This document shows positions 1-54,530 of a DNA stretch of 54,530 nt, in pieces. Both the position numbers and the translations under genes were made by a program. Numbering within the stretch: the stretch's first letter is position 1; each line of letters begins with the position of its first letter. Source of the stretch: Roseburia sp. Lineage in GTDB: Bacteria; Bacillota; Clostridia; Lachnospirales; Lachnospiraceae. The notes beneath the pieces were generated by a model. That model did no database searches. It was not told the DNA's origin and saw only the letters and a list, made by a program, of their open reading frames with translations. The stretch is from assembly GCA_023662875.1 (NCBI GenBank), contig JAMPIG010000001.1, positions 164,388-218,917 on the forward strand, written 5' to 3'.

Positions 1-13
1 AGATATTGAATTT

Positions 14-445
14 TCAAGGTGCATAGCTAAAATTCACGTGCGAAGTTTGAGTTAACTGAATATAAAATAGAACAAAATAGAATGGCGGCGACGCATTGAA
101 TTGAAACACGCTTAAAACAAAGGTTCTCAGATCTAATACTTTGTTAAAGTAGAGAAGGTAACATCCGGTAGCTATAACATATGGGAAAATAACTTTTTTA
201 AACTTTGAACCCTCGCAGTTTCGCCATAAAACTTTTTCACCGCTCTTTTCACGACGCTCATAGGAAGCGTAACTGTTTATTCCACTTAACAGTACAAATA
301 ATGTCACACTGAAAAACGAAAGGTAAAGGATCGTCTGATCGGAATATAAGATCCAGTAGTTATGATCCACAAACACAGCAAAAATGGCCAATAATTTTAA
401 AGCATCTATCCAGGCTATTCTGCCCTTCTTCTCAGCCGTTTCCAT
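14..445 (-). pseudogene. Acyltransferase-3 family membrane protein, broken after about 130 residues
   Basis: The 143-residue reading frame starts at an ATG with a strong GAGGAGGAG ribosome site and opens like acyltransferase-3 proteins: IDALKLLAIFAVFVDH is the usual first membrane helix with its His, followed by more hydrophobic helices. Family members (O-acetylation of surface polysaccharides) run to about 330-350 residues. Here the hydrophobic pattern stops after FYIQL (about residue 131) and the frame ends a dozen unrelated residues later, so the gene is truncated by a frameshift, an insertion or a rearrangement just at the window edge. The bases are AT-richer than the core genes to the right. 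It sits 36 bp downstream of the GT-C-like gene on the same strand, consistent with a surface-glycan pair. Acyltransferase call likely; nature of the break unknown. Confidence 0.6.
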
Positions 446-481
446 AGCTCTCCTCCTCAGCGATTGAGCCGCTTTTCACAG

Positions 482-1867
482 CTATCTGCTCATCGGTATG
501 CCGATCGTTCCAAATAAATAACCGTTAAACATAAAGCATACCGCCAAAAAAGTTATATAATGAAATACTGCCGTTTTGTTTCTGAAAAAGTCTTCTTTCC
601 ATTTGATATGCCTGCAATAATGGCATGCCATGATAAATAAAAGAACCTGCGCCCCAATGAAAAACCTTGTTTCTATTGCAGTCGGAACGCACAAAACCAC
701 AGGCAGCATATAGATCAACAGAACACCGATAAAATCAAGATTCCATGTCGATTTTTTTATGCTGCTTTTAATTCCTTTGATTCCGAAAAAAAGCAGCGAA
801 TAATTCAAAAACTGAATCATTCCTCTCGCATTATACACATTTTTAATGTAAAAATTGGGATAGGTGATATCCATTCCGCCGAAAACATGGCGTAAGTACA
901 TAAGAAGGACATCAAAAGGGTGCCGAAAAACAAAAACAATATAATCCCAATAGGAGTTAATTTCAATATCCGCAGCAAATCGACCGCCTATGCCGTCGTA
1001 GAAGGTCACGCCCGCAGAAGGAAAATTAAGTACATCTAAATTGCTGTCATATCTCTGCTTCTCCAGCCCCCACTTGAGCTGCTGCAAATACAGCGAACCC
1101 TCATATGCCTCTCCGGTTATGATTCCGGGGCTTGCAACGCCCAGATGGTGATAATTTATAATTAACTGAGGAAACGCTATTGCCGCCCCCCCCAGAAGCG
1201 GAAGAAGAATCATATACAACGCATCCTTTATGGAGCGCTTATAAGCGATTTTACATATCGATACGGCAAAATAGGCTATGATTGAGATTAAGTATATGGG
1301 TCTGGCATAGTACGCAGCACCTAAACAAACGCCTATGCCGATTGACGCCGGAAGCTTGAGCAACGTTCTTTTATCCCCGGCATCGATTATATAAAAGTAC
1401 AAATATAATGCCATGCATAAAAAAGAAAATGAGAACATATCGGTCAACGGATACATAAGCAGCCCTTTAAACATAAGCATACACACAAGGAAAAATAAAC
1501 ATTTGGCAACAGCGCCAAGCTTTATTTTGAAAGCTCTTTCAAACAGCTTCGGAACCACGACAATCAGAGAAAAGGAAAAAAGAACACTGTGAAAAAAACT
1601 TAAATTGATCGAAATATTTCCTATACCCACTGCCTCGAGCTTATAAAGGAACCAATTTACCAAAGGGAAGAGATATCCGCATATTACATAGTCATAATTG
1701 GTAAGCGCGAATTCGTTAACTCCAAATGTCAGCCCCAGATCCATATAAATTCTAGCGTCCCACACATATTCGGTTTCGCGGTTCATTAGATGAAGCAAAA
1801 ATAACGCGGCAAAACCGATTGAAAATAATCCGAGATCAGACGTTAAAAGTTTCTTTACTTTAGCCAT
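482..1867 (-). CDS. Polytopic membrane protein, GT-C glycosyltransferase-like
   Basis: A 461-residue protein with about ten or more hydrophobic segments and a short lysine-rich start. The loop after the first helix carries acidic residues (TEYVWDARIYMD), which is where lipid-phosphate-sugar dependent GT-C transferases (GT39/PMT-like) place their catalytic Asp; a later YYARPIYLI stretch also fits that group. No family signature is complete, so the reaction (sugar transfer from a polyprenyl-phosphate donor to a surface glycan) is inference. The start is set by AGGAGG eight bases before the ATG. It is AT-richer than the core genes and is followed by the truncated acyltransferase on the same strand. 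It could instead be an uncharacterised membrane protein without transferase activity. Confidence 0.55.
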   Translation of the reverse strand: MAKVKKLLTSDLGLFSIGFAALFLLHLMNRETEYVWDARIYMDLGLTFGVNEFALTNYDYVICGYLFPLVNWFLYKLEAVGIGNISINLSFFHSVLFSFSLIVVVPKLFERAFKIKLGAVAKCLFFLVCMLMFKGLLMYPLTDMFSFSFLCMALYLYFYIIDAGDKRTLLKLPASIGIGVCLGAAYYARPIYLISIIAYFAVSICKIAYKRSIKDALYMILLPLLGGAAIAFPQLIINYHHLGVASPGIITGEAYEGSLYLQQLKWGLEKQRYDSNLDVLNFPSAGVTFYDGIGGRFAADIEINSYWDYIVFVFRHPFDVLLMYLRHVFGGMDITYPNFYIKNVYNARGMIQFLNYSLLFFGIKGIKSSIKKSTWNLDFIGVLLIYMLPVVLCVPTAIETRFFIGAQVLLFIMACHYCRHIKWKEDFFRNKTAVFHYITFLAVCFMFNGYLFGTIGIPMSR

Positions 1868-1886
1868 TTTATCCTCCTGATAAAGA

Positions 1887-1913
1887 GATTTGACGTCAAC
1901 TTGACGTCAAATC
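1887..1913. repeat. Inverted repeat made of two TTGACGTCAA palindromes
   Basis: Two copies of the palindrome TTGACGTCAA lie back to back with one base between them, and the flanking bases extend the symmetry to GATTTGACGTCAA on each side. It lies 8 bases past the lysS stop and about 20 bases before the start of the GT-C-like gene. On the minus strand a TCTTTAT stretch follows, so it may act as a weak terminator for greA-lysS. It could also be an operator for the next gene. It marks the change from the GC-rich core to the AT-rich segment. Confidence 0.5.
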
Positions 1914-1920
1914 CTTGATT

Positions 1921-3426
1921 TTACTGGTTTTCTTTACCCAAAGTTTTCATTGTCGGGAACAACAACACATCCCGAATCGCCGGGCTGTTCGTCAGCAGCA
2001 TCACAAGTCTGTCGATGCCGTACCCGATTCCTCCGGTGGGCGGCATACCGATCTCCAGCGCGTTCATAAAGTCCTCGTCCGTGGTATTGGCCTCCTCGTC
2101 GCCTGCTGCCAGCGCCGCCTCCTGTGCCTGGAAACGCGCTCTCTGGTCAATGGGGTCATTTAATTCGGAGTAGGCGTTGCACATCTCCCAGCCGTTGATA
2201 AAGAGTTCAAAGCGTTCCACATAGTCCGGCTTGTCGGGCTTCCTTTTCGTCAGCGGAGAAATTTCTACCGGATGATCCATAATGAAGGTGGGCTGGATCA
2301 GGTGCTCCTCCACGTACTCCTCAAAGAACAGATTCAGGATGTCGCCTTTCGCATGGCGCGCCTCATAGTGGATTTCCTTCTCATCCGCCAGCTTCTTTGC
2401 CGCTTCGGTATCGGGAATTTCGTCAAAGTCGATCCCGGTATACTTTTTTACCGCCTCTACCATGGTAAGTCTTTCAAAAGGGCTGCCCAGGTCGATTTCA
2501 TGCTCTCCGTAGGGAATCGTTGTACCGCCGCATACTTCCTTAGCGACATAGCGGAACAGATTCTCCGTCAGCTCCATCATCCCATAATAATCCGTATAAG
2601 CCTGGTATAATTCCATCAGGGTAAACTCCGGATTATGGCGGGTATCCAGTCCTTCGTTGCGGAAGACACGTCCGATTTCAAACACGCGCTCCAGGCCGCC
2701 CACGATCAGTCTTTTCAGGTACAGCTCCAGAGAGATTCTAAGCTTTACATCCTCGTCCAGGGCGTTGTAATGGGTCTCAAAGGGTCTGGCTGCCGCGCCG
2801 CCGGCGTTTGCCACCAGCATAGGGGTTTCCACCTCTAAAAAGCCCTGTTCGCCCAGATACCGGCGGATCGCGCTGATGATCCTGGAGCGTTTTACAAAGG
2901 TATCCTTGACGTCCTGGTTCATAATGAGATCCGTATATCGCTGGCGGTAACGGATATCGGTATTCGTCAGTCCGTGGAACTTCTCAGGCAGAATCTGCAG
3001 GCTCTTGGAGAGCAGAGTAACCTTGGAAGCATGGACTGTGATCTCGCCGGTCTTGGTCTTGAAGACCTCACCCTCCACTCCCACAATATCCCCCACGTCA
3101 TATTTTTTGAAATCCGCATAAGGCTCTTCCCCGATGCTGTCCCTTGCCACATAGCACTGGATATTGCCGGGAAGATCCTGAATATTGCAGAAGGAAGCCT
3201 TTCCCATTATGCGCTTGGACATGATTCGCCCCGCAATACGGACAGACTTCCCCTCCAGCTCCTCAAAATTGTTTTTAATATCCGTGCTGTGCTTTGTTAC
3301 CTCATATTTTGTAATTTGAAAGGGATCCTTTCCCGCGGCCTGCAGGTTCGCAAGCTTCTCCCTCCGCACCTGCAGCAGCTGATTCAGATCCTGTTCCTGT
3401 ACGTTTGTATTCTGCGTCTCTGCCAC
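1921..3426 (-). CDS. lysS: Lysyl-tRNA synthetase, class II
   Basis: Charges tRNA-Lys with lysine in the cytoplasm. An N-terminal OB-fold anticodon-binding domain (about residues 55-165, [18 protein letters not shown]) is followed by the class II catalytic core: motif 1 around FLEVETPML, motif 2 around [12 protein letters not shown], and motif 3 [13 protein letters not shown] near the C-terminus. The length of about 501 residues is normal. The start is best placed at the GTG at 3424-3426, because AAGGAG lies 8 bases before it; the GTG three codons upstream directly abuts that ribosome site. The site itself begins in the greA stop codon, so the two genes are co-transcribed and probably translationally coupled. 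Confidence 0.97.
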
Positions 3427-3438
3427 CTTTGTCACTCC

Positions 3439-3924
3439 TTATCCGTTCGATCTCTGAATTTCAAGCACCTTATAGGCAAAAGTACCTGCCGCCGTCTCTA
3501 CCTCCACCGTATCGCCGATTTTGCAGCCGATCAGCGCCTTGCCCACGGGGCTTTCGTTGGAAATCTTACCCTTAAGGCTGTTGGCCTCAGTGGAGCCTAC
3601 GATCTTGTATTCCAGCTCCTCGCTATACTCGATATCCAGCAGTCTTACCTTGCAGCCGATATTGATCTTATCCAGGTCAACCTCGTCTTCCACCACGACC
3701 TCCGCGTTTTTCAGAATCTTCTCCAGCTCCTCGATTCTTGCCTCAATATCTCTCTGCTCATCCTTCGCCGCGTCATACTCGGCGTTCTCCGACAAATCCC
3801 CCTGCTCTCTCGCCTCTTTAATCTTCTGGGCAACCTCCTGGCGTTTTACCACCTTCAGCTCATGCAGCTCCTCCTCATATTTCCGAAGACCCTCATAAGT
3901 TAAAATATTTTTCTTCTCCTGCAT
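3439..3924 (-). CDS. greA: Transcription elongation factor GreA
   Basis: GreA enters the secondary channel of RNA polymerase and stimulates cleavage of backtracked transcripts. The protein has the typical N-terminal coiled coil with the acidic tip (GDLSENAEYDAAKDEQ) and the C-terminal FKBP-like domain (SPVGKALIGCKIGDTVEV). With the start at the ATG of MQEKKN it is 161 residues, the normal size; an upstream open frame adds 26 unlike residues and is ignored. The AGAAGG element nine bases upstream supports this start, although the ATG three codons earlier is also possible. It is the first gene of greA-lysS, downstream of a consensus promoter. Confidence 0.96.
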   Translation of the reverse strand: MQEKKNILTYEGLRKYEEELHELKVVKRQEVAQKIKEAREQGDLSENAEYDAAKDEQRDIEARIEELEKILKNAEVVVEDEVDLDKINIGCKVRLLDIEYSEELEYKIVGSTEANSLKGKISNESPVGKALIGCKIGDTVEVETAAGTFAYKVLEIQRSNG

Positions 3925-4013
3925 CTTCCGCATCCTTCTTTCCTGGTCTGTTTTCCCAAAATCCCCGGCAACCCGCCTCTCATCGGGCGATAGTCTGCCC
4001 ACATATCGACCGT

Positions 4014-4042
4014 ATTATAACCACTTTTCCGCCCCCTGTCAA
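4014..4042 (-). promoter_or_regulatory. Consensus sigma-A promoter for greA-lysS
   Basis: On the minus strand TTGACA is followed by exactly 17 bases and TATAAT, a perfect match to the housekeeping consensus, about 90 bases upstream of the greA start. This is the strongest promoter seen in the window and fits constitutive high expression of a tRNA synthetase operon. Confidence 0.9.
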
Positions 4043-4069
4043 GACTTGCGGAATTTTTTGAACAGACAG

Positions 4070-5206
4070 CTAAACGCTGAATTCCGACAGGTAACCGGGA
4101 CGCTCCCCCATCGCCGCAAGCCGCGGCGGAATCGGCGGTCTGCAGGTTTTCGGTTTCAATGTCCTCCAGCGCCTTTTCAGCGACAGATATCTGACCTCCG
4201 GGGAAAAACGGCGGATCCTCTCCTCCTTTTCCTCTATTGACAAGAAATCCATCCACAGGCTTCCTGGCGCCAGCTCCCCCGGGCAGATCTTTGATTCCTC
4301 CGTAAAATCCAGTACGCAGACCGGCCTCCGGGCAGCCAGCTCCGGCTTTCGGAAGGGATGTCGGCCCGAAAGGATCCGGATAGACGCAGCCAGTCCGTAT
4401 TCCAGGTAAAAGTCCTCCGCTATTTCCTCCGCCGCTACATGATCCTGCTCCGCCAGATACCAGCGCAGCTCCCGCATCCCCCGTGCGCAATATTCCAGAA
4501 CAGCCGGAATACATTCCGCAAAGCCCAGCAGGATGAACTCCGATTCGCAGGCCTCCGCCAGCAGCAGGCGCGTCCAGCGAAGATCAGTATAATCCCGAAA
4601 CAGAGGCCAATCGATATAGCGGTTCCAGACCTCTTCGATCAAAGAGGCCTCGCGCATCGGGCCGTTTTCTTCCGCTGCGGCTCTCTCTTCTGCGTAAGCT
4701 CTCCTTTCCGTCATAGCGTTCCCGCCCGTATGCGCTTTTTCCCTCGCCATAGCGTCCCCGCCCGGGAAGGCTGTCCCCGCAGCTATGGCTTCTTCGCCCG
4801 GGAAGACTCTTCTTCCGGCCATAGCTTCCCCGCCCGTCAGAAACCCCAGTCCCCTCCCGTAAACGCAGCTCACCCTTCCCGTGACGCCCGCCCGCCGAAG
4901 AAGCTCCTCGATCTCCTCCGCCAGTCGGCGGTTCTCCGCCTCCAGTTCCCGCCAAAAAAGCTCATATGCCTGCAGCCGCGCCCGGTATTTCTCCTGCGCC
5001 GTCCGTCTCTCCCGCCTCTTTTTCAACCAGCCGCCGGAAACGGGTTCCTCGAAAGGCCGGGGGCTTTCCGGCAAAGCCCTTCCGAACCATCCTGCTTTTC
5101 CCGCGTCCATCTCCACCCTGACCAGAAGATAACCCTCCTGCCGGATGGAAACTATATTCCAGGTTTGCAGTCCTCTTTTTTTCTCAAAATAAAGAATAGC
5201 GTCCAT
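4070..5206 (-). CDS. Conserved hypothetical protein with an internal repeat insert
   Basis: A 378-residue soluble protein that I cannot assign. The N-terminus (MDAILYFEKKRGLQTW) looks like a short beta-sheet domain, followed by a highly charged helical region (about residues 60-108), then an Ala/Gly/Glu-rich insert at about 124-182 and an acidic, aromatic-rich C-terminal domain (EEVWNRYIDWPLFRDYTDLRW, VCVLDFTEE). The insert is coded by imperfect repeats of a GGEAMA/GGDAMA/GGNAMT theme. There is no signal peptide or membrane helix. The ribosome site is weak (AGGG). It lies between greA-lysS and dusB on the same strand. Codon use is GC-rich like its neighbours, so it looks native. Confidence 0.6.
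   Translation of the reverse strand: MDAILYFEKKRGLQTWNIVSIRQEGYLLVRVEMDAGKAGWFGRALPESPRPFEEPVSGGWLKKRRERRTAQEKYRARLQAYELFWRELEAENRRLAEEIEELLRRAGVTGRVSCVYGRGLGFLTGGEAMAGRRVFPGEEAIAAGTAFPGGDAMAREKAHTGGNAMTERRAYAEERAAAEENGPMREASLIEEVWNRYIDWPLFRDYTDLRWTRLLLAEACESEFILLGFAECIPAVLEYCARGMRELRWYLAEQDHVAAEEIAEDFYLEYGLAASIRILSGRHPFRKPELAARRPVCVLDFTEESKICPGELAPGSLWMDFLSIEEKEERIRRFSPEVRYLSLKRRWRTLKPKTCRPPIPPRLAAMGERPGYLSEFSV
4705..4840 (-). repeat. Imperfect in-gene repeats
   Basis: The motif CCATAGC-TCCCCGCCCG and close variants recur about five times on the plus strand at intervals of roughly 25-40 bases, each coding for a G-G-x-A-M/I-x block in the unknown protein. Interval lengths vary, so this is a degenerate repeat rather than a clean tandem array. 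Confidence 0.6.
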
Positions 5207-5247
5207 GCCCTAAATATATGATTCAGAACAGGCCGCTATGAATTCCA

Positions 5248-6213
5248 TTATCCGAAAATCCTCTCTACCCCCGCCAGCAGCTCCTCCATAGAATCCATGG
5301 AATTAATCATCCCCCTAAAGCCGGCGGAATGCGGCATACCGGCAGTATACCAGGCCAGGTGCTTGCGCATCTCCCGCACTGCCGTATACTCTCCCTTGAC
5401 CTCCAGCTGCAGCGACGCGTGGCGGAGAACCGTCCTCTTTTTTTCCTCGTTGTCCGGCCGCGGGGGAATCTCCCCTCTTTCCAGAAATCCGACAACCTCC
5501 CGAAAAATCCAGGGATTTCCCCGGGCCGCCCTGCCGATCATAATCCCGTCGCAGCCTGTCTCCTCCAGCATCTCCCTTGCTCTCTCCGGACTGTCGATAT
5601 CCCCGTTTCCGATAACCGGGATCTTTACCGCTTCCTTCACCAGCCGGATAATCTCCCAGTCCGCCTTCCCGCTGTAATACTGTTCCCGGGTTCTTCCGTG
5701 GACCGCCACAGCCGCTGCGCCGCAGCTCTCGGCAATCCTGGCGATCTCCGTCGCGTTTATGTGATCCTGGTCGAAGCCCTTCCTGATCTTTACCGTGACC
5801 GGCTTTTTTACCGCCTTGACCAGCTTTGTCAGCAGCTCCTCCGTTAGCCTGGGATTCTTCATCAGCGCCGAGCCCTCTCCGTTGTTCACCACCTTCGGCA
5901 CCGGGCAGCCCATGTTAAAATCCAGAATGGAAAAGGGCCTGTCCTCGATCCTGGCCGCCATATCCGCCACGATATCCGGGTCGGATCCAAACAGCTGTAA
6001 GGAAGCCGGGGTCTCCTCCGGATGAATCGTTAATAGTCCTTCTGTATTTTTATTGTTGTAATAAATGGCCTTTGCGCTGACCATCTCCATGCATACCATT
6101 CCCGCCCCCATCTCTCTGCAGAGCAGACGAAAGGGCAGGTCTGTCACGCCTGCCATGGGAGCCAGGATCACACAGTTATCCAGCGTCACATTGCCGATCG
6201 TCAGTTGTTTCAT
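5248..6213 (-). CDS. dusB: tRNA-dihydrouridine synthase
   Basis: An FMN-dependent TIM-barrel enzyme that reduces specific uridines in tRNA to dihydrouridine. The N-terminal LAPMAGVTDLPFR motif, the catalytic Cys103 in NMGCPVPKVVNNGEGSALM, the flavin-phosphate motif (IGNGDIDSPERA, DGIMIGRAARGNPWIF) and the 321-residue length are typical of the DusB branch. It follows coaX on the same strand with a 135-base gap. Confidence in the family is high; which uridine it modifies is inferred from the subgroup. Confidence 0.95.
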   Translation of the reverse strand: MKQLTIGNVTLDNCVILAPMAGVTDLPFRLLCREMGAGMVCMEMVSAKAIYYNNKNTEGLLTIHPEETPASLQLFGSDPDIVADMAARIEDRPFSILDFNMGCPVPKVVNNGEGSALMKNPRLTEELLTKLVKAVKKPVTVKIRKGFDQDHINATEIARIAESCGAAAVAVHGRTREQYYSGKADWEIIRLVKEAVKIPVIGNGDIDSPERAREMLEETGCDGIMIGRAARGNPWIFREVVGFLERGEIPPRPDNEEKKRTVLRHASLQLEVKGEYTAVREMRKHLAWYTAGMPHSAGFRGMINSMDSMEELLAGVERIFG

Positions 6214-6348
6214 GTCGTTTCCCCGCGCCGCCGTCCGCGGCCGCCCTCGCAGTATCTCCGTCCAATATGAAGCAGCTGCTCCAGCGCCTTTTCAAATCCT
6301 GTTTCCTTTTTCCGGAGCAGCGTCTTCCTAAACTGTGCTTTCTTCGGT

Positions 6349-7119
6349 TCATCTCCGGTTCTTGTCGTAAAGAATCCTCAATCCGTCCAGCGTCAGCGAA
6401 CTGTCGTAGATATCGATGGACTCCGTCTCGTCCGCAATCAGCCTGCCCAAACCTCCGGTCGCTACTACCTTCAGCCCGTCCAGTCCGCTCTCCTCCCGAA
6501 CCTTTCGGATAATATATTCCGTCTGTCCGATCTGACCGTACACAAGTCCGGCCTGCATACTGCTGATGGTCTCCTGCGCAAGAATGGACTTCGGCTTTTT
6601 AATCTCGATATTCGGAAGCTTCGCCGCCTGCGTCCAAAGCGCCTCGGAGCTGATCCGGATACCCGGTGCCGTAATCCCCGCGGTAAACTCGCCTTTTTCC
6701 GTGATCAAATCATAGGTGGTTGCCGTCCCGAAATCCAACACCAGCACAGGGCCGCCGTACTTTTCGAACGCCGCCACGGCGTCCACAATCCGATCCGCGC
6801 CGATCGCCCTGGGATCCTCGGTGATGATGCGGATACCCGTTTTAATCCCGGGCCCCACGCTCATCGGGTGCGTGCCGGTATATTTGATCAAAGCCCCCAT
6901 CAGGGAATGCATCACGTCCGGCACAACGCTGGCCACAATGGAGCCCTCCAGCTCCGCCGTCTCAATCCCCTTGTTTTTCAAAAGCTGGGTGATAACCACG
7001 CCGTATTCATCCGATGTCCTTGGCGTTTTTGTCATCATGCGAAAGGTGCATTTCAATTCCTTTCCCTGAAAGACGCCCAGCGTCATATTTGTATTTCCCA
7101 CGTCGATTACAAGAATCAT
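6349..7119 (-). CDS. coaX: Type III pantothenate kinase
   Basis: Phosphorylates pantothenate as the first step of coenzyme A synthesis. The ASKHA-fold markers are present: DVGNTN at residues 6-11 for phosphate binding, [12 protein letters not shown] and the DFGTATTYD segment for substrate, and ATGGLG near the C-terminus for nucleotide binding. The 256-residue length is standard. GGAGGAG lies just upstream of the ATG. The upstream 280 bases hold purine-rich degenerate repeats, described separately. The neighbour birA, although 800 bases away, makes the common CoA/biotin vitamin grouping. Confidence 0.96.
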
Positions 7120-7154
7120 TTTTTTACTCCTCCGCCGCCTCGTCAGACCCTCTC

Positions 7155-7325
7155 GCCGATGCGCCTCTCCGGTTTTCTCAGCTTTTTCTGCCCGTTTTCC
7201 GGTTCTTCTCCGCTCTTCTCAGTTCTTCCAGGCGCTTTCCCCGATTCTTCCCTGTTCTTCTCAGTGCTGCTCCCTGCTCTCTCCTGCGATTTCCCCGGTT
7301 TTTCCCTGCCTCTTCTCAGTTCTAC
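7155..7325 (-). repeat. Purine-rich degenerate repeats upstream of coaX
   Basis: The minus strand is almost pure G and A for 170 bases. A block resembling CTGAGAAGA followed by a G/A-rich tract and CCGG recurs about four times (plus-strand positions near 7161, 7191, 7230 and 7287) at uneven spacing. No open frame of coding character is seen here. The tract would be part of the coaX leader if transcription starts upstream of it. Confidence 0.55.
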
Positions 7326-7399
7326 TCCGTTCTTCCCTACGCTTTTCCCTGCTTTCGCTGCCCGCTATACGGTCATAATAAACAGTCTGCCGCGCGCAT

Positions 7400-7738
7400 T
7401 TATTCCAGCAACTCCGACACATCCTCCTTCAGCACAAATATCCGATAGTAGAGACTCAGAGACTCAAAAAGCTCCTGCCGCCTCCTGCGCACCTCCGACA
7501 CCATAAGACCGCTGCTTACTTCGTCATAATAAATGTCGTCATCGTCCGCGTTGGTCTCCAGCACCACGTTTCCATCCTCCTCAAAGGCGACAGTGAAAAC
7601 GCCTCCCACCTCCTCGGTAAAAAGGACGCACAGGATATGCAGCTCCTCCCGGACAGACTCCGGCAGTCCGTTAAACTCTTCGTTAAAGTAATACTTCATC
7701 TCGTAAGCGTTCGCTCCGCAGAGCACTGTTTTTTCCAT
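7400..7738 (-). CDS. Small conserved Lachnospiraceae protein, DUF6145-like
   Basis: A 112-residue acidic protein starting MEKTVLCGANAYEMKYYFN, with a predicted alpha/beta body (GGVFTVAFEEDGNVVLETNADDDD split by short loops) and a C-terminal helix rich in Arg and Glu (EVRRRRQELFESL). I recognise the pattern as the small DUF6145 family of this lineage, from memory and not from a search. There are no membrane segments or catalytic motifs, so no function is proposed. GAGAGGG lies a few bases before the ATG. It lies between birA and coaX on the same strand. Confidence 0.7.
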   Translation of the reverse strand: MEKTVLCGANAYEMKYYFNEEFNGLPESVREELHILCVLFTEEVGGVFTVAFEEDGNVVLETNADDDDIYYDEVSSGLMVSEVRRRRQELFESLSLYYRIFVLKEDVSELLE

Positions 7739-7780
7739 GACGCCCTCTCTTTCCTGTTATCCTTCCCGTCATGCCGCCCG

Positions 7781-7811
7781 CAGCGACACAAACTTTTCCT
7801 ATGGTATCTGT
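7781..7811. repeat. Copy 1 of the GACGAACTTTCCTAT dispersed repeat
   Basis: AGCGACACAAACTTTTCCTAT on the plus strand resembles segments at 10095-10120 and 44637-44665. All three are intergenic and all read AGC-n-GAC-n-AA followed by TTTCCTAT. It lies between birA and the DUF6145-like gene. Confidence 0.4.
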
Positions 7812-7913
7812 CGCTTCCGGAAAGAACGCCTTCTCAAAGAGGCGGGCTTCGCCCCCTTCTGGCACTCTTCAATCCGCTTCAGCTACCTGTAAAACTTATA
7901 ATTCTCCCGGGAA

Positions 7914-8894
7914 TCAGGTATACCCGTACACCCCCCGGACGGATACCTCGCCCGCGTAGACGTTGACCGTGCTGCCGTCCTCCAACTCTACAAGCAGTTC
8001 TCCGACGCTGTTGATTCCTTTTGATATCCCCCGGTAATTTCCCTTGGGATCCAGTACGCAAATCTCCCTGTCCCGGTTGATCAACAGGCGGTTATAGTCC
8101 TCCAAAACACCCGACAAATCCGTCCTTTCGCAGAACTTCTCATAATATTCCTCAAAATACCGCATAACATTCACGATCAGCGCTGCTCTTGACACCTTTT
8201 CGCCGCAGACTTCCTCAAGGCAGACCGCCGTTGCCGCGATCTCCGGCGGAAACTCCTGTCTTCCCACATTGATACCCACACCGGACACCACATAATGAAT
8301 ATAATCTCGTTCCACGCTCATCTCTGTCAGAATGCCGCAGACCTTTTTCCCGTCTATCACGATATCATTAGGCCATTTGATCAGCGCCTGCGCGCCGCAG
8401 GTCTGCCGGATGCCCGCCGCTACGGCCAGCGCCATGACCAGCGTAACCATAGACGCCTTATCCGGCTCATACTTCGGTTTCAGAATCAGGGTAAAATAAA
8501 CGTTGGTTCCCGGCGGACTGCTCCAGGATCTGCCGCGCCTGCCACGACCTGCGGTCTGCATATCCGCCACCACGACCGTCCCTTGGGCCGCGCCGTTTTC
8601 CGCCTCCTGCTTTGCCCGCAGGTTCGTGGAATTCAGGCTGTCGAAGAAGAGAACTCTCCTCCCCGCCCAAACAGTCTCCATACGGCTTTCCAGCTCATTC
8701 TTCCCGTACAGCTCTGTCCCTTCCGTCAACAGATATCCCCTGTTTGGCACCGCCTCGATTGCATAACCTTCCTTTTTCAGCTGATTGACCGCTTTCCAGA
8801 CAGCGGTTCTTGACACGCCGAAGCGCTTGCACAGCTCCTGTCCGGAGACGTAATCGCCCCGCTCCCGCAGAAGAGACAATATTTCCGATTTCAT
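7914..8894 (-). CDS. birA: Bifunctional biotin-protein ligase / biotin operon repressor
   Basis: Attaches biotin to acceptor proteins through biotinyl-AMP. Because it carries a DNA-binding domain it probably also represses biotin genes when biotin is ample. Residues 15-50 form a winged helix-turn-helix (VSGQELCKRFGVSRTAVWKA); the ligase core has GRGRRGR at 116-122, KWPNDIVIDGKKVCGILTE and GVGINV; the C-terminal SH3-like domain ends in VNVYAGEVSVRGV. The 326-residue start at MKSEIL is chosen for GAGGG seven bases upstream and the family length; the longer open frame adds 40 unlike residues. No biotin synthesis gene is nearby. Confidence 0.95.
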   Translation of the reverse strand: MKSEILSLLRERGDYVSGQELCKRFGVSRTAVWKAVNQLKKEGYAIEAVPNRGYLLTEGTELYGKNELESRMETVWAGRRVLFFDSLNSTNLRAKQEAENGAAQGTVVVADMQTAGRGRRGRSWSSPPGTNVYFTLILKPKYEPDKASMVTLVMALAVAAGIRQTCGAQALIKWPNDIVIDGKKVCGILTEMSVERDYIHYVVSGVGINVGRQEFPPEIAATAVCLEEVCGEKVSRAALIVNVMRYFEEYYEKFCERTDLSGVLEDYNRLLINRDREICVLDPKGNYRGISKGINSVGELLVELEDGSTVNVYAGEVSVRGVYGYT

Positions 8895-9013
8895 GTTATA
8901 CCCTCGCATATTGCAAATTTTACCTGCGATACTGCACCGGCAGTTTGAAAATTGCTGCCTCTCTCCCAATCTCCTGCGCCCCGCGTGATAACGCAGAGGA
9001 CACAGTTCGGGCA

Positions 9014-10000
9014 TTAATACAGTGTGGCGTACATAACGGCCTTGATCGTATGCATCCGGTTTTCCGCCTCCTCGAACACCAGGGATCGATCCGATTCAAA
9101 GACCTCGTCCGTAACCTCCATCTCCGTAATCCCAAACCGCTCTCCCATCTGCGCGCCGATCTTTGTCTTCAAATCATGAAAGGCAGGAAGACAATGCATG
9201 AAAACAGCTTTTTCTCCCGCATTCTTCATCACGACAGCGTTGACCTGATAAGGGGAAAGCTCCCGGATCCGCTCCGCCCAGACCTCATCCGGCTCTCCCA
9301 TGGATACCCAGACGTCCGTATAAATCACGTCGGCATCCTTCGTCCCTTCCGCCGCGCTCTCCGTCAAAGTAATACTGCCGCCGCTTTCCGCCGCAAGGGC
9401 GCGGCACCGCCTGACCAGTTCTTCGTCCGGAAAATATTTCTCCGTCGTACAGGCCACAAAATGCATCCCCATTTTCGCGCAGACCACCATCAGGGAATTG
9501 CCCATGTTGTACCGGGCGTCTCCCATATAGGTCAGCCGGATGCCCTTCAGATACCCGAAATGCTCCCGAATCGTCAGCAGGTCCGCCAGCATCTGCGTCG
9601 GATGAAATTCGTTCGTCAAACCGTTCCAGACCGGAACCTTCGCATACTCCGCCAGCTCTTCGACGATCTCCTGACCGAAACCGCGGTACTCAATCCCGTC
9701 GAACATGCCGGAGAGAACCCGCGCCGTATCCGCGATGCTCTCCTTTTTTCCGATCTGAGAGCCGACGGGATCCAGATAAGTGGTTCCCATCCCCAGGTCA
9801 TGAGCCGCCACCTCAAAGGCGCACCGGGTACGCGTACTCGTCTTCTCAAAAATCAGCGCCACATTCTTTCCCCGCAGAACGTCCACAGGAATCCCCCGCT
9901 TCTTTTTTTCCTTCAGCTCCGCCGCCATATCCAGCAGATATACGATCTCCTCCTGCGTATAATCCAACAGCTTTAAAAAATCCCGTCCTTTTAAATTCAT
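9014..10000 (-). CDS. argF: Ornithine carbamoyltransferase
   Basis: Forms citrulline from ornithine and carbamoyl phosphate. The carbamoyl-phosphate motif STRTR is at residues 55-59, with [22 protein letters not shown] for ornithine, and a C-terminal RMHTIKAVM helix. The 328-residue length is normal. The sequence resembles the long E. coli ArgF/ArcB type, so an anabolic (arginine synthesis) or catabolic (arginine deiminase) role cannot be separated by sequence; no arcA or arcC and no other arg gene is in the window. Its leader shares 26 bases with that of the radical SAM gene at 28195. Confidence 0.95.
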
Positions 10001-10062
10001 ATTTATACCCCTTTGCGCGCTCTGGCGCGCATACCAATCAATAATACCTGCTCACCTTATAA

Positions 10063-10082
10063 GAGGGTGCGTAAACACCCTC
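10063..10082 (-). terminator. Hairpin in the argF-SPFH gap
   Basis: GAGGGTG and CACCCTC form a perfect 7-bp stem with a six-base loop. It lies about 220 bases beyond the stop of the SPFH gene and 60 bases before argF on the same strand. No strong U-run follows on the minus strand, so it may be a weak terminator or part of the argF leader. Confidence 0.45.
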
Positions 10083-10094
10083 TTTGCTTTCTCT

Positions 10095-10120
10095 GGCTAC
10101 GACGAAGTTTCCTATAGAAC
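10095..10120. repeat. Copy 2 of the GACGAACTTTCCTAT dispersed repeat
   Basis: GGCTACGACGAAGTTTCCTAT matches the 44641 copy closely (GAGACGAACTTTCCTAT) and the 7781 copy more loosely. It is joined on its right to a copy of the palindromic TTATTC-GACAA family. Together they fill much of the 303-base gap between argF and the SPFH gene; no gene is seen there. Confidence 0.45.
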
Positions 10121-10162
10121 CATAAAATCCACTCTTCGCAAAATTCTACTGTCAGGAATAAA
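10121..10162 (-). repeat. Palindromic intergenic repeat, TTATTC-GACAA family, copy A
   Basis: Read on the minus strand: TTATTCCTGACAGTAGAAT, then TTGCGAAGAG, then a GGATTTTATGG right arm. The left end and the GCGAAG centre match copies at 27791, 30426 and 38081; the right arm is more diverged. Intergenic. Confidence 0.55.
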
Positions 10163-10303
10163 AGAAAATGAAGCCCCAGACAACCGCCTGCGGCATTCAT
10201 TCTCCTTATTTTTTATCCTTTCATTTGCCGATGCAACTCAGGTCTGGACGCCTCCAGCCTGCGCCGTCCGGGCTTCGCCCGCGTTTTATCGGATGACACG
10301 TCC

Positions 10304-11227
10304 TTATTTTGCAGCGTTTCCCGCTTCCTTCCACGCCGTAGCGAGACTTGCGATCCCCTGCAGCTCGGAGGGAAGAAGAATCGTATTCGCCTTGCCGTCA
10401 GCCACCTTTTCAAAGGCCTCCAGACTCTTGATCTTCAGAACCGCTTCATCCGCTCCCGCTTCCTTCAGCATCCGGATACCGTCCGCGTTCGCCTGCTGCA
10501 CCTTCAGGATTGCCTCAGCCTCACCTTCCGCCTCGCGGATCATTTTCTCCTTTTCGGCCTCCGCACGCAGGATTGCGGACTGCTTGTCAGCCTCTGCGCG
10601 GAGAATTGCGGATTCCTTAGCGCCCTCCGCCTCCAGAATCTTCGCCTTCTTCTCACCTTCCGCACGGGTTACGGCCTCACGCCTCTCACGCTCCGCCTTC
10701 ATCTGCTTCTCCATGGCGTTCTGGATTTCCGCGGGAGGAATGATATTCTTCAGCTCGACACGGTTCACCTTGATCCCCCAGGGATCGGTAGCGATATCCA
10801 GCGCCGCCCGCATCTTCGTATTGATCGTCTCACGGCTGGTCAGGGTCTGATCCAGCTCCAGATCGCCGATAATGTTACGCAGGGTCGTCGCCGTCAGGTT
10901 TTCAATCGCCATCATCGGATTCTCCACACCGTAGGTAAACAGCTTCGGATCCGTGATCTGATAGAATACGACGGTATCAATCCGCATCGTAACGTTATCC
11001 TTTGTGATAACCGGCTGAGGCGGGAAATCCGCCACCTGCTCCTTCAGGTTTACCCTTCTCGCCACCTTATCCAGAAAAGGAGCCTTTACATGAAAGCCCA
11101 CCGACCAGGTTCCCTGATAAGCGCCCAGACGCTCGATCACATATGCCTGCGCCTGCGGAACAATCTTAAAGCAGGAGACAAGGATTCCCAGAACAATGAC
11201 TACCAGCACTAAAACAATCCATCCCAT
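10304..11227 (-). CDS. SPFH/stomatin-family membrane protein, QmcA-like
   Basis: A 307-residue membrane-anchored protein. One N-terminal hydrophobic helix (about residues 2-20) is followed by an SPFH/prohibitin domain (FKIVPQAQAYVIERLGAYQ to KNIIPPAEIQNAM) and a long Ala/Glu/Arg coiled coil (EAEGAKESAILRAEADK) that drives oligomer formation. Such proteins form large rings in membrane microdomains and act with NfeD proteins. Its partner is directly upstream, 71 bases away, so the pair forms one operon. The role of the pair (membrane fluidity, protein quality control) is known only in general terms. AGAGG precedes the ATG. Confidence 0.9.
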   Translation of the reverse strand: MGWIVLVLVVIVLGILVSCFKIVPQAQAYVIERLGAYQGTWSVGFHVKAPFLDKVARRVNLKEQVADFPPQPVITKDNVTMRIDTVVFYQITDPKLFTYGVENPMMAIENLTATTLRNIIGDLELDQTLTSRETINTKMRAALDIATDPWGIKVNRVELKNIIPPAEIQNAMEKQMKAERERREAVTRAEGEKKAKILEAEGAKESAILRAEADKQSAILRAEAEKEKMIREAEGEAEAILKVQQANADGIRMLKEAGADEAVLKIKSLEAFEKVADGKANTILLPSELQGIASLATAWKEAGNAAK

Positions 11228-11298
11228 TTTTACCTCTTTCCGAACCGCCCTCCCGGCAGTCCCTTTTTCAATATTTATGTCATCTCGGGGCGCAGACG

Positions 11299-11832
11299 CT
11301 ATTTCTGCTCCGCCTCCCGGGACTCCATCTCCTCAATCTGCGAAACGCTCATCGGCTCCGGAATCCGTTCCGCCTGCGGATTCAGCCTCTGCATCTGTTC
11401 GTCCGGCTTCACAATCAGCTTTACCCCGCTGACGGAAACCACATTCACCACGCTTCCCACCGGAATCCGAAGCTTCTCGTTCGCGCTGCGGGCGCTCCAT
11501 TCCTGACCGCTCAGCGTTACCTGACCGATCCCCTGAAGGTTATCGATCTCGCCGGTAACTACCGCCTGACGCCCTACCATGCTCTCCACATTAGTCTTTA
11601 CCCGGTCTCTGTTAAAATACTTGACCGCCACAGGCCTTGTAAAGAACAGGAGAAGCAGGGAAACCAGGGCAAACAATATGATCTGCAGCCACAGCGGCGC
11701 GCCCAGCAGGGTCGCCAGAATCGCCACCAGGGCACCTCCCGCAAACCAGATCGTCGTGAGCCCCATGGTCAGCACTTCCACCACAATCGCTATAATCAAC
11801 AATATCAGCCAGAATATCATTGTCTCAGTCAT
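11299..11832 (-). CDS. NfeD-like membrane protein
   Basis: A 177-residue protein with two to three N-terminal hydrophobic helices (FWLILLIIAIVVEVLTMGLT and LQIILFALVSLLLLFF regions), followed by an OB-fold domain (MVGRQAVVTGEIDNLQGIGQV, SVVNVVSVSGVKLIV) of the NfeD C-terminal type and a charged tail. NfeD proteins of this short class pair with SPFH proteins, and the SPFH gene follows directly. It is the first gene of the pair, behind a good promoter. GGGGAGGG lies just before the ATG. Confidence 0.88.
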   Translation of the reverse strand: MTETMIFWLILLIIAIVVEVLTMGLTTIWFAGGALVAILATLLGAPLWLQIILFALVSLLLLFFTRPVAVKYFNRDRVKTNVESMVGRQAVVTGEIDNLQGIGQVTLSGQEWSARSANEKLRIPVGSVVNVVSVSGVKLIVKPDEQMQRLNPQAERIPEPMSVSQIEEMESREAEQK

Positions 11833-11887
11833 AATGCATCCCTCCCCTTCGTTTCATGATAGTATTTACTTTGATTTTATTATCCTC

Positions 11888-11916
11888 ATTATATCCCAAA
11901 TTTCTCTCACAGGCAA
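11888..11916 (-). promoter_or_regulatory. Promoter of the NfeD-SPFH pair
   Basis: On the minus strand TTGCCT is followed by 17 bases and a consensus TATAAT, about 55 bases upstream of the NfeD start codon. Spacing is ideal and the -35 matches in four of six positions. Confidence 0.75.
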
Positions 11917-11966
11917 TCTGTTTCTTTGCACGGTAGACAAATATATCGTGCAAAAAGACCTGTTTT

Positions 11967-12011
11967 TTAAAAAAGGCGGGACGACGCAGCCTATAGCAAC
12001 GTCTTCCCGTC
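11967..12011 (-). terminator. Rho-independent terminator after the SleB-like gene
   Basis: On the minus strand a GC-rich stem (GACGGGAAGACG with CGTCGTCCCGCC) is followed by TTTTTT. It lies about 160 bases past the hydrolase stop and upstream of the NfeD promoter, so it separates the two units. The remaining bases of the 342-base gap hold no supported gene. Confidence 0.75.
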
Positions 12012-12174
12012 TTTCCCTTATGAAACACTTTTCTTCCTATCGTATCAGCCGACACCTGCCGATTCGCAGATCCCATCGTTTCTACGGAATCTATCGTTCT
12101 CGAAAGACCGAAAGATCTTCTCCGCTTTCTTCAGCATAAAATCTCCCTGTGCCCGTCCGGCTACGCCGCAATTC

Positions 12175-13251
12175 TCAATAGAACACATGATGGCCGATTA
12201 CCAGGCCCTCGCGCCCGTTGTTCCGGCGGAAATGCGTCAGATCGCCTACATTGGATACGCCCGAAAGCACTTCCTCCGCCGCCTGCTTACAGCTATCCTT
12301 GATCTTTCCGGACTCCAGCACCCTGTTCACCTTTCCGCTCATAGCGGGAGTAAACTGCCCGGACGCATAGATTACCCCGTGTATGCTGTCCGGATACGCG
12401 CCGCTTCTCACGCGGTTCATGACTACCGCGCCCACCGCTACCTGTCCTTCATACGGTTCTCCGCCTGCCTCACACTGAATCAAAGCCGCCAGCAGCAACG
12501 TGGTATCCACATCCGTCGTATACTCGCCGTAGTTCACATGCCGCTTCGCCTCACGCTCCGCCTCTTCTCTCGCCTTGATCTCTTCGATCGTCTCCCCGGC
12601 GTCAATCAGAAAGTCCAGCGTTACATACTCCCCCGACACATAGCCGTCCAGGCCGTCGTAGTCAATACAGACCCAGCCGCTTTCCTCGTCATTGCTAAGC
12701 ACCTCGACAATCTCGCCCTTTGGCAGCAGTCCGTAAACCTCCGCCTCCGTGCTGGGCTCCATCCTTACCCAGAGCGTCTCCTTGCTGATCGTCGCGATCA
12801 TCTTTCCCACATCGTTCGCCATCGCCAGCGCGTCCTCCCCAAACAGCAGGTACTGGTCGGACGCCCAGCCTACGATATTACCCGACTGCAGCTTCGTCCA
12901 GCCGTCCCTGCGATCCAGAATCATCCCGCCGCAGTCCTTGTAAAGCTTTCCGACCTTTTTTGCATCCTCACTGGCATCATTTCTCACGTTCAGCGCCGAC
13001 TTCACATTCGCCATAACCAGCGTCCCCAGAGTCTCCTCCTCTTCCCAAGAATTAATATTCAGCTCCCGGGACATAACGTCGGATATCGCGGCGGAACTCG
13101 CGGCATCCGGATTCAATAATGAGGCAACTCCTCCCCGCAGCTCCTCCAGATCGCCATCGCCGGCCTGAACAGCCATACCTGCCCCGAAAACCAGGAAAAG
13201 GAAAAGAAAGATTCCCGGCATAACGGCAGGCAGTTGTCTGCTTCTTGCCAT
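12175..13251 (-). CDS. Secreted cell-wall hydrolase, SH3 domains plus SleB-like domain
   Basis: A 358-residue exported peptidoglycan hydrolase. An N-terminal signal peptide (ARSRQ, then PGIFLFLFLVFGAGMAVQA) is followed by two bacterial SH3 domains (about 85-140, NVRNDASEDAKKVGKLYK; and 148-205, LWVRMEPSTEAEVYGLLPKG), a charged linker, and a C-terminal Hydrolase_2/SleB domain (AALIQCEAGGEPYEGQVAV, VVMNRVRSGAYPD, THFRRNNGREG, IGHHVFY). The Glu in QCEAGGE is the expected catalytic residue of the lytic transglycosylase-like fold. Spore-cortex SleB is the best known member, but vegetative hydrolases share the domain, and no germination gene is nearby. The start has GGAGG eight bases upstream. Confidence 0.9.
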   Translation of the reverse strand: MARSRQLPAVMPGIFLFLFLVFGAGMAVQAGDGDLEELRGGVASLLNPDAASSAAISDVMSRELNINSWEEEETLGTLVMANVKSALNVRNDASEDAKKVGKLYKDCGGMILDRRDGWTKLQSGNIVGWASDQYLLFGEDALAMANDVGKMIATISKETLWVRMEPSTEAEVYGLLPKGEIVEVLSNDEESGWVCIDYDGLDGYVSGEYVTLDFLIDAGETIEEIKAREEAEREAKRHVNYGEYTTDVDTTLLLAALIQCEAGGEPYEGQVAVGAVVMNRVRSGAYPDSIHGVIYASGQFTPAMSGKVNRVLESGKIKDSCKQAAEEVLSGVSNVGDLTHFRRNNGREGLVIGHHVFY

Positions 13252-13341
13252 TTTATTTACCTCCGAACAAACTTAGTCTATGGAAATTATTCCATTCTCT
13301 TCATAAATATATTACAAAGTTATTAAATTTGTTACGAAAGT

Positions 13342-13370
13342 ATCATAACAGACATTAAAATTTTTGTCAA
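13342..13370 (-). promoter_or_regulatory. Promoter of the SleB-like hydrolase gene
   Basis: On the minus strand TTGACA, 17 bases, TATGAT: near-consensus sigma-A, about 90 bases before the start codon in an AT-rich leader. A housekeeping promoter argues for vegetative rather than strictly sporulation-specific expression. Confidence 0.8.
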
Positions 13371-13414
13371 GCTTTTCAGAGCCAACCATAGCGCCTACGC
13401 AATACTTCTTCCGC

Positions 13415-14233
13415 TTACTTCCCGCCATCTGTCTCCGCCATCTCCCTCGACCTCCGGACACATGCCGCCACAGCATCCATCACGCTTCCCCGGAAGCCTC
13501 TCTCCTCCAGTACCCTTACCGCCTCGATCGTCGTTCCGCCCGGCGAGCATACCATATCCTTCAGCTCCCCCGGATGCAGCCCTGTCTCCAGAACCATCCT
13601 CGCGCTCCCCAGCACCGCCTGGGCGGCGAACTCATAAGCCAGCTTACGCGGCATTCCCGCTGCAACAGCCCCGTCCGCCATCGCTTCAATAAACAGGAAT
13701 ACATAGGCGGGAGCGCTTCCGCTGACCCCCACTACCGCGTCCATCAGTCTCTCCGGGACAACGCTCGCCTTGCCGAAGGCTTCCATCAGCCGGACTACCG
13801 TCCCAAGCTCCTCCTCCGATACATCCTCTCCGCCGCAGACCCCGGTACATCCCTCCGACACCAGCGCCGGAGTATTCGGCATACAGCGCACGATTCGAAG
13901 CTCCGGGCGCTTAAACTCCCCTCGGAGATCCGCCAGGGTCTTTCCGGCGGCTATGCTTACCACCAGGGTTTCTGCCCTGACCGAATCCCTGATTTCCCGA
14001 ATTACCTCCGAAAGAAACACCGGCTTTACCGCCAGAAAGAGGACGTCCGCCTCCTCCGCCACGGCTTTATTGTCAATAGCGACCGTTATTTTAAACTCTC
14101 GGCCAACTTTTTCCCGTGTTTCCGCCGTTTTCGCCGAACCGATGATATCCTCCGGTCTCATCAGTCCCTTTTTCAGAATTCCACCGATCATGGCCGAGGC
14201 CATATTCCCCAAACCGATAAATCCCAGTTTCAT
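13415..14233 (-). CDS. proC: Pyrroline-5-carboxylate reductase
   Basis: Last step of proline synthesis, NAD(P)H-dependent. The Rossmann start is LGFIGLGNMASAMIGGILKKG; the C-terminal dimer domain has the signature around LKDMVCSPGGTTIEAVRVLEERGFRG. The length of 272 residues is normal. Two in-frame ATGs lie at the start; GGGAGG directly abuts the first but is six bases from the second, so the second (MKLGFIG) is chosen. It is the only proline gene here. The gap to the TrmH gene on its right is about 70 bases. Confidence 0.96.
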   Translation of the reverse strand: MKLGFIGLGNMASAMIGGILKKGLMRPEDIIGSAKTAETREKVGREFKITVAIDNKAVAEEADVLFLAVKPVFLSEVIREIRDSVRAETLVVSIAAGKTLADLRGEFKRPELRIVRCMPNTPALVSEGCTGVCGGEDVSEEELGTVVRLMEAFGKASVVPERLMDAVVGVSGSAPAYVFLFIEAMADGAVAAGMPRKLAYEFAAQAVLGSARMVLETGLHPGELKDMVCSPGGTTIEAVRVLEERGFRGSVMDAVAACVRRSREMAETDGGK

Positions 14234-14303
14234 TTTCATCCTCCCTGCCCGATTTTTCTCGTTTCTTTCGATATGTACCCTCTTGGTGCCTTAGAAATTC
14301 TTC

Positions 14304-15089
14304 TCACGCCCTCCTCTGTCTCTGGGCCTCATAAAAAAGCAGAGAGGCGGCGACCGCCGCGTTCAGCGACTCTACCTTTCCCTCCATGGGAATCTTCAGA
14401 TATTCTTCTGCCAGCTCCGCCGTCTCCCGGCTTAAGCCGCCGCCTTCGTTTCCGATCAGGAAGGCCGTTCCCCCGCGGAACGAAAAGCTGTCGTAATACC
14501 GCTTCCCCTCCAGATGCGCCGCATAGGTACGAATCCCCTTTTTCTGAAGACTCCGAATCGTATCCTGTAAATCCTCCACATAGAGAAACGGAACCCGGAA
14601 AATGGAACCCATCGTAGCCCGAATCGTCTTGGGATTAAAGATATCAACCGTTTTTTTGCTCATTATAACACCAGTTATTCCGGCTCCCTCTCCGGTTCGC
14701 AGGATAGTTCCCAGATTTCCCGGATCCTGGATATTTTCCAAAACCGCAAGAAGGGGAGCATCCCCTGACAACAGCCGTTCCAGACTATATTGCGGCTGCC
14801 TGAGGACGCAAAGGATTCCCTGGGGCGTCCTGGTATCCGACATTTTCGAAAAAATATCATCCGTTACCGTTTCGTACCCCAGGTTGTCCAGCTTATCCCT
14901 GACAGCATAACAGTCGTTTTTCTCCAGCGCGCCCTGAGATACATAGACCTCCCTGACCATTTCCGCCGGGGCCTCCTCGAACAGCTTAAAGCCCTCCGTC
15001 AGAAAGACTCCCGCCTCCCGGCGCTCCTTCGCCTTTTGCTGCCACCGCACGATCTGTCTGACTTTTTGGTTCGCGCTGCTGGTAATCAT
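14304..15089 (-). CDS. TrmH/SpoU-family RNA 2'-O-methyltransferase
   Basis: A SPOUT-fold methyltransferase that methylates ribose 2'-OH in rRNA or tRNA using S-adenosylmethionine. The N-terminal substrate-binding domain starts TSSANQKVRQIVRW; the C-terminal knot has the three family motifs: ENIQDPGNLGTILRTGEGAG, FLIGNEGGGL, and IPMEGKVESLNAAVAASLL. The 261-residue start at MITSSA is set by AAGGAGGAG just upstream; the longer open frame is discarded. The protein resembles the TsnR/RlmB-like branch, but the target base cannot be read from sequence. It follows pfkA on the same strand. Confidence 0.93.
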   Translation of the reverse strand: MITSSANQKVRQIVRWQQKAKERREAGVFLTEGFKLFEEAPAEMVREVYVSQGALEKNDCYAVRDKLDNLGYETVTDDIFSKMSDTRTPQGILCVLRQPQYSLERLLSGDAPLLAVLENIQDPGNLGTILRTGEGAGITGVIMSKKTVDIFNPKTIRATMGSIFRVPFLYVEDLQDTIRSLQKKGIRTYAAHLEGKRYYDSFSFRGGTAFLIGNEGGGLSRETAELAEEYLKIPMEGKVESLNAAVAASLLFYEAQRQRRA

Positions 15090-15106
15090 AAGCTCCTCCT
15101 TACCGC

Positions 15107-15142
15107 AAAGGCGGCCTCCCCTTCGGGGCAGCCGCCTTTTTA
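15107..15142. terminator. GC-rich hairpin between pfkA and the methyltransferase gene
   Basis: AAAGGCGGC and GCCGCCTTTTT enclose a second small stem (CCCC-TTCG-GGGG). The poly-T side is on the plus strand, where no gene needs it. On the minus strand the hairpin sits directly before the ribosome site of the methyltransferase gene and could act as an attenuator or a processing site. Confidence 0.5.
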
Positions 15143-15294
15143 TCGAACGAATCTTCTTCGCGCCCCTTCGGCGCGGAAACGCAAAATCAATCGAATGAAC
15201 CCACGTTTTCGGCACGAAACTGCCCGAAATCATCCTGTACGGAAACATTGCCGCAACCGATACGCCAAGCAGAAATCCGGTTTCCGACACGCCG

Positions 15295-16269
15295 TCACAC
15301 CGTCAGCAGCTGCGCCACCTCATACTGATACTCATCGATGCCCTTCTGCATATTCAGCGCCTCTTCAATATCAAAGTCCACGAACTCGCCGTGCTTGTAA
15401 CCCACCACACGATTCGACTTACCCTGCAGCATGATATCTACCGCATAAGCGCCCATGATTGACGCGTAATAACGATCCATCGCCGTGGGATTTCCGCCCC
15501 GCTGCATATAGCCCAGAATCGTCGCCCTGGTCTCGATACCGGTAGCCGCCTCGATTCTTCTGGCCATAGAGGTGGAATGCCCGATTCCCTCCGCGTTGAT
15601 AATAAGGTGATGGGATTTCCCCTTCTTCCGGCTGCCGATAATATGATTTACGATCTCCTGCTCGTTATAGGCGTATTTCTCCGGCAGAAGCACATCCTCC
15701 GCGCCGTTTGCAACGCCGCACCAGAGGGCGATGTAGCCCGCATGACGCCCCATGACCTCTATGATACTGCACCGCTCATGGGAAGAAGAGGTATCCTTTA
15801 CCTTATCGATAGCCTGCATAGCCGTATTGACCGCAGTGTCAAAGCCGATGGTATACTCCGTGCAGGCGATATCCAGATCAATGGTTCCCGGAAGACCGAC
15901 CGTATTGATCCCCATGCGGGCAAGTCCCTGCGCCCCCCGGTAAGACCCGTCTCCGCCGATTACCACGATCCCGTCGATCCCATGGCTTCTGCAGATATCC
16001 GCCGCCTTTTGCTGGTACTCCTCCTTCTTGAACTCCAGACATCTGGCCGTTCCAAGGATCGTACCGCCCCGCTGGATGATGTCGGACACATTCCGCGGCT
16101 CCATGTCTATAATCTCTTCATTGAGCAGGCCCATATAACCTCTCTTGATTCCCTTTACCTTTAAGCCCCTGGAAATCGCGGTACGGACGACGGCCCTGAT
16201 CGCCGCGTTCATTCCCGGCGCGTCTCCTCCGCTTGTCAGAACTCCAATTGTTTTTATTTTTTCTGCCAT
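15295..16269 (-). CDS. pfkA: ATP-dependent 6-phosphofructokinase
   Basis: Commits fructose-6-phosphate to glycolysis. The N-terminal ATP site is GVLTSGGDAPGMNAAIRA; GGDGS marks the ATP-dependent type; the catalytic segment reads GTIDLDIACTEYTIGFDTA; effector and substrate contacts are in SHERCSIIEVMGRHAGYIALW. The usual TIDND motif is TIDLD here, keeping both aspartates. The 324-residue start at MAEKIKT has CAGGAGG upstream. It follows dnaE as in many Firmicutes and has its own promoter in the 106-base gap. Confidence 0.96.
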   Translation of the reverse strand: MAEKIKTIGVLTSGGDAPGMNAAIRAVVRTAISRGLKVKGIKRGYMGLLNEEIIDMEPRNVSDIIQRGGTILGTARCLEFKKEEYQQKAADICRSHGIDGIVVIGGDGSYRGAQGLARMGINTVGLPGTIDLDIACTEYTIGFDTAVNTAMQAIDKVKDTSSSHERCSIIEVMGRHAGYIALWCGVANGAEDVLLPEKYAYNEQEIVNHIIGSRKKGKSHHLIINAEGIGHSTSMARRIEAATGIETRATILGYMQRGGNPTAMDRYYASIMGAYAVDIMLQGKSNRVVGYKHGEFVDFDIEEALNMQKGIDEYQYEVAQLLTV

Positions 16270-16329
16270 GATATACCTCCTGATTCCGGAAACCGGCAAA
16301 AGATTTTATCCTGATTTAGGAACAATCAC

Positions 16330-16358
16330 ATTTTAATCTATTTTTTCCCGTATTTCAA
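16330..16358 (-). promoter_or_regulatory. Promoter of pfkA
   Basis: On the minus strand TTGAAA, 17 bases, TAAAAT, about 60 bases before the pfkA start and right after the dnaE stop. This allows pfkA expression independent of dnaE. Confidence 0.65.
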
Positions 16359-16375
16359 TAGGTTTCCGCGCGCTT

Positions 16376-19300
16376 TTAACCAGTTTTCCGGATTTTTACG
16401 TTCCCCTCGCCAAAAAAGCCTTCCAGTTTCTTTCGCAGAGCCTCGTTCGCATCCACCCGACGATTGGGAGGAAGCACCTTCATCCCCTTGCCATCCTTTA
16501 AATAGATCACCACATCGTCGTTTCCGTCGGAATCCGCCAACAGCTCCAGCAGCTCCTTCTCCCTGGCAAAGTAGCTTTCCGCGTCGGAGAACTGCACCCA
16601 GAGTCCCTGAGGGAGCCTGCCGGGAACGGCGCTCTGCCCCGCTGCTGCGCCCTGCATTCCCGGTTCTGTACCGTTTCCTGTGATTCTTCCACTGTAGTTG
16701 CTCGATCTCTGGCCCCAGCCCCCGGCATTTCCTCCACCGCTCTGATTCTGCCTCGAATCTGCTGTCACACCACTGTAACCGCTCTGATTCTGCCCTGCCG
16801 GGCTGCTCAAATCCTGACCTCCCGGCCCACCGCTGTAACCGCCCCGGCTCCTTCCTCCCGCGCTGCCAAAACCGCCCCGACTTTGGCCTCCTCCGTAGCC
16901 TCTGCCGCTCCGAGCCTGAAAGATCGGCGCTCCGTCTGCGGCAGCCGCCTCTTCGAAGGTCACGATCTGCTCACAGACCAGCTTGGCGTCCTTGTCCTCC
17001 TCCGCCGACACCCGGCCTCTGACGAAGATCTTAGTCTCTTCGGCCAGAACGCTGCCGTACCTCTCATAATCCCTGGGAAACACCACAATCTCCACGTTCC
17101 CCACCAGATCCTCCAGATTCAGGAAAGCCATCACCTGGTTATTCTTTGTGTATTTTACGGTTTTATCCGCGATCATCCCGCCGATAACCGCCATGCTCTG
17201 GTCTGCGACACGAACCTCGCCGGTGCTCTCGTCCAATGCGAAATCATTGGTCGTATTGGTGATATAACGCTGCCAGAGCTCCTGATATTCCTCCATAGGA
17301 TGCCCGCTCAGATAGATCCCCAGCACCTCCTTCTCGAAGGCAAGCATCATCTCCTTACTGTACTCGCCTACCTCCGGCATCCGAATATCAAACTCCTCCT
17401 TCTGGGACTCGTCCGCTATATCAAACAGGGATATCTGCCCCGCCAGATTACTCTTCCGATCCTTGATAATATGATCCAGAATCTGTACATAGACGCTCAT
17501 AAACTGCTTTCTCGTCCCGCCCAGACTGTCAAATGCCCCCGCCTTGATAAAGTTTTCGATTGCACGCCGATTCAGCTCCTTGTCCGCCATACGGGAGATA
17601 AAGTCGTTCAAATTCGTAAAGGGTCCCCTGGCTCTCCGCTCCTCGTCGATCCCCTCGATCACCGGCTGGCCGATTCCCTTGATCGCTGTCAGGGCGTAAC
17701 GAATTTTTCCGTCGCAGACCACGAAGCCGCTCTGCCCTACGTTGATATCCGGCGGCAACAGCTCGATCCCCATGCTCCGGCTGGTCAGAATATACTCCGC
17801 CAGCTTCTTCGGATTATCGATTACCGAGGTCATCAACGCCGCCATAAACTCCACCGGATAATAATATTTCAGCCAAGCTGTCTGCAGCGTGACTACCGCG
17901 TAACAGGCCGCGTGAGACTTATTAAAGGCATACTTGGCGAAATCCATCATCTCGTCGTAAATCCCTGCCGCCACCTTCTCGTCGATCCCCTGGGAGACGC
18001 ACCCCGGCACTCCCTCCTCCGGATTGCCGTAGATAAAATTCGCCCGCTCCTTCTCCATGACCGACTGCTTCTTCTTACTCATCGCCCGGCGTACAAGGTC
18101 GCTCCGGCCCATGGTATAACCCCCCAGGGAACGGACGATCTGCATGACCTGCTCCTGATAGACAATACAGCCGTAGGTCGGCTTCAGAATCGATTCCAGC
18201 TGCGGACAGGCGTACGCAACCGCGTCGTTGTTGTTCTTCCCCCGAATATACTTGGGAATAAAGTCCATCGGCCCCGGCCGGTAAAGAGAGATTCCGGCAA
18301 TAATATCCTCCAGACTCTTCGGCCGCAGCTCCTTCATGAAGCTTTTCATTCCGGAGCTCTCCAGCTGGAAGACGCCGTCCGTCCGCCCCGTCCCGATGGA
18401 CGCCAGCACCTGCGGATCGTTATAGTCAATATTGTCGATATCGATGCGCTCTCCGGTCGTCTGCTCCACAAAATTCACCGCGTCGCGGATCACAGTCAGG
18501 TTCCGCAGCCCCAGAAAGTCCATCTTTAACAGCCCCAGCTCCTCCAGAGTCGTCATGGTAAACTGCGTTGTAATGGAACCGTCGCTTCCCCGGGACAGCG
18601 GCACGAACTCATCCGCCGCCTCGGGACAGATCACAACTCCCGCCGCGTGCATCCCGGTGTGCCGCGGCAGTCCCTCCAGCCGCTTACACATATCGATCAG
18701 GCTGTGCACCTGCTCGTCCTCCTGATAAATCTTCCGCAGCTCCGGATTTTTCTCCAACGCCAGATCCAACGTGATATTCAGCTCATTCGGCACCATCTTC
18801 GCGATGGAATCCGCCAGCGAATAAGGAAGATCCATCACCCGGGCCACATCCCGGATCACTCCCTTCGCGGCCAGAGTACCGAAGGTAACGATCTGCACCA
18901 CCTTCTCCGCACCGTACTTGCGGCTGACGTAATCGATCACATCCTGCCGTCCGTTGGGGCAGAAGTCCACGTCGATATCCGGCATGGATACCCTCTCCGG
19001 ATTTAAAAACCGCTCAAACAGCAAATCATAGCGAATCGGATCGATATTCGTAATCTTCAGACAATAGGACACGATGCTTCCCGCCGCGGAGCCTCGCCCC
19101 GGCCCCACCGGAATCCCGTTGGATTTCGCATAATTGATAAAGTCCCAGACAATCAGGAAATAATCCACATACCCCATCGTCCGGATCACGCCAAGCTCGT
19201 ATTCCATGCGCTCCCGCAGCGTCTGTCCCGTATCTCCCGCAGGCTGATCCCCGTCGCCGTAGCGCTCCCGAAGCCCGTCCTCGCAAAGCCTGTTCAGGTA

Positions 19301-20188
19301 CGTCCAGGAGTCATATCCCTCCGGCACCTCGTAATGCGGCAGCTTCGTCTCGCCGAAGGTAAGCTCCACGTTGCAGCGGTCGGCGATACGCTGGGTATTT
19401 TCCACCGCCTCCCAGGCGTAAGGGAAAAGCCCCTTCATCTCCTCCTCGCTTTTGACAAAATACTGGCCTCCCTCGTACCGCATCCGATCCTCGTCCGCCA
19501 GCTTCTTCCCTGTCTGCAGACAGAGCAGAATATCGTGAGGCCCCGCGTCCTCCGCGTAGGTATAGTGAACGTCGTTTGTGACAACCAGCGGAATATCCAT
19601 TTCCCGGCTCATCTTCAGAAGCTCCGTATTGACCAGACGCTGCTCCGGGATCCCGTGATCCTGCATCTCCAGGAAATAATTTCCCTTGCCGAAGCAAGCC
19701 TCATATTTCCGGGCTGCCTTTTTCGCCTCGTCCACAAACCCCTTTACAATATAGCGCTGAACCTCCCCCGCCAAGCAGGCCGACAGCGCGATAATCCCCT
19801 CGTGATATTGGTTCAAAACCTCCATATCCACTCGCGGCTTATAATAGTAACCCTCGGTAAAGCCCTTGCTGACAATCTTTACCAGATTATCGTACCCCTT
19901 ATTATTCTCCGCCAGAAGAACCAGATGATAGTACCTGTCCTCCCCTCCGGAAAGCTCCTTATCGAACCGGGAGTTGGGTGCCACATAAACCTCACAGCCC
20001 AGAATCGGCTTAATTCCCTCCGCCTTGGCCGCCCGGTAAAAATCGATCACGCCGTACATAACGCCGTGATCCGTGATCGCCGCGCTATCCATTCCCAGCT
20101 CCTTTACCCTGGCCACATATTCTTTGATCTTATTGGAACCGTCCAGAAGAGAATACTCCGTATGGACATGAAGATGTGCAAATGCCAT
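16376..20188 (-). CDS. dnaE: DNA polymerase III alpha subunit with Gly-rich linker
   Basis: The replicative polymerase of the DnaE class, 1270 residues. Domains in order: PHP domain (HLHVHTEYSLLDG at about 5-17), palm with the catalytic aspartates in PDIDVDF, thumb/fingers (HTGMHAAGVVI, KMDFLGLRNLTVI), tandem helix-hairpin-helix (IRYALTAIKGIG), OB fold (about 995-1080, QSMAVIGGMIADKTVKYTKNN), then an unusual linker of about 110 residues at roughly 1082-1191 made of Gly, Ser, Gln, Arg and Asn (RGYGGGQSRGGFG), and a conserved C-terminal piece (LPQGLWVQFSDAESYFA). AAGGAG precedes the ATG. Firmicutes usually also carry PolC, which is not in the window. Confidence 0.96.
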   Translation of the reverse strand: MAFAHLHVHTEYSLLDGSNKIKEYVARVKELGMDSAAITDHGVMYGVIDFYRAAKAEGIKPILGCEVYVAPNSRFDKELSGGEDRYYHLVLLAENNKGYDNLVKIVSKGFTEGYYYKPRVDMEVLNQYHEGIIALSACLAGEVQRYIVKGFVDEAKKAARKYEACFGKGNYFLEMQDHGIPEQRLVNTELLKMSREMDIPLVVTNDVHYTYAEDAGPHDILLCLQTGKKLADEDRMRYEGGQYFVKSEEEMKGLFPYAWEAVENTQRIADRCNVELTFGETKLPHYEVPEGYDSWTYLNRLCEDGLRERYGDGDQPAGDTGQTLRERMEYELGVIRTMGYVDYFLIVWDFINYAKSNGIPVGPGRGSAAGSIVSYCLKITNIDPIRYDLLFERFLNPERVSMPDIDVDFCPNGRQDVIDYVSRKYGAEKVVQIVTFGTLAAKGVIRDVARVMDLPYSLADSIAKMVPNELNITLDLALEKNPELRKIYQEDEQVHSLIDMCKRLEGLPRHTGMHAAGVVICPEAADEFVPLSRGSDGSITTQFTMTTLEELGLLKMDFLGLRNLTVIRDAVNFVEQTTGERIDIDNIDYNDPQVLASIGTGRTDGVFQLESSGMKSFMKELRPKSLEDIIAGISLYRPGPMDFIPKYIRGKNNNDAVAYACPQLESILKPTYGCIVYQEQVMQIVRSLGGYTMGRSDLVRRAMSKKKQSVMEKERANFIYGNPEEGVPGCVSQGIDEKVAAGIYDEMMDFAKYAFNKSHAACYAVVTLQTAWLKYYYPVEFMAALMTSVIDNPKKLAEYILTSRSMGIELLPPDINVGQSGFVVCDGKIRYALTAIKGIGQPVIEGIDEERRARGPFTNLNDFISRMADKELNRRAIENFIKAGAFDSLGGTRKQFMSVYVQILDHIIKDRKSNLAGQISLFDIADESQKEEFDIRMPEVGEYSKEMMLAFEKEVLGIYLSGHPMEEYQELWQRYITNTTNDFALDESTGEVRVADQSMAVIGGMIADKTVKYTKNNQVMAFLNLEDLVGNVEIVVFPRDYERYGSVLAEETKIFVRGRVSAEEDKDAKLVCEQIVTFEEAAAADGAPIFQARSGRGYGGGQSRGGFGSAGGRSRGGYSGGPGGQDLSSPAGQNQSGYSGVTADSRQNQSGGGNAGGWGQRSSNYSGRITGNGTEPGMQGAAAGQSAVPGRLPQGLWVQFSDAESYFAREKELLELLADSDGNDDVVIYLKDGKGMKVLPPNRRVDANEALRKKLEGFFGEGNVKIRKTG
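16620..16915 (-). repeat. Low-complexity Gly/Ser/Gln-rich coding segment in dnaE
   Basis: Short SRGGxxGG- and QNQSG-type blocks recur through about 100 codons, for example GQNQSGYSG and RQNQSGGGN. It is in frame and uninterrupted, so this is a disordered linker and not a frameshifted region. It resembles the linkers of single-stranded-DNA-binding proteins. Confidence 0.7.
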
Positions 20189-20231
20189 AACCCCACTCCT
20201 TTTTTTGTCGATATCTCTAATATACCGAAAA

Positions 20232-20543
20232 TCAGTCCAGATGGAACACCTTCTGCAGATCCACGCTCACCGGGCTGTTGTCAGGGTTGGTTTCCATAAT
20301 ATCCGCCATAAAGTCCCACCACTTCCGGTTGATCGCCGTGTCGGCCCCCTTGTTCCAGAGCTCTTCATTCTCGATCTCGATATAGCCGAAAAGGGTCAGG
20401 GTCTCCCGATCCAGAAAAATAGTGTAATTCTTCCCTCCGTGCTCATGAATCATGTCCTGCATTTCCGGCCACAGTTCGTTATGTCTCTTTTCGTACTCCG
20501 CTTCCTGTCCCGGGTAAAGCTTCATTTTAAATCCTTTAATCAT
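20232..20543 (-). CDS. L-rhamnose mutarotase (RhaM family)
   Basis: Interconverts alpha and beta L-rhamnose. The 103-residue protein matches the family end to end: YEKRHNELWPEM near the start (catalytic His), HGGKNYTIFLD, an INRKWWDFMADIM core and the diagnostic NPDNSPVS before the C-terminus. The start at MIKGFK has GGAGG eight bases upstream; an upstream in-frame extension is discarded. No rhamnose isomerase, kinase or aldolase is nearby: it stands alone between dnaE and a MATE exporter, so its substrate could be another sugar. Confidence 0.9.
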   Translation of the reverse strand: MIKGFKMKLYPGQEAEYEKRHNELWPEMQDMIHEHGGKNYTIFLDRETLTLFGYIEIENEELWNKGADTAINRKWWDFMADIMETNPDNSPVSVDLQKVFHLD

Positions 20544-20667
20544 GTTCTGCACCTCCGTTTTCCCTGCCTTTGTTTTGCCTCTTTCTATTTCATCCACTTG
20601 AAATGCATTTAAATTTACAACCCGCATCATCACATCTCCAAAGCGGCGAACCTGTCAGTACCATTAC

Positions 20668-22059
20668 CTACCGCTCGGCCACCATATTATTGATCCAGAC
20701 GCCCTTCTTGACCAGCAGAAAACCGATCACACACTTAATCAGATCCAGCAGCTGACAGCTTAAGTACAGCGGGATAATGGGAAGGGACGTAAAGCGACTG
20801 AGGACGAAGGCGAAGGGCGTCGTCACAACCCAGAGAAAAACGCTGTCGAACAGGAAGGTGACGATGGTCTTGCCCCCGGTACGCAGGGTAAAATAAGTGG
20901 CGTTCATAAATGCCCACATGGGCATACAGAAGGCCACCGCCCGCAGCAGTCCTTCCGCCGTGCTTCTGACCGTCTGGGATGTATTGTACAGCAGAGGAAA
21001 CAGCGGCGCGGCCAGAAACAGAACCACTCCCAACGCCAGGCAGGAAAGCACCGAGAAGGTAATCAGTCTGGCGTCGGTCTCCTTTGCTTCCTCCAGCTCC
21101 CCCGCGCCCAGCCGCTGCCCGACGATAATGGAGATTGCGCTTCCCATAGCCATAGAGACGATGTTAAACAGGTTGGAGATCGTCGTGGAGATATTGACCG
21201 CCGCGACCGCGTCCAACCCCCGCATGGAATAACACTGATTCAGGGCCGCAATTCCCGCCGACCACAGAATCTCGTTGATCATTAACGGCATACCCTTCCG
21301 GATAATATTTCCGGCCAACTGCCCCGGAATCCCCCATTCCCGGTATGCGCCGGAGATAAAGATCATCCTGTCCGCATGGGTATGGGTCCAGAGAATAATC
21401 ACCGCCGCCTGTACATACCGGGAGATCACCGTAGCCAGCGCCGCGCCCACGACGCCCAGCTCCGGAAACCCGAATTTCCCGAAAATCAACAGATAGTTCA
21501 GCGCCAGATTCACAAACACCGCAATCACTCCCGCGACCATCGGCATCATGGTTTCCCCGCATTCCCGCAGGGTGCTGGCATAAATTTCCTCGATGGCGAA
21601 GGGCAGAAGTCCCGTCAGCATCACCAGCATATACTGCCTGCCGTAGGACAGCGTCGCCTCCAGGGCCGCGTCGTTGCCTTCCCCGTGCAGGTACAGCAGA
21701 ATCAGCCGGTCGCCGCCGAAGAGCAGAAGCAGAATCCCCAACAGCACTACCCCCGCGCAGATATAGAGCTTAAACCGAAAGGTCTGCTGTACGCCCTTGT
21801 GATTCCGGCAGCCATAAAATTGTGCGCCGAAAATACCTGCGCCGGAGATGGCTCCGAAAATGGCAAGGTTAAACACCAACAGCAGCTGATTTACAATCGC
21901 GATGCCGGACATCTGCTCCGTCCCTACCCGGCCCACCATAATATTATCCAGCAGACTGACAAAGTTCGTGATGCCGTTCTGGATAATGATCGGCACCGCG
22001 ACGCCCAGCGCCATGGCGTAAAACGCCCTGTCCCCGAATAATTTCTTTCTGATACTCAT
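20668..22059 (-). CDS. MATE-family efflux transporter
   Basis: A 463-residue protein with about twelve membrane helices in two homologous halves, beginning with the typical amphipathic start and IIIQNGITNFVSLLDNIMVGRVG. A second-half counterpart lies at LMINEILWSAGIAALNQCYSMRG. MATE proteins export cationic drugs or metabolites using a Na+ or H+ gradient in the cytoplasmic membrane. The pattern fits the NorM/DinF-like group common in clostridia; substrate unknown. A hairpin lies just before its ribosome site (GAAGGAAA). It follows malQ on the same strand. Confidence 0.92.
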   Translation of the reverse strand: MSIRKKLFGDRAFYAMALGVAVPIIIQNGITNFVSLLDNIMVGRVGTEQMSGIAIVNQLLLVFNLAIFGAISGAGIFGAQFYGCRNHKGVQQTFRFKLYICAGVVLLGILLLLFGGDRLILLYLHGEGNDAALEATLSYGRQYMLVMLTGLLPFAIEEIYASTLRECGETMMPMVAGVIAVFVNLALNYLLIFGKFGFPELGVVGAALATVISRYVQAAVIILWTHTHADRMIFISGAYREWGIPGQLAGNIIRKGMPLMINEILWSAGIAALNQCYSMRGLDAVAAVNISTTISNLFNIVSMAMGSAISIIVGQRLGAGELEEAKETDARLITFSVLSCLALGVVLFLAAPLFPLLYNTSQTVRSTAEGLLRAVAFCMPMWAFMNATYFTLRTGGKTIVTFLFDSVFLWVVTTPFAFVLSRFTSLPIIPLYLSCQLLDLIKCVIGFLLVKKGVWINNMVAER

Positions 22060-22070
22060 ATTTTCCTTCG

Positions 22071-22100
22071 AGCCTGCCGCTGCACTTTCCGCGGCAGGCT
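22071..22100 (-). promoter_or_regulatory. Hairpin before the MATE gene
   Basis: AGCCTGCCGC pairs with GCGGCAGGCT around a ten-base loop, 11 bases before the start codon side of the MATE gene. No U-run follows on the minus strand. It may terminate malQ transcripts weakly or modulate MATE expression. Confidence 0.45.
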
Positions 22101-22249
22101 TCGCACCTCGTTTCTCCCCGTTATTCTCCTTCGGCGGCTTCCGGCAGCGTCGTTTGTTCAGCCAGTTCTCAACATCCTTCCCGGCTCCCGACGGCCTTCT
22201 CTGCCTCTCTTCATCAGCGTTCTTTCCGATTCCCGACGGCCTTTTCTCC

Positions 22250-23737
22250 TCAGTAAGTCAGCCGCCCGTAAAGCTTGCACAGCCGCCGAATCTTATCCGC
22301 CAGCTCACAGGTAAAGGCTCCCCGCCTCATGCGCCACTTCCAGTTATCGCCCAGGGTGGATGGCGTATTGATTCGCGCCTCCGAGCCAAGCTCCAGATAG
22401 TCCTGCATAGGAATCACCGCCAAATCCGCGACGCTGGAAAGCGCCCCGCGGATCAGCGCCCAAAGCGCCTCCCGGCTGCTTCGTCCTTCCAGATCCATAT
22501 AGCGGACGCAGAAGGACTTATCCCACTCCGGCAGCTTCTCATACCAGCCCAGAGTCGTGTCGTTATCGTGGGTTCCCGTATATACCACGCAGTTTCGCTC
22601 ATAATTATGCGGCAGATAGTCGCTCTCCTCCCGGGAGTCAAAGGCAAACTGCAGCACCTTCATGCCGGGGTAACCGGAGCGTTTTACCAGCTCCAGCACA
22701 GAGGGCGTCAAAAAGCCCAGATCCTCCGCGATCACATCCTTCTCTCCCAGCCTTTCCCGCATCACCTGGAAAAGCTCATACCCGGGGCCCGGCATCCACT
22801 GTCCGATCTCCGCGGTCTTCATCCCTGCCGGGATGGAATAATATTCGTCAAAGGCGCGAAAATGATCAATCCGCACTACATCATACAGCCTGAAGCACGC
22901 CTCCAGCCGCTTCATCCACCATTCATAGCCGGTGGATTTATGATACTCCCAATCGTACAGCGGGTTGCCCCAGAGCTGCCCGGTAGCGGAAAACGCGTCC
23001 GGCGGGCAGCCGGCTACCGCCACAGGATTACAGCTTTCATCAAACTGAAAGAGCTTGGGATTCGCCCAGGCATCGGAGCTGTCGAAGGCTACGTAGATCG
23101 GGATGTCCCCTATGATCCGGATTCCCCTGTCATTAGCGTATTTTTTCAGCTTCTCCCACTGCTGCCGGAAGATATACTGCTGGAACTCATAGAATCGGAT
23201 CTCTTCCGCAAATTTTTCCCGGTAAGCCGCCAGCGCCTCCGGCTGCCGCGTCTTGATATCCTCGTCCCACTCCACCCAGCAGACGCTGTCAAAGGAAACC
23301 TTTACCGCCATATAAAGCGCATAGTCCTCCAGCCAGTAAGCATTCTCCCGCACAAAGGCGTGAAAGCCCGGATCCCGCTCAATCCCGCTGTTCTGCCATG
23401 CCTGCCTTAGCAGAAGAAAACGGTTGTTGTAAATTTTAGCGTAATCAATATATTCTTCCCAGTTTCCGAAGTCGTAGCTGTCGCACTGCTCCCTTGTCAG
23501 ATATCCCCGCTGCACCAGATCCTCTGGATCGATAAAGTACGGATTCCCCGCGAAAGTAGAGAAGGACTGATAGGGCGAGTCCCCATAGCTGGTCGGCCCC
23601 AACGGCAGAATCTGCCAGTAGGACTGTCCCGCCTCTCGCAACCTGTCTACAAACTCATACGCTTCCCTGGAGAAGCAGCCGATTCCATACCTGGAAGGTA
23701 GACTGGAAACCGGCAATAGAATACCGCTCGCTCGCAT
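22250..23737 (-). CDS. malQ: 4-alpha-glucanotransferase (amylomaltase, GH77)
   Basis: Disproportionates malto-oligosaccharides in the cytoplasm. Start: RASGILLPVSSLPSRYGIG, the classic GH77 opening; then LPLGPTSYGDSPYQSFS, the nucleophile region VVRIDHFRAFDEYY, the acid/base segment in IAEDLGFLTPSVLELV, and TGTHDNDTTLGWY. The 495-residue length is normal. The start has AAGGAGG six bases upstream. It lies behind a long leader filled with 37-bp repeats. No glycogen phosphorylase or maltose transporter is adjacent, though the sugar-ABC ATPase UgpC is 14 kb away. Confidence 0.96.
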   Translation of the reverse strand: MRASGILLPVSSLPSRYGIGCFSREAYEFVDRLREAGQSYWQILPLGPTSYGDSPYQSFSTFAGNPYFIDPEDLVQRGYLTREQCDSYDFGNWEEYIDYAKIYNNRFLLLRQAWQNSGIERDPGFHAFVRENAYWLEDYALYMAVKVSFDSVCWVEWDEDIKTRQPEALAAYREKFAEEIRFYEFQQYIFRQQWEKLKKYANDRGIRIIGDIPIYVAFDSSDAWANPKLFQFDESCNPVAVAGCPPDAFSATGQLWGNPLYDWEYHKSTGYEWWMKRLEACFRLYDVVRIDHFRAFDEYYSIPAGMKTAEIGQWMPGPGYELFQVMRERLGEKDVIAEDLGFLTPSVLELVKRSGYPGMKVLQFAFDSREESDYLPHNYERNCVVYTGTHDNDTTLGWYEKLPEWDKSFCVRYMDLEGRSSREALWALIRGALSSVADLAVIPMQDYLELGSEARINTPSTLGDNWKWRMRRGAFTCELADKIRRLCKLYGRLTY

Positions 23738-23825
23738 AATGTTCCTCCTTATGGCCTGCATTTTTATGCCTCTGCCGCGCTGCTTACGCTACGGACGGGC
23801 CTCTTCTGCTCCGCCCCGCTCGCGC

Positions 23826-24022
23826 GCCGACAGGCCTTTTTGCTCCCGTCCCGCCTGCGTGGCCGATGGGCTTTTTCTGCTCCCACACTACCTGCGCGGC
23901 CGACGGGCTTTTTCTGCTCCCGCACCGCCTGCGCGGCCGACGGGCTTTTTCTGCTCCCGCACCGCCTGCGCGGCCGACGGGCTTTTTCTGCTCCCGCACC
24001 GCCTGCGCGGCCGACGGGCTTT
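23826..24022 (-). repeat. Tandem 37-bp repeats in the malQ leader
   Basis: About five contiguous units of GCCTGCGCGGCCGACGGGCT plus TTTTCTGCTCCCGCACC; the right three are nearly identical and the left ones diverge progressively. With no spacers this is a minisatellite, not a CRISPR array. On the minus strand each unit can fold (CCCG with CGGG, inner GCC with GGC) and ends in an A-rich spacer. It lies between the predicted malQ promoter and the malQ start. The frames are open but 37 is not a multiple of three, so coding is unlikely. Confidence 0.85.
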
Positions 24023-24031
24023 CTTACTGTC

Positions 24032-24060
24032 AGAATATCACAGGAACGGCTTTTCTGCAA
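24032..24060 (-). promoter_or_regulatory. Predicted promoter of malQ
   Basis: On the minus strand TTGCAG, 17 bases, TATTCT. If used, the malQ transcript has a leader of roughly 290 bases that contains the whole 37-bp repeat array. Confidence 0.55.
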
Positions 24061-24145
24061 GAATCAAAGTGTCCTTTCGCCGACAAACAATCCCCTCTGT
24101 CTTCAGCTGCGATCAACAGCAGCGCCGCCCGATGCCCCAAGCTCG

Positions 24146-24174
24146 TTGACATCCCTCCGCTTTCCTTTTATACT
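24146..24174 (+). promoter_or_regulatory. Promoter of the GNAT gene at 24366
   Basis: TTGACA, 17 bases, TATACT: near consensus. Transcription would start about 24181 and cross a hairpin element before reaching the gene. Confidence 0.75.
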
Positions 24175-24206
24175 ATATTGAGAAACATAGAAATGTCAAC
24201 CGGCTC

Positions 24207-24288
24207 AAACAAGACGAAACCGTAAGCTGTTTCACTTGTCATGAACGACAGGCTTCCTGCTTCGCAGGAGTTCCATTGTCAGGAATAA
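24207..24288 (+). repeat. Leader hairpin plus palindromic repeat, TTATTC-GACAA family, copies B1/B2
   Basis: AAACAAGACGAAACCG and CTGTTTCACTTGTCATGAA form a hairpin (ACAAG-GAAAC with GTTTC-CTTGT). The second half is shared, 19 bases identical, with the leader of the ATPase gene at 52723. It is followed directly by a palindrome with centre CCTGCTTCGCAGG that ends, on the minus strand, TTATTCCTGACAATGG, the same end as copies at 10162, 27791 and 30426. The remainder of the 23738-24365 gap, outside the 37-bp array, shows nothing else. Confidence 0.65.
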
Positions 24289-24365
24289 GCTTTCGCCGCC
24301 AAGCGTCATATCGCGCGGCCGGAGGAGCGCAGACTGGCGGGAATACGACAAACGGAGGGAACCAA

Positions 24366-24959
24366 ATGAACATCTATCAAAAGCGCCGCGTACTGGAAAA
24401 CGAAAGATTTTTACTGCGAATGATTGAGAAAGAGGATTGCCAGGATTTATTAAAGGTTTACAGCGACAAGAACGCCCTGCCCTTTTTTAACAGCGACAAC
24501 TGCAACGGCGATAACTTCTACTATCCTACCATGAAGCATATGGCGGACGCTCTTGATTTCTGGATGCAGGCTTATCAGAACAGCTGGTTTGCCCGTCTTT
24601 CCATTGTGGATAAATCTGCGTCTCAGGTAATCGGGACGGTAGAGCTTTGCCTTCGGGTTTCCGAGGACGCCTTCAACGCCATGGGAATTTTACGGATCGA
24701 CGTGAGAAGCGACTGTGAGGAGGAAAACCTGCTGTACGACCTCTTTTCATTGGTTACTCCCTCCGTCTCGGAGCTGGTAGACGGCAACGGCGGCGTCCTG
24801 ACGAAGGCTCCGATCTATGCGGTGGAAAGGATTAAGGCGCTGCAGAGGGCAGGCTATGCCAAATCCGAGGATCTGCTGATCGGCCACAGCGGCTACGCTT
24901 ACGACGGATATTGGACGATAAAAACAGCAGGCGAGAGCGCCGAGGCGGAAAACGGCTGA
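24366..24959 (+). CDS. GNAT-family N-acetyltransferase-like protein
   Basis: A 197-residue protein that opens as a GNAT domain of the RimJ/ribosomal-acetylation type: RRVLENERFLLRMIEKEDCQDLLKVYSD, then FYYPTMKHMADALDFWMQAY and a beta strand block (FARLSIVDKSASQVIGTVEL). The usual acetyl-CoA pyrophosphate loop (Q/R-x-x-G-x-G/A) is not clear, so it could be degenerate or act on something else. The ATG has GGAGGG upstream; longer in-frame extension is ignored. It lies upstream of tadA on the plus strand with a 240-base gap containing repeats. Confidence 0.7.
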   Translation: MNIYQKRRVLENERFLLRMIEKEDCQDLLKVYSDKNALPFFNSDNCNGDNFYYPTMKHMADALDFWMQAYQNSWFARLSIVDKSASQVIGTVELCLRVSEDAFNAMGILRIDVRSDCEEENLLYDLFSLVTPSVSELVDGNGGVLTKAPIYAVERIKALQRAGYAKSEDLLIGHSGYAYDGYWTIKTAGESAEAENG

Positions 24960-25014
24960 TTCCGTCGGCGCAAGCCCTTTCAGGAGCCAGCACGCGAAAA
25001 ATCAGAAGCCGAAG

Positions 25015-25160
25015 GCCAATTTCGGAAAACGCACGGGTTCGACAGTTGGATAGCGATTCCAAAGACACACATGAAACCAACAGTCGAACAGCGGTTCCGA
25101 AAAACGCACGGGTTCGACAGGCGAAAAACAGTTCCGGAAAAGCGCGCGGGTTTGACTGCC
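25015..25160 (+). repeat. Three-copy repeat in the leader of tadA
   Basis: A block close to TTCCGAAAAACGCACGGGTT plus CGACAG occurs at about 25021, 25091 and 25131; the third copy has drifted (GCGCGCGGGTTTGACTG). Copies are unevenly spaced. The frame into tadA is open through this region, but the tadA start is fixed by its ribosome site, so I treat this as non-coding leader. Confidence 0.6.
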
Positions 25161-25199
25161 GCGCGCACAAGAAAAAGCAAGAAGCATCAGGAGGAGACA

Positions 25200-25702
25200 T
25201 GACTGGAATCATCTCTGTCCAGGAAAAGTTTATGAAAGAGGCCCTGAAGCAGGCGAAAAAAGCATACCGCCTGGGCGAGGTTCCCATCGGATGCGTCGTC
25301 GTTTATCAGGGGCGGATCATCGGACGCGGTTACAACCGCCGGAACACGGATAAAAATACACTGGCCCACGCAGAGATCACTGCGATCCGGCGGGCCAGCA
25401 AATTTATCGGCGACTGGCGGCTGGAGGGCTGCACCCTTTATGTTACCCTGGAACCCTGTCAGATGTGCGCGGGAGCCATCGTCCAGGCGCGTATTCCGGA
25501 GGTCGTTATGGGCTGCATGAACCCTAAGGCCGGCTGCGCCGGTTCTATCTTAAATATTCTGGAGATGCCTCAGTTCAACCATCAGGTCTCTGTCACAAGA
25601 GGCATCCTGGAAAAGGAATGCAGCGGTATGCTGAAGCTCTTCTTTACCGAGCTCCGCGCCAGAAACAAGGCGGAGAAAGAGGCGGGTACGGTTCCGGAAT
25701 GA
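25200..25702 (+). CDS. tadA: tRNA-specific adenosine deaminase
   Basis: Converts the wobble adenosine of tRNA-Arg(ACG) to inosine. The zinc site is complete: HAE with His57 and Glu59 (proton shuttle), and PCQMC with Cys87 and Cys90. The length of 167 residues is typical. The start is at the ATG preceded by AGGAGGAGAC. In many Firmicutes tadA lies just upstream of the SRP RNA gene; here the SRP RNA follows on the same strand after two inserted minus-strand genes and repeats, so the ancestral order seems interrupted. Confidence 0.95.
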
Positions 25703-25719
25703 AGGAACCGCCCCGCCTC
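25679..25719. terminator. Terminator overlapping the end of tadA
   Basis: GAGGCGGGTACGGTTCC pairs with GGAACCGCCCCGCCTC around an eight-base loop that contains the tadA stop codon; CTTTATCCTT follows. It sits between convergent genes and can serve both strands. Confidence 0.75.
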
Positions 25720-25771
25720 CTTTATCCTTCCTGACTGGCTTGTCCCGTCATAGAGTCAGCGTCCATTCACA

Positions 25772-27175
25772 CTATTTTTCTTCTCGCGCTCCTGCCCTGC
25801 GGCCCTTCCCCACCCGCACCATCTTATACAGCTCCTCTGTGGCGAGTCTGGTCTTCGCTACGACGTCTCCGCCTTCCGTCGGGAAGCAATAATACAGTAC
25901 ATCCGTGTTTCCGATACAGATCATATCCCCGATCTCATACCAGTAATAATCCGCGTAAAGGCTGTAGGACGCGGAAGGCTTCTGCGAGTAATCCAGCTTT
26001 CCGTCGCAGCCCGTAAGGTGAAAGCCCTCGGCGCTGTGCCGCAGCCTGCCCGTTCCTACCCGGTAGACGCTCCTGGTATCCACCAGCATACAAATATCCA
26101 CCGCGATATCCAGACGGTATGTACCCTCCTCCAGCTCCCTCCTCACGCACTCCCGCTCCCAGCGATACCAGTCCGGGATATGAGAAAATACAATTTCGCC
26201 CGGTTCCTCCGCATCGGGTCCTCTACCCGGCTGCTTTCCCGCCGCTTCCTCCGCATCGAGCCCTCTGCCCGGCTGCTTTTCCGCCGCCTCAGCGTTTTCT
26301 CCCGGCTCCAGCCGCCGCAGATACCCGTACTCGTCCAGCTCATACCCTTCCCCGCAGCTGCCGCAGGTCAGCCGCGTTCCCTTTCCCAGCATCTTCCCCT
26401 CCGCTTTGCAGTGAGGACATTTATACAGCACTCTGTTCAGGCTGTCCGCCCGGAACGCCTCGGCGATGCGGATTTTGTTTTCCTGCTGCCACCGGAAATT
26501 GTCAAAGCCGAATCGCTCCGCCAGAATATCGTTCAGCTCCTTCACGCTTTTCTTCGCAATGTCCTCCGGGGACAGAAGGTACTCCATCTCCGCCGACACA
26601 TCTACCTTGCGCAGCTTCAAATTATTATACAACGGATCCCTGGAAAAGGCTCCGTAGGTACGGATCATCACCACCGGCGCTCCCAGGATCTTCAGGCATT
26701 TCCCAAGGCTGTCCGGCAGCGGCGTGGCCGTGCCGTCAAAGCTGTAGCTGGCCTCCGGAAACATCAGTATGGAGGAATTCTTTTTTTTCATGGCATACAG
26801 CATGTCCCGAACCAGCCCCATATCCGTCACAAACTTGCTGGTGGGAATACAGCCGATCGCCCGCATCAGCCAGTTCTTCCCCACAAAGCCGTCCGACGTG
26901 CATACAATGTTAAACGCCCGCGGGTAAAGCACCGTAGCCGCGATTTTCAAGTCGATAAAGCTGGAATGGTTCATCAGGATCAGACAGGGCTCGTCCCTGC
27001 CCAGCTTCTCCATACCCTGCTTGCTGCAGGAAAAATTAGTAGCCCTCAAATCCGGTATGGAAAGCAGCTTTAACAATGTCCGGAACAGGATCCCCGGCCG
27101 CTGCGGAAGCCGATGATGTTCGACCGGCTTAGCCAGCACATCCTCATACCTCATCTCTTTTACCTTTATCTTCAT
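25772..27175 (-). CDS. PlsC-like 1-acylglycerol-phosphate acyltransferase with zinc ribbon
   Basis: A 467-residue protein whose N-terminal half is a glycerolipid acyltransferase: the NHSSFID motif (HX4D, His70-Asp75) and the FPEASYSFDG motif are present, as in enzymes that acylate lysophosphatidate at the membrane. Then comes a zinc-ribbon with two CxxC pairs (CPHCKAEG and CGSCGEGYEL), a low-complexity linker with two copies of a KQPGRG-DAEE block, and an unassigned C-terminal domain with beta-strand character. The zinc ribbon and long C-terminus are not part of standard PlsC (about 240 residues), so the substrate may differ. Start preceded by GGGG. Confidence 0.8.
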   Translation of the reverse strand: MKIKVKEMRYEDVLAKPVEHHRLPQRPGILFRTLLKLLSIPDLRATNFSCSKQGMEKLGRDEPCLILMNHSSFIDLKIAATVLYPRAFNIVCTSDGFVGKNWLMRAIGCIPTSKFVTDMGLVRDMLYAMKKKNSSILMFPEASYSFDGTATPLPDSLGKCLKILGAPVVMIRTYGAFSRDPLYNNLKLRKVDVSAEMEYLLSPEDIAKKSVKELNDILAERFGFDNFRWQQENKIRIAEAFRADSLNRVLYKCPHCKAEGKMLGKGTRLTCGSCGEGYELDEYGYLRRLEPGENAEAAEKQPGRGLDAEEAAGKQPGRGPDAEEPGEIVFSHIPDWYRWERECVRRELEEGTYRLDIAVDICMLVDTRSVYRVGTGRLRHSAEGFHLTGCDGKLDYSQKPSASYSLYADYYWYEIGDMICIGNTDVLYYCFPTEGGDVVAKTRLATEELYKMVRVGKGRRAGAREEK

Positions 27176-27216
27176 GTAACCCCGCCCTCATTCTTTCCCG
27201 CCGCGTCCGAATCCTC

Positions 27217-27717
27217 TCAGTCCCCCTGGTAGGTAGGCGCGTTTTTCGGGCTCTTCCCCTTGATCACGTTATGATAATACGCGTAGGTCATCGGTGCGTC
27301 CTGCCGCAGCACATCCGCGTCCAGCACCTTCCCCAGAAACACCGTATGGCTGGAGGTCTCCATGCTGTCGATAACCTCGCAGACAAGGTAGGCGCAGGCG
27401 TCCGCAACCACAGGCATACACTCCTTAATCATCGGCTGCACCTTCTCATACTTGTCCGTATCCTTCCCGCTGTAAAAGCCAAAGGTTCCGATCACGCCCG
27501 GATCCGTATGTTCGCCCAAAATCGATACGGTAAACCGTTTCGTCTCTCTGATGCACTGATTTGTGTAATTGTCATGGTTGATGCTCACGGCAACTGTCGC
27601 CGGATCCGACGTAATCTGCATCGCGCTGTTTGCGGTACAGCCTGTCGCCCTCCCCTTGTCCCAGGTACTGATCACATAAACCCCGTAAGATAACTGATAT
27701 AGCGCGCTTTTATTCAT
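27217..27717 (-). CDS. Flavin reductase-like FMN-binding protein
   Basis: A 166-residue split-barrel flavoprotein (flavin reductase domain): SYGVYVISTWDKGRATGCTANSAMQ, then PATVAVSINHDNYT and GTFGFYSGKDTDKYEK. It resembles the flavin half of clostridial high-molecular-weight rubredoxin and flavoredoxin; it ends at the KGKSPKNAPTY linker where those proteins continue into rubredoxin, and no rubredoxin domain is coded here. A redox role in oxygen or NO defence is inference. It has GAAGGAGG upstream and lies 41 bases before the PlsC-like gene on the same strand. Confidence 0.88.
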   Translation of the reverse strand: MNKSALYQLSYGVYVISTWDKGRATGCTANSAMQITSDPATVAVSINHDNYTNQCIRETKRFTVSILGEHTDPGVIGTFGFYSGKDTDKYEKVQPMIKECMPVVADACAYLVCEVIDSMETSSHTVFLGKVLDADVLRQDAPMTYAYYHNVIKGKSPKNAPTYQGD

Positions 27718-27790
27718 GCTGTTCTCCTCCTTCTATCATCGATTATTTTACCATGTGCGCAGAAAATCAAGCGGCTGCGAAGCAGACATT

Positions 27791-27836
27791 TGATTCGTGA
27801 CAATAGAATTTTCGCGAAGCGCAAATTCTATTGTAT
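27791..27836 (+). repeat. Palindromic intergenic repeat, TTATTC-GACAA family, copy C
   Basis: TGATTCGTGACAATAGAATT, centre TTCGCGAAGCGC, right arm AAATTCTATTGT: the most symmetric copy. Arms ACAATAGAATTT and AAATTCTATTGT are perfect inverted repeats. It is upstream of the SRP RNA gene. Confidence 0.75.
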
Positions 27837-27853
27837 GAAAGCCATGGATTGCC

Positions 27854-27934
27854 GGGTACAATGCGCCGCGCATGCGGCGACGAGACAGCGTATGCTGGCT
27901 CGGATTCTGCGAAGGCAGAATCATTGTACCACGT
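27854..27934. repeat. Long imperfect inverted repeat upstream of SRP RNA
   Basis: GGGTACAATG at the left and CATTGTACC at the right bound about 80 bases that contain two inner hairpins (CGCCGCGCATGCGGCG and GATTCTGCGAAGGCAGAATC). The inner GCGAAG centre resembles the dispersed palindrome family. Confidence 0.55.
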
Positions 27935-27959
27935 TTCCCCCTCGCTTCGCAACAACTGC

Positions 27960-27988
27960 TTGACAAAACGCCGAAAAACCTTTAAACT
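27960..27988 (+). promoter_or_regulatory. Promoter of the SRP RNA gene
   Basis: TTGACA, 17 bases, TAAACT, with the first base of the SRP RNA helix about seven bases downstream. Confidence 0.85.
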
Positions 27989-27994
27989 GATAAA

Positions 27995-28142
27995 GCCGTG
28001 CATCCATGGCATAATGTTGAAATTCGGTCTTGCGCAATGGGAATCTGTGAACCGTGTCAGGTTGGGAACAAAGCAGCACTAAGCGGAACCTCTCATGTGC
28101 CGTGAGGAAGCCGGGTGGAGTTATGTCCGGATGCACGGTTTT
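27995..28142 (+). ncRNA. ffs: Signal recognition particle RNA
   Basis: The Ffh-binding hairpin is clear: GTGTCAGGTTGGGAACAAAG followed by CAGC and ACTAAG. The conserved GGAA tetraloop is kept, while the flanking UCC/GGA seen in most bacteria is changed to UUG/CAA, a compensated stem. The outer ends pair (CCGTGCATCC with GGATGCACGG), giving a closed molecule of about 148 bases. It works with Ffh to target membrane proteins. End positions are inferred from the pairing and the promoter distance. Confidence 0.9.
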
Positions 28143-28194
28143 GTTACAGGAACTGCTTGTCTGCGCCAGCCGGAGCGCGCAAAGGGGTATAAAT

Positions 28195-29112
28195 ATGACG
28201 CCAGAACAAATCGACATCTATATGACCGACTGCACCCTTTGTCCCAGAGAATGCCACTCGAACCGCCTTTCCGGTTCCGTCGGCCTCTGCGGCCAGACCG
28301 ACCGCCTGACTGCGGCAAGAGCCGCGCTGCACTATTGGGAAGAGCCCTGTATCTCCGGATCCGTTGGTTCCGGCGCTGTATTCTTCTCCGGCTGCAGCCT
28401 GCAATGCGTTTTTTGCCAGAATCACAATATCGCCCTGGGGAAAACCGGGAAACCGATTACTATAGAGCGGCTCGCGGAGCTGTTCCTGGAGCTCCAGGAG
28501 CAGGGTGCCGCCAACATCAATCTGGTGACGGCGGGCCACTTCCTTCCCCAGGTCTGCCGGGCCTTAGAGCTCGCCAAGGCCGCAGGACTGCAAATTCCCA
28601 TCGTCTACAATACCGGCGGCTACGAAAAGGTCTCCTCCCTGCGCCTTTTGGAAGGACTTATCGATATTTATCTCCCGGATCTAAAATATTATTCTCCCGA
28701 GCTGTCCGCCGCCTGTTCCCATGCGCCGGACTATTTTTCCTGCGCTTCCGCCGCAATCCGCGAGATGGTTCGCCAGACCGGCGCGCCTGTCCTGGATGCC
28801 GCGTCCGGGCTGATGAAGCGGGGCGTGATCGTCCGTCATCTGGTGCTGCCCGGACAGACGCGGGATTCCAAAAAAATTCTGCGCTATCTTTACGAAACCT
28901 ATAAAGATGACATTTATGTCAGTATCATGAACCAATACACTCCTCTGGAGCAGGTGCGAGATATCCCCGCCCTGAACCGAACCGTCACGGAAGCGGAATA
29001 CGAAAGAGTGCTGAATTTCGCGGAGAAAATCGGGATCACCCAGGGCTTTCGCCAGGAGGGTCAAACGGCGCTGGAAAGCTTTATCCCGGAATTCGACGGA
29101 AGAGGCCTTTAA
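28195..29112 (+). CDS. Radical SAM protein, PflX-like (pyruvate formate-lyase activase homologue)
   Basis: A 305-residue radical SAM protein. The N-terminus carries extra cysteines (Cys13, Cys16, Cys20, Cys32; CTLCPREC), then the radical SAM site GCSLQCVFC with Cys67, Cys71 and Cys74 in the CX3CX2C form. The rest follows the PflX branch (LVTAGHFLPQV, YNTGGYEKV, DIYLPDLKYY, RHLVLPGQ). The partner glycyl-radical or other substrate of PflX is unknown. The start has AAAGGGG before ATG. The last bases overlap the stop of the convergent DUF6128-like gene (shared TTAA). Confidence 0.88.
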   Translation: MTPEQIDIYMTDCTLCPRECHSNRLSGSVGLCGQTDRLTAARAALHYWEEPCISGSVGSGAVFFSGCSLQCVFCQNHNIALGKTGKPITIERLAELFLELQEQGAANINLVTAGHFLPQVCRALELAKAAGLQIPIVYNTGGYEKVSSLRLLEGLIDIYLPDLKYYSPELSAACSHAPDYFSCASAAIREMVRQTGAPVLDAASGLMKRGVIVRHLVLPGQTRDSKKILRYLYETYKDDIYVSIMNQYTPLEQVRDIPALNRTVTEAEYERVLNFAEKIGITQGFRQEGQTALESFIPEFDGRGL

Positions 29113-30407
29113 AGGGTCACCTTCATCATATAATAGCCGAAATCCCCCTCTTGAGCCGGTTCCTCCGCACACTCAAAGCTCTCAAAGCCGAACATGACCG
29201 CCACCTGTTTTTCCCGGTCAAAGTAATTGCCCGGAACGCCCAGGTAATAAAGAATCTCTCCCCTCTTCTCCAGCTTTGTCAAAATCAGATGGCGGTAGTT
29301 ATAATAGCCGTGCAGCAGAAAGCTGTTGTTTGCCGTGCGGTAGGATTCCTCGGAAAACAGGACAAAATCGGCGGGGCTCAGGGAAAGATAATCCCGCTCG
29401 TCCTGAAAGGGCTGGATGTGCGGATAGATGGCCCAAAGCTGACGCCACTTATCCTCCCGAAGCCTTACAGCGCGGGATTTGTGCGCTTCGCCTGTGACAT
29501 CCGCGGTCTGGGTCTGCTCCGAAGCAGTTCGCGTATTCGATACATTCTTCTCTTCCGGCACAATCCTACCTTCTGATATAACTTCCCCTTCCGGCGCAGC
29601 GCTCCCTTTCGACATAGATTCCCCTTCCGACGTAGTCTCCCCTTCTGACATAGATTCCCTTTCCGACGTAGTCTCCCCTCCTGGCATAGATTCCCTTTCC
29701 GGCGCAATATTCCTCTTCGATGCCGTCTTCTCTTCTTCCTTCCCCTGCCTCTCCTCTTTCTCTCCAGCAGTTGCCCACCGGGAAAATAACCCCTGATTTC
29801 GCACCGCTTCCTTATCGTCCTCTTTCCGCAGACCTCCGCCATCCTTCCCCTGCTGCGAATGCTTCCCGTCCTCCCGCTCCTTCCCTCCCGGCTGATGCTT
29901 TCCGTCCTCCCGTTTCGACCCTTCCAACGGACGCTTCCCGTCCACTCGCTTCGGCTCTTCCAACGGACGCTTTCCGCCCTCGTGCCTCGGCTCTTCCAAC
30001 GGACGCTTCCCGTCCTTAGATTCCGGCTCCTTTCCCCGGGAGCTTTCCTTCTCCCTTCCCTCCGCCGGCCACTTACAGGACACCTCGATCTCCCCGCCAA
30101 GCGGAATCCGAAGCCCGGTCAACTCCCCGGCCGACAGCTCCCTCCCCGGCAGGTCGCGCTTTAAATTTCCCTGATACCGAAAGCTGCCGCCGCCGTTTTC
30201 GACTCGAATCCGCCCCAGAACCGTCTCCCCCTCCAGATCGGTCAGGATGACCTCCGCCGTTCTCCCCTCCGCGGACAAGATTCCTTTCAGCGTCAGATCC
30301 AGCTTAAAGAAATCTCCGTTTCGTTCCGTCCTGGCGAATCCGCCTCCCTTGATCCTTTCTCCGCTTTTGCAGTAATCAAGATATCTGACGTGCTTGTCAT
30401 AATCCAT
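29109..30407 (-). CDS. DUF6128-like protein with repetitive central region
   Basis: A 432-residue protein. The N-terminal domain (YDKHVRYLDYCKSGERIKGG, about 1-115) and the C-terminal domain (WAIYPHIQPFQDERDYLSL to GDFGYYMMKV, about 325-432) match a conserved Lachnospiraceae family I recognise as DUF6128; function unknown. Between them is a long charged linker with two repeat sets: four to five copies of a 13-residue DGKRPLEEPKRV-type block (39 bp) and about eight copies of an 8-residue SEGESMSE/TTSEGE-type block. No signal peptide or membrane helix. The start at MDYDKH has AGGGGG upstream. Its stop overlaps that of the convergent radical SAM gene. Confidence 0.72.
   Translation of the reverse strand: MDYDKHVRYLDYCKSGERIKGGGFARTERNGDFFKLDLTLKGILSAEGRTAEVILTDLEGETVLGRIRVENGGGSFRYQGNLKRDLPGRELSAGELTGLRIPLGGEIEVSCKWPAEGREKESSRGKEPESKDGKRPLEEPRHEGGKRPLEEPKRVDGKRPLEGSKREDGKHQPGGKEREDGKHSQQGKDGGGLRKEDDKEAVRNQGLFSRWATAGEKEERQGKEEEKTASKRNIAPERESMPGGETTSERESMSEGETTSEGESMSKGSAAPEGEVISEGRIVPEEKNVSNTRTASEQTQTADVTGEAHKSRAVRLREDKWRQLWAIYPHIQPFQDERDYLSLSPADFVLFSEESYRTANNSFLLHGYYNYRHLILTKLEKRGEILYYLGVPGNYFDREKQVAVMFGFESFECAEEPAQEGDFGYYMMKVTL
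29560..29720 (-). repeat. 24-bp in-frame repeats in the DUF6128-like gene
   Basis: About seven units of a 24-bp theme (plus strand: TCCCCTTCCGACGTAG and variants) code for Glu/Ser/Thr-rich octapeptides. Unit length is a multiple of three, so copy-number change would keep the frame. Confidence 0.7.
29850..30020 (-). repeat. 39-bp in-frame repeats in the DUF6128-like gene
   Basis: Plus-strand GGCTCTTCCAACGGACGCTT recurs about every 39 bases (three close copies and two diverged) and codes for Lys/Arg/Pro/Glu-rich 13-residue blocks. Confidence 0.75.
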
Positions 30408-30425
30408 AAATATCCCCCTAAGTTT

Positions 30426-30470
30426 ATTATTCACGACAATAGAATTCCCGCGAAGCATGAATTCTATTGT
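30426..30470 (+). repeat. Palindromic intergenic repeat, TTATTC-GACAA family, copy D
   Basis: TTATTCACGACAATAGAATT, centre CCCGCGAAGCATG, right arm AATTCTATTGT. It is nearly identical in layout to the copy at 27791. Confidence 0.75.
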
Positions 30471-30544
30471 TCTGCCTTCCTGTCATTTCCAGTATATTCA
30501 GGGGGTTGTCTCATATATGCCTGTTCTCCGGCGCATCTTCCCTG

Positions 30545-30700
30545 CCGTCTCTTTTTCGCCTGCTGGCTCTTTTCGGCCTGCTTCCCTTTTCCGCCCGCTT
30601 CCCTTTTCCGTCCGACTTCCTTTGTCTCGCCTGCTTTCCTTTGTTCCGTCTGCCTTCCTTTGTTCCGCCTGCCTTCCTTTGTTCCGTCCGCCTTCCTGTC
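30545..30700 (-). repeat. Degenerate 17-19 bp minisatellite
   Basis: On the minus strand, starting just past the permease stop, about nine units of GGAAGGCAGACGGAACAAA and shorter variants (GGAAGCGGGCGGAAAAG). The first three are almost identical and the array decays away from the gene. It occupies most of the 292-base gap. Confidence 0.8.
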
Positions 30701-32808
30701 TACCGCTTCTCCTCCACATTCCTCCGGAAATTCACGTAAGTCACCGCGAAATAGACCAGATAGATCCCAAAGAACAGGAGGATGCTCCGCAGGAAAAAAC
30801 CGCCTGCTGCCGTCGGGACGCCCGTACCCTCTACAAACGCCTCGCTGACGAACAGAATCATTTTTCCGCTGATAATGACCGCCAGCAGGGCCGGACAGAA
30901 GTAGTAACCGGCCAGCTGCCGCAGAACCAGTCCCTGAATCCGCCTCCTGCTCATTCCCAGCTTCGAGAGCACCTCATATCGGAAACGGTATTTCGCGGAA
31001 TCGCTCAGCTGTTGTACCGACAGGACCGTCATACCTACGCAGACAAAGACCATGCCAATATAAAACAGAGGGATCATCACCGAGCCCAGGACATATTTTA
31101 TCTCCGAGTTTACGATTTCCCTTACAATACAGACATCCGTATAACCGATGATATTATCGGAGACGCCGACGCAAAAATCCGACTCCCCCTTCTTCTCTTC
31201 CAGATAATCATCCGACTCCTCTTCCAGGTAATCATTCGTCTCTTCTTCCCCTCTCCGGCCAAGAAGCCTCTTTTGGAGCTCCGGATCCGCCGGGGCCTTC
31301 AGCATCGCCGCCAGCTCGGAATAATAGGGCCTCATCCTGCTTAACACACTGTCCGGCACGACAATCAGATAGTCCGCCCCGTTATGGCCGCTCTGGGAAA
31401 AGGGATCCCCCTTAATTCCCGCGCAGTTCAGCAGCTCTTTCCCCGCTCCATCGAAAATCTGCAGACCTTTGCCCATGTCCTGTACTTCCTCGTACAGTCT
31501 GGGCGTCACCTGGATCAGGTACTCGTCCTCCCCCAGCGAGCAGGCCTCGTACCCGAGCATCCCACGCAGATAATTGTAGTCCGATAAGCCCATATAAGTA
31601 TCATAACAGTAATAGATAATCTCCTTCTTCAGGCTCTCCTCGATCCGCCGGTAATCCGGCGTTCCATCCTCCCGAAGATAGGTCTCGCCCCAGTCCTTCA
31701 GATGGGTCATCATCCAGATGTTCGCCTGAATCCCGCCGTCGGTATAAATACGGTAAAGAAAGGACTCGCATTCGGGGGCGCTCTCCTTCAGCAGCCCCAG
31801 CTCCTCCTCAAAATCGTAGTCCGGCTCCTCGCTGAAGATCTGTACATCAAAGGGAAACCTCTCCTCCATCACGGTATTTTCATACTCGCTGAACAGGAGC
31901 ACAATCGCTGTACCCAACAGCGCAAGGGTAAAGAGCGAAGTCAGCGTCCCCAGCGTAAACTGCATAGTCCGCACCTTCGACGCAAACTGCCGCAGCAGAA
32001 AGAGATTCTGCCCCCGGTAGATTCCCTCTCCCTTTTTCCGCACATAACAGATGATCCAGGCGGAAAGTCCAAGGTAAAAAAGATAGATGGTAACGACCAG
32101 CCCCACCAGAAACAGGATGATCTGCAAGGCGTCGGAAAGCCTGCCGAACGCCGCCCAGAACAGAAAGAGAAACAGGACGGACAGCGGAAGGATCACCCTT
32201 TTTAATCCCTCGTACTTTTCCCGGATCTCCTCGTTCTGCCTTTTGGCGTTCATCAGCGCCTGAATACTCATTTTCCGGAATTTGCGCCTGCAGCGAACCA
32301 ACGCCAGCAGATAACAGCCCGCGTAACAGAGCGCCGTCATCAGAACCGTCCGACGGTCTACGGAAATATGCAGATGATATTCCCTCCGCACCATGGAAAA
32401 CATCACGGTAAAAAGAATCTGCTGCAGAAAAATCCCCAAAACGCCGCCCAGCAGAAAGGCCGCGCTGCCCAGCAGGATATTCTCCCGGATATAGAGCCCG
32501 GAAACCTTCTTCTTTTTCATCCCCAGCAGCAGATAGATACCGAATTCCGTGCTTCTCTTCTCCAGCAGGAAGCGCACCATATAATGAATCAGCCAGGCCA
32601 CAATCAGCAGGATGAAAAAGGTAGCCAGGCCGATCAGGATCGCCATCAGATCCACCCCCTGCATATCATAATACTGCGCCAGCTCATTCTGAAAAAACAG
32701 GCTGTTAAAGGAGTACATCAACGCCGTAACCACGGTCATCGTCAGAAAATATACCGCGTAATCCCGGGCCGAGCGTTTCATATTGCGAAAGGCAAGCTTA
32801 TTCAGCAT
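30700..32808 (-). CDS. BceB-like ABC transporter permease (FtsX fold)
   Basis: A permease of about 702 residues with ten predicted membrane helices and a large extracytoplasmic domain of roughly 220 residues between the middle helices (from ERFPFDVQIF to ENSEIKYV-type regions), the hallmark of peptide-antibiotic BceAB exporters/detoxifiers. Its N-terminus (LNKLAFRNMKRSARDYAVYF) is characteristic. The extracellular domain has an acidic duplicated block (NDYLEEESDDYLEEK). The ATG at 32806-32808 is preferred, with GGGAGG upstream; a GTG four codons earlier directly abuts that site. The ATPase gene overlaps its start, so the two are translationally coupled. Confidence 0.88.
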   Translation of the reverse strand: MLNKLAFRNMKRSARDYAVYFLTMTVVTALMYSFNSLFFQNELAQYYDMQGVDLMAILIGLATFFILLIVAWLIHYMVRFLLEKRSTEFGIYLLLGMKKKKVSGLYIRENILLGSAAFLLGGVLGIFLQQILFTVMFSMVRREYHLHISVDRRTVLMTALCYAGCYLLALVRCRRKFRKMSIQALMNAKRQNEEIREKYEGLKRVILPLSVLFLFLFWAAFGRLSDALQIILFLVGLVVTIYLFYLGLSAWIICYVRKKGEGIYRGQNLFLLRQFASKVRTMQFTLGTLTSLFTLALLGTAIVLLFSEYENTVMEERFPFDVQIFSEEPDYDFEEELGLLKESAPECESFLYRIYTDGGIQANIWMMTHLKDWGETYLREDGTPDYRRIEESLKKEIIYYCYDTYMGLSDYNYLRGMLGYEACSLGEDEYLIQVTPRLYEEVQDMGKGLQIFDGAGKELLNCAGIKGDPFSQSGHNGADYLIVVPDSVLSRMRPYYSELAAMLKAPADPELQKRLLGRRGEEETNDYLEEESDDYLEEKKGESDFCVGVSDNIIGYTDVCIVREIVNSEIKYVLGSVMIPLFYIGMVFVCVGMTVLSVQQLSDSAKYRFRYEVLSKLGMSRRRIQGLVLRQLAGYYFCPALLAVIISGKMILFVSEAFVEGTGVPTAAGGFFLRSILLFFGIYLVYFAVTYVNFRRNVEEKR

Positions 32809-33613
32809 CGGACAACTCACCTCCCGTCAGGGCCAGGACGTCCAGGATCTCCTGCAGAAAGACCTTGCGGCTCTTCTCCCCCCGGATCAGCTCATGAAAA
32901 ATCCTGCCGTCCTTTAAAAACAGAATCCGTCTGCAGTAGCTGGCGGAAAAAGCGTCGTGAGTCACCATCAGAATCGTAGCCTTCAAAGAATGGTTCAGGT
33001 CGGTAAAGGTCTCCAGCAGAGCCCGGGCCGCCCCGGAATCCAGCGCCCCCGTCGGCTCGTCCGCCAACAGCAGCTGCGGATGATTCACCAACGCTCTGGC
33101 GCAGGCGCAGCGCTGCTTCTGCCCTCCGGATACCTGATAAGGGAACTTGCCCCTGACCTCCTCGATTCCCAGCAGCCGCAGGATCTCGTCGCAGCGCCGC
33201 TGAATTTCCGCGCCTCTCCGGACGCCCTTCTTCCCGGTCTCCTGTCCCCGCTCCGCCCGGCTGCCCTTCCCTTGCAGCGTCAGGGCTAAAATTATATTTT
33301 CCTCGATGGTCAACGTATCCAGCAGGTTATAATCCTGAAAGACAAAGCCCAGCCGGTCTCTTCGAAAATCCGACAGCTTCTCCTCCGACAACTCCGTAAT
33401 GTCCGTCTCTCCGTAATAAATGTGCCCGGCGGTAACCCGGTCGATGGTAGCCAGCAGATTTAAGAGCGTGGTCTTTCCGGAGCCGGAAGGCCCCATCACC
33501 CCTACAAACTCCCCCCTCTCCACGCAAAAGCTGACCCGATCTACCGCCTTCGTCACATTCTCCTCATTCCCGTAATACTTTTCCACATCACAGATCCGAA
33601 TATCCTCCCGCAT
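32798..33613 (-). CDS. BceA-like ABC transporter ATP-binding protein
   Basis: A 271-residue ATPase of the LolD/MacB/BceA class: Walker A GPSGSGKTT at 41-49, Q-loop FVFQDYNLLDTLT, signature SGGQKQR, Walker B LLLADEPTGALDS. An insert rich in Arg, Gly and Lys (RAERGQETGKKGVRRG) lies between Q-loop and signature and is not usual. It energises the overlapping permease. GGGGAG lies before the ATG. It follows the kinase gene after 200 bases holding an inverted repeat. Confidence 0.93.
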   Translation of the reverse strand: MREDIRICDVEKYYGNEENVTKAVDRVSFCVERGEFVGVMGPSGSGKTTLLNLLATIDRVTAGHIYYGETDITELSEEKLSDFRRDRLGFVFQDYNLLDTLTIEENIILALTLQGKGSRAERGQETGKKGVRRGAEIQRRCDEILRLLGIEEVRGKFPYQVSGGQKQRCACARALVNHPQLLLADEPTGALDSGAARALLETFTDLNHSLKATILMVTHDAFSASYCRRILFLKDGRIFHELIRGEKSRKVFLQEILDVLALTGGELSDAE

Positions 33614-33736
33614 GATTCTCTCCCCTTTCCAGTCAAAATTGTAATCCTCTGCACTGCTTTACTCCTGCCCGCCTTGCGGATCTCATACAGACATAATAAC
33701 TCTCACGCCTCCTCTTTCCTATAAAAACAGATTGAA

Positions 33737-33762
33737 GTTATCTTAATATTTCGTAAGATAAC
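33737..33762 (-). terminator. AT-rich hairpin between the kinase and the ABC genes
   Basis: GTTATCTTA and TAAGATAAC form a nine-base stem; on the minus strand TTCAATCTGTTTTTAT follows. It may terminate the regulator-kinase transcript. A role as binding site of the response regulator for the ABC genes is equally possible. Confidence 0.5.
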
Positions 33763-33813
33763 CTCAACCTGCCCCGTATAACCCGCTTCCGTCGGCCTTT
33801 TACCGCCGCCTCT

Positions 33814-34848
33814 TTACCGCCCGTCTTTTTCTCCGGATCCCGTCCCCTGTATTCCGCAATGGTAGTCTCCGATCGGAAATTCCAGAAACAGCGTGGTTCC
33901 CGCCGCCTCCGACTCCGCCCGGATCCCGATTCCCAGCCGCTTGCAGAGCCTCCTGCTAAGATACAGTCCCATGCCGGTGGATCGCTCCCTGCTCCTTCCG
34001 TTGCTACCCGTAAAACCCTTCTCAAAAATGCGCGGCAGCTCGTCCCCGGCGATACCAATCCCGTTGTCCGCAAAGCTTAAGACCACACTCTTTTCCAGCC
34101 GCTTTGTCCGAATCCGCAAAAGGGGGTTCTCTCCCCGATATTTTACGCTGTTCCAGATCATCTGCTCCAGAATAAAAGCAATCCACTTCCGGTCGGTATA
34201 AACCCTGTGGCTGCAGTCTACCTGCGCCTGAAACCCGCTCTCAATTAACAGCAGGCGGTTCTTCTCCAGCACCTCGCAGACTACCTCCTCCAGCTCCGTC
34301 TCACAGATCAGATAGTCCTTATATACCTCCTCCGACCGCGCATAATACAGTACCATATCCACACAGTTCTCGATCTTCCGATTTTCCAGGCTGATCCGGC
34401 GGTAATCCGGCTCCCGGTTGTCACAGAACAGAGCAATCCCCGTAATCGGCGCTTTTATCTCATGTACCCAGCTCTCAATATATTCTTTGTAATCCTTCTT
34501 CTCATCCTCCACCCGGCGGATCCTCTCGATACAGGACTTGTTTGAGCTCCGAATCATCTCCCGATACAGCCTGTCCTCCAGCCTGTCGGAATCCGGAAGC
34601 AGCTCCCCCAATAAATAGCGCTGATCGATCTTCTCCAGGATGTTACCCGCCTCCCGGAAAAATTTTCTCCGCCCCAGATAATGAACCGTCAGCCAGGCCG
34701 TCAAAACCAGAAGCCAGGCTGCCAGAATCAAAGCGGTATTTGTCCCGCTGTAACCGGTGAGACGAAAAAAGAAGGCCGCTGCGCACATGCAAACCAGATG
34801 AAGGAGCAGAAGCATTCCCCTGTCCCGCAGATAATCCCAAAGCTTCAT
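33814..34848 (-). CDS. BceS-like intramembrane-sensing histidine kinase
   Basis: A 344-residue kinase with only two N-terminal membrane helices (about 11-30 and 37-58) separated by a very short outside loop, so it has no sensor domain; such kinases sense through their ABC partner. The phospho-acceptor His129 sits in SWVHEIKAPITG, the version typical of the Bce group. ATP-binding boxes follow: N box (QMIWNSVKYR), G1 (DNGIGI) and G2 (STGMGLYLSRRL). The start codon overlaps the stop of the regulator gene (ATGA), so they are coupled; longer in-frame extension is discarded. Confidence 0.92.
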   Translation of the reverse strand: MKLWDYLRDRGMLLLLHLVCMCAAAFFFRLTGYSGTNTALILAAWLLVLTAWLTVHYLGRRKFFREAGNILEKIDQRYLLGELLPDSDRLEDRLYREMIRSSNKSCIERIRRVEDEKKDYKEYIESWVHEIKAPITGIALFCDNREPDYRRISLENRKIENCVDMVLYYARSEEVYKDYLICETELEEVVCEVLEKNRLLLIESGFQAQVDCSHRVYTDRKWIAFILEQMIWNSVKYRGENPLLRIRTKRLEKSVVLSFADNGIGIAGDELPRIFEKGFTGSNGRSRERSTGMGLYLSRRLCKRLGIGIRAESEAAGTTLFLEFPIGDYHCGIQGTGSGEKDGR

Positions 34849-35525
34849 ACGCGGTATCCTATCCCCCTCTTGGTCTCGATAAAGTTCTCCGCTCCTATCG
34901 CCTTCAGCTTTTCGCGAAGCTTGGCAATATGGACGCTCAGCGTATTGTCGTCGATAAAGATCCTGTTTTCCCAAAGATACTCGATCAGATCCATCCGGCT
35001 CACATACTCTCCCGCGTGGGAAAGCAGGAGATGCAGAATCTTCATCTCGTTTTTCGTCAGATCCGCCGTCCGGCCGCAATAAAAGAGACTACACCTCGCA
35101 ACGTCCAGCTGAACGCCGTCCCTTGTATACAGTGTGGTCTCTTTCTCCTTTTGTCCGCCCGCGCGCTTTAAGACCGCCGCGACCCGGGCCAAGAGCAGCG
35201 GTGCCTGATACGGCTTGACAATATAATCGTCGCCGCCCTTCAGCAGACCGTTCAGCTCGTCCATCGGGCTTGTCCGGCCGGTCAGGAAGATCACAGGCAC
35301 CTCTCTCTCCTGCCGAAGCCGCACGCAGACGTCAAAGCCGGAAGCTCCCGGAAGATTTACGTCCAGGAGCACCAGATCCGGCTCCGCCTTTTTAATCTGC
35401 GGCACAAGCTGCTCAAAGCTCTCCGGCGCGGTTACCTGATACAGCGCATTCTCCAAAAGCACCTTCAGCTCCTGCCTTATGACCTGCTCGTCCTCCGCCA
35501 CAAAAATATGTCCCTTAGTAATCAT
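34845..35525 (-). CDS. BceR-like response regulator (OmpR family)
   Basis: A 226-residue regulator: receiver domain with acidic pocket (AEDE), phospho-acceptor Asp55 in LLDVNLPG, Thr and Lys switch residues (LTGR, KPY), then an OmpR winged helix (LTKNEMKILHLLLSHAGEYV, DDNTLSVHIAKLREKL). It should activate the downstream BceAB-like genes when the kinase signals. Its ATG lies inside the last codons of the CdaR-like gene, with no good ribosome site of its own, so translation probably depends on the upstream gene. Confidence 0.93.
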   Translation of the reverse strand: MITKGHIFVAEDEQVIRQELKVLLENALYQVTAPESFEQLVPQIKKAEPDLVLLDVNLPGASGFDVCVRLRQEREVPVIFLTGRTSPMDELNGLLKGGDDYIVKPYQAPLLLARVAAVLKRAGGQKEKETTLYTRDGVQLDVARCSLFYCGRTADLTKNEMKILHLLLSHAGEYVSRMDLIEYLWENRIFIDDNTLSVHIAKLREKLKAIGAENFIETKRGIGYRV

Positions 35526-36603
35526 AATGATCCAGATATTTCATATAACTTACAACCATCAGCGCGATCTTAAAGGTCAGCGCGTCGTCAAAGTTCCTCA
35601 GATCAAGCCCTGTGCTCTTCTGCAGCTTCTCAATCCGGTAAACCAGGGTATTCCGGTGTACAAAAAGCTGCCTGGAGGTCTCCGACACATTCAGGTTATT
35701 CTCAAAGAACTTATTGATCGTGTTCAGGGTCTCCTCGTCCAGATCGCTGGGAACATTTTCCCCGAAGATCTCCTCGATAAAGATCTTGCACAGGTTCACG
35801 GGCAGCTGATAAATCAGCCGACCGATTCCCAGCGTACTGTAGGCCGCCACACTTTTCTCCGCATAAAAGATCTTGCCCACGTCCAGGGCCATCTTCGCCT
35901 CTTTATAAGATTTCGACACATCCTTCAGCTCCGGCACCACCGTTCCGAAGGCCACCTTTACGTTCATCATGGCTTCGGCGTTCACCATCGCGACGATTGT
36001 CTCCGCAGTTGTCATCAAATCATCGTGGCTGCAGTTCGGATCCACCGATTTAATCAAAATAACACTGCTCTCGTCCACCGCTGTGATATAATCGCCCGCC
36101 TGGCTGGAAAACATTCCCTTTAATACCTCTGTGACGAGCCCGTCCTTCTCCATACCGGTCTCCACCAGGAATACCGCCCTGGGAACCGCCACCTCGACAT
36201 GAAGCTTTTTCGCCCGATTATAAATATCGACAAGCAGCAGATTATCCAGCAGCAGGTTCTGGAAGAAATTGTTCCTGTCAAAGCGCTCCTTATAAGCGAT
36301 CGCAAGATTCTGAATCTGACAGACCGCTATCTTCCCTACCATATAGACATCATCGCTGTTTCCCTTCGCCACCAGGACATACAGCAGCTCTCCCTCGTCC
36401 AGGATCTTCAGCAGATGATGAATCCCGATTACCTGGCTGTCCGCGGGGGAATTGGCGAAGCCGCTGATGATCTCCGCGCCAAGCTCCAGCTGGCCTGTAG
36501 TAGACGCCACCAGGGAACCGTTCAGATCATAAACACAGAGATCTACCTTTGTGATTGTTTTCAATTCGTCGATACTGGTCTGAATTATCTGACTTGATAT
36601 CAT
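35515..36603 (-). CDS. CdaR/PucR-type transcriptional regulator
   Basis: A 362-residue regulator. The N-terminal part (SQIIQTSIDELKTITKVDLCVYDLNGSLVAST) resembles the CdaR sugar-diacid recognition/GAF-like domain; the middle is a GGDEF-related degenerate region; the C-terminus is the PucR-type helix-turn-helix (LNVSETSRQLFVHRNTLVYRIEKLQKSTG). Such proteins regulate sugar-acid or nucleoside use. It follows the sugar-ABC ATPase gene, a neighbour that fits carbohydrate control, but its end overlaps the Bce regulator gene by 11 bases. Own promoter and AGGAG ribosome site are present. Confidence 0.88.
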   Translation of the reverse strand: MISSQIIQTSIDELKTITKVDLCVYDLNGSLVASTTGQLELGAEIISGFANSPADSQVIGIHHLLKILDEGELLYVLVAKGNSDDVYMVGKIAVCQIQNLAIAYKERFDRNNFFQNLLLDNLLLVDIYNRAKKLHVEVAVPRAVFLVETGMEKDGLVTEVLKGMFSSQAGDYITAVDESSVILIKSVDPNCSHDDLMTTAETIVAMVNAEAMMNVKVAFGTVVPELKDVSKSYKEAKMALDVGKIFYAEKSVAAYSTLGIGRLIYQLPVNLCKIFIEEIFGENVPSDLDEETLNTINKFFENNLNVSETSRQLFVHRNTLVYRIEKLQKSTGLDLRNFDDALTFKIALMVVSYMKYLDHYDY

Positions 36604-36650
36604 GCGTTCACTCCTATCCGCCCGCTCCGGCGGGCCTCCCTTATTGTTTC

Positions 36651-36679
36651 ATAATACCTGATTTTTCGATCCTTCGCAA
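36651..36679 (-). promoter_or_regulatory. Promoter of the CdaR-like gene
   Basis: On the minus strand TTGCGA, 17 bases, TATTAT, followed by a GCCCGC-CGGA-GCGGGC hairpin and the ribosome site. If no other promoter exists between, it also drives the Bce regulator and kinase genes. Confidence 0.6.
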
Positions 36680-36698
36680 GTCCATTTTCCATCCCGCG

Positions 36699-36733
36699 AA
36701 AAAAAACGGGGCGCTGCATTTGCAGCACCCCCT
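36699..36733 (-). terminator. Rho-independent terminator after ugpC
   Basis: On the minus strand GGGGTGCTGC, a short loop, GCAGCGCCCCG and eight Ts, about 14 bases past the ugpC stop. It isolates ugpC from the CdaR-like gene. Confidence 0.92.
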
Positions 36734-36746
36734 TACCGTTTTCTGA

Positions 36747-37856
36747 TTAGTTTGTGATAATCTGCTCGGTTTCCTTATCGAATACATGGATCTTCTCAAG
36801 GTCGAACGCAAACTTAATGCTGTCGCCAGGTCTTGCGCTCGTGCGGGAATCCACTCTCGCGGTGATCGGGAACTCAGCCAGATCAAAGTACAGATAAACC
36901 TCTGCGCCAAGCAGCTCGTATACCTTTACGGTAGAATCGAATACGCAGGGCGAATTCGACGTAAACGCCTCGGAATCATATACATCCTCAGGACGGATAC
37001 CGAAGGTAACAACCTTTCCGTCATAGCCGCCGTCGATCAGCTTCTTGGACTTTTCAGCGGGCAGAGGAATGCTCTTGCCGTCGATCTGCAGGTTTGCAGT
37101 ATTTCCGCTAACCTTAACGGTTGCATCCAGGAAGTTCATCTGAGGAGATCCCATGAATCCTGCTACGAACAGGTTGCAGGGCTTCTCATACAGATTCTGA
37201 GGGGTATCAACCTGCTGGATAACGCCGTCCTTCATAACGACGATTCTTGTACCCAGGGTCATAGCCTCTGTCTGGTCATGCGTAACGTAGATGATGGTGG
37301 TGCCCAGTCTCTGATGCAGCTTAGCGATCTCAATACGCATCTGCACACGCAGCTTTGCATCCAGGTTGGAAAGAGGCTCATCCATCAGGAACACCTTAGG
37401 ATTACGAACGATTGCACGTCCCATGGCAACACGCTGTCTCTGACCACCGGACAGAGCCTTCGGCTTACGGTCAAGCAGGGGAGTCAGATCCAGAATCTTC
37501 GCCGCTTCCTTAACCATCTTGTCAATCTGATCCTTCGGAACCTTTCTCAGCTTCAGACCGAACGCCATGTTGTCGTATACGGACATATGAGGATACAGAG
37601 CGTAGTTCTGGAATACCATCGCGATATCACGATCCTTGGGTTCCACATCGTTTACAACTCTGTCGCCAATCTTCAGCTCACCGGAAGAAATATCTTCCAG
37701 ACCGGCGATCATACGAAGTGTGGTAGACTTTCCGCATCCGGAAGGGCCTACGAAGATGATGAACTCCTGGTCTGCGATCTGCAGGTTGAAGTTCTTAACT
37801 GCCTCAAAGCCGTTAGGATAAACCTTACAAACATTTGTCAAAGATAAACTTGCCAT
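36747..37856 (-). CDS. ugpC: Shared sugar-ABC transporter ATPase (UgpC/MsmK type)
   Basis: A 369-residue ATPase of the MalK/UgpC/MsmK group: Walker A GPSGCGKST at 37-45, signature LSGGQRQRVAMGRAI, Walker B VFLMDEPLSNLDAKL, then a C-terminal regulatory OB domain (VTFGIRPEDVYD, GDSIKFAFDLEKIHVFD). In Firmicutes one such ATPase often powers many carbohydrate importers, which fits its solitary position without permeases. It is monocistronic, with terminator behind. Codon choice looks more biased than its neighbours, suggesting high expression. AAAGGAG precedes the ATG. Confidence 0.93.
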   Translation of the reverse strand: MASLSLTNVCKVYPNGFEAVKNFNLQIADQEFIIFVGPSGCGKSTTLRMIAGLEDISSGELKIGDRVVNDVEPKDRDIAMVFQNYALYPHMSVYDNMAFGLKLRKVPKDQIDKMVKEAAKILDLTPLLDRKPKALSGGQRQRVAMGRAIVRNPKVFLMDEPLSNLDAKLRVQMRIEIAKLHQRLGTTIIYVTHDQTEAMTLGTRIVVMKDGVIQQVDTPQNLYEKPCNLFVAGFMGSPQMNFLDATVKVSGNTANLQIDGKSIPLPAEKSKKLIDGGYDGKVVTFGIRPEDVYDSEAFTSNSPCVFDSTVKVYELLGAEVYLYFDLAEFPITARVDSRTSARPGDSIKFAFDLEKIHVFDKETEQIITN

Positions 37857-37982
37857 TGCTTAACTCCTTTCATAGTTAACAGTTGCTTTTCTCCCGGTAT
37901 GTACTTTACATCACCGAACTATCTACAGTATACCGAAAATACCCATTTTGCGCCATGCCACTATTCCACAAATATTTTTGAG

Positions 37983-38009
37983 CAGATTGTGTGTTTTGCG
38001 CACAATCTG
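37983..38009. repeat. Hairpin between YesL-like gene and ugpC
   Basis: CAGATTGTGTG and CGCACAATCTG form an 11-bp stem. A T-rich run follows on the plus strand, where no gene ends. On the minus strand it lies between the end of the YesL-like gene and ugpC. Confidence 0.5.
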
Positions 38010-38080
38010 TTTTCATTTTTTTGACGCATGTCATTTTGTACAAAACGAAAAGATAAACTTGGTCATAATCAACAATCTGT

Positions 38081-38122
38081 TTATTTGCGACAATAAAATT
38101 TGCTCCCAGCGGGAATTCTACT
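38081..38122 (+). repeat. Palindromic intergenic repeat, TTATTC-GACAA family, copy E
   Basis: TTATTTGCGACAATAAAATT, centre TGCTCCCAGCGG, right arm GAATTCTACTG. It overlaps the stop codon of the YesL-like gene, whose TAG is supplied by the repeat arm. Confidence 0.65.
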
Positions 38123-38843
38123 GCCTGTTTTCGGCTGCATCCCCTTCCGCCAGGACAGGATCCAGCTCATCCTTAAAGATCCTCTCGTCCTCACCCGCTT
38201 CCTCCGGCTCCGCGGGATCGTTGGCCGCCGTGATCTGATCCTCCAGCCTCTTAAAGAGCTTATTGTACAGCTTGGCCGAGCACCAGGCCGGCGCGGAAAG
38301 CCCGAACAGAAGCGAGAGCGGCATCAGTTGTATCACAAAGAGAAAAACCGCCAGCGGTATCAGATAAAGTATCATCATCAGGATCGTCTTGGGAAACTGC
38401 ATCACGCTCATCATAAACGCGTTCTTAATGGTTCTAAATACCGTGTTCTCAAACTTCGCCAGCACCGGGAACACATACAGGGCCGTAAAAACCACAAGCA
38501 GGGCGATGGCAATCAGAACCCCCCTGAAAATATTGCTGAACTCTATCCCGGAGCTCCTCATGATGAAAAAATCTCCCACGAGAACCAGCATCACCACGAA
38601 AAGGATCAGCCAGATCAGAGTAGCCTGCCTGAAATTTTCCTTAAAGGATTTAAAGAACCCCTTCGTAATATAGCATTCCTCATTCCTCGCGATCTTTAAC
38701 GCCATATAATTCATGGCCGTCAGAGACGCCCCTATCGTCACGATGGGAATACAGCAGATCAGCGTCAGTACATTGAGCCACATCAGATCAGCCATCTTCC
38801 CCAGACCCTGCATCAGCGGGCTGTCAATGTTTAAAAATTTCAT
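38118..38843 (-). CDS. YesL/DUF624-family membrane protein
   Basis: A 241-residue membrane protein with about five helices. It starts with the family signature (PLMQGLGKMADLMWLNVLTL, then CCIPIVTIGASLTAMNYM) and ends in an acidic tail (EPEEAGEDERIFKDELD). YesL proteins occur next to sugar-ABC importers and are thought to help them, but their role is not known; here the only transporter part nearby is ugpC. The stop codon lies in a dispersed palindromic repeat, so the tail may have been extended or trimmed by that insertion. Confidence 0.85.
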   Translation of the reverse strand: MKFLNIDSPLMQGLGKMADLMWLNVLTLICCIPIVTIGASLTAMNYMALKIARNEECYITKGFFKSFKENFRQATLIWLILFVVMLVLVGDFFIMRSSGIEFSNIFRGVLIAIALLVVFTALYVFPVLAKFENTVFRTIKNAFMMSVMQFPKTILMMILYLIPLAVFLFVIQLMPLSLLFGLSAPAWCSAKLYNKLFKRLEDQITAANDPAEPEEAGEDERIFKDELDPVLAEGDAAENRQ

Positions 38844-38862
38844 CCTCTCTTCAACCTTTCCG

Positions 38863-39348
38863 TTAAAATATTTTTTCCATGGCCGTCACCCGGATCCCGG
38901 AATATTCCTCCTCCGGCCGCACGGTATGGAAGCCCAGCCTTCTGTAAAAATTTACCGCGTAGGGCGCGGCCTTGAGGGACATATACCGCTCCCCCTCCTC
39001 CCGCTTCAGATAGTCGCAGAGCGCCGTCAGGATCGCCCGTCCCACTCCCCGCCGCTGATAGTCCTCGTCCACAAAAAGCAGAGACAGATGATTCCTGTTG
39101 CGGATCGATCCCGCCCCGATGATTTTCTTCCCGTCCAGCGCTACCATCAGCTGATAATTTCCCCTCAGAAAGGCCACATACAGATTATCGTCCGTAATAA
39201 AATCATAAAAATTTTTGATTCCCTCCTGAGAGTAATCCTTCCCTTCAAACTTCAGAAAGGTACGCCAGACCATCTGCATGGTCGGCGACCATTCGCTCTC
39301 CCTTGCCCATCTGATCTCACAGGGCGGCCCCTGCCTGTCGTTCCCCAT
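38863..39348 (-). CDS. GNAT-family N-acetyltransferase
   Basis: A 161-residue acetyltransferase: the beta-strand block NYQLMVALDGKKIIGAGSIR leads into the acetyl-CoA loop DEDYQRRGVGRAILTALCDY (Q-R-R-G-V-G), then AAPYAVNFYRRLGF, the classic final motif. Substrate unknown. The ATG at 39346-39348 is chosen because GGGAG lies five bases before it; the GTG two codons earlier lacks that spacing. The gene starts within a few bases of the stop of the hydrolase gene upstream, so they form an operon. Confidence 0.9.
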   Translation of the reverse strand: MGNDRQGPPCEIRWARESEWSPTMQMVWRTFLKFEGKDYSQEGIKNFYDFITDDNLYVAFLRGNYQLMVALDGKKIIGAGSIRNRNHLSLLFVDEDYQRRGVGRAILTALCDYLKREEGERYMSLKAAPYAVNFYRRLGFHTVRPEEEYSGIRVTAMEKIF

Positions 39349-39350
39349 AC

Positions 39351-40289
39351 TCACTCCCGTGCCTGCTCTTTCAGCCAGCCGAAGATATCCTCCATAACCT
39401 CGCCGCGGTTCGTCTCGTTCAGCAGCTCGTGCCGACCGCCCTCGTAAAGCTTCAGCCGGATATTTTTCACTCCCGCCTCCTTCAGGCTCTCGTAAGCCCT
39501 GCGGACGCCTTCCCCGTAGTCCCCGACCGGATCCGCGTCCCCGGAAACCATTAAGACAGGGAGATCATCGGGAATCCTCTCCAGGTTCTCCTTTTTATAA
39601 AGTCTGGAGATCAGCTCAAACAGGGTCGAAAAACCGTTGATCGTAAACACAAAGCCGCACAGCGGATCCGCGATATACTGATCCACCCGCTTTTCATCGC
39701 GGCTGAGCCAGTCAAAAGGAGTCCTGGCATTGGGAATCCTTTTGTTATAGCTTCCGAAGGCCAGCCGGTCGATCAGCTTCCCCGTCTTTTTTGAGCCGCA
39801 GAAAACCTTCTGGAGACCGGCGATCAGCTTCGACGCCTTTACCAGCGCCGCGGGCTGCATCCCCGTCCCCATGATGATCGCGGCGGTAATCCCCGTACCG
39901 TAGCGGAACATATAATTTCTGACGATGAAGGAGCCCATGCTGTGACCCATGATGACATAGGGGACGCCGGGATAGACCGCCTGGGTCATTTTCTTAAGCC
40001 TGTGGACGTCCCGCACCACGACAGTCGCCGGATCCTGCTCACAGAAATAACCGTATTCCTTCGCCTCGCCTACGCTCTTTCCATGTCCGAGATGATCCTC
40101 CCCGGTCAGCACAATTCCCCGTTCCGTCAGGAACCCTGCAAACTCCTCGTACCGCTCGACATACTCCGCCATTCCGTGAACCACCTGCAAAACGCAGCGG
40201 ATATCTTCCGGTCTGTCCGGGGCGTACCTGACCGCGTGGATCTTACTTTTCCCGTCCCGCGAATCAAAATAAAATTCCTCTTTTACCAT
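39351..40289 (-). CDS. Alpha/beta hydrolase, lysophospholipase/monoacylglycerol lipase type
   Basis: A 312-residue serine hydrolase (Hydrolase_4 family). The lid-side motif VLQVVHGMAEYVERYEEFA, the GEDHLGHGKS motif, the nucleophile elbow GHSMGS, the acid in VSGDADPVGDYG and the final His in YEGGRHELLNE are all visible. Such enzymes cleave lysophospholipids or monoglycerides. The start at MVKEEFYF is preferred over the 13-residue upstream extension by length and a GAGG site. Followed immediately by the GNAT gene. Confidence 0.9.
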   Translation of the reverse strand: MVKEEFYFDSRDGKSKIHAVRYAPDRPEDIRCVLQVVHGMAEYVERYEEFAGFLTERGIVLTGEDHLGHGKSVGEAKEYGYFCEQDPATVVVRDVHRLKKMTQAVYPGVPYVIMGHSMGSFIVRNYMFRYGTGITAAIIMGTGMQPAALVKASKLIAGLQKVFCGSKKTGKLIDRLAFGSYNKRIPNARTPFDWLSRDEKRVDQYIADPLCGFVFTINGFSTLFELISRLYKKENLERIPDDLPVLMVSGDADPVGDYGEGVRRAYESLKEAGVKNIRLKLYEGGRHELLNETNRGEVMEDIFGWLKEQARE

Positions 40290-40448
40290 AAACGCCGCCT
40301 CTCCGTCCGCTTCCGCGGGCACTGCCATACATACGGCTGTAATATAACAATGGGCCGCTCCCGGCAGAACCGGCGATAGCGGCCCATAAATTGAGTATAA
40401 CTCATTTGTAGAGAAAATTTAAGTCTTTTCTGCAAAATTTATAAACAT

Positions 40449-42440
40449 TTAGCAAATTTCCGCTCCGGCGGGCATATCCTTGTCCGGCGTCATCAGGGCA
40501 AGCTTCCCTTCCCCGTCCTCCGCGCAGAGCAGCATTCCCTCGGAAACCACTCCCGCCAGCTTCGCGGGCTTTAAGTTCACCAGCACCATCACCCTCCTGC
40601 CGACCATCTCCTCCGGCGTATAGCTGCTGCGGATACCGGAGACAATCTGCTTTACGTTGCTGCCTACCTTTACCTGGCTGCAGAGCAGCTTTTTAGACTT
40701 GGGTACAGCCTCGCAGGAAATAATCTCTCCTACCTGGAACTGCATGGCCGCAAAATCGTCATAGGTGATCTCCGGTTTCTCTTCGAGATCTATGACACCG
40801 CTGTCGTTTTTGTCTTTCTTCTCCTCTTCCGCAGTCAGCGCCGCCATAGCCGCCGCAAGCTCCTCTTCCTTTTTCTGTACTTCCTTCATATCCAGTCTTG
40901 CGAAAAGGATCTCCGGATGCTCCGTCACCTTCCCGCCGTCCGGATACAGGCCGAAGGTTCCCAGCGTATCAAACTCCCGCAGGGAAGTATTCAGCTGCCC
41001 TGCAATTTTTTCCGCTGTCTCGGGCATAAAGGGCTCCAGCAGGGACGCTCCGATGACAATACTCTCCACCAGATTATAAAGAACGGTGGCTAAGCGGTCG
41101 GACTTCGCCTCATCCTTCGCCAGTATCCAGGGCTCCGTCTCGTCGATATATTTATTGCAGCGCTTGAAGACGGCGAAAATCTCTGTCAGGGCGTCCGCTA
41201 CCCGCAGCTCCTCCATTTTTCCCGTCACCTTCGTGTAAGCGCCGATCGCCGTCAGCTTCAGATCCCGATCCGCCGCGGCGTCCTGCTCCGTCAGCGCGAC
41301 TTTTTTATCTGTGACTACGCCGCAGAAATATTTATTGCTCATGGAGACGGTACGGTTCACCAGATTGCCCAGCGTGTTCGCCAGATCCGAATTCGTCCGC
41401 TCCGCGATCAGCTCCCAGGTCGCGTTCCCGTCGTTCTCGTAGGGCATCTCATGCAGCATATAATACCGCACGGCGTCCACGCCGAAGAAGTCAACCCAGT
41501 CGTCCGCGTAAATAATATTTCCCCTGGACTTGCTCATCTTGCCGCCGTTCATCATCAGCCAGGGATGGCCGAAGACCTGCTTCGGCAGCGGCTCGCCCAG
41601 CGCCATCAGAAAGATCGGCCAGTAAATCGTATGGAAGCGGATGATGTCCTTCCCGATCAGATGCAGATCCGCCGGCCAAAGCTTTTTATACTGCTCCGTG
41701 CCGCCTCCCTCCGCGTCGTACCCGATTCCCGTGATATAGTTCGTCAGCGCGTCCAGCCAGACGTACACCACATGCTTCTCGTCGAAATCCACCGGAACTC
41801 CCCATTTAAAGGACGACCTGGATACGCAGAGATCCTGCAGACCCGGCAGCAGGAAATTATTCATCATCTCATTCTTCCGGGACACCGGCTGGATAAACTC
41901 CGGATGCTCGTTGATATGGCGGATCAGCCTGTCCGCGTATTTGCTCATCCGGAAGAAATACGCCTCCTCCTTCGCGGGCTTAACCTCCCTGCCGCAGTCC
42001 GGACACTTCCCGTCCACCAGCTGGCTCTCCGTCCAGAAGGACTCGCAGGGCGTACAGTACATTCCCTCGTAAGCTCCCTTGTAAATATCCCCCTGCTCGT
42101 ACAGGCGGCGGAAAATCTTCTGTACCTGTCTCACATGATCCTCATCCGTCGTCCGGATAAATTTATCGTAGGAAATATTCAGCATATCGCATAACTTACG
42201 TATAATCCCGGCGATTTTGTCCACATACTCCTGCGGCGTCACCCCGGCCTCCTCGGCCTTCAGCTCGATCTTCTGGCCGTGCTCGTCGGTTCCGGTCTGG
42301 AAGAATACCTCGTAACCCTCCTTTCTCTTAAAGCGCGCGATGCTGTCCGCCAGCACGATCTCATAATTGTTGCCGATGTGCGGCTTTCCGGACGTATAGG
42401 CGATAGCCGTTGTCAGATAGTAAGATCCTTTGTTCTGCAT
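40449..42440 (-). CDS. metG: Methionyl-tRNA synthetase
   Basis: Charges both initiator and elongator tRNA-Met. Class I motifs: HIGN at residues 21-24 and KMSKS (MMNGGKMSKSRGN). A zinc knuckle is given by two CxxC pairs (CTPCES and CPDCGRE). A C-terminal tRNA-binding EMAP-like domain follows an acidic/Lys-rich linker (DFAAMQFQVGEIISCEAVP to end). The 663-residue length is typical of the dimeric type. The start at MQNKGS has AAGGAG upstream; the longer open frame to the right is T-box leader. Controlled by the T-box. Confidence 0.96.
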   Translation of the reverse strand: MQNKGSYYLTTAIAYTSGKPHIGNNYEIVLADSIARFKRKEGYEVFFQTGTDEHGQKIELKAEEAGVTPQEYVDKIAGIIRKLCDMLNISYDKFIRTTDEDHVRQVQKIFRRLYEQGDIYKGAYEGMYCTPCESFWTESQLVDGKCPDCGREVKPAKEEAYFFRMSKYADRLIRHINEHPEFIQPVSRKNEMMNNFLLPGLQDLCVSRSSFKWGVPVDFDEKHVVYVWLDALTNYITGIGYDAEGGGTEQYKKLWPADLHLIGKDIIRFHTIYWPIFLMALGEPLPKQVFGHPWLMMNGGKMSKSRGNIIYADDWVDFFGVDAVRYYMLHEMPYENDGNATWELIAERTNSDLANTLGNLVNRTVSMSNKYFCGVVTDKKVALTEQDAAADRDLKLTAIGAYTKVTGKMEELRVADALTEIFAVFKRCNKYIDETEPWILAKDEAKSDRLATVLYNLVESIVIGASLLEPFMPETAEKIAGQLNTSLREFDTLGTFGLYPDGGKVTEHPEILFARLDMKEVQKKEEELAAAMAALTAEEEKKDKNDSGVIDLEEKPEITYDDFAAMQFQVGEIISCEAVPKSKKLLCSQVKVGSNVKQIVSGIRSSYTPEEMVGRRVMVLVNLKPAKLAGVVSEGMLLCAEDGEGKLALMTPDKDMPAGAEIC

Positions 42441-42473
42441 ATTTGTCTCTCCTTTTTTCCTGTTTTGCTGACT

Positions 42474-42586
42474 CTGCTCATTCGCATGAGCAGACTCGGA
42501 AGGCTTTGCCTTCCTCGTTCGCGTTGCTCGTCCGAAACTTCCCCGGACTCCGGCCCGTGCAAGCACGGCCTGCGTCCGGGGAAGTT
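42474..42586 (-). other. Three consecutive hairpins between the T-box and metG
   Basis: Downstream of the T-box terminator the leader contains AACTTCCCCGGAC/GTCCGGGGAAGTT with an inner GGCCCGTGC/GCACGGCC stem (42536-42586), GGAAGGC-TTT-GCCTTCC (42498-42514) and CTGCTCA/TGAGCAG (42474-42493). GAATGAGCAGAG occurs twice, once on each side. None is followed by a U-run, so they are not ordinary terminators. Confidence 0.7.
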
Positions 42587-42604
42587 CCGTCCTCTGCTCA
42601 TTCG

Positions 42605-42963
42605 CGAAGAAAGGCCCGCCCTCCGGCGCGATCCGCGCAAGAAGGCGAGCCGTAAGCCCACGATACCACTTCTCTTCCCCCGGCTCTCGCAAGCCGGAGC
42701 TCTTCGGGTCGGTAACCCTATCCGCTGTAACAGGCGGAACCTGTCGCAGCCTTGCCGCCGCAGGATGCCGCCTTTACAGCCCGGACATACAATCACCCTT
42801 CTGTCGGTTCGGTGCGCTGCTCGGAAGCCATCTTCCGTCCGTCCTGCCCTGTTCCTCTCAGCATCAGCGCCTGCAAATATATTAAACCTCTGCGGGCTGT
42901 GGAACCTTCTCTGTAAAGCAAGCTCCCGGACGTACTCTCTTCGTCGTCGCGTTTTTTGATTTG
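42605..42963 (-). promoter_or_regulatory. T-box riboswitch of metG
   Basis: The minus-strand leader has the T-box parts in order: Stem I opening GACGAAGAGAGTACG, GCTGAGAGG-like conserved bases, a candidate specifier ATG (Met) at 42829-42831 opposite the AGAGTA bulge, the T-box bulge sequence AAGTGGTATCGTGG at 42658-42671, and a terminator stem at 42607-42651 (GGCTCGCCTTCTTGCGCGG with its partner, then TTTCTT). Uncharged tRNA-Met would stabilise the antiterminator and permit metG transcription. The specifier fits metG but was placed by eye. Confidence 0.85.
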
Positions 42964-42969
42964 TTTAAC

Positions 42970-42999
42970 AGGATACCACATTTCCTGCCCGCCTGTCAA
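42970..42999 (-). promoter_or_regulatory. Promoter of the T-box-metG transcript
   Basis: On the minus strand TTGACA, 18 bases, TATCCT, with the T-box Stem I beginning about 15 bases downstream. Confidence 0.75.
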
Positions 43000-43025
43000 T
43001 AACGGCGCACGCTTTTTACCCAATT

Positions 43026-43060
43026 CCTTATTCCTTATTCCTTATTCCTTATTCCTTATT
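43026..43060. repeat. Five tandem copies of CCTTATT
   Basis: A perfect 7-bp direct repeat, five units, lying across the stop codon of the gene at 43056 and just upstream of the metG promoter. The unit nearest the gene supplies the TAA stop. Confidence 0.9.
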
Positions 43061-43733
43061 TCTTCGTGGTCAGCTGACTGTATTCTCCCTTTCGGTCGTA
43101 GGAATCCATCAGGTAGCTCTCGTCTGTCAGGATACAGTCTATCTCCAATTCGTCCTTTCTATACTTGCTCCGCTTCCGCAGATCCTCCTTCGGTTTGTTG
43201 TCCGGTCTGGCCTGAAAAGAGTTTTTAGCTTGAAATCGGAAAAAGCGGCCCGGCAGCTTTCCCGCGAGCTGTCCCGTCACGCTCCGCACCTTCGCCCGAA
43301 GCTTCTGCAGGGGCGCCGTAATCCCCCTTGGCTCCTCCGTACCTACCGCCAGAAAATAGGGATTGGTTTCAACGGCCTCCCTCCTGGCGGCGGACTCCCT
43401 GGTATCCTGCCTTCTTCCGCTCTCCGCCAGCACAGCCTGCGCCTCTCCGGTTCGATCTCCATTCACGGCGGTTTCCCCGCCGACCGCCTCGCTGCCGCCC
43501 CAGACGCCTCTCAGGAAACCTCTCCCGCTCCTCATCAGCTTCTGCAGCCAGGCGGACAGGGACATCTGGGCGTCCTGCTGTTGATTCTGCATTTCAAACG
43601 CCCTGGCGCTAAGCTGCGCGGAAGAAGCAGCCGCGCCTCCCGGCTCTTTCTGATAATGCTCATGACTGTGCATACAATTCGTCACCTGATGAGTCTCTCC
43701 GCTATGACTCCCTCCGATTCCTCCCAGCTGCAT
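43056..43733 (-). CDS. Hypothetical protein, His/Gln-rich N-terminus, basic C-terminus
   Basis: A 225-residue protein I cannot assign. The N-terminal part (MQLGGIGGSHSGETHQVTNC, MHSHEHYQ) is rich in His and Gly; residues about 45-90 are Gln/Ala-rich and could be helical; the C-terminal half is basic (KPKEDLRKRSKYRKDELEID). No signal peptide or membrane segment. The start at MQLGG has GGAGGGAGGG upstream, which beats the longer frame. It lies between rpe and metG on the minus strand, and ends in the 7-bp repeat. Confidence 0.6.
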   Translation of the reverse strand: MQLGGIGGSHSGETHQVTNCMHSHEHYQKEPGGAAASSAQLSARAFEMQNQQQDAQMSLSAWLQKLMRSGRGFLRGVWGGSEAVGGETAVNGDRTGEAQAVLAESGRRQDTRESAARREAVETNPYFLAVGTEEPRGITAPLQKLRAKVRSVTGQLAGKLPGRFFRFQAKNSFQARPDNKPKEDLRKRSKYRKDELEIDCILTDESYLMDSYDRKGEYSQLTTKK

Positions 43734-43859
43734 AGACGCTTCCCTCCCTCCTGCGGCAAGGCTGCCTGTATTCTGTCGAAAGCCGACCTTCGCAACGCCT
43801 CCGCGCTTTCTCAAATCGCTCTTTCATCTTGCCGGACAACGCCTCCGCGTTTTCCCGCG

Positions 43860-44513
43860 TCACTCCCTCATCTGACCGAGCAGCGCCTCCGCGTTCTCCC
43901 GAATATTCCCGTGGAACACGGCGGAACCGGCCACAATCACATTCGCTCCCGCCTCCAGCGCGCTTCTCACGTTCTCTCTGGTAATACCGCCGTCCACCTC
44001 TATATCCAGATCCATTTTCTTATCCTCCGCCATCCCCCGGATCCGCCGTACCTTATCCAGACAGGACGGTATCAGCTCCTGCCCCCCGAATCCCGGCTCC
44101 ACCGTCATAACCAGCACCATATCGACCAGCCCCAGATAGGGCTCCACCGCTTCCGCCGGAGTGGCGGGCTTTATCGTTATCCCGACCTTCTTTCCCAGGC
44201 TGCGGATTTTTGCGATCGCTCCCGCCGCGTCCTCCGCCGCCTCCAGGTGAAAATTGATCAAATCCGCCCCGCAGGCCGCAAATTCCTCCAGATACCGCTC
44301 CGGTCTCTCGATCATAAGATGCACATCAAAGAAAATATCGGAGCAGCTTCGTATCGACCGAATCAGCGGCATACCAAAAGAGATCGACGGCACAAAGCGC
44401 CCGTCCATCACGTCGATATGAAGATACCTCGCCCCAGCGGCCTCCGCCTCCCGAATCTGCTCCCCCAGTCTGCTGAAATCCGCCGCCAGAATAGACGGTG
44501 ATAAAATATTCAT
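43860..44513 (-). CDS. rpe: Ribulose-phosphate 3-epimerase
   Basis: Interconverts ribulose-5-phosphate and xylulose-5-phosphate in the pentose phosphate pathway. TIM barrel with LSPSILAADFSRL start, the metal-binding HIDVMDGRFVPSISFG and VHLMIERP motifs, VEPGFGGQ, and DIEVDGGIT. The 217-residue length is normal. The start has GGGAGGAG upstream. A split transketolase gene of the same pathway enters the window at the right end but is about 10 kb away. Confidence 0.97.
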   Translation of the reverse strand: MNILSPSILAADFSRLGEQIREAEAAGARYLHIDVMDGRFVPSISFGMPLIRSIRSCSDIFFDVHLMIERPERYLEEFAACGADLINFHLEAAEDAAGAIAKIRSLGKKVGITIKPATPAEAVEPYLGLVDMVLVMTVEPGFGGQELIPSCLDKVRRIRGMAEDKKMDLDIEVDGGITRENVRSALEAGANVIVAGSAVFHGNIRENAEALLGQMRE

Positions 44514-44589
44514 CGCTCTCCTCCCCCCTTCCAAGGCACACCCTTGTCCTTTCCTTATTTTAACAGACCGGGCTGTGAAGCGCAATAAA

Positions 44590-44665
44590 AAAGCGTCTCT
44601 TCGCGACGCTTAGAAGAATGCTTCGCATTCTTCCCCAGCTGAGACGAACTTTCCTATCATATAAA
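44590..44665. repeat. Two hairpins and copy 3 of the GACGAACTTTCCTAT repeat
   Basis: AGCGTCTCTTCGCGACGCT and GAAGAATGCTTCGCATTCTTC are adjacent small hairpins with TTCG-containing centres, followed by GAGACGAACTTTCCTAT, which matches 10101-10115. These fill the centre of the 327-base divergent gap between rpe and the amidase gene. The right part of the gap is AT-rich with a possible -10 (TATGAT or TACAAT near 44760) for the amidase gene. Confidence 0.55.
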
Positions 44666-44840
44666 AAGCGGGGCTTCCGCCGCTCCCTCCGCTTTACATC
44701 CCGCCAGGAACCGCGAAAAAAGCAAAATTAGGAAAAAATTAATATTTTCTTTAACAACTATGATACAATTTGCATTTATACTCTATCTCAGACAGGGCCG
44801 GAAAATGAATTTTTCGGCAAGATAAAATGAGGTGGGACAA

Positions 44841-45962
44841 ATGCAAAGCAGTGAAAGACAAAAGCAGTGGGAACCGGATATCATCGATATCCGCAGGGAT
44901 CCATATGCGGTTTCCTTCGAGCAAAGGAGAAGGCAGCGCGCCGCGGGCGACCGGCAGATTAATTCTCAGAGAAGAGTCGATCCGCAAAGACAGGCGAATC
45001 CGCAAAGAGGAGGCTACCCCCAAAGGTCGGCGAATCCGCGGAGGACAATCGACCTGTCGGGACTGCCTGTTTCGCAGAGAAGTTCCGGCGGCCAAACCCA
45101 GACTCTTCCTCAACGAAGCCCCGGCGGCCGGTCTCAGACTCTTCCGCAACGAAGCCCCGGCGGCCAGACTCAGGCTCTTCCGCAGAGAAGAACCGAGGCT
45201 CGGCGTCCGGCGAACCCGGCCGGAAATACCCGCAGCCGCCGGGCGGCGCTCCAGAGACGCAGAAAATACATACGCCGCCAACGGATTGCCGTCGGAGTTT
45301 TTATCGGCTGTATCGCGGCCGCCTTCTGTCTTCTGATTATATTGCCGAATAAGTCATCCGCCGCCGGAGCAAACCGCGAGAATCGGATCACCCGAGAGCA
45401 GAAAGACGGCCAGTCCCAGACTGCGGAACCCTCTATACAGGGGCTTCCCGCAACCGTTTTTTCCAGCCATCCCGTCTGGACCGAGGATTTCCTGACGCCA
45501 AACGAATTCTCCAGACCCGGCGAAGCCCTGCCGGAGGTGAAAAATATTTTCGTACACTACACCGCGAACCCGGGCACCAGCGCTTCCCAGAACCGCAGCT
45601 ATTTCGAGCAGCAGAAGGACACTCATCAGGTCAGCGTCAGCGCCCATTTCATTATCGGATACGAGGGAGAGATTCTGCAATGCGTTCCGCTGGACGAAAT
45701 CGCCTACGCGGTACAGACCCGCAACTACGACTCGATTTCGATCGAATGCTGTTACAAGGCGGCGGACGGCTCCTTTACGCAGGAAACCTATGATTCCCTG
45801 ATCTCCCTTCTGGCCTGGCTGACGGAGGCTTACGACCTGGATCCCGAGGACATTTTACGGCACTACGACTGCGGCGGAAAAAAATGTCCGCTCTACTATA
45901 CGGAGCATCCGGACGCCTGGGAACGCCTGAAGGAGGACGTCACGCAGACGCTGAGCCTGTGA
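44841..45962 (+). CDS. Membrane-anchored N-acetylmuramoyl-L-alanine amidase
   Basis: A 373-residue type II membrane protein. Residues 1-148 are cytoplasmic, very rich in Arg, Gln and Pro, with three copies of a 13-residue GGQTQTLPQRSP block at about 82-116; a single helix follows (149-169, IAVGVFIGCIAAAFCLLII); the outside part is an Amidase_2/PGRP domain with zinc ligands in FVHYTANPG, SAHFIIGYEGEI and RHYDCGGKKCP. It should cleave the muramic-acid to L-Ala bond of peptidoglycan at the membrane face. A basic disordered tail of this size inside the cell is unusual for an amidase. GAGGTGGG precedes the start. Confidence 0.88.
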   Translation: MQSSERQKQWEPDIIDIRRDPYAVSFEQRRRQRAAGDRQINSQRRVDPQRQANPQRGGYPQRSANPRRTIDLSGLPVSQRSSGGQTQTLPQRSPGGRSQTLPQRSPGGQTQALPQRRTEARRPANPAGNTRSRRAALQRRRKYIRRQRIAVGVFIGCIAAAFCLLIILPNKSSAAGANRENRITREQKDGQSQTAEPSIQGLPATVFSSHPVWTEDFLTPNEFSRPGEALPEVKNIFVHYTANPGTSASQNRSYFEQQKDTHQVSVSAHFIIGYEGEILQCVPLDEIAYAVQTRNYDSISIECCYKAADGSFTQETYDSLISLLAWLTEAYDLDPEDILRHYDCGGKKCPLYYTEHPDAWERLKEDVTQTLSL

Positions 45963-46033
45963 ACCGCTGCCCTGTCGAAAACGGCTGTTTCAGACGATAC
46001 CCAACTATACATAACATCCGCCTTATTCATGCG

Positions 46034-46070
46034 AGCCACGGAAATATCCCGAATCGGATATTCCGTGGCT
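46034..46070 (+). terminator. Hairpin after the amidase gene
   Basis: AGCCACGGAAATATCC pairs with GGATATTCCGTGGCT (one bulged base) about 70 bases past the stop. The T-run is poor (GCTCTCTTATGG). The rest of the 378-base gap up to the lipoprotein gene is AT-rich, with a TATAAT-like element at about 46297 that may be the -10 for the next gene. Confidence 0.65.
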
Positions 46071-46340
46071 GCTCTCTTATGGAATACTTCCCGAAAAGAA
46101 CATCGCAAAATTTCCTACAGGAAATTCAGCCACAGGAAATTCTTTCAAAAAGCAATAGCCAAAAAACCAGGTTCATAGTAAAATTAATAACAGGATCCTT
46201 CCGGTTTTATAAACAGAATTTAAATTGTAAAGCCTGCAGGTTCTAAACTTAAGCACATAAATCCAAAAGCTAAAGTGCCGTTTCTTATTTGCCGATATAA
46301 TGATATGAAAACATTTTACAAAATACAGGAAGTTTATGCT

Positions 46341-47357
46341 ATGCGAAGACATTTTTTTCATTTTCTTTTAGTAATTTCCGCCGTTGCCCTTACGGCCTGC
46401 GGCGGCCAGAATAGCGACCCGATTCCGCCCTCCGATCCGGAACCGGAGATCCTGCAGACGCCCGCGCCGACGCCAGCGCCTCCGGCCGAGCCGGTTACGG
46501 AGGAGGAGCTTCGAAGCGCTATCGCAGAGCTTGGCGGGACGGAGGACGCAGCGGCGCAAAAGCAAGAATATTACGAGAGACTTTACGCTATGGATCTGTT
46601 CGGAGAGGAGGACTATCTCGCTCTGGCGGAAATTTATGGCGGGGAGGGCGACTGGGAATCGCAGCGGCTTATGCTGTACAAGGTTCTCCGGCTCTATCCC
46701 AGCCGGGAATATGCGCAGATGCTGAGCGATATTGTCATACGCAGCGACAACTCCGATGAGGAGCTGGCTTCTCTTGTCAGTCAAATTACAGTGGCTCTGG
46801 AACAGCAGGAGCTCCCGGCTCTCACCGCCCTTTTTCACGATCCCCAGTGGCTCCGGCTCTTTCCCGCGGAGCTGACCGGTATTGAATCGAAGCTTCAATA
46901 TACTGACAACGGCGGCGTGCTCCAGATTACAACAGACAATCTGACGACCGAGATGACCTGGCGCACTGCGTCCGACAGTCTTTTTCTCTACCGAAATGAT
47001 AGCTCGGGAACCCTCTTACTTTCCGCCTCTTTGGAGAGCGGGGTCTATAGCGGGACTTTTTCCATCGCATACTTCGATCCCTCCGGAGCGGAGGTAAGGT
47101 TTGCTCAGGGAACCCTGTCCGGCGGCGTCTGTGTAGACCAGCTGACCATCCGATATCAGGGAACCGAATATCAGGGAACCTTTAGCAGCGCCGGCGCGAC
47201 TCAGGAAGAGCAGCTGAAAGAGGTCTCCCAAAAGGGCAACGTCATTTACGCCTATGATTCAAAGAAAAAGACCTATCTTTATCAGAAGGGAACAACCGTT
47301 TCGGAATTCCGGATAGACGCCGCCTTCTTGGGATTGCCGGAATATACGGAGTGGTAA
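46341..47357 (+). CDS. Putative lipoprotein of unknown function
   Basis: A 338-residue protein with a lipoprotein signal: RRHFFHFLLVISAVALTAC, lipobox LTAC with Cys20 as the lipidation site. A Pro/Ala-rich spacer (PSDPEPEILQTPAPTPAPP) leads to a helical, TPR/SEL-like region (about 55-145; EEDYLALAEIYGGEGDWE, LMLYKVLRLYPSREYAQML) and a C-terminal beta-rich domain with repeated YxGT(F/Y) elements (YSGTFSIAYFD, YQGTEYQGTF) like MORN repeats. It should sit on the outer face of the membrane. It is 79 bases upstream of the large M6-like gene on the same strand. Confidence 0.75.
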   Translation: MRRHFFHFLLVISAVALTACGGQNSDPIPPSDPEPEILQTPAPTPAPPAEPVTEEELRSAIAELGGTEDAAAQKQEYYERLYAMDLFGEEDYLALAEIYGGEGDWESQRLMLYKVLRLYPSREYAQMLSDIVIRSDNSDEELASLVSQITVALEQQELPALTALFHDPQWLRLFPAELTGIESKLQYTDNGGVLQITTDNLTTEMTWRTASDSLFLYRNDSSGTLLLSASLESGVYSGTFSIAYFDPSGAEVRFAQGTLSGGVCVDQLTIRYQGTEYQGTFSSAGATQEEQLKEVSQKGNVIYAYDSKKKTYLYQKGTTVSEFRIDAAFLGLPEYTEW

Positions 47358-47387
47358 TCGGACTACAGCGGGCCTGATTTTAACGCT

Positions 47388-47440
47388 AACAACAAAATTT
47401 GCTATTCCTGCTAACGCAGGTGAAAGGAATATTGTCATGA
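47388..47440 (-). repeat. Palindromic repeat, TTATTC-GACAA family, copy F, over the start of the M6-like gene
   Basis: Read on the minus strand: ATTCATGACAATATTCCTTT, centre CACCTGCGTTAGCAGG, right arm AATAGCAAATTTTGTTGT. The ribosome site and the ATG of the next gene lie inside the left arm. Confidence 0.5.
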
Positions 47441-50400
47441 ATTTATTCCATTCTTATACGTCACACGCAAGGGCAGCCCTTTTAAAAAAGAAACAATTCT
47501 CCGGGAATAACAGATCGCCCCGGACTTTCTTCCGCCTTGCGGCTGTTATTTTGACTGCGGCGTTGACACTTTGTCTTCTTCCCCAGGAATTCCCGGAGAA
47601 GGTTCAGGCCGCAGGCGGCACGCAGGAGAGGGCGAATGTAGTGATCTTTGTAAGGGACAGCGGCGAAAACGTCGATGTCTTTAATACGGGTTCCAGCTGG
47701 TCGCTGATCAAGCAGATGTACAACACCGGAATCGACAGCACCGGAGGATACAATAATTCCTTCTCCAACTATATCTCTGTGATTACGGAAGGAAAAGTTC
47801 ATGTCACTAACTATTTCCCTCAGGAATCAGGCTCCGGAGTGAATACGCTGGTGCTTTCCGGTGTCGATCTCAGCGACGTGTACCGGGACACTGGTGCCGC
47901 TGTGTTACAAAAGGTCGTAGAAGCTCTGGGAGACAGCATCCCGTTTAACAGAGCCGCTGCAAAATACGATAATCTCGAGAACGGCGTTCTGGATAATCTG
48001 ACCATTATTATCCAAAATACCACTGAGACTACCCCGTCCAGCTTTAAGGCATCCGGTTCCGGCTTACAGACGAAAGACGGGCTCCGTATCGGAAGCTATA
48101 ATGTACTCTATTCCAATTCTCTTGTAACGAATAACGGAGCGCCTGCCAACTCTTCCAGACAGGGCGTGATTGCTCACGAGTTCCTGCATACCCTGGGGCT
48201 TCCCGACCTCTACCGTCTCAACGGCAGCAAAGGGGAACCCGTGGGGCGGTGGGATATTATGGCGAACGCTCTTCCTTATCCCCAGTACCCTCTTTCCTAT
48301 CTCCGCGCCAGACAGGGCTGGATCTCCATGGGAACCATTACCCAAAGCGGAACCTATACCCTGACCGCGGTATCGGAATCCGGCGGCAACAAGGTTTTTG
48401 CCCTGAAGACCCCTCTTTCTGATACGGAGACAATCTATATCGAATACCGGAAAAAAGTTGATAATCCTCCCAATTATTTTGAGAGCGCAATCCCCTCCAG
48501 CGGCCTGTTGCTTTATCGGGTAGACGAAAAGGTAGAATATCTTACAAATACCAATGGGAAAAACTATATTTACATTTACCGCCCCGACGTGACCGACCCG
48601 GAAGCCGCCACCGACCTGAAATCAGACAGGAGGAATAAAGTCTGGAACGCTGCACTGGACGGCTCCATCGGCAAAGGCTCCTACGGCAGCACCGACCTGT
48701 CGGCTGATTTTACCCAGAATACCCTGTATTACTCCGATGGCCGAAACAGCGGCATCCGCATCAGCGACGTCAAGCTGTCCGGCAATACGGCTACCTTTAC
48801 CGTAACCTTTGCGGAATACGGCAATATCGGCCTCTGGGAGAAAATGGGCGAGTCCCAGGGAACGAATATAAACGATGAGCCGGTTCTCTATACGGATCCG
48901 GCCTCCGGCGCTCTTTATCTGGCCTATATAGAAAACAACAGTCTTTTTGTGAAACAGTGGAACGGAAGCAGCTGGCAACAGCTGGGCGCTGCTATTCCGT
49001 TAGTTGTTTCACAGGGCAGCAAACCGGCTCTAGCTGTATCGGACGGCGTCCTTTACCTGTCTTTGATCGGTTCTGGCAACAGTGTCGTCTATTATAAGCT
49101 GAACGGGGCTTCCTGGAGCCAGGTCGCCTCCATCAGCACTACAAGTTACCCTATGTCGATGCAATTTGTATCGGATGGAACTGAGCTTTACGGTGCATAC
49201 GCCGATAACGGTCGGTTTATTATTCGCAATGTTAAGACTGGCGCTCTGGTGACCAACAATCTCAACGGCTCAAATTACGCTACCCCTGCCTTGGTTAAGC
49301 AGGGCAGCCGCTTTTATATGGTGTGCTCCGAATACGACAACAACGGTTCCCCTACAAAGGGCGGCCATGTCAAAATGTACGATATGAACAGCGGCAACTG
49401 GAGTACAGTTTGTGAGCTTTCGGGCTCTCTTACAAACGACCATCACATTATCACTCAGGGAGAGAAGCTGTACGTCTATGCCGGTTGTCAAAACACAGCC
49501 CCTGTCTACGCGGTATTCGACGGAAACAGCTGGAGCAAGACCACTATTTCCGATATGACAATGGCTTATTCCGTTTCCATGGATTACCTGGACGGCAATA
49601 TATATCTGTCTTACTATGACAATGCTGACCATAAAACAAAAGTAATAAAGTGCATCGGTTCTTCCTGCTCTTTGTACAATGATACTCTGGGAACCGGCCT
49701 GCAGCATTTACAGGTCTGCAGCAGCAATGGCACCCTTTACGCAGTTACAAAAGCTTCGGGCGTTAACTATGTCAGCGTCTGGAAGAGGGTCGTCTCCGCC
49801 GGACAGACAAATACTCCGACGCCCATCCCCGGGCAGACCGCGCGGACGCTGGTTCTGACGCCGCCGGACGGGTATCAGGACAATCATATTTATGTAGACG
49901 GCATCGAATACACCGCCCAAAAAACGAGTAGCGGCTATTCTCTGGAACTGCCGGACACAACAGGCAAAACAGCCGTCATGTACTGCTACAACGCGAATAA
50001 TGTTCCTACCGGAATGTATGTCTGGAAACTGTCCTGGCAGGGAGAAATCTGCCAGGCGACCCCGCTGCCCGGGCTGCAGGATCTGCTGAGTTATCATGGG
50101 TTTTCCATAAGGATTGTGGAACCGGCAGGGATAAGGTTTAAGTCGGGAATTGACGCTTCTGTCAAGCAGCGGCTTCTGAGCAGTGGGATCAACGGATGCC
50201 GACTGAAGGAATACGGTACGTTATCCATCACCGGCAATAACCTGAAAAAATATCCCCTTGTAAAAGGCGGCACCGGGGTAAGCGGCGGAAGAGCATACTA
50301 TCAGAAAGCGGACGGCAGCGTATATGATAAGGTCTTCGAAACAGTCTCCGGTCGTAATCGTTTCGCTTCCGTATTGACGAAAATTCCTGCCAGCGCATAC

Positions 50401-50592
50401 GCCTCAGAGCTGGTCTTTCGCTCTTATGCCGTCCTGGACTGCGAGGGACAGGAGCTGATTATCTACGGCCCGCCCATGCGAAGAAGCGTTTATACGGTTG
50501 CAGTCCAGGTTAAGAACGCAGGAATATACAAGCAGGGAACCAGCGCTTATAATTATATACAGGCAATCATCGATTCTGTAGAAAAGAAATAA
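47437..50592 (+). CDS. Large secreted M6-like metalloprotease with beta-propeller region
   Basis: A 1051-residue exported protein. Signal peptide at about residues 28-60 (FFRLAAVILTAALTLCLLPQ, cleavage near VQAAGG) after a basic extension. The protease domain (about 65-460) has HEFLHTLGLPD with His247, Glu248, His251 and Asp257, the M6 (immune inhibitor A-like) zinc motif, followed by a RWDIM Met-turn and a YIEYRKK segment. Residues about 460-790 hold about six repeats with G-x-LY and WNGSSW-type elements, likely a beta-propeller. A linker rich in Thr/Pro (about 790-800) and two small C-terminal domains follow (FSIRIVEPAGIRFKSGIDAS). No LPxTG anchor or dockerin is seen. AAAGGAA precedes the start. 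Confidence 0.85.
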   Translation: MNLFHSYTSHARAALLKKKQFSGNNRSPRTFFRLAAVILTAALTLCLLPQEFPEKVQAAGGTQERANVVIFVRDSGENVDVFNTGSSWSLIKQMYNTGIDSTGGYNNSFSNYISVITEGKVHVTNYFPQESGSGVNTLVLSGVDLSDVYRDTGAAVLQKVVEALGDSIPFNRAAAKYDNLENGVLDNLTIIIQNTTETTPSSFKASGSGLQTKDGLRIGSYNVLYSNSLVTNNGAPANSSRQGVIAHEFLHTLGLPDLYRLNGSKGEPVGRWDIMANALPYPQYPLSYLRARQGWISMGTITQSGTYTLTAVSESGGNKVFALKTPLSDTETIYIEYRKKVDNPPNYFESAIPSSGLLLYRVDEKVEYLTNTNGKNYIYIYRPDVTDPEAATDLKSDRRNKVWNAALDGSIGKGSYGSTDLSADFTQNTLYYSDGRNSGIRISDVKLSGNTATFTVTFAEYGNIGLWEKMGESQGTNINDEPVLYTDPASGALYLAYIENNSLFVKQWNGSSWQQLGAAIPLVVSQGSKPALAVSDGVLYLSLIGSGNSVVYYKLNGASWSQVASISTTSYPMSMQFVSDGTELYGAYADNGRFIIRNVKTGALVTNNLNGSNYATPALVKQGSRFYMVCSEYDNNGSPTKGGHVKMYDMNSGNWSTVCELSGSLTNDHHIITQGEKLYVYAGCQNTAPVYAVFDGNSWSKTTISDMTMAYSVSMDYLDGNIYLSYYDNADHKTKVIKCIGSSCSLYNDTLGTGLQHLQVCSSNGTLYAVTKASGVNYVSVWKRVVSAGQTNTPTPIPGQTARTLVLTPPDGYQDNHIYVDGIEYTAQKTSSGYSLELPDTTGKTAVMYCYNANNVPTGMYVWKLSWQGEICQATPLPGLQDLLSYHGFSIRIVEPAGIRFKSGIDASVKQRLLSSGINGCRLKEYGTLSITGNNLKKYPLVKGGTGVSGGRAYYQKADGSVYDKVFETVSGRNRFASVLTKIPASAYASELVFRSYAVLDCEGQELIIYGPPMRRSVYTVAVQVKNAGIYKQGTSAYNYIQAIIDSVEKK

Positions 50593-50615
50593 AACGGAAA
50601 CAGGGAGAGATCAGA

Positions 50616-51299
50616 ATGACGAGAAAGCACATTGCAATTACGATTTTTGTAGAAATCATAGCCTTTGCAGCAGGCTTTTTACTGCGGCCTGTCTGGAACG
50701 CTTCCACGGCGGATGAAGTTCAGACAGGAAGCGGAACGGGACAGATTTATCAGAGCGGGAACGAATCGCCCTCCCAAGGGCAGATTCTTTCTCAGGAAAC
50801 CGGCAGTTCCACTATAGAGCCTGTGAAAGCGGAAAATACCATTCCCGCGGATAACGTCCAGGTGCGTGTCGATGACGGCCTGATTCAGTGGTACGACGGC
50901 ACAATCTGGCACACAGTGGCTACCGTAGAAGAATTGTCTCAGGAAGATAAATTTAATCAGGCTCTGGAGGCTTTTCAGATTTTTTCCCAGGAATTACAGC
51001 AGGAAAAAGCGGAAACCCCCTCTCAATCCCAGCAGACAGGCACCTTCTGGGACAAAGACGGCGGTCTGTCCGTAGGGAAAAAGGAAACGCCGAAAGCGAC
51101 GCCAAAGCCCGCTGCCACTCCGCCCGCCGCGGAAGAACCGACGGCTCAGGAACCGGCAGTCGAAAATACGGCTCCCGCCGCGCCCAGCACACCAGCTCCC
51201 AGCGCTCCGAGTACGCCCAGCGTTCCGGATACCCCCTCCACTCCGGCCCCCAGCGAAGGGGATGGAGAAGATATGGAGTGGACTCCTGACTTTGAATAA
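50616..51299 (+). CDS. Membrane-anchored Pro/Ala/Thr-rich protein
   Basis: A 227-residue protein with one N-terminal membrane segment (about 5-24, IAITIFVEIIAFAAGFLL), a short folded region that contains DGLIQWYDGTIWHTVATVEE (a pattern seen in surface modules that start WYDGT-W), a helix, and a C-terminal tail rich in Pro, Ala, Thr and Ser with repeated APSTP/PSTPS units ending DMEWTPDFE. The tail may span the cell wall. It lies 23 bases after the M6-like gene, with CAGGGAGAG before the ATG, so the two are co-transcribed. Function unknown. Confidence 0.7.
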   Translation: MTRKHIAITIFVEIIAFAAGFLLRPVWNASTADEVQTGSGTGQIYQSGNESPSQGQILSQETGSSTIEPVKAENTIPADNVQVRVDDGLIQWYDGTIWHTVATVEELSQEDKFNQALEAFQIFSQELQQEKAETPSQSQQTGTFWDKDGGLSVGKKETPKATPKPAATPPAAEEPTAQEPAVENTAPAAPSTPAPSAPSTPSVPDTPSTPAPSEGDGEDMEWTPDFE

Positions 51300-51341
51300 T
51301 TACAAAATGGCAAGGCATAAGGCGGACGAGAAACCGAACCC

Positions 51342-52205
51342 CTACAGCAACACGCAAACCTCATCATAGATCGCCCGCAAAAGCTCCTCGCCTCTCCGAC
51401 ACTCCGCAACAACCGATATTACCGCCTCTTTATCCGGCAGCACCATGGAGATCTGGGAGTACTTACCGTCCGCCCTGAACGAGTTATACTCCCCTCTCCA
51501 GAAAAGATAGCCGTACGGCGCATCCGCATACTGTCTTGTACTCTCCTCGATCCATTGCTCGGACAACAGCTGTTTTCCGTTCCATTTCCCTTTATTCAGG
51601 TAAAACAGGCCGAATTTATGTAATTCCGTAAGAGTCAGGAACAATCCTCCCGCCCCGAACGTATTCCCAAGGGGATCTGTCTCCCAGGTGGGACGCTTGA
51701 TACCGAGATGCGAGAAAAGTCTGGGCGTAAGATAGGAAACCAAGTCGCAGCCCGCCCGCCTTTGAACAAGGATTCCTGCAAGGTACGGGCCCGCATTATT
51801 GTATACAAAACGTGTTCCCGGCTCATATACAAAGGGGATCGACAGGCTCAGCTTCACCCAATCGTCCTCCGCGTAGAGAGGTCTTTGCGCCCCCATAAGA
51901 TTACCGCGTTCCTGACCAAGATGCATCGTCAGCAAATCCCTTACTGTCGCCTTTTCCAGATTACCGCTGATACTTTCCGGCAAATCTCCGGGAAAAGCGT
52001 CCGTCAGTTTTTCCTCAAGCGAGAGCAGCCCTTCTTGGACAGCAAATCCCACCGCGCAGGAGGTAAAGCTTTTCGCGGCGGAGTACAGATTTCTCCTGCA
52101 TTCCTCTTCACTTTTCCATTCGGCGACGGTTTGATTATTCCGGCTGATTTTAATACCGAGCACTCCCATTTTGCCCGCATAGTCTGCAAATTTTGATATA
52201 TCCAT
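51342..52205 (-). CDS. Beta-lactamase-fold serine hydrolase (class C-like)
   Basis: A 287-residue protein of the beta-lactamase/D-Ala-D-Ala peptidase fold. The SxxK motif is S42-A-A-K45 in NLYSAAKSFTSCAVGF; the YxN motif is Y135-N-N137 in FVYNNAGPYLAG; a GGLFLTLTELHKFG segment and a C-terminal VISVV strand follow. There is no signal peptide, so it probably acts in the cytoplasm as an esterase or peptidase and not as a secreted antibiotic hydrolase. The start at MDISKF has AAAGGAG seven bases upstream. A long hairpin lies upstream. Confidence 0.85.
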   Translation of the reverse strand: MDISKFADYAGKMGVLGIKISRNNQTVAEWKSEEECRRNLYSAAKSFTSCAVGFAVQEGLLSLEEKLTDAFPGDLPESISGNLEKATVRDLLTMHLGQERGNLMGAQRPLYAEDDWVKLSLSIPFVYEPGTRFVYNNAGPYLAGILVQRRAGCDLVSYLTPRLFSHLGIKRPTWETDPLGNTFGAGGLFLTLTELHKFGLFYLNKGKWNGKQLLSEQWIEESTRQYADAPYGYLFWRGEYNSFRADGKYSQISMVLPDKEAVISVVAECRRGEELLRAIYDEVCVLL

Positions 52206-52256
52206 CTCCGTTCTCCTTTTATGACGATACATTATTGTGAATTGCAAATTCTAAGG

Positions 52257-52301
52257 TTAACGTGGGCGTTTTTGCATTTTTGTCAAAAACGCTCACGTTA
52301 A
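52257..52301. promoter_or_regulatory. Long perfect inverted repeat upstream of the hydrolase gene
   Basis: TTAACGTGGGCGTTTTTG and CAAAAACGCTCACGTTAA (17 of 18 pairs) flank a nine-base loop about 50 bases before the start of the hydrolase gene, with T/A-runs outside. It could be an operator (palindrome) or a terminator for whatever reads in from the right. The rest of the gap to the ATPase gene at 52723 is AT-rich and holds only a promoter and a leader hairpin. Confidence 0.6.
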
Positions 52302-52556
52302 AAATACTATATATATTCACTCGGCTCCTCCAGCAATCCCGAAATATCGATATATTCCGGTGGAATATAATCCGAACTTTCTGCCGCAGAATCATACATC
52401 GCAGACAGCAGTTTAAAATTCCACTTTTTTTCACTATCTTCCCATTGACGCTATCTCCCGCCTGCTTTTAAACTAAATTTCTCCTTTCATATTTTTTAAT
52501 CTAATGTCGGAAACTATCAAATTATTATAAGTTTTCGACTTACAAGTCAAAAACTA

Positions 52557-52585
52557 TTGCACTACTCTTTTTTTTCGGATATACT
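52557..52585 (+). promoter_or_regulatory. Promoter of the DUF4143 ATPase gene
   Basis: TTGCAC, 17 bases, TATACT. It is followed after about 39 bases by the hairpin shared with the GNAT gene leader. Confidence 0.6.
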
Positions 52586-52621
52586 ACAAGCAGACCGAAA
52601 CAACGGATACCGGCATCTGAA

Positions 52622-52665
52622 CAAACAAGATGAACCGGCACTCTGTTTCACTTGTCATGAATAAT
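52622..52665 (+). repeat. Leader hairpin shared with the GNAT gene, copy G
   Basis: AAACAAGATGAACCGG, a short spacer, CTGTTTCACTTGTCATGAA, then TAATAAG. The second block is identical over 19 bases to 24228-24246. On the minus strand it reads TTATTATTCATGACAAGTG, linking it to the palindromic family. Confidence 0.65.
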
Positions 52666-52722
52666 AAGATGCACACTTCACAAGCATCCTATTACCGCAA
52701 AACAAAACCATGGAGGAAAAGA

Positions 52723-53946
52723 ATGTCTCAGCTTATCAACCGCCCCGAATACCTGAATCAACTCATCCAAAACAAGGACGTAGATCTGGTCAAGATCGTT
52801 ACCGGTATCCGCCGCTGCGGCAAGTCATCCCTGCTTGATTTATTCCACCAATACCTTCTGGAGCACGGCGCGGACGAAACCCATATCATTCATATGAATC
52901 TGGAGTCACTGCGTTACCGTGACCTTTCTAACTATCTGTCCTTTTACGATTATGTCAGGGATCTTATTCCCGGAAACGGAAAAAGTTATCTGATCTTTGA
53001 CGAGCTTCAAGCCATAGCGCACTGGGAAAAGGCAGTCGAGTCTTTTCGTCTCGATTTCGACGTGGATATTTACATTACCGGCTCCAACGCCCAGCTGCTG
53101 TCCTCCGAATTTTCCACCCTGCTTTCCGGCAGATATGTGGAAATCCGTATGCTGCCCCTGTCGTTCAGGGAATTTCTCTCCTTTTATGAATTTGAAGCTT
53201 CCGTAACCTTGGAGAAAAAATTCCAAAAGTATCTGCAGTTTGGCGGTATGCCGATTCTCAGAGAATATCGTTTTAACGAAGCAAGAAGCAATCAGGCATT
53301 AGAAGGAATTTATTCCACCGTAATCCTGCGGGATATTCTGCAGCGTAACAATCAGGTTGACCAGCAGACATTTCAAAAGCTCATATTATTCCTCTGCTCC
53401 AATATCGGCAGTGTAACCTCCCCGAACAGCATCGGCAAGGCGCTGGCCGGAGGTATTCAGAGCAAAAGCGGCGGGAAAACAGCAGGCAGAACCGTCGAAA
53501 AATATATTTCCCTGCTGCAAAGCGCCTTTTTCTTTTTTCCGGTCAACCGCTATGATGTCAAAGGAAAGCAGCTTTTAAAAACACTGGGGAAAAATTATAT
53601 CGTTGATATCGGCTTCCGCAATATGCTGCTCGGCTACCGGGACACAGACCGTGGACACATTCTGGAAAATATCGTATTTTTAGAATTGATCCGCCGGGAT
53701 TACCGGGTTTTTATCGGGAAGGTCGGCGAAACCGAAGTGGATTTTATAGCGGAAAGTCCCCGCGAGAAGTTATATCTTCAGGTTACCGAGAGCATACAGT
53801 CGCTGGAAACCCGGGAACGCGAGCTTCGACCGCTGCGCATGATCGCCGACAACTACGAAAAAATTATTTTATCCATGGATCGCAGCTATATCACTTCTTA
53901 CGACGGTATCAAAACGCTGAATCTGATCGACTGGCTGCTGACCTGA
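52723..53946 (+). CDS. AAA-type ATPase with DUF4143 domain
   Basis: A 407-residue ATPase of the AAA_14/DUF4143 family common in gut anaerobes and archaea. Walker A GIRRCGKSS at 28-36, Walker B YLIFDEL, sensor ITGSNAQLL, and an LPLSFREF segment; the C-terminal DUF4143 domain has the nuclease-like pattern (ENIVFLELIRRDYRVFIGKV, EVDFIA) related to PD-(D/E)XK folds. Role unknown; proposed links are DNA or mobile-element maintenance. The start at MSQLIN has GGAGG six bases upstream; a longer in-frame extension is ignored. Ends in a strong two-way terminator. Confidence 0.92.
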   Translation: MSQLINRPEYLNQLIQNKDVDLVKIVTGIRRCGKSSLLDLFHQYLLEHGADETHIIHMNLESLRYRDLSNYLSFYDYVRDLIPGNGKSYLIFDELQAIAHWEKAVESFRLDFDVDIYITGSNAQLLSSEFSTLLSGRYVEIRMLPLSFREFLSFYEFEASVTLEKKFQKYLQFGGMPILREYRFNEARSNQALEGIYSTVILRDILQRNNQVDQQTFQKLILFLCSNIGSVTSPNSIGKALAGGIQSKSGGKTAGRTVEKYISLLQSAFFFFPVNRYDVKGKQLLKTLGKNYIVDIGFRNMLLGYRDTDRGHILENIVFLELIRRDYRVFIGKVGETEVDFIAESPREKLYLQVTESIQSLETRERELRPLRMIADNYEKIILSMDRSYITSYDGIKTLNLIDWLLT

Positions 53947-53974
53947 AAAAAGTGCCGCACAGCGGCACTTTTTT
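53946..53974. terminator. Bidirectional terminator between ATPase and transketolase genes
   Basis: AAAAAAGTGCCGC and GCGGCACTTTTTT form a perfect hairpin with poly-A/poly-T on both sides, directly at the ATPase stop codon. It serves the ATPase gene on plus and the transketolase gene on minus. Confidence 0.95.
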
Positions 53975-54009
53975 ACTCTGTCATTTCCGGGCACACTCAC
54001 CGACCGCTT

Positions 54010-54530
54010 TTACAGAAACTCCTTCACCGACTTGTAAACGCCCTCGGCATCCAGGCCGTATTTCGCCACCAGCGCCGCGGCGGAGCCGGATTCTCCGAAG
54101 ACGTCCTGCATCCCCAGCTTCTTTACGGGCGTAGGCAGCTTCGCGCACAGACAGTCGCAGACCGCGCTTCCGAGGCCGCCGATCACCGTGTGTTCCTCTA
54201 CGGTGACTACCTTGCCTGTCTTTCTCGCGCTCTCCACGATGATATCCTCGTCCAGGGGCTTGATGGTACAGATGCTCACCACCTCGGCCTCAATTCCCTC
54301 CGCCGCCAGCTTCTCAGCCGCGCCCAGAGCGGAATCCACGCAGATCCCCGTTGCGACGATGGTTACGTCCTTGCCCTCGCGCACTACGGATCCCTTGCCG
54401 ATCTCAAATTTATAGTCGGGCCTGTCATTGATTACAGGCACCGCCGCGCGGCCGAAGCGGATATAAACGGGGCCTTCGTATTCCAATGCCGCACGCACCG
54501 CAGCCTTTGCCTCGATATCATCCGCCGGGC
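54010..54530 (-). CDS. Transketolase, C-terminal subunit (partial)
   Basis: C-terminal part of a split transketolase (TktB-type subunit), which runs off the right edge; about 173 codons are visible. Motifs: PVYIRFGRAAVPVIND, then the C-terminal domain (VTIVATGICVDSALGAAEKL, VVSICTIKPLDEDI, VTVEEHTVIGGLGSAV). The full subunit is about 310 residues and pairs with a separate N-terminal subunit that should lie to the right. Role: two-carbon transfers in the pentose phosphate pathway. The stop is followed by the shared terminator. Confidence 0.9.
   Translation of the reverse strand, partial: PADDIEAKAAVRAALEYEGPVYIRFGRAAVPVINDRPDYKFEIGKGSVVREGKDVTIVATGICVDSALGAAEKLAAEGIEAEVVSICTIKPLDEDIIVESARKTGKVVTVEEHTVIGGLGSAVCDCLCAKLPTPVKKLGMQDVFGESGSAAALVAKYGLDAEGVYKSVKEFL

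Follow-up and report, generated by a model that had tools for sequence, protein, structure and literature searches.

What is the short palindromic repeat that recurs in the gaps between the genes of this Roseburia sp. locus, does it move, and how would it choose its sites? In the window, i.e., the whole stretch of 54,530 nucleotides that was analyzed, an earlier note had listed eight sites sharing one end and read them as a REP/MITE-type family, mobile, if at all, through a TnpA_REP-like or other enzyme acting in trans.

A dispersed hairpin repeat in the host genome

The 3.72-Mb host genome was scanned with a repeat model of 57 columns that was trained on 16 copies. After 21 of the 112 resulting rows had been removed as opposite-strand echoes of the palindrome, 91 places remained. 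Two of the removed rows, C83:19690 and C151:50801, probably represent additional units of arrays. The exact pattern TTATTCNYGACAA occurred 25 times in the genome, compared to once for the reversed control pattern, and a head scan of the window (≤2 mismatches) returned 17 matches against 6.2 expected, a number reached by none of 100 shuffles. The head pattern with mismatches is noisy on its own and the 57-column model is more decisive. By these counts the proposed family is real, and its copies do lie in gaps: 88 of the 91 fall outside called genes.

The repeat unit is a single imperfect hairpin of ∼40 nt, CATGACAATAGAATTCTCGCGAAGCGTGAATTCTATTGTT. It runs from CATGAC to CTATTGTT, has an unpaired 5′ end that reads CATG in the consensus of five genomes, and ends in TTGTT, which also fits the insertion target described below. 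In arrays the units stand head to tail and are joined as TTGTT/CATGAC. The stem contained 56 compensatory cells (at most 27 in 200 shuffles) and a T.T mismatch in 70 of 97 cases; the compensatory changes point to a hairpin under constraint. Rfam models gave no match over the element, either when the whole window was scanned at gathering scores or when six loci were scanned at E ≤ 1. Two exact-pattern scans of a viral collection gave 0 matches each, and no title listed in searches of open-access literature, among them searches for the sequence itself, terminator-targeted elements and Lachnospiraceae palindromes, described this repeat family.

The following copies were placed in the window:

27796..27835, plus strand: type-1 hairpin element after TGATT (27791-27795), perfect outer arms, model E 3.5e-14
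30432..30471, plus strand: type-1 hairpin element after TTATT (30427-30431), model E 1.4e-14
10117..10156, minus strand: type-1 element after TTATT, model E 4.3e-6
24244..24283, minus strand: decayed type-1 element after TTATT (24284-24288), unit 1 of a two-unit array, model E 0.0026
24208..24243, minus strand: type-2 hairpin element (CATGACAAGTGAAACAGCTTACGGTTTCGTCTTGTT), unit 2 of that array, exact TGACAAGTGAAACAG
52660..52699, minus strand: decayed type-1 element, unit 1 of a two-unit array, model E 2e-4
52624..52659, minus strand: type-2 hairpin element, unit 2 of that array, exact TGACAAGTGAAACAG
38086..38125, plus strand: weak type-1 copy after TTATT, model E 0.025
47386..47439, minus strand: doubtful decayed copy, model E 0.76 (not significant), intact head ATTCATGACAATA at 47430-47442

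Among the eight sites of the earlier note, those at 27791, 30426, 10162 and 24288 and the unit upstream of 52665 were clear, the one at 38081 was weak, and the one at 47440 was not significant by the model. The latter is probably a decayed copy, since its head is exact and this 13-letter sequence was found, at ≤1 mismatch, at 3 sites compared to 0.09 expected. The sites at 24250 and 52665 open a different hairpin type, the head of which is exact at both positions (0.04 expected at ≤2 mismatches). The perfect arms ACAATAGAATT/AATTCTATTGT are present at 27791 and 30426 as had been noted. Regarding the two codons on which copies were said to intrude, the distal arm of the weak 38086..38125 copy does cover the stop codon of a DUF624 gene (38118-38843, minus strand; Pfam), and the intrusion on a start codon at 47437 is doubtful because the gene caller starts this gene at 47563.

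The boundaries of the 27796..27835 copy, the DNA fold of which has −12.0 kcal/mol, were set by analogy with two empty sites (L034 and L049, see below). This copy is located on the 5′ side of a flavin-reductase-like gene (27217-27717, minus strand; Pfam). The 30432..30471 copy lies upstream of a minus-strand DUF6128-like ORF, which scored 26.9 of 27 bits in Pfam, just under the cut-off, and whose start is, judged by eye, likely near 30410. The 10117..10156 copy sits immediately downstream of a terminator-like hairpin with an MFE of −23.0 and the tail TTTTA, which in turn lies behind a Band_7 gene (10304-11227, minus strand; Pfam), and the 52624..52659 copy lies 5′ of an AAA_14/DUF4143 gene (52723-53946, plus strand; Pfam).

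Empty sites and insertion target

The earlier note had suggested a search for empty sites and target-site duplications. Two exact empty sites were found, both for copies inside genes, and a duplication was absent from both. At L034, 39 bp were present that are missing from 26 aligned relatives (L190-L215), and at L049 exactly 40 bp were present that are missing from L249 and L251. On these alignments the two copies are precise insertions without target-site duplication; the right edge of L034 is uncertain because its insert ends in A instead of T. When L036 was compared with the orthologue in its own genome, the intergenic stretch was too diverged for an empty-site call.

The flanks of 141 distinct copies carried T at −5 in 91%, A at −3 in 77%, and TT at −2/−1 in 93% and 96%. 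On the 3′ side there was little information past +2, with T77/T58 at the first two positions. A pattern-only check, with the pattern starting at TTC, gave T at −5 in 20 of 21 copies. The insertion point is located 3′ of a T-rich pentanucleotide, TNRTT, with TTATT preferred, and the demand on the 3′ side is limited to two bases.

The suggested search of related genomes did reveal copies. Within the genus, 52 of 138 genomes carried the element, as did 35 of 397 genomes drawn from the Lachnospiraceae family; its occurrence is patchy. All 12 full-length copies examined in genome G014 were within 2 nt of the consensus of that genome, which suggests a recent, genome-specific sequence burst. A mobile, dispersed, intergenic and palindromic element is supported.

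Placement beside terminator-like hairpins

A terminator-like hairpin was found immediately 5′ of the copy, in one orientation, for 41 of 58 copies in other genomes, compared to 41 of 388 T-rich intergenic control sites (Fisher 7e-22). The hairpin ended 2–11 nt from the site, and a control position 60 nt off had a hairpin in 1 of 58 cases. The pattern-only subset gave 18/22. In the host genome, 35 of 90 copies had a hairpin beside them and 55 were without a strong adjoining one. When five genomes were pooled (166 of 210 readings kept), the hairpin was on the 5′ side in 73/166 and on the 3′ side in 13/164. Of the two in-gene sites, L049 had a hairpin just upstream (−9.2 kcal/mol) and L034 almost none (−3.6). 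The placement beside hairpins is strong and strand-specific. A site that copies favor is the T-tract immediately 3′ of a same-strand terminator-like hairpin, in fixed orientation, as a preference and not a rule. The earlier reading had overlooked this placement, the TNRTT target and the second hairpin type at 24250/52665.

Proposed mechanism

On balance, it is somewhat probable that the repeat is a non-autonomous mobile element of ∼40 nt, with little beyond one imperfect hairpin, that is moved in trans into T-rich, hairpin-adjoining sites. Its anatomy resembles single-strand (HUH, IS200/IS605-like) transposition. By analogy, a trans-acting, HUH-like single-strand endonuclease working in the manner of the IS200/IS605 TnpA would recognize the element hairpin, cleave after the TT of the 5′ flank and at the 3′ end of the element, and paste the excised strand into a T-rich site that is single-stranded beside a hairpin, chiefly at terminators. 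Such a site could be exposed by hairpin extrusion, or by an RNA polymerase that pauses at the T-tract and opens the non-template strand. Copies past terminators might be harmless because they would lie outside most transcripts. The strand test gave the HUH-like reading no clear support. Lagging-strand insertion would predict a strand bias; 24 of the 90 host copies had enough flank, and the 21 of them away from hairpins showed no significant bias relative to GC skew (13/21). The G-rich strand was used in 15/18 cases in G279 and 4/7 in G214, counts that are confounded with gene direction.

A further-reaching version is tentative and, taken as a whole, rather doubtful. The repeat would be a minimal 40-nt single-hairpin transposon whose enzyme reads "hairpin + T-rich single strand", either an intrinsic terminator or the right end of the element itself, and inserts after TNRTT. 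Terminators would then be ready and safe landing sites, and copies already in place would give rise to tandem arrays. Insertion might even be tied to the termination of transcription, and the enzyme could represent a new nuclease family, HUH or other, that the Y1 model does not capture.

Search for the mobilizing enzyme

No match to Y1 (PF01797) was found in the host (genome 92% complete), nor a Y1_Tnp in the copy-rich genomes G019 and G021. In a tally by hand, Y1 was present in 7 of 21 element carriers and 13 of 40 non-carriers, i.e., without association. At 20 Y1 loci of the genus, the element model gave three weak matches (best E 0.0056), the strongest of which lies in L173, next to an isolated head. 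Read by eye, the IS200s of G014, G042 and G023 seem to end in different hairpins (CCCCAGCtatGCTGGGG; two further loci were also read). A Y1 transposase was rejected as the mobilizer on the host, association and Y1-locus results. Mobility of the repeat is supported, and the TnpA_REP-like enzyme that had been suggested for it is neither detected in the host nor linked to the presence of the element.

A group II maturase (PF08388) was matched in 29 of 138 genomes; G014 has a match and G019 one with stops. It was rejected as well, the host, G078 and G021 having none. For IS110, a match at E ≤ 0.001 was obtained in 80 of 138 genomes, and in 50 of these it was over the cut-off. IS110 matches are present in the copy-rich G014, G021 and G078 and in many genomes without the element; the host and G019 had no match. 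Clustering of 430 neighbor proteins from 146 loci revealed, by eye, no recognizable transposase among the recurrent clusters, in line with the earlier remark that none is near, and the largest cluster (8 loci) consists, also judged by eye, of ABC-transporter proteins. The analysis turned up no autonomous element bounded by these ends. The mobilizing enzyme is absent from, or unrecognized in, the host today.

Alternative explanations

The alternative that survives best, unlikely as it is, is a non-HUH mover: a recombinase (IS110-like, serine or tyrosine) acting on a 2-bp TT core, with a circle joined as TTG-TT-CATGAC. It predicts TT at both junctions, which is mostly observed (>93% on the left, T77/T58 on the right), and it agrees with the array joints, the lack of a target-site duplication and the IS110 matches in the three copy-rich genomes. 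However, the L034 insert ends in TA rather than TT, the host and G019 lack an IS110 match, and such matches are common in element-free genomes.

Less probable still is a functional RNA or DNA device at terminators (3′-end protection hairpin, backup terminator or protein-binding site) that was spread by selection and is not parasitic. The adjoining terminator-like hairpin and the conserved stem with its compensatory changes would suit such a role, but the exact in-gene insertions, the patchy occurrence in 52/138 genomes, the burst in G014 and the location of 19 of the 88 intergenic host copies between divergent genes argue against it. A mobile element could nonetheless be recruited into this role.

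A further reading, very unlikely, has the element insert at T-rich sites of any kind, with selection later sparing chiefly the post-terminator copies. Purifying selection would readily account for the scarcity of copies within genes, and more than half of the host copies lack a strong adjoining hairpin; yet selection by itself would not hold hairpin and site 2–11 nt apart where a hairpin is present (1/58 at 60 nt away), and the T-rich intergenic control sites adjoin a hairpin much more rarely (41/388).

Slightly lower again we place a borrowed group IIC intron mechanism, in which an intron-encoded reverse transcriptase inserts the hairpin RNA. Class C introns share the target class downstream of Rho-independent terminators (excerpt of PMC3522654) and maturase matches exist in G014 and, with stops, in G019, but host, G078 and G021 have none, and the scanned sequences gave no Rfam match at the element. 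The least probable reading, already disfavored, is a DDE-type MITE with palindromic ends and a missed target duplication, which would fit a short, palindromic, intergenic, non-coding repeat but neither the two independent empty sites without duplication nor the strict pentanucleotide on one side only.

Comparison with known systems

The closest known systems include the IS200/IS605-derived palindrome-only elements (PATEs) and the group A IStron/ISDra2-type elements, for which excerpts of two papers give the target pentanucleotides TTGAT, ATTAT and TTTAT (PMC4227781; PMC7290912). As described there, these share with our element the position 3′ of a T-rich pentanucleotide (here TTATT/TTGTT), specificity on the 5′ side only, no target-site duplication and a terminal hairpin. 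Unlike them, the element has 40 nt and one hairpin rather than two ends, strongly prefers hairpin/terminator sites, and resides in a host without detected tnpA, while the IS200 ends of three relatives look different. Of the features of a PATE, it has insertion 3′ of a fixed tetra- or pentanucleotide (TNRTT) without duplication; ends common to a TnpA-encoding element were not seen in the IS200s read by eye.

BIMEs are mixed arrays of two hairpin types. The present repeat resembles REP, BIME and REPIN sequences in such two-type arrays, in its intergenic position, high copy number and imperfect palindrome, and in its size, which matches the 20–40 bp of REPs. REPs are defined, in the excerpt consulted, by an unpaired GTAG or CGTC (TGTC, CCTC) tag at one end, and CGTC REPs are also without a dedicated transposase (PMC3733652). 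In contrast, our consensus carries no unpaired GTAG or CGTC tag, the arrays run head to tail, no RAYT (TnpA_REP) was found in the host, and the dedicated RAYT (Y1) gene flanked by the repeat that marks GTAG-type REPs was not seen.

Group IIC introns are not known to make a target-site duplication, and the element made none at its two empty sites. They insert directly downstream of intrinsic terminators (excerpt of PMC3522654), a position that the element prefers without being bound to it; it is not an intron, however, and with 40 nt has no ribozyme match and no reverse transcriptase. SPRITE, RUP and BOX of Streptococcus pneumoniae are likewise small, dispersed and non-autonomous. SPRITE is itself terminator-like and lies near the 3′ ends of genes, with no comparable empty site in the excerpt of its description (PMC3049150), whereas our element is often beyond an existing terminator and has two empty sites. 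The REP/MITE-type assignment was broadly right in spirit, apart from the missing duplication, tag and Y1/TnpA_REP gene: the repeat is an orphan, REP-like element with hairpin/terminator-directed insertion, which lacks the defining features of GTAG/CGTC REPs and of MITEs that make target-site duplications.

Significance

REP-like repeats are common, but how they move has seldom been established. In the present case, a pair of exact empty sites gives the boundaries of the element and shows that a duplication is absent. The placement raises the testable question whether a transposase reads terminators, as structure or as paused transcription. If true, the proposed mechanism would give group IIC introns a counterpart among DNA elements, and the element would offer a short handle toward a mobilizing enzyme in common gut bacteria.

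Census and anatomy of the element

The window (bases 164388-218917 of contig C63) lies in a 3.72-Mb Roseburia sp. assembly of 151 contigs that is 92% complete. The head of the ~40-nt imperfect-hairpin element, TTATTCNYGACAA, occurred exactly 25 times in this genome, compared with one occurrence of the reversed control. A structure model (57 columns, 15 pairs) was built from an alignment of 16 copies and searched against the genome. The search gave 112 rows at E≤0.1, corresponding to 91 places after removal of 21 opposite-strand echoes; the 91 include two alleles of a single copy, on contig C49 and at C63:192168, as separate places. Using a simple codon-usage gene caller, whose called genes covered 85.9% of the window, 88 of the 91 copies were outside genes. 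One of the three exceptions was window copy 30426, where the start taken by the caller lies upstream of a more plausible start. The dispersed, intergenic family proposed in the earlier note was thereby recovered genome-wide.

The core mostly consisted of 39 letters, through ...CTATTGT (124 of 141 copies), or 40 counting the next T. The stem ACAATAGAATTC/GAATTCTATTGT had an internal T.T mismatch and GCGAAGC, a DNA mini-hairpin of unusual stability, at its apex; these were present in 70 and 49, respectively, of 97 distinct 39-nt copies. Two-sided compensatory changes occurred in 56 cells among these 97 copies, while 200 shuffles, a control that takes no account of relatedness among copies, averaged 18.8 and reached at most 27. 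The predicted DNA fold of the consensus had -13.5 kcal/mol (z -6.6). A type-2 hairpin (CATGACAAGTGAAACAGCTTGCGGTTTC..TCTTGTT) with the same head was found in mixed arrays, with 4 distinct strict matches in 743 kb of own-genome sequence, overlaps included. The array junction TTGTT-CATGAC, where the next unit begins, was present at one mismatch in 12 of the 141 copies, and three of these (loci L080, L093 and L105) look like chance.

Other repeats and features nearby

The following features were located in the window:
9997-10026 (-), GCGCGCC..GCGCGC repeat
28169-28198 (+), GCGCGCC..GCGCGC repeat
23837-24022, tandem repeat of 37 nt, few copies
29842-29949, tandem repeat of 36 nt, few copies
30606-30700, tandem repeat of 19 nt, few copies
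45067-45195, tandem repeat of 36 nt, few copies
28021-28120 (+), bacterial small SRP RNA (70.8 bits), ~185 bp from element copy 27791

The GC-rich GCGCGCC..GCGCGC hairpin is followed by AAAGGGGTATAARNATG, was counted at 7 distinct positions within 743 kb of own-genome sequence (overlaps included; also loci L108, L385, L388, L394 and L399) and is apparently a repeated translation-start leader before different genes. A ~55-nt stretch to the right of the L036 element recurs in the own genome at C10:8129-8187 and C7:1666-1718. The GC skew of C63 changed from +0.17 at 135-155 kb to negative across the whole window, which starts at 164 kb, and a replication terminus or inversion may lie just to its left (~155-164 kb).

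Precise insertion after TNRTT

The element is a mobile hairpin whose insertion is precise and duplication-free. Locus L034 (CAOKWI010000013.1, identical in sequence to genome G151) carries a copy within an ORF, which we take to encode an AAA-type ATPase. From the 28 loci aligned to it (L188-L215), 26 lacked the element, L188 was the same sequence and L189 ended inside the element. The filled site was GTCATT-(39 nt)-GCAGAATG, and the empty relatives, only ~63-73% identical over the query, read e.g. TCATT-GTAGAA. At locus L049 (JAMPFT010000008.1) the element interrupts a different gene, presumably DUF86/HepT-like, and exactly 40 nt were missing in the relatives L249 (81% identical) and L251 (79%), the filled site being CCTTTGATT-(40 nt)-TGACG and the empty site CCTTTGATTTGACG. 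The edge in L049 may slide by 1 or 2 T; the left edge is fixed by L034, and the last base of the L034 insert is A, not T. Neither empty site revealed a target-site duplication, for which the earlier note had proposed to look.

Insertion follows TNRTT. The 5' flanks of 141 distinct copies from all loci had T(-5) in 91%, A(-3) in 77%, T(-2) in 93% and T(-1) in 96%, values that could be biased to T-rich flanks because the model contains flank columns; 21 copies from a pattern starting at TTC showed T(-5) in 20 and A(-3) in 13. The most frequent pentamers were TTATT (61), TGATT (19), TTGTT (13), TAATT (8), TTTTT (7) and TCATT (5), and the 3' flank was informative at its first two positions only.

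Position next to terminator-like hairpins

Copies were enriched next to terminator-like hairpins in one orientation. With an adjoining hairpin defined by RNA MFE≤-12 and an end 2-11 nt before TTC, 35 of 90 own-genome copies (one duplicate dropped) had one on the 5' side, 23 of them with a T-rich tail. Shifted controls gave 6-10 hairpins (2-3 with a T-rich tail) and the mirror 3' side 6/88 (0/88). Other genomes had 41/58, in which orthologous copies can be counted twice, versus 41/388 T-rich intergenic control sites, 5/58 on the mirror side and 1/58 at 60 bases upstream. The pattern-only subset gave 18/22 (mirror 3/22), and five genomes pooled gave 73/166 versus 13/164 (G019 12/27, G021 8/14, G014 9/14, G078 15/30, own 29/81). 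More than half of the own-genome copies had no strong adjoining hairpin, and several of these, on visual inspection, lay immediately upstream of the ribosome-binding sites of oppositely read genes. The in-gene site of L049 has a 6-bp hairpin (ATGCGC..GCGCAT, -9.2) just upstream. This hairpin cannot act as the terminator of a gene and therefore speaks for structure over termination; the in-gene site of L034 has almost none (-3.6).

Taxonomic spread

Within the genus, 52 of 138 genomes carried the element (E≤1e-5); copy counts there are lower bounds because 40 candidates were scored per genome. In a sample of the family (14 candidates scored per genome) it was detected in 35 of 397 genomes, and 31 of the 334 genera sampled had it. 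Labels on the carrier records included Acetatifactor muris, Blautia sp., Lachnospiraceae bacterium and, for one isolate, Muribaculum sp., the last taken to be the depositor's error. Outside the family, a single marginal match (E 0.0013) turned up among 16 genomes from the same order, and the viral collection had none. Searches of the open-access literature yielded no description of the family. Copies of genome G014 were 0.945 identical within the genome versus 0.77-0.83 between genomes, and 12/12 were ≤2 nt from its consensus; identity within G078 was mildly above that between genomes. Within G021 it was 0.735, not above the 0.74-0.77 between genomes, and therefore no local burst is seen there.

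The mobilising enzyme

No Y1_Tnp, group II maturase or IS110 domain was found in the host genome, and proteins neighbouring element loci included no recurrent mobiliser candidate, in agreement with the earlier remark that no transposase is near. Y1 was present in 7/21 carriers versus 13/40 non-carriers and is thus unrelated to the element. In G014, which has the freshest burst, there is a single intact Y1 gene of the IS200 type, along with two matches to IS110 and one to a maturase, so that each is conceivable as the mobiliser there; by eye, the IS200 copies of G014, G042 and G023 bear a different hairpin pair. Y1 matches in 246-338 aa open frames of five genus records (L183, L179, L180, L182 and L185), whose genomes mostly lack the element, may be RAYT-like. 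Strand followed GC skew in 13/21 own copies away from hairpins (not significant), in 15/18 for genome G279 and in 4/7 for G214, the latter two being confounded with gene direction. The enzyme may have been lost, or it may be distant or of a different type.

For IStrons, PMC4227781 describes IS200/IS605 insertion as occurring 3' of a T-rich pentanucleotide, specific on the 5' side only and free of duplications. The insertion pattern of the element resembles this, and the element may belong with IS200/IS605. Of the REP/MITE-type idea raised earlier, mobility held; the absence of target-site duplications at the two empty sites speaks against a classical MITE, and that of Y1 in the host against a REP in the strict sense. 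Transposition would use a single-strand mechanism, with a hairpin or a paused polymerase making the target site and an enzyme probably acting in trans.
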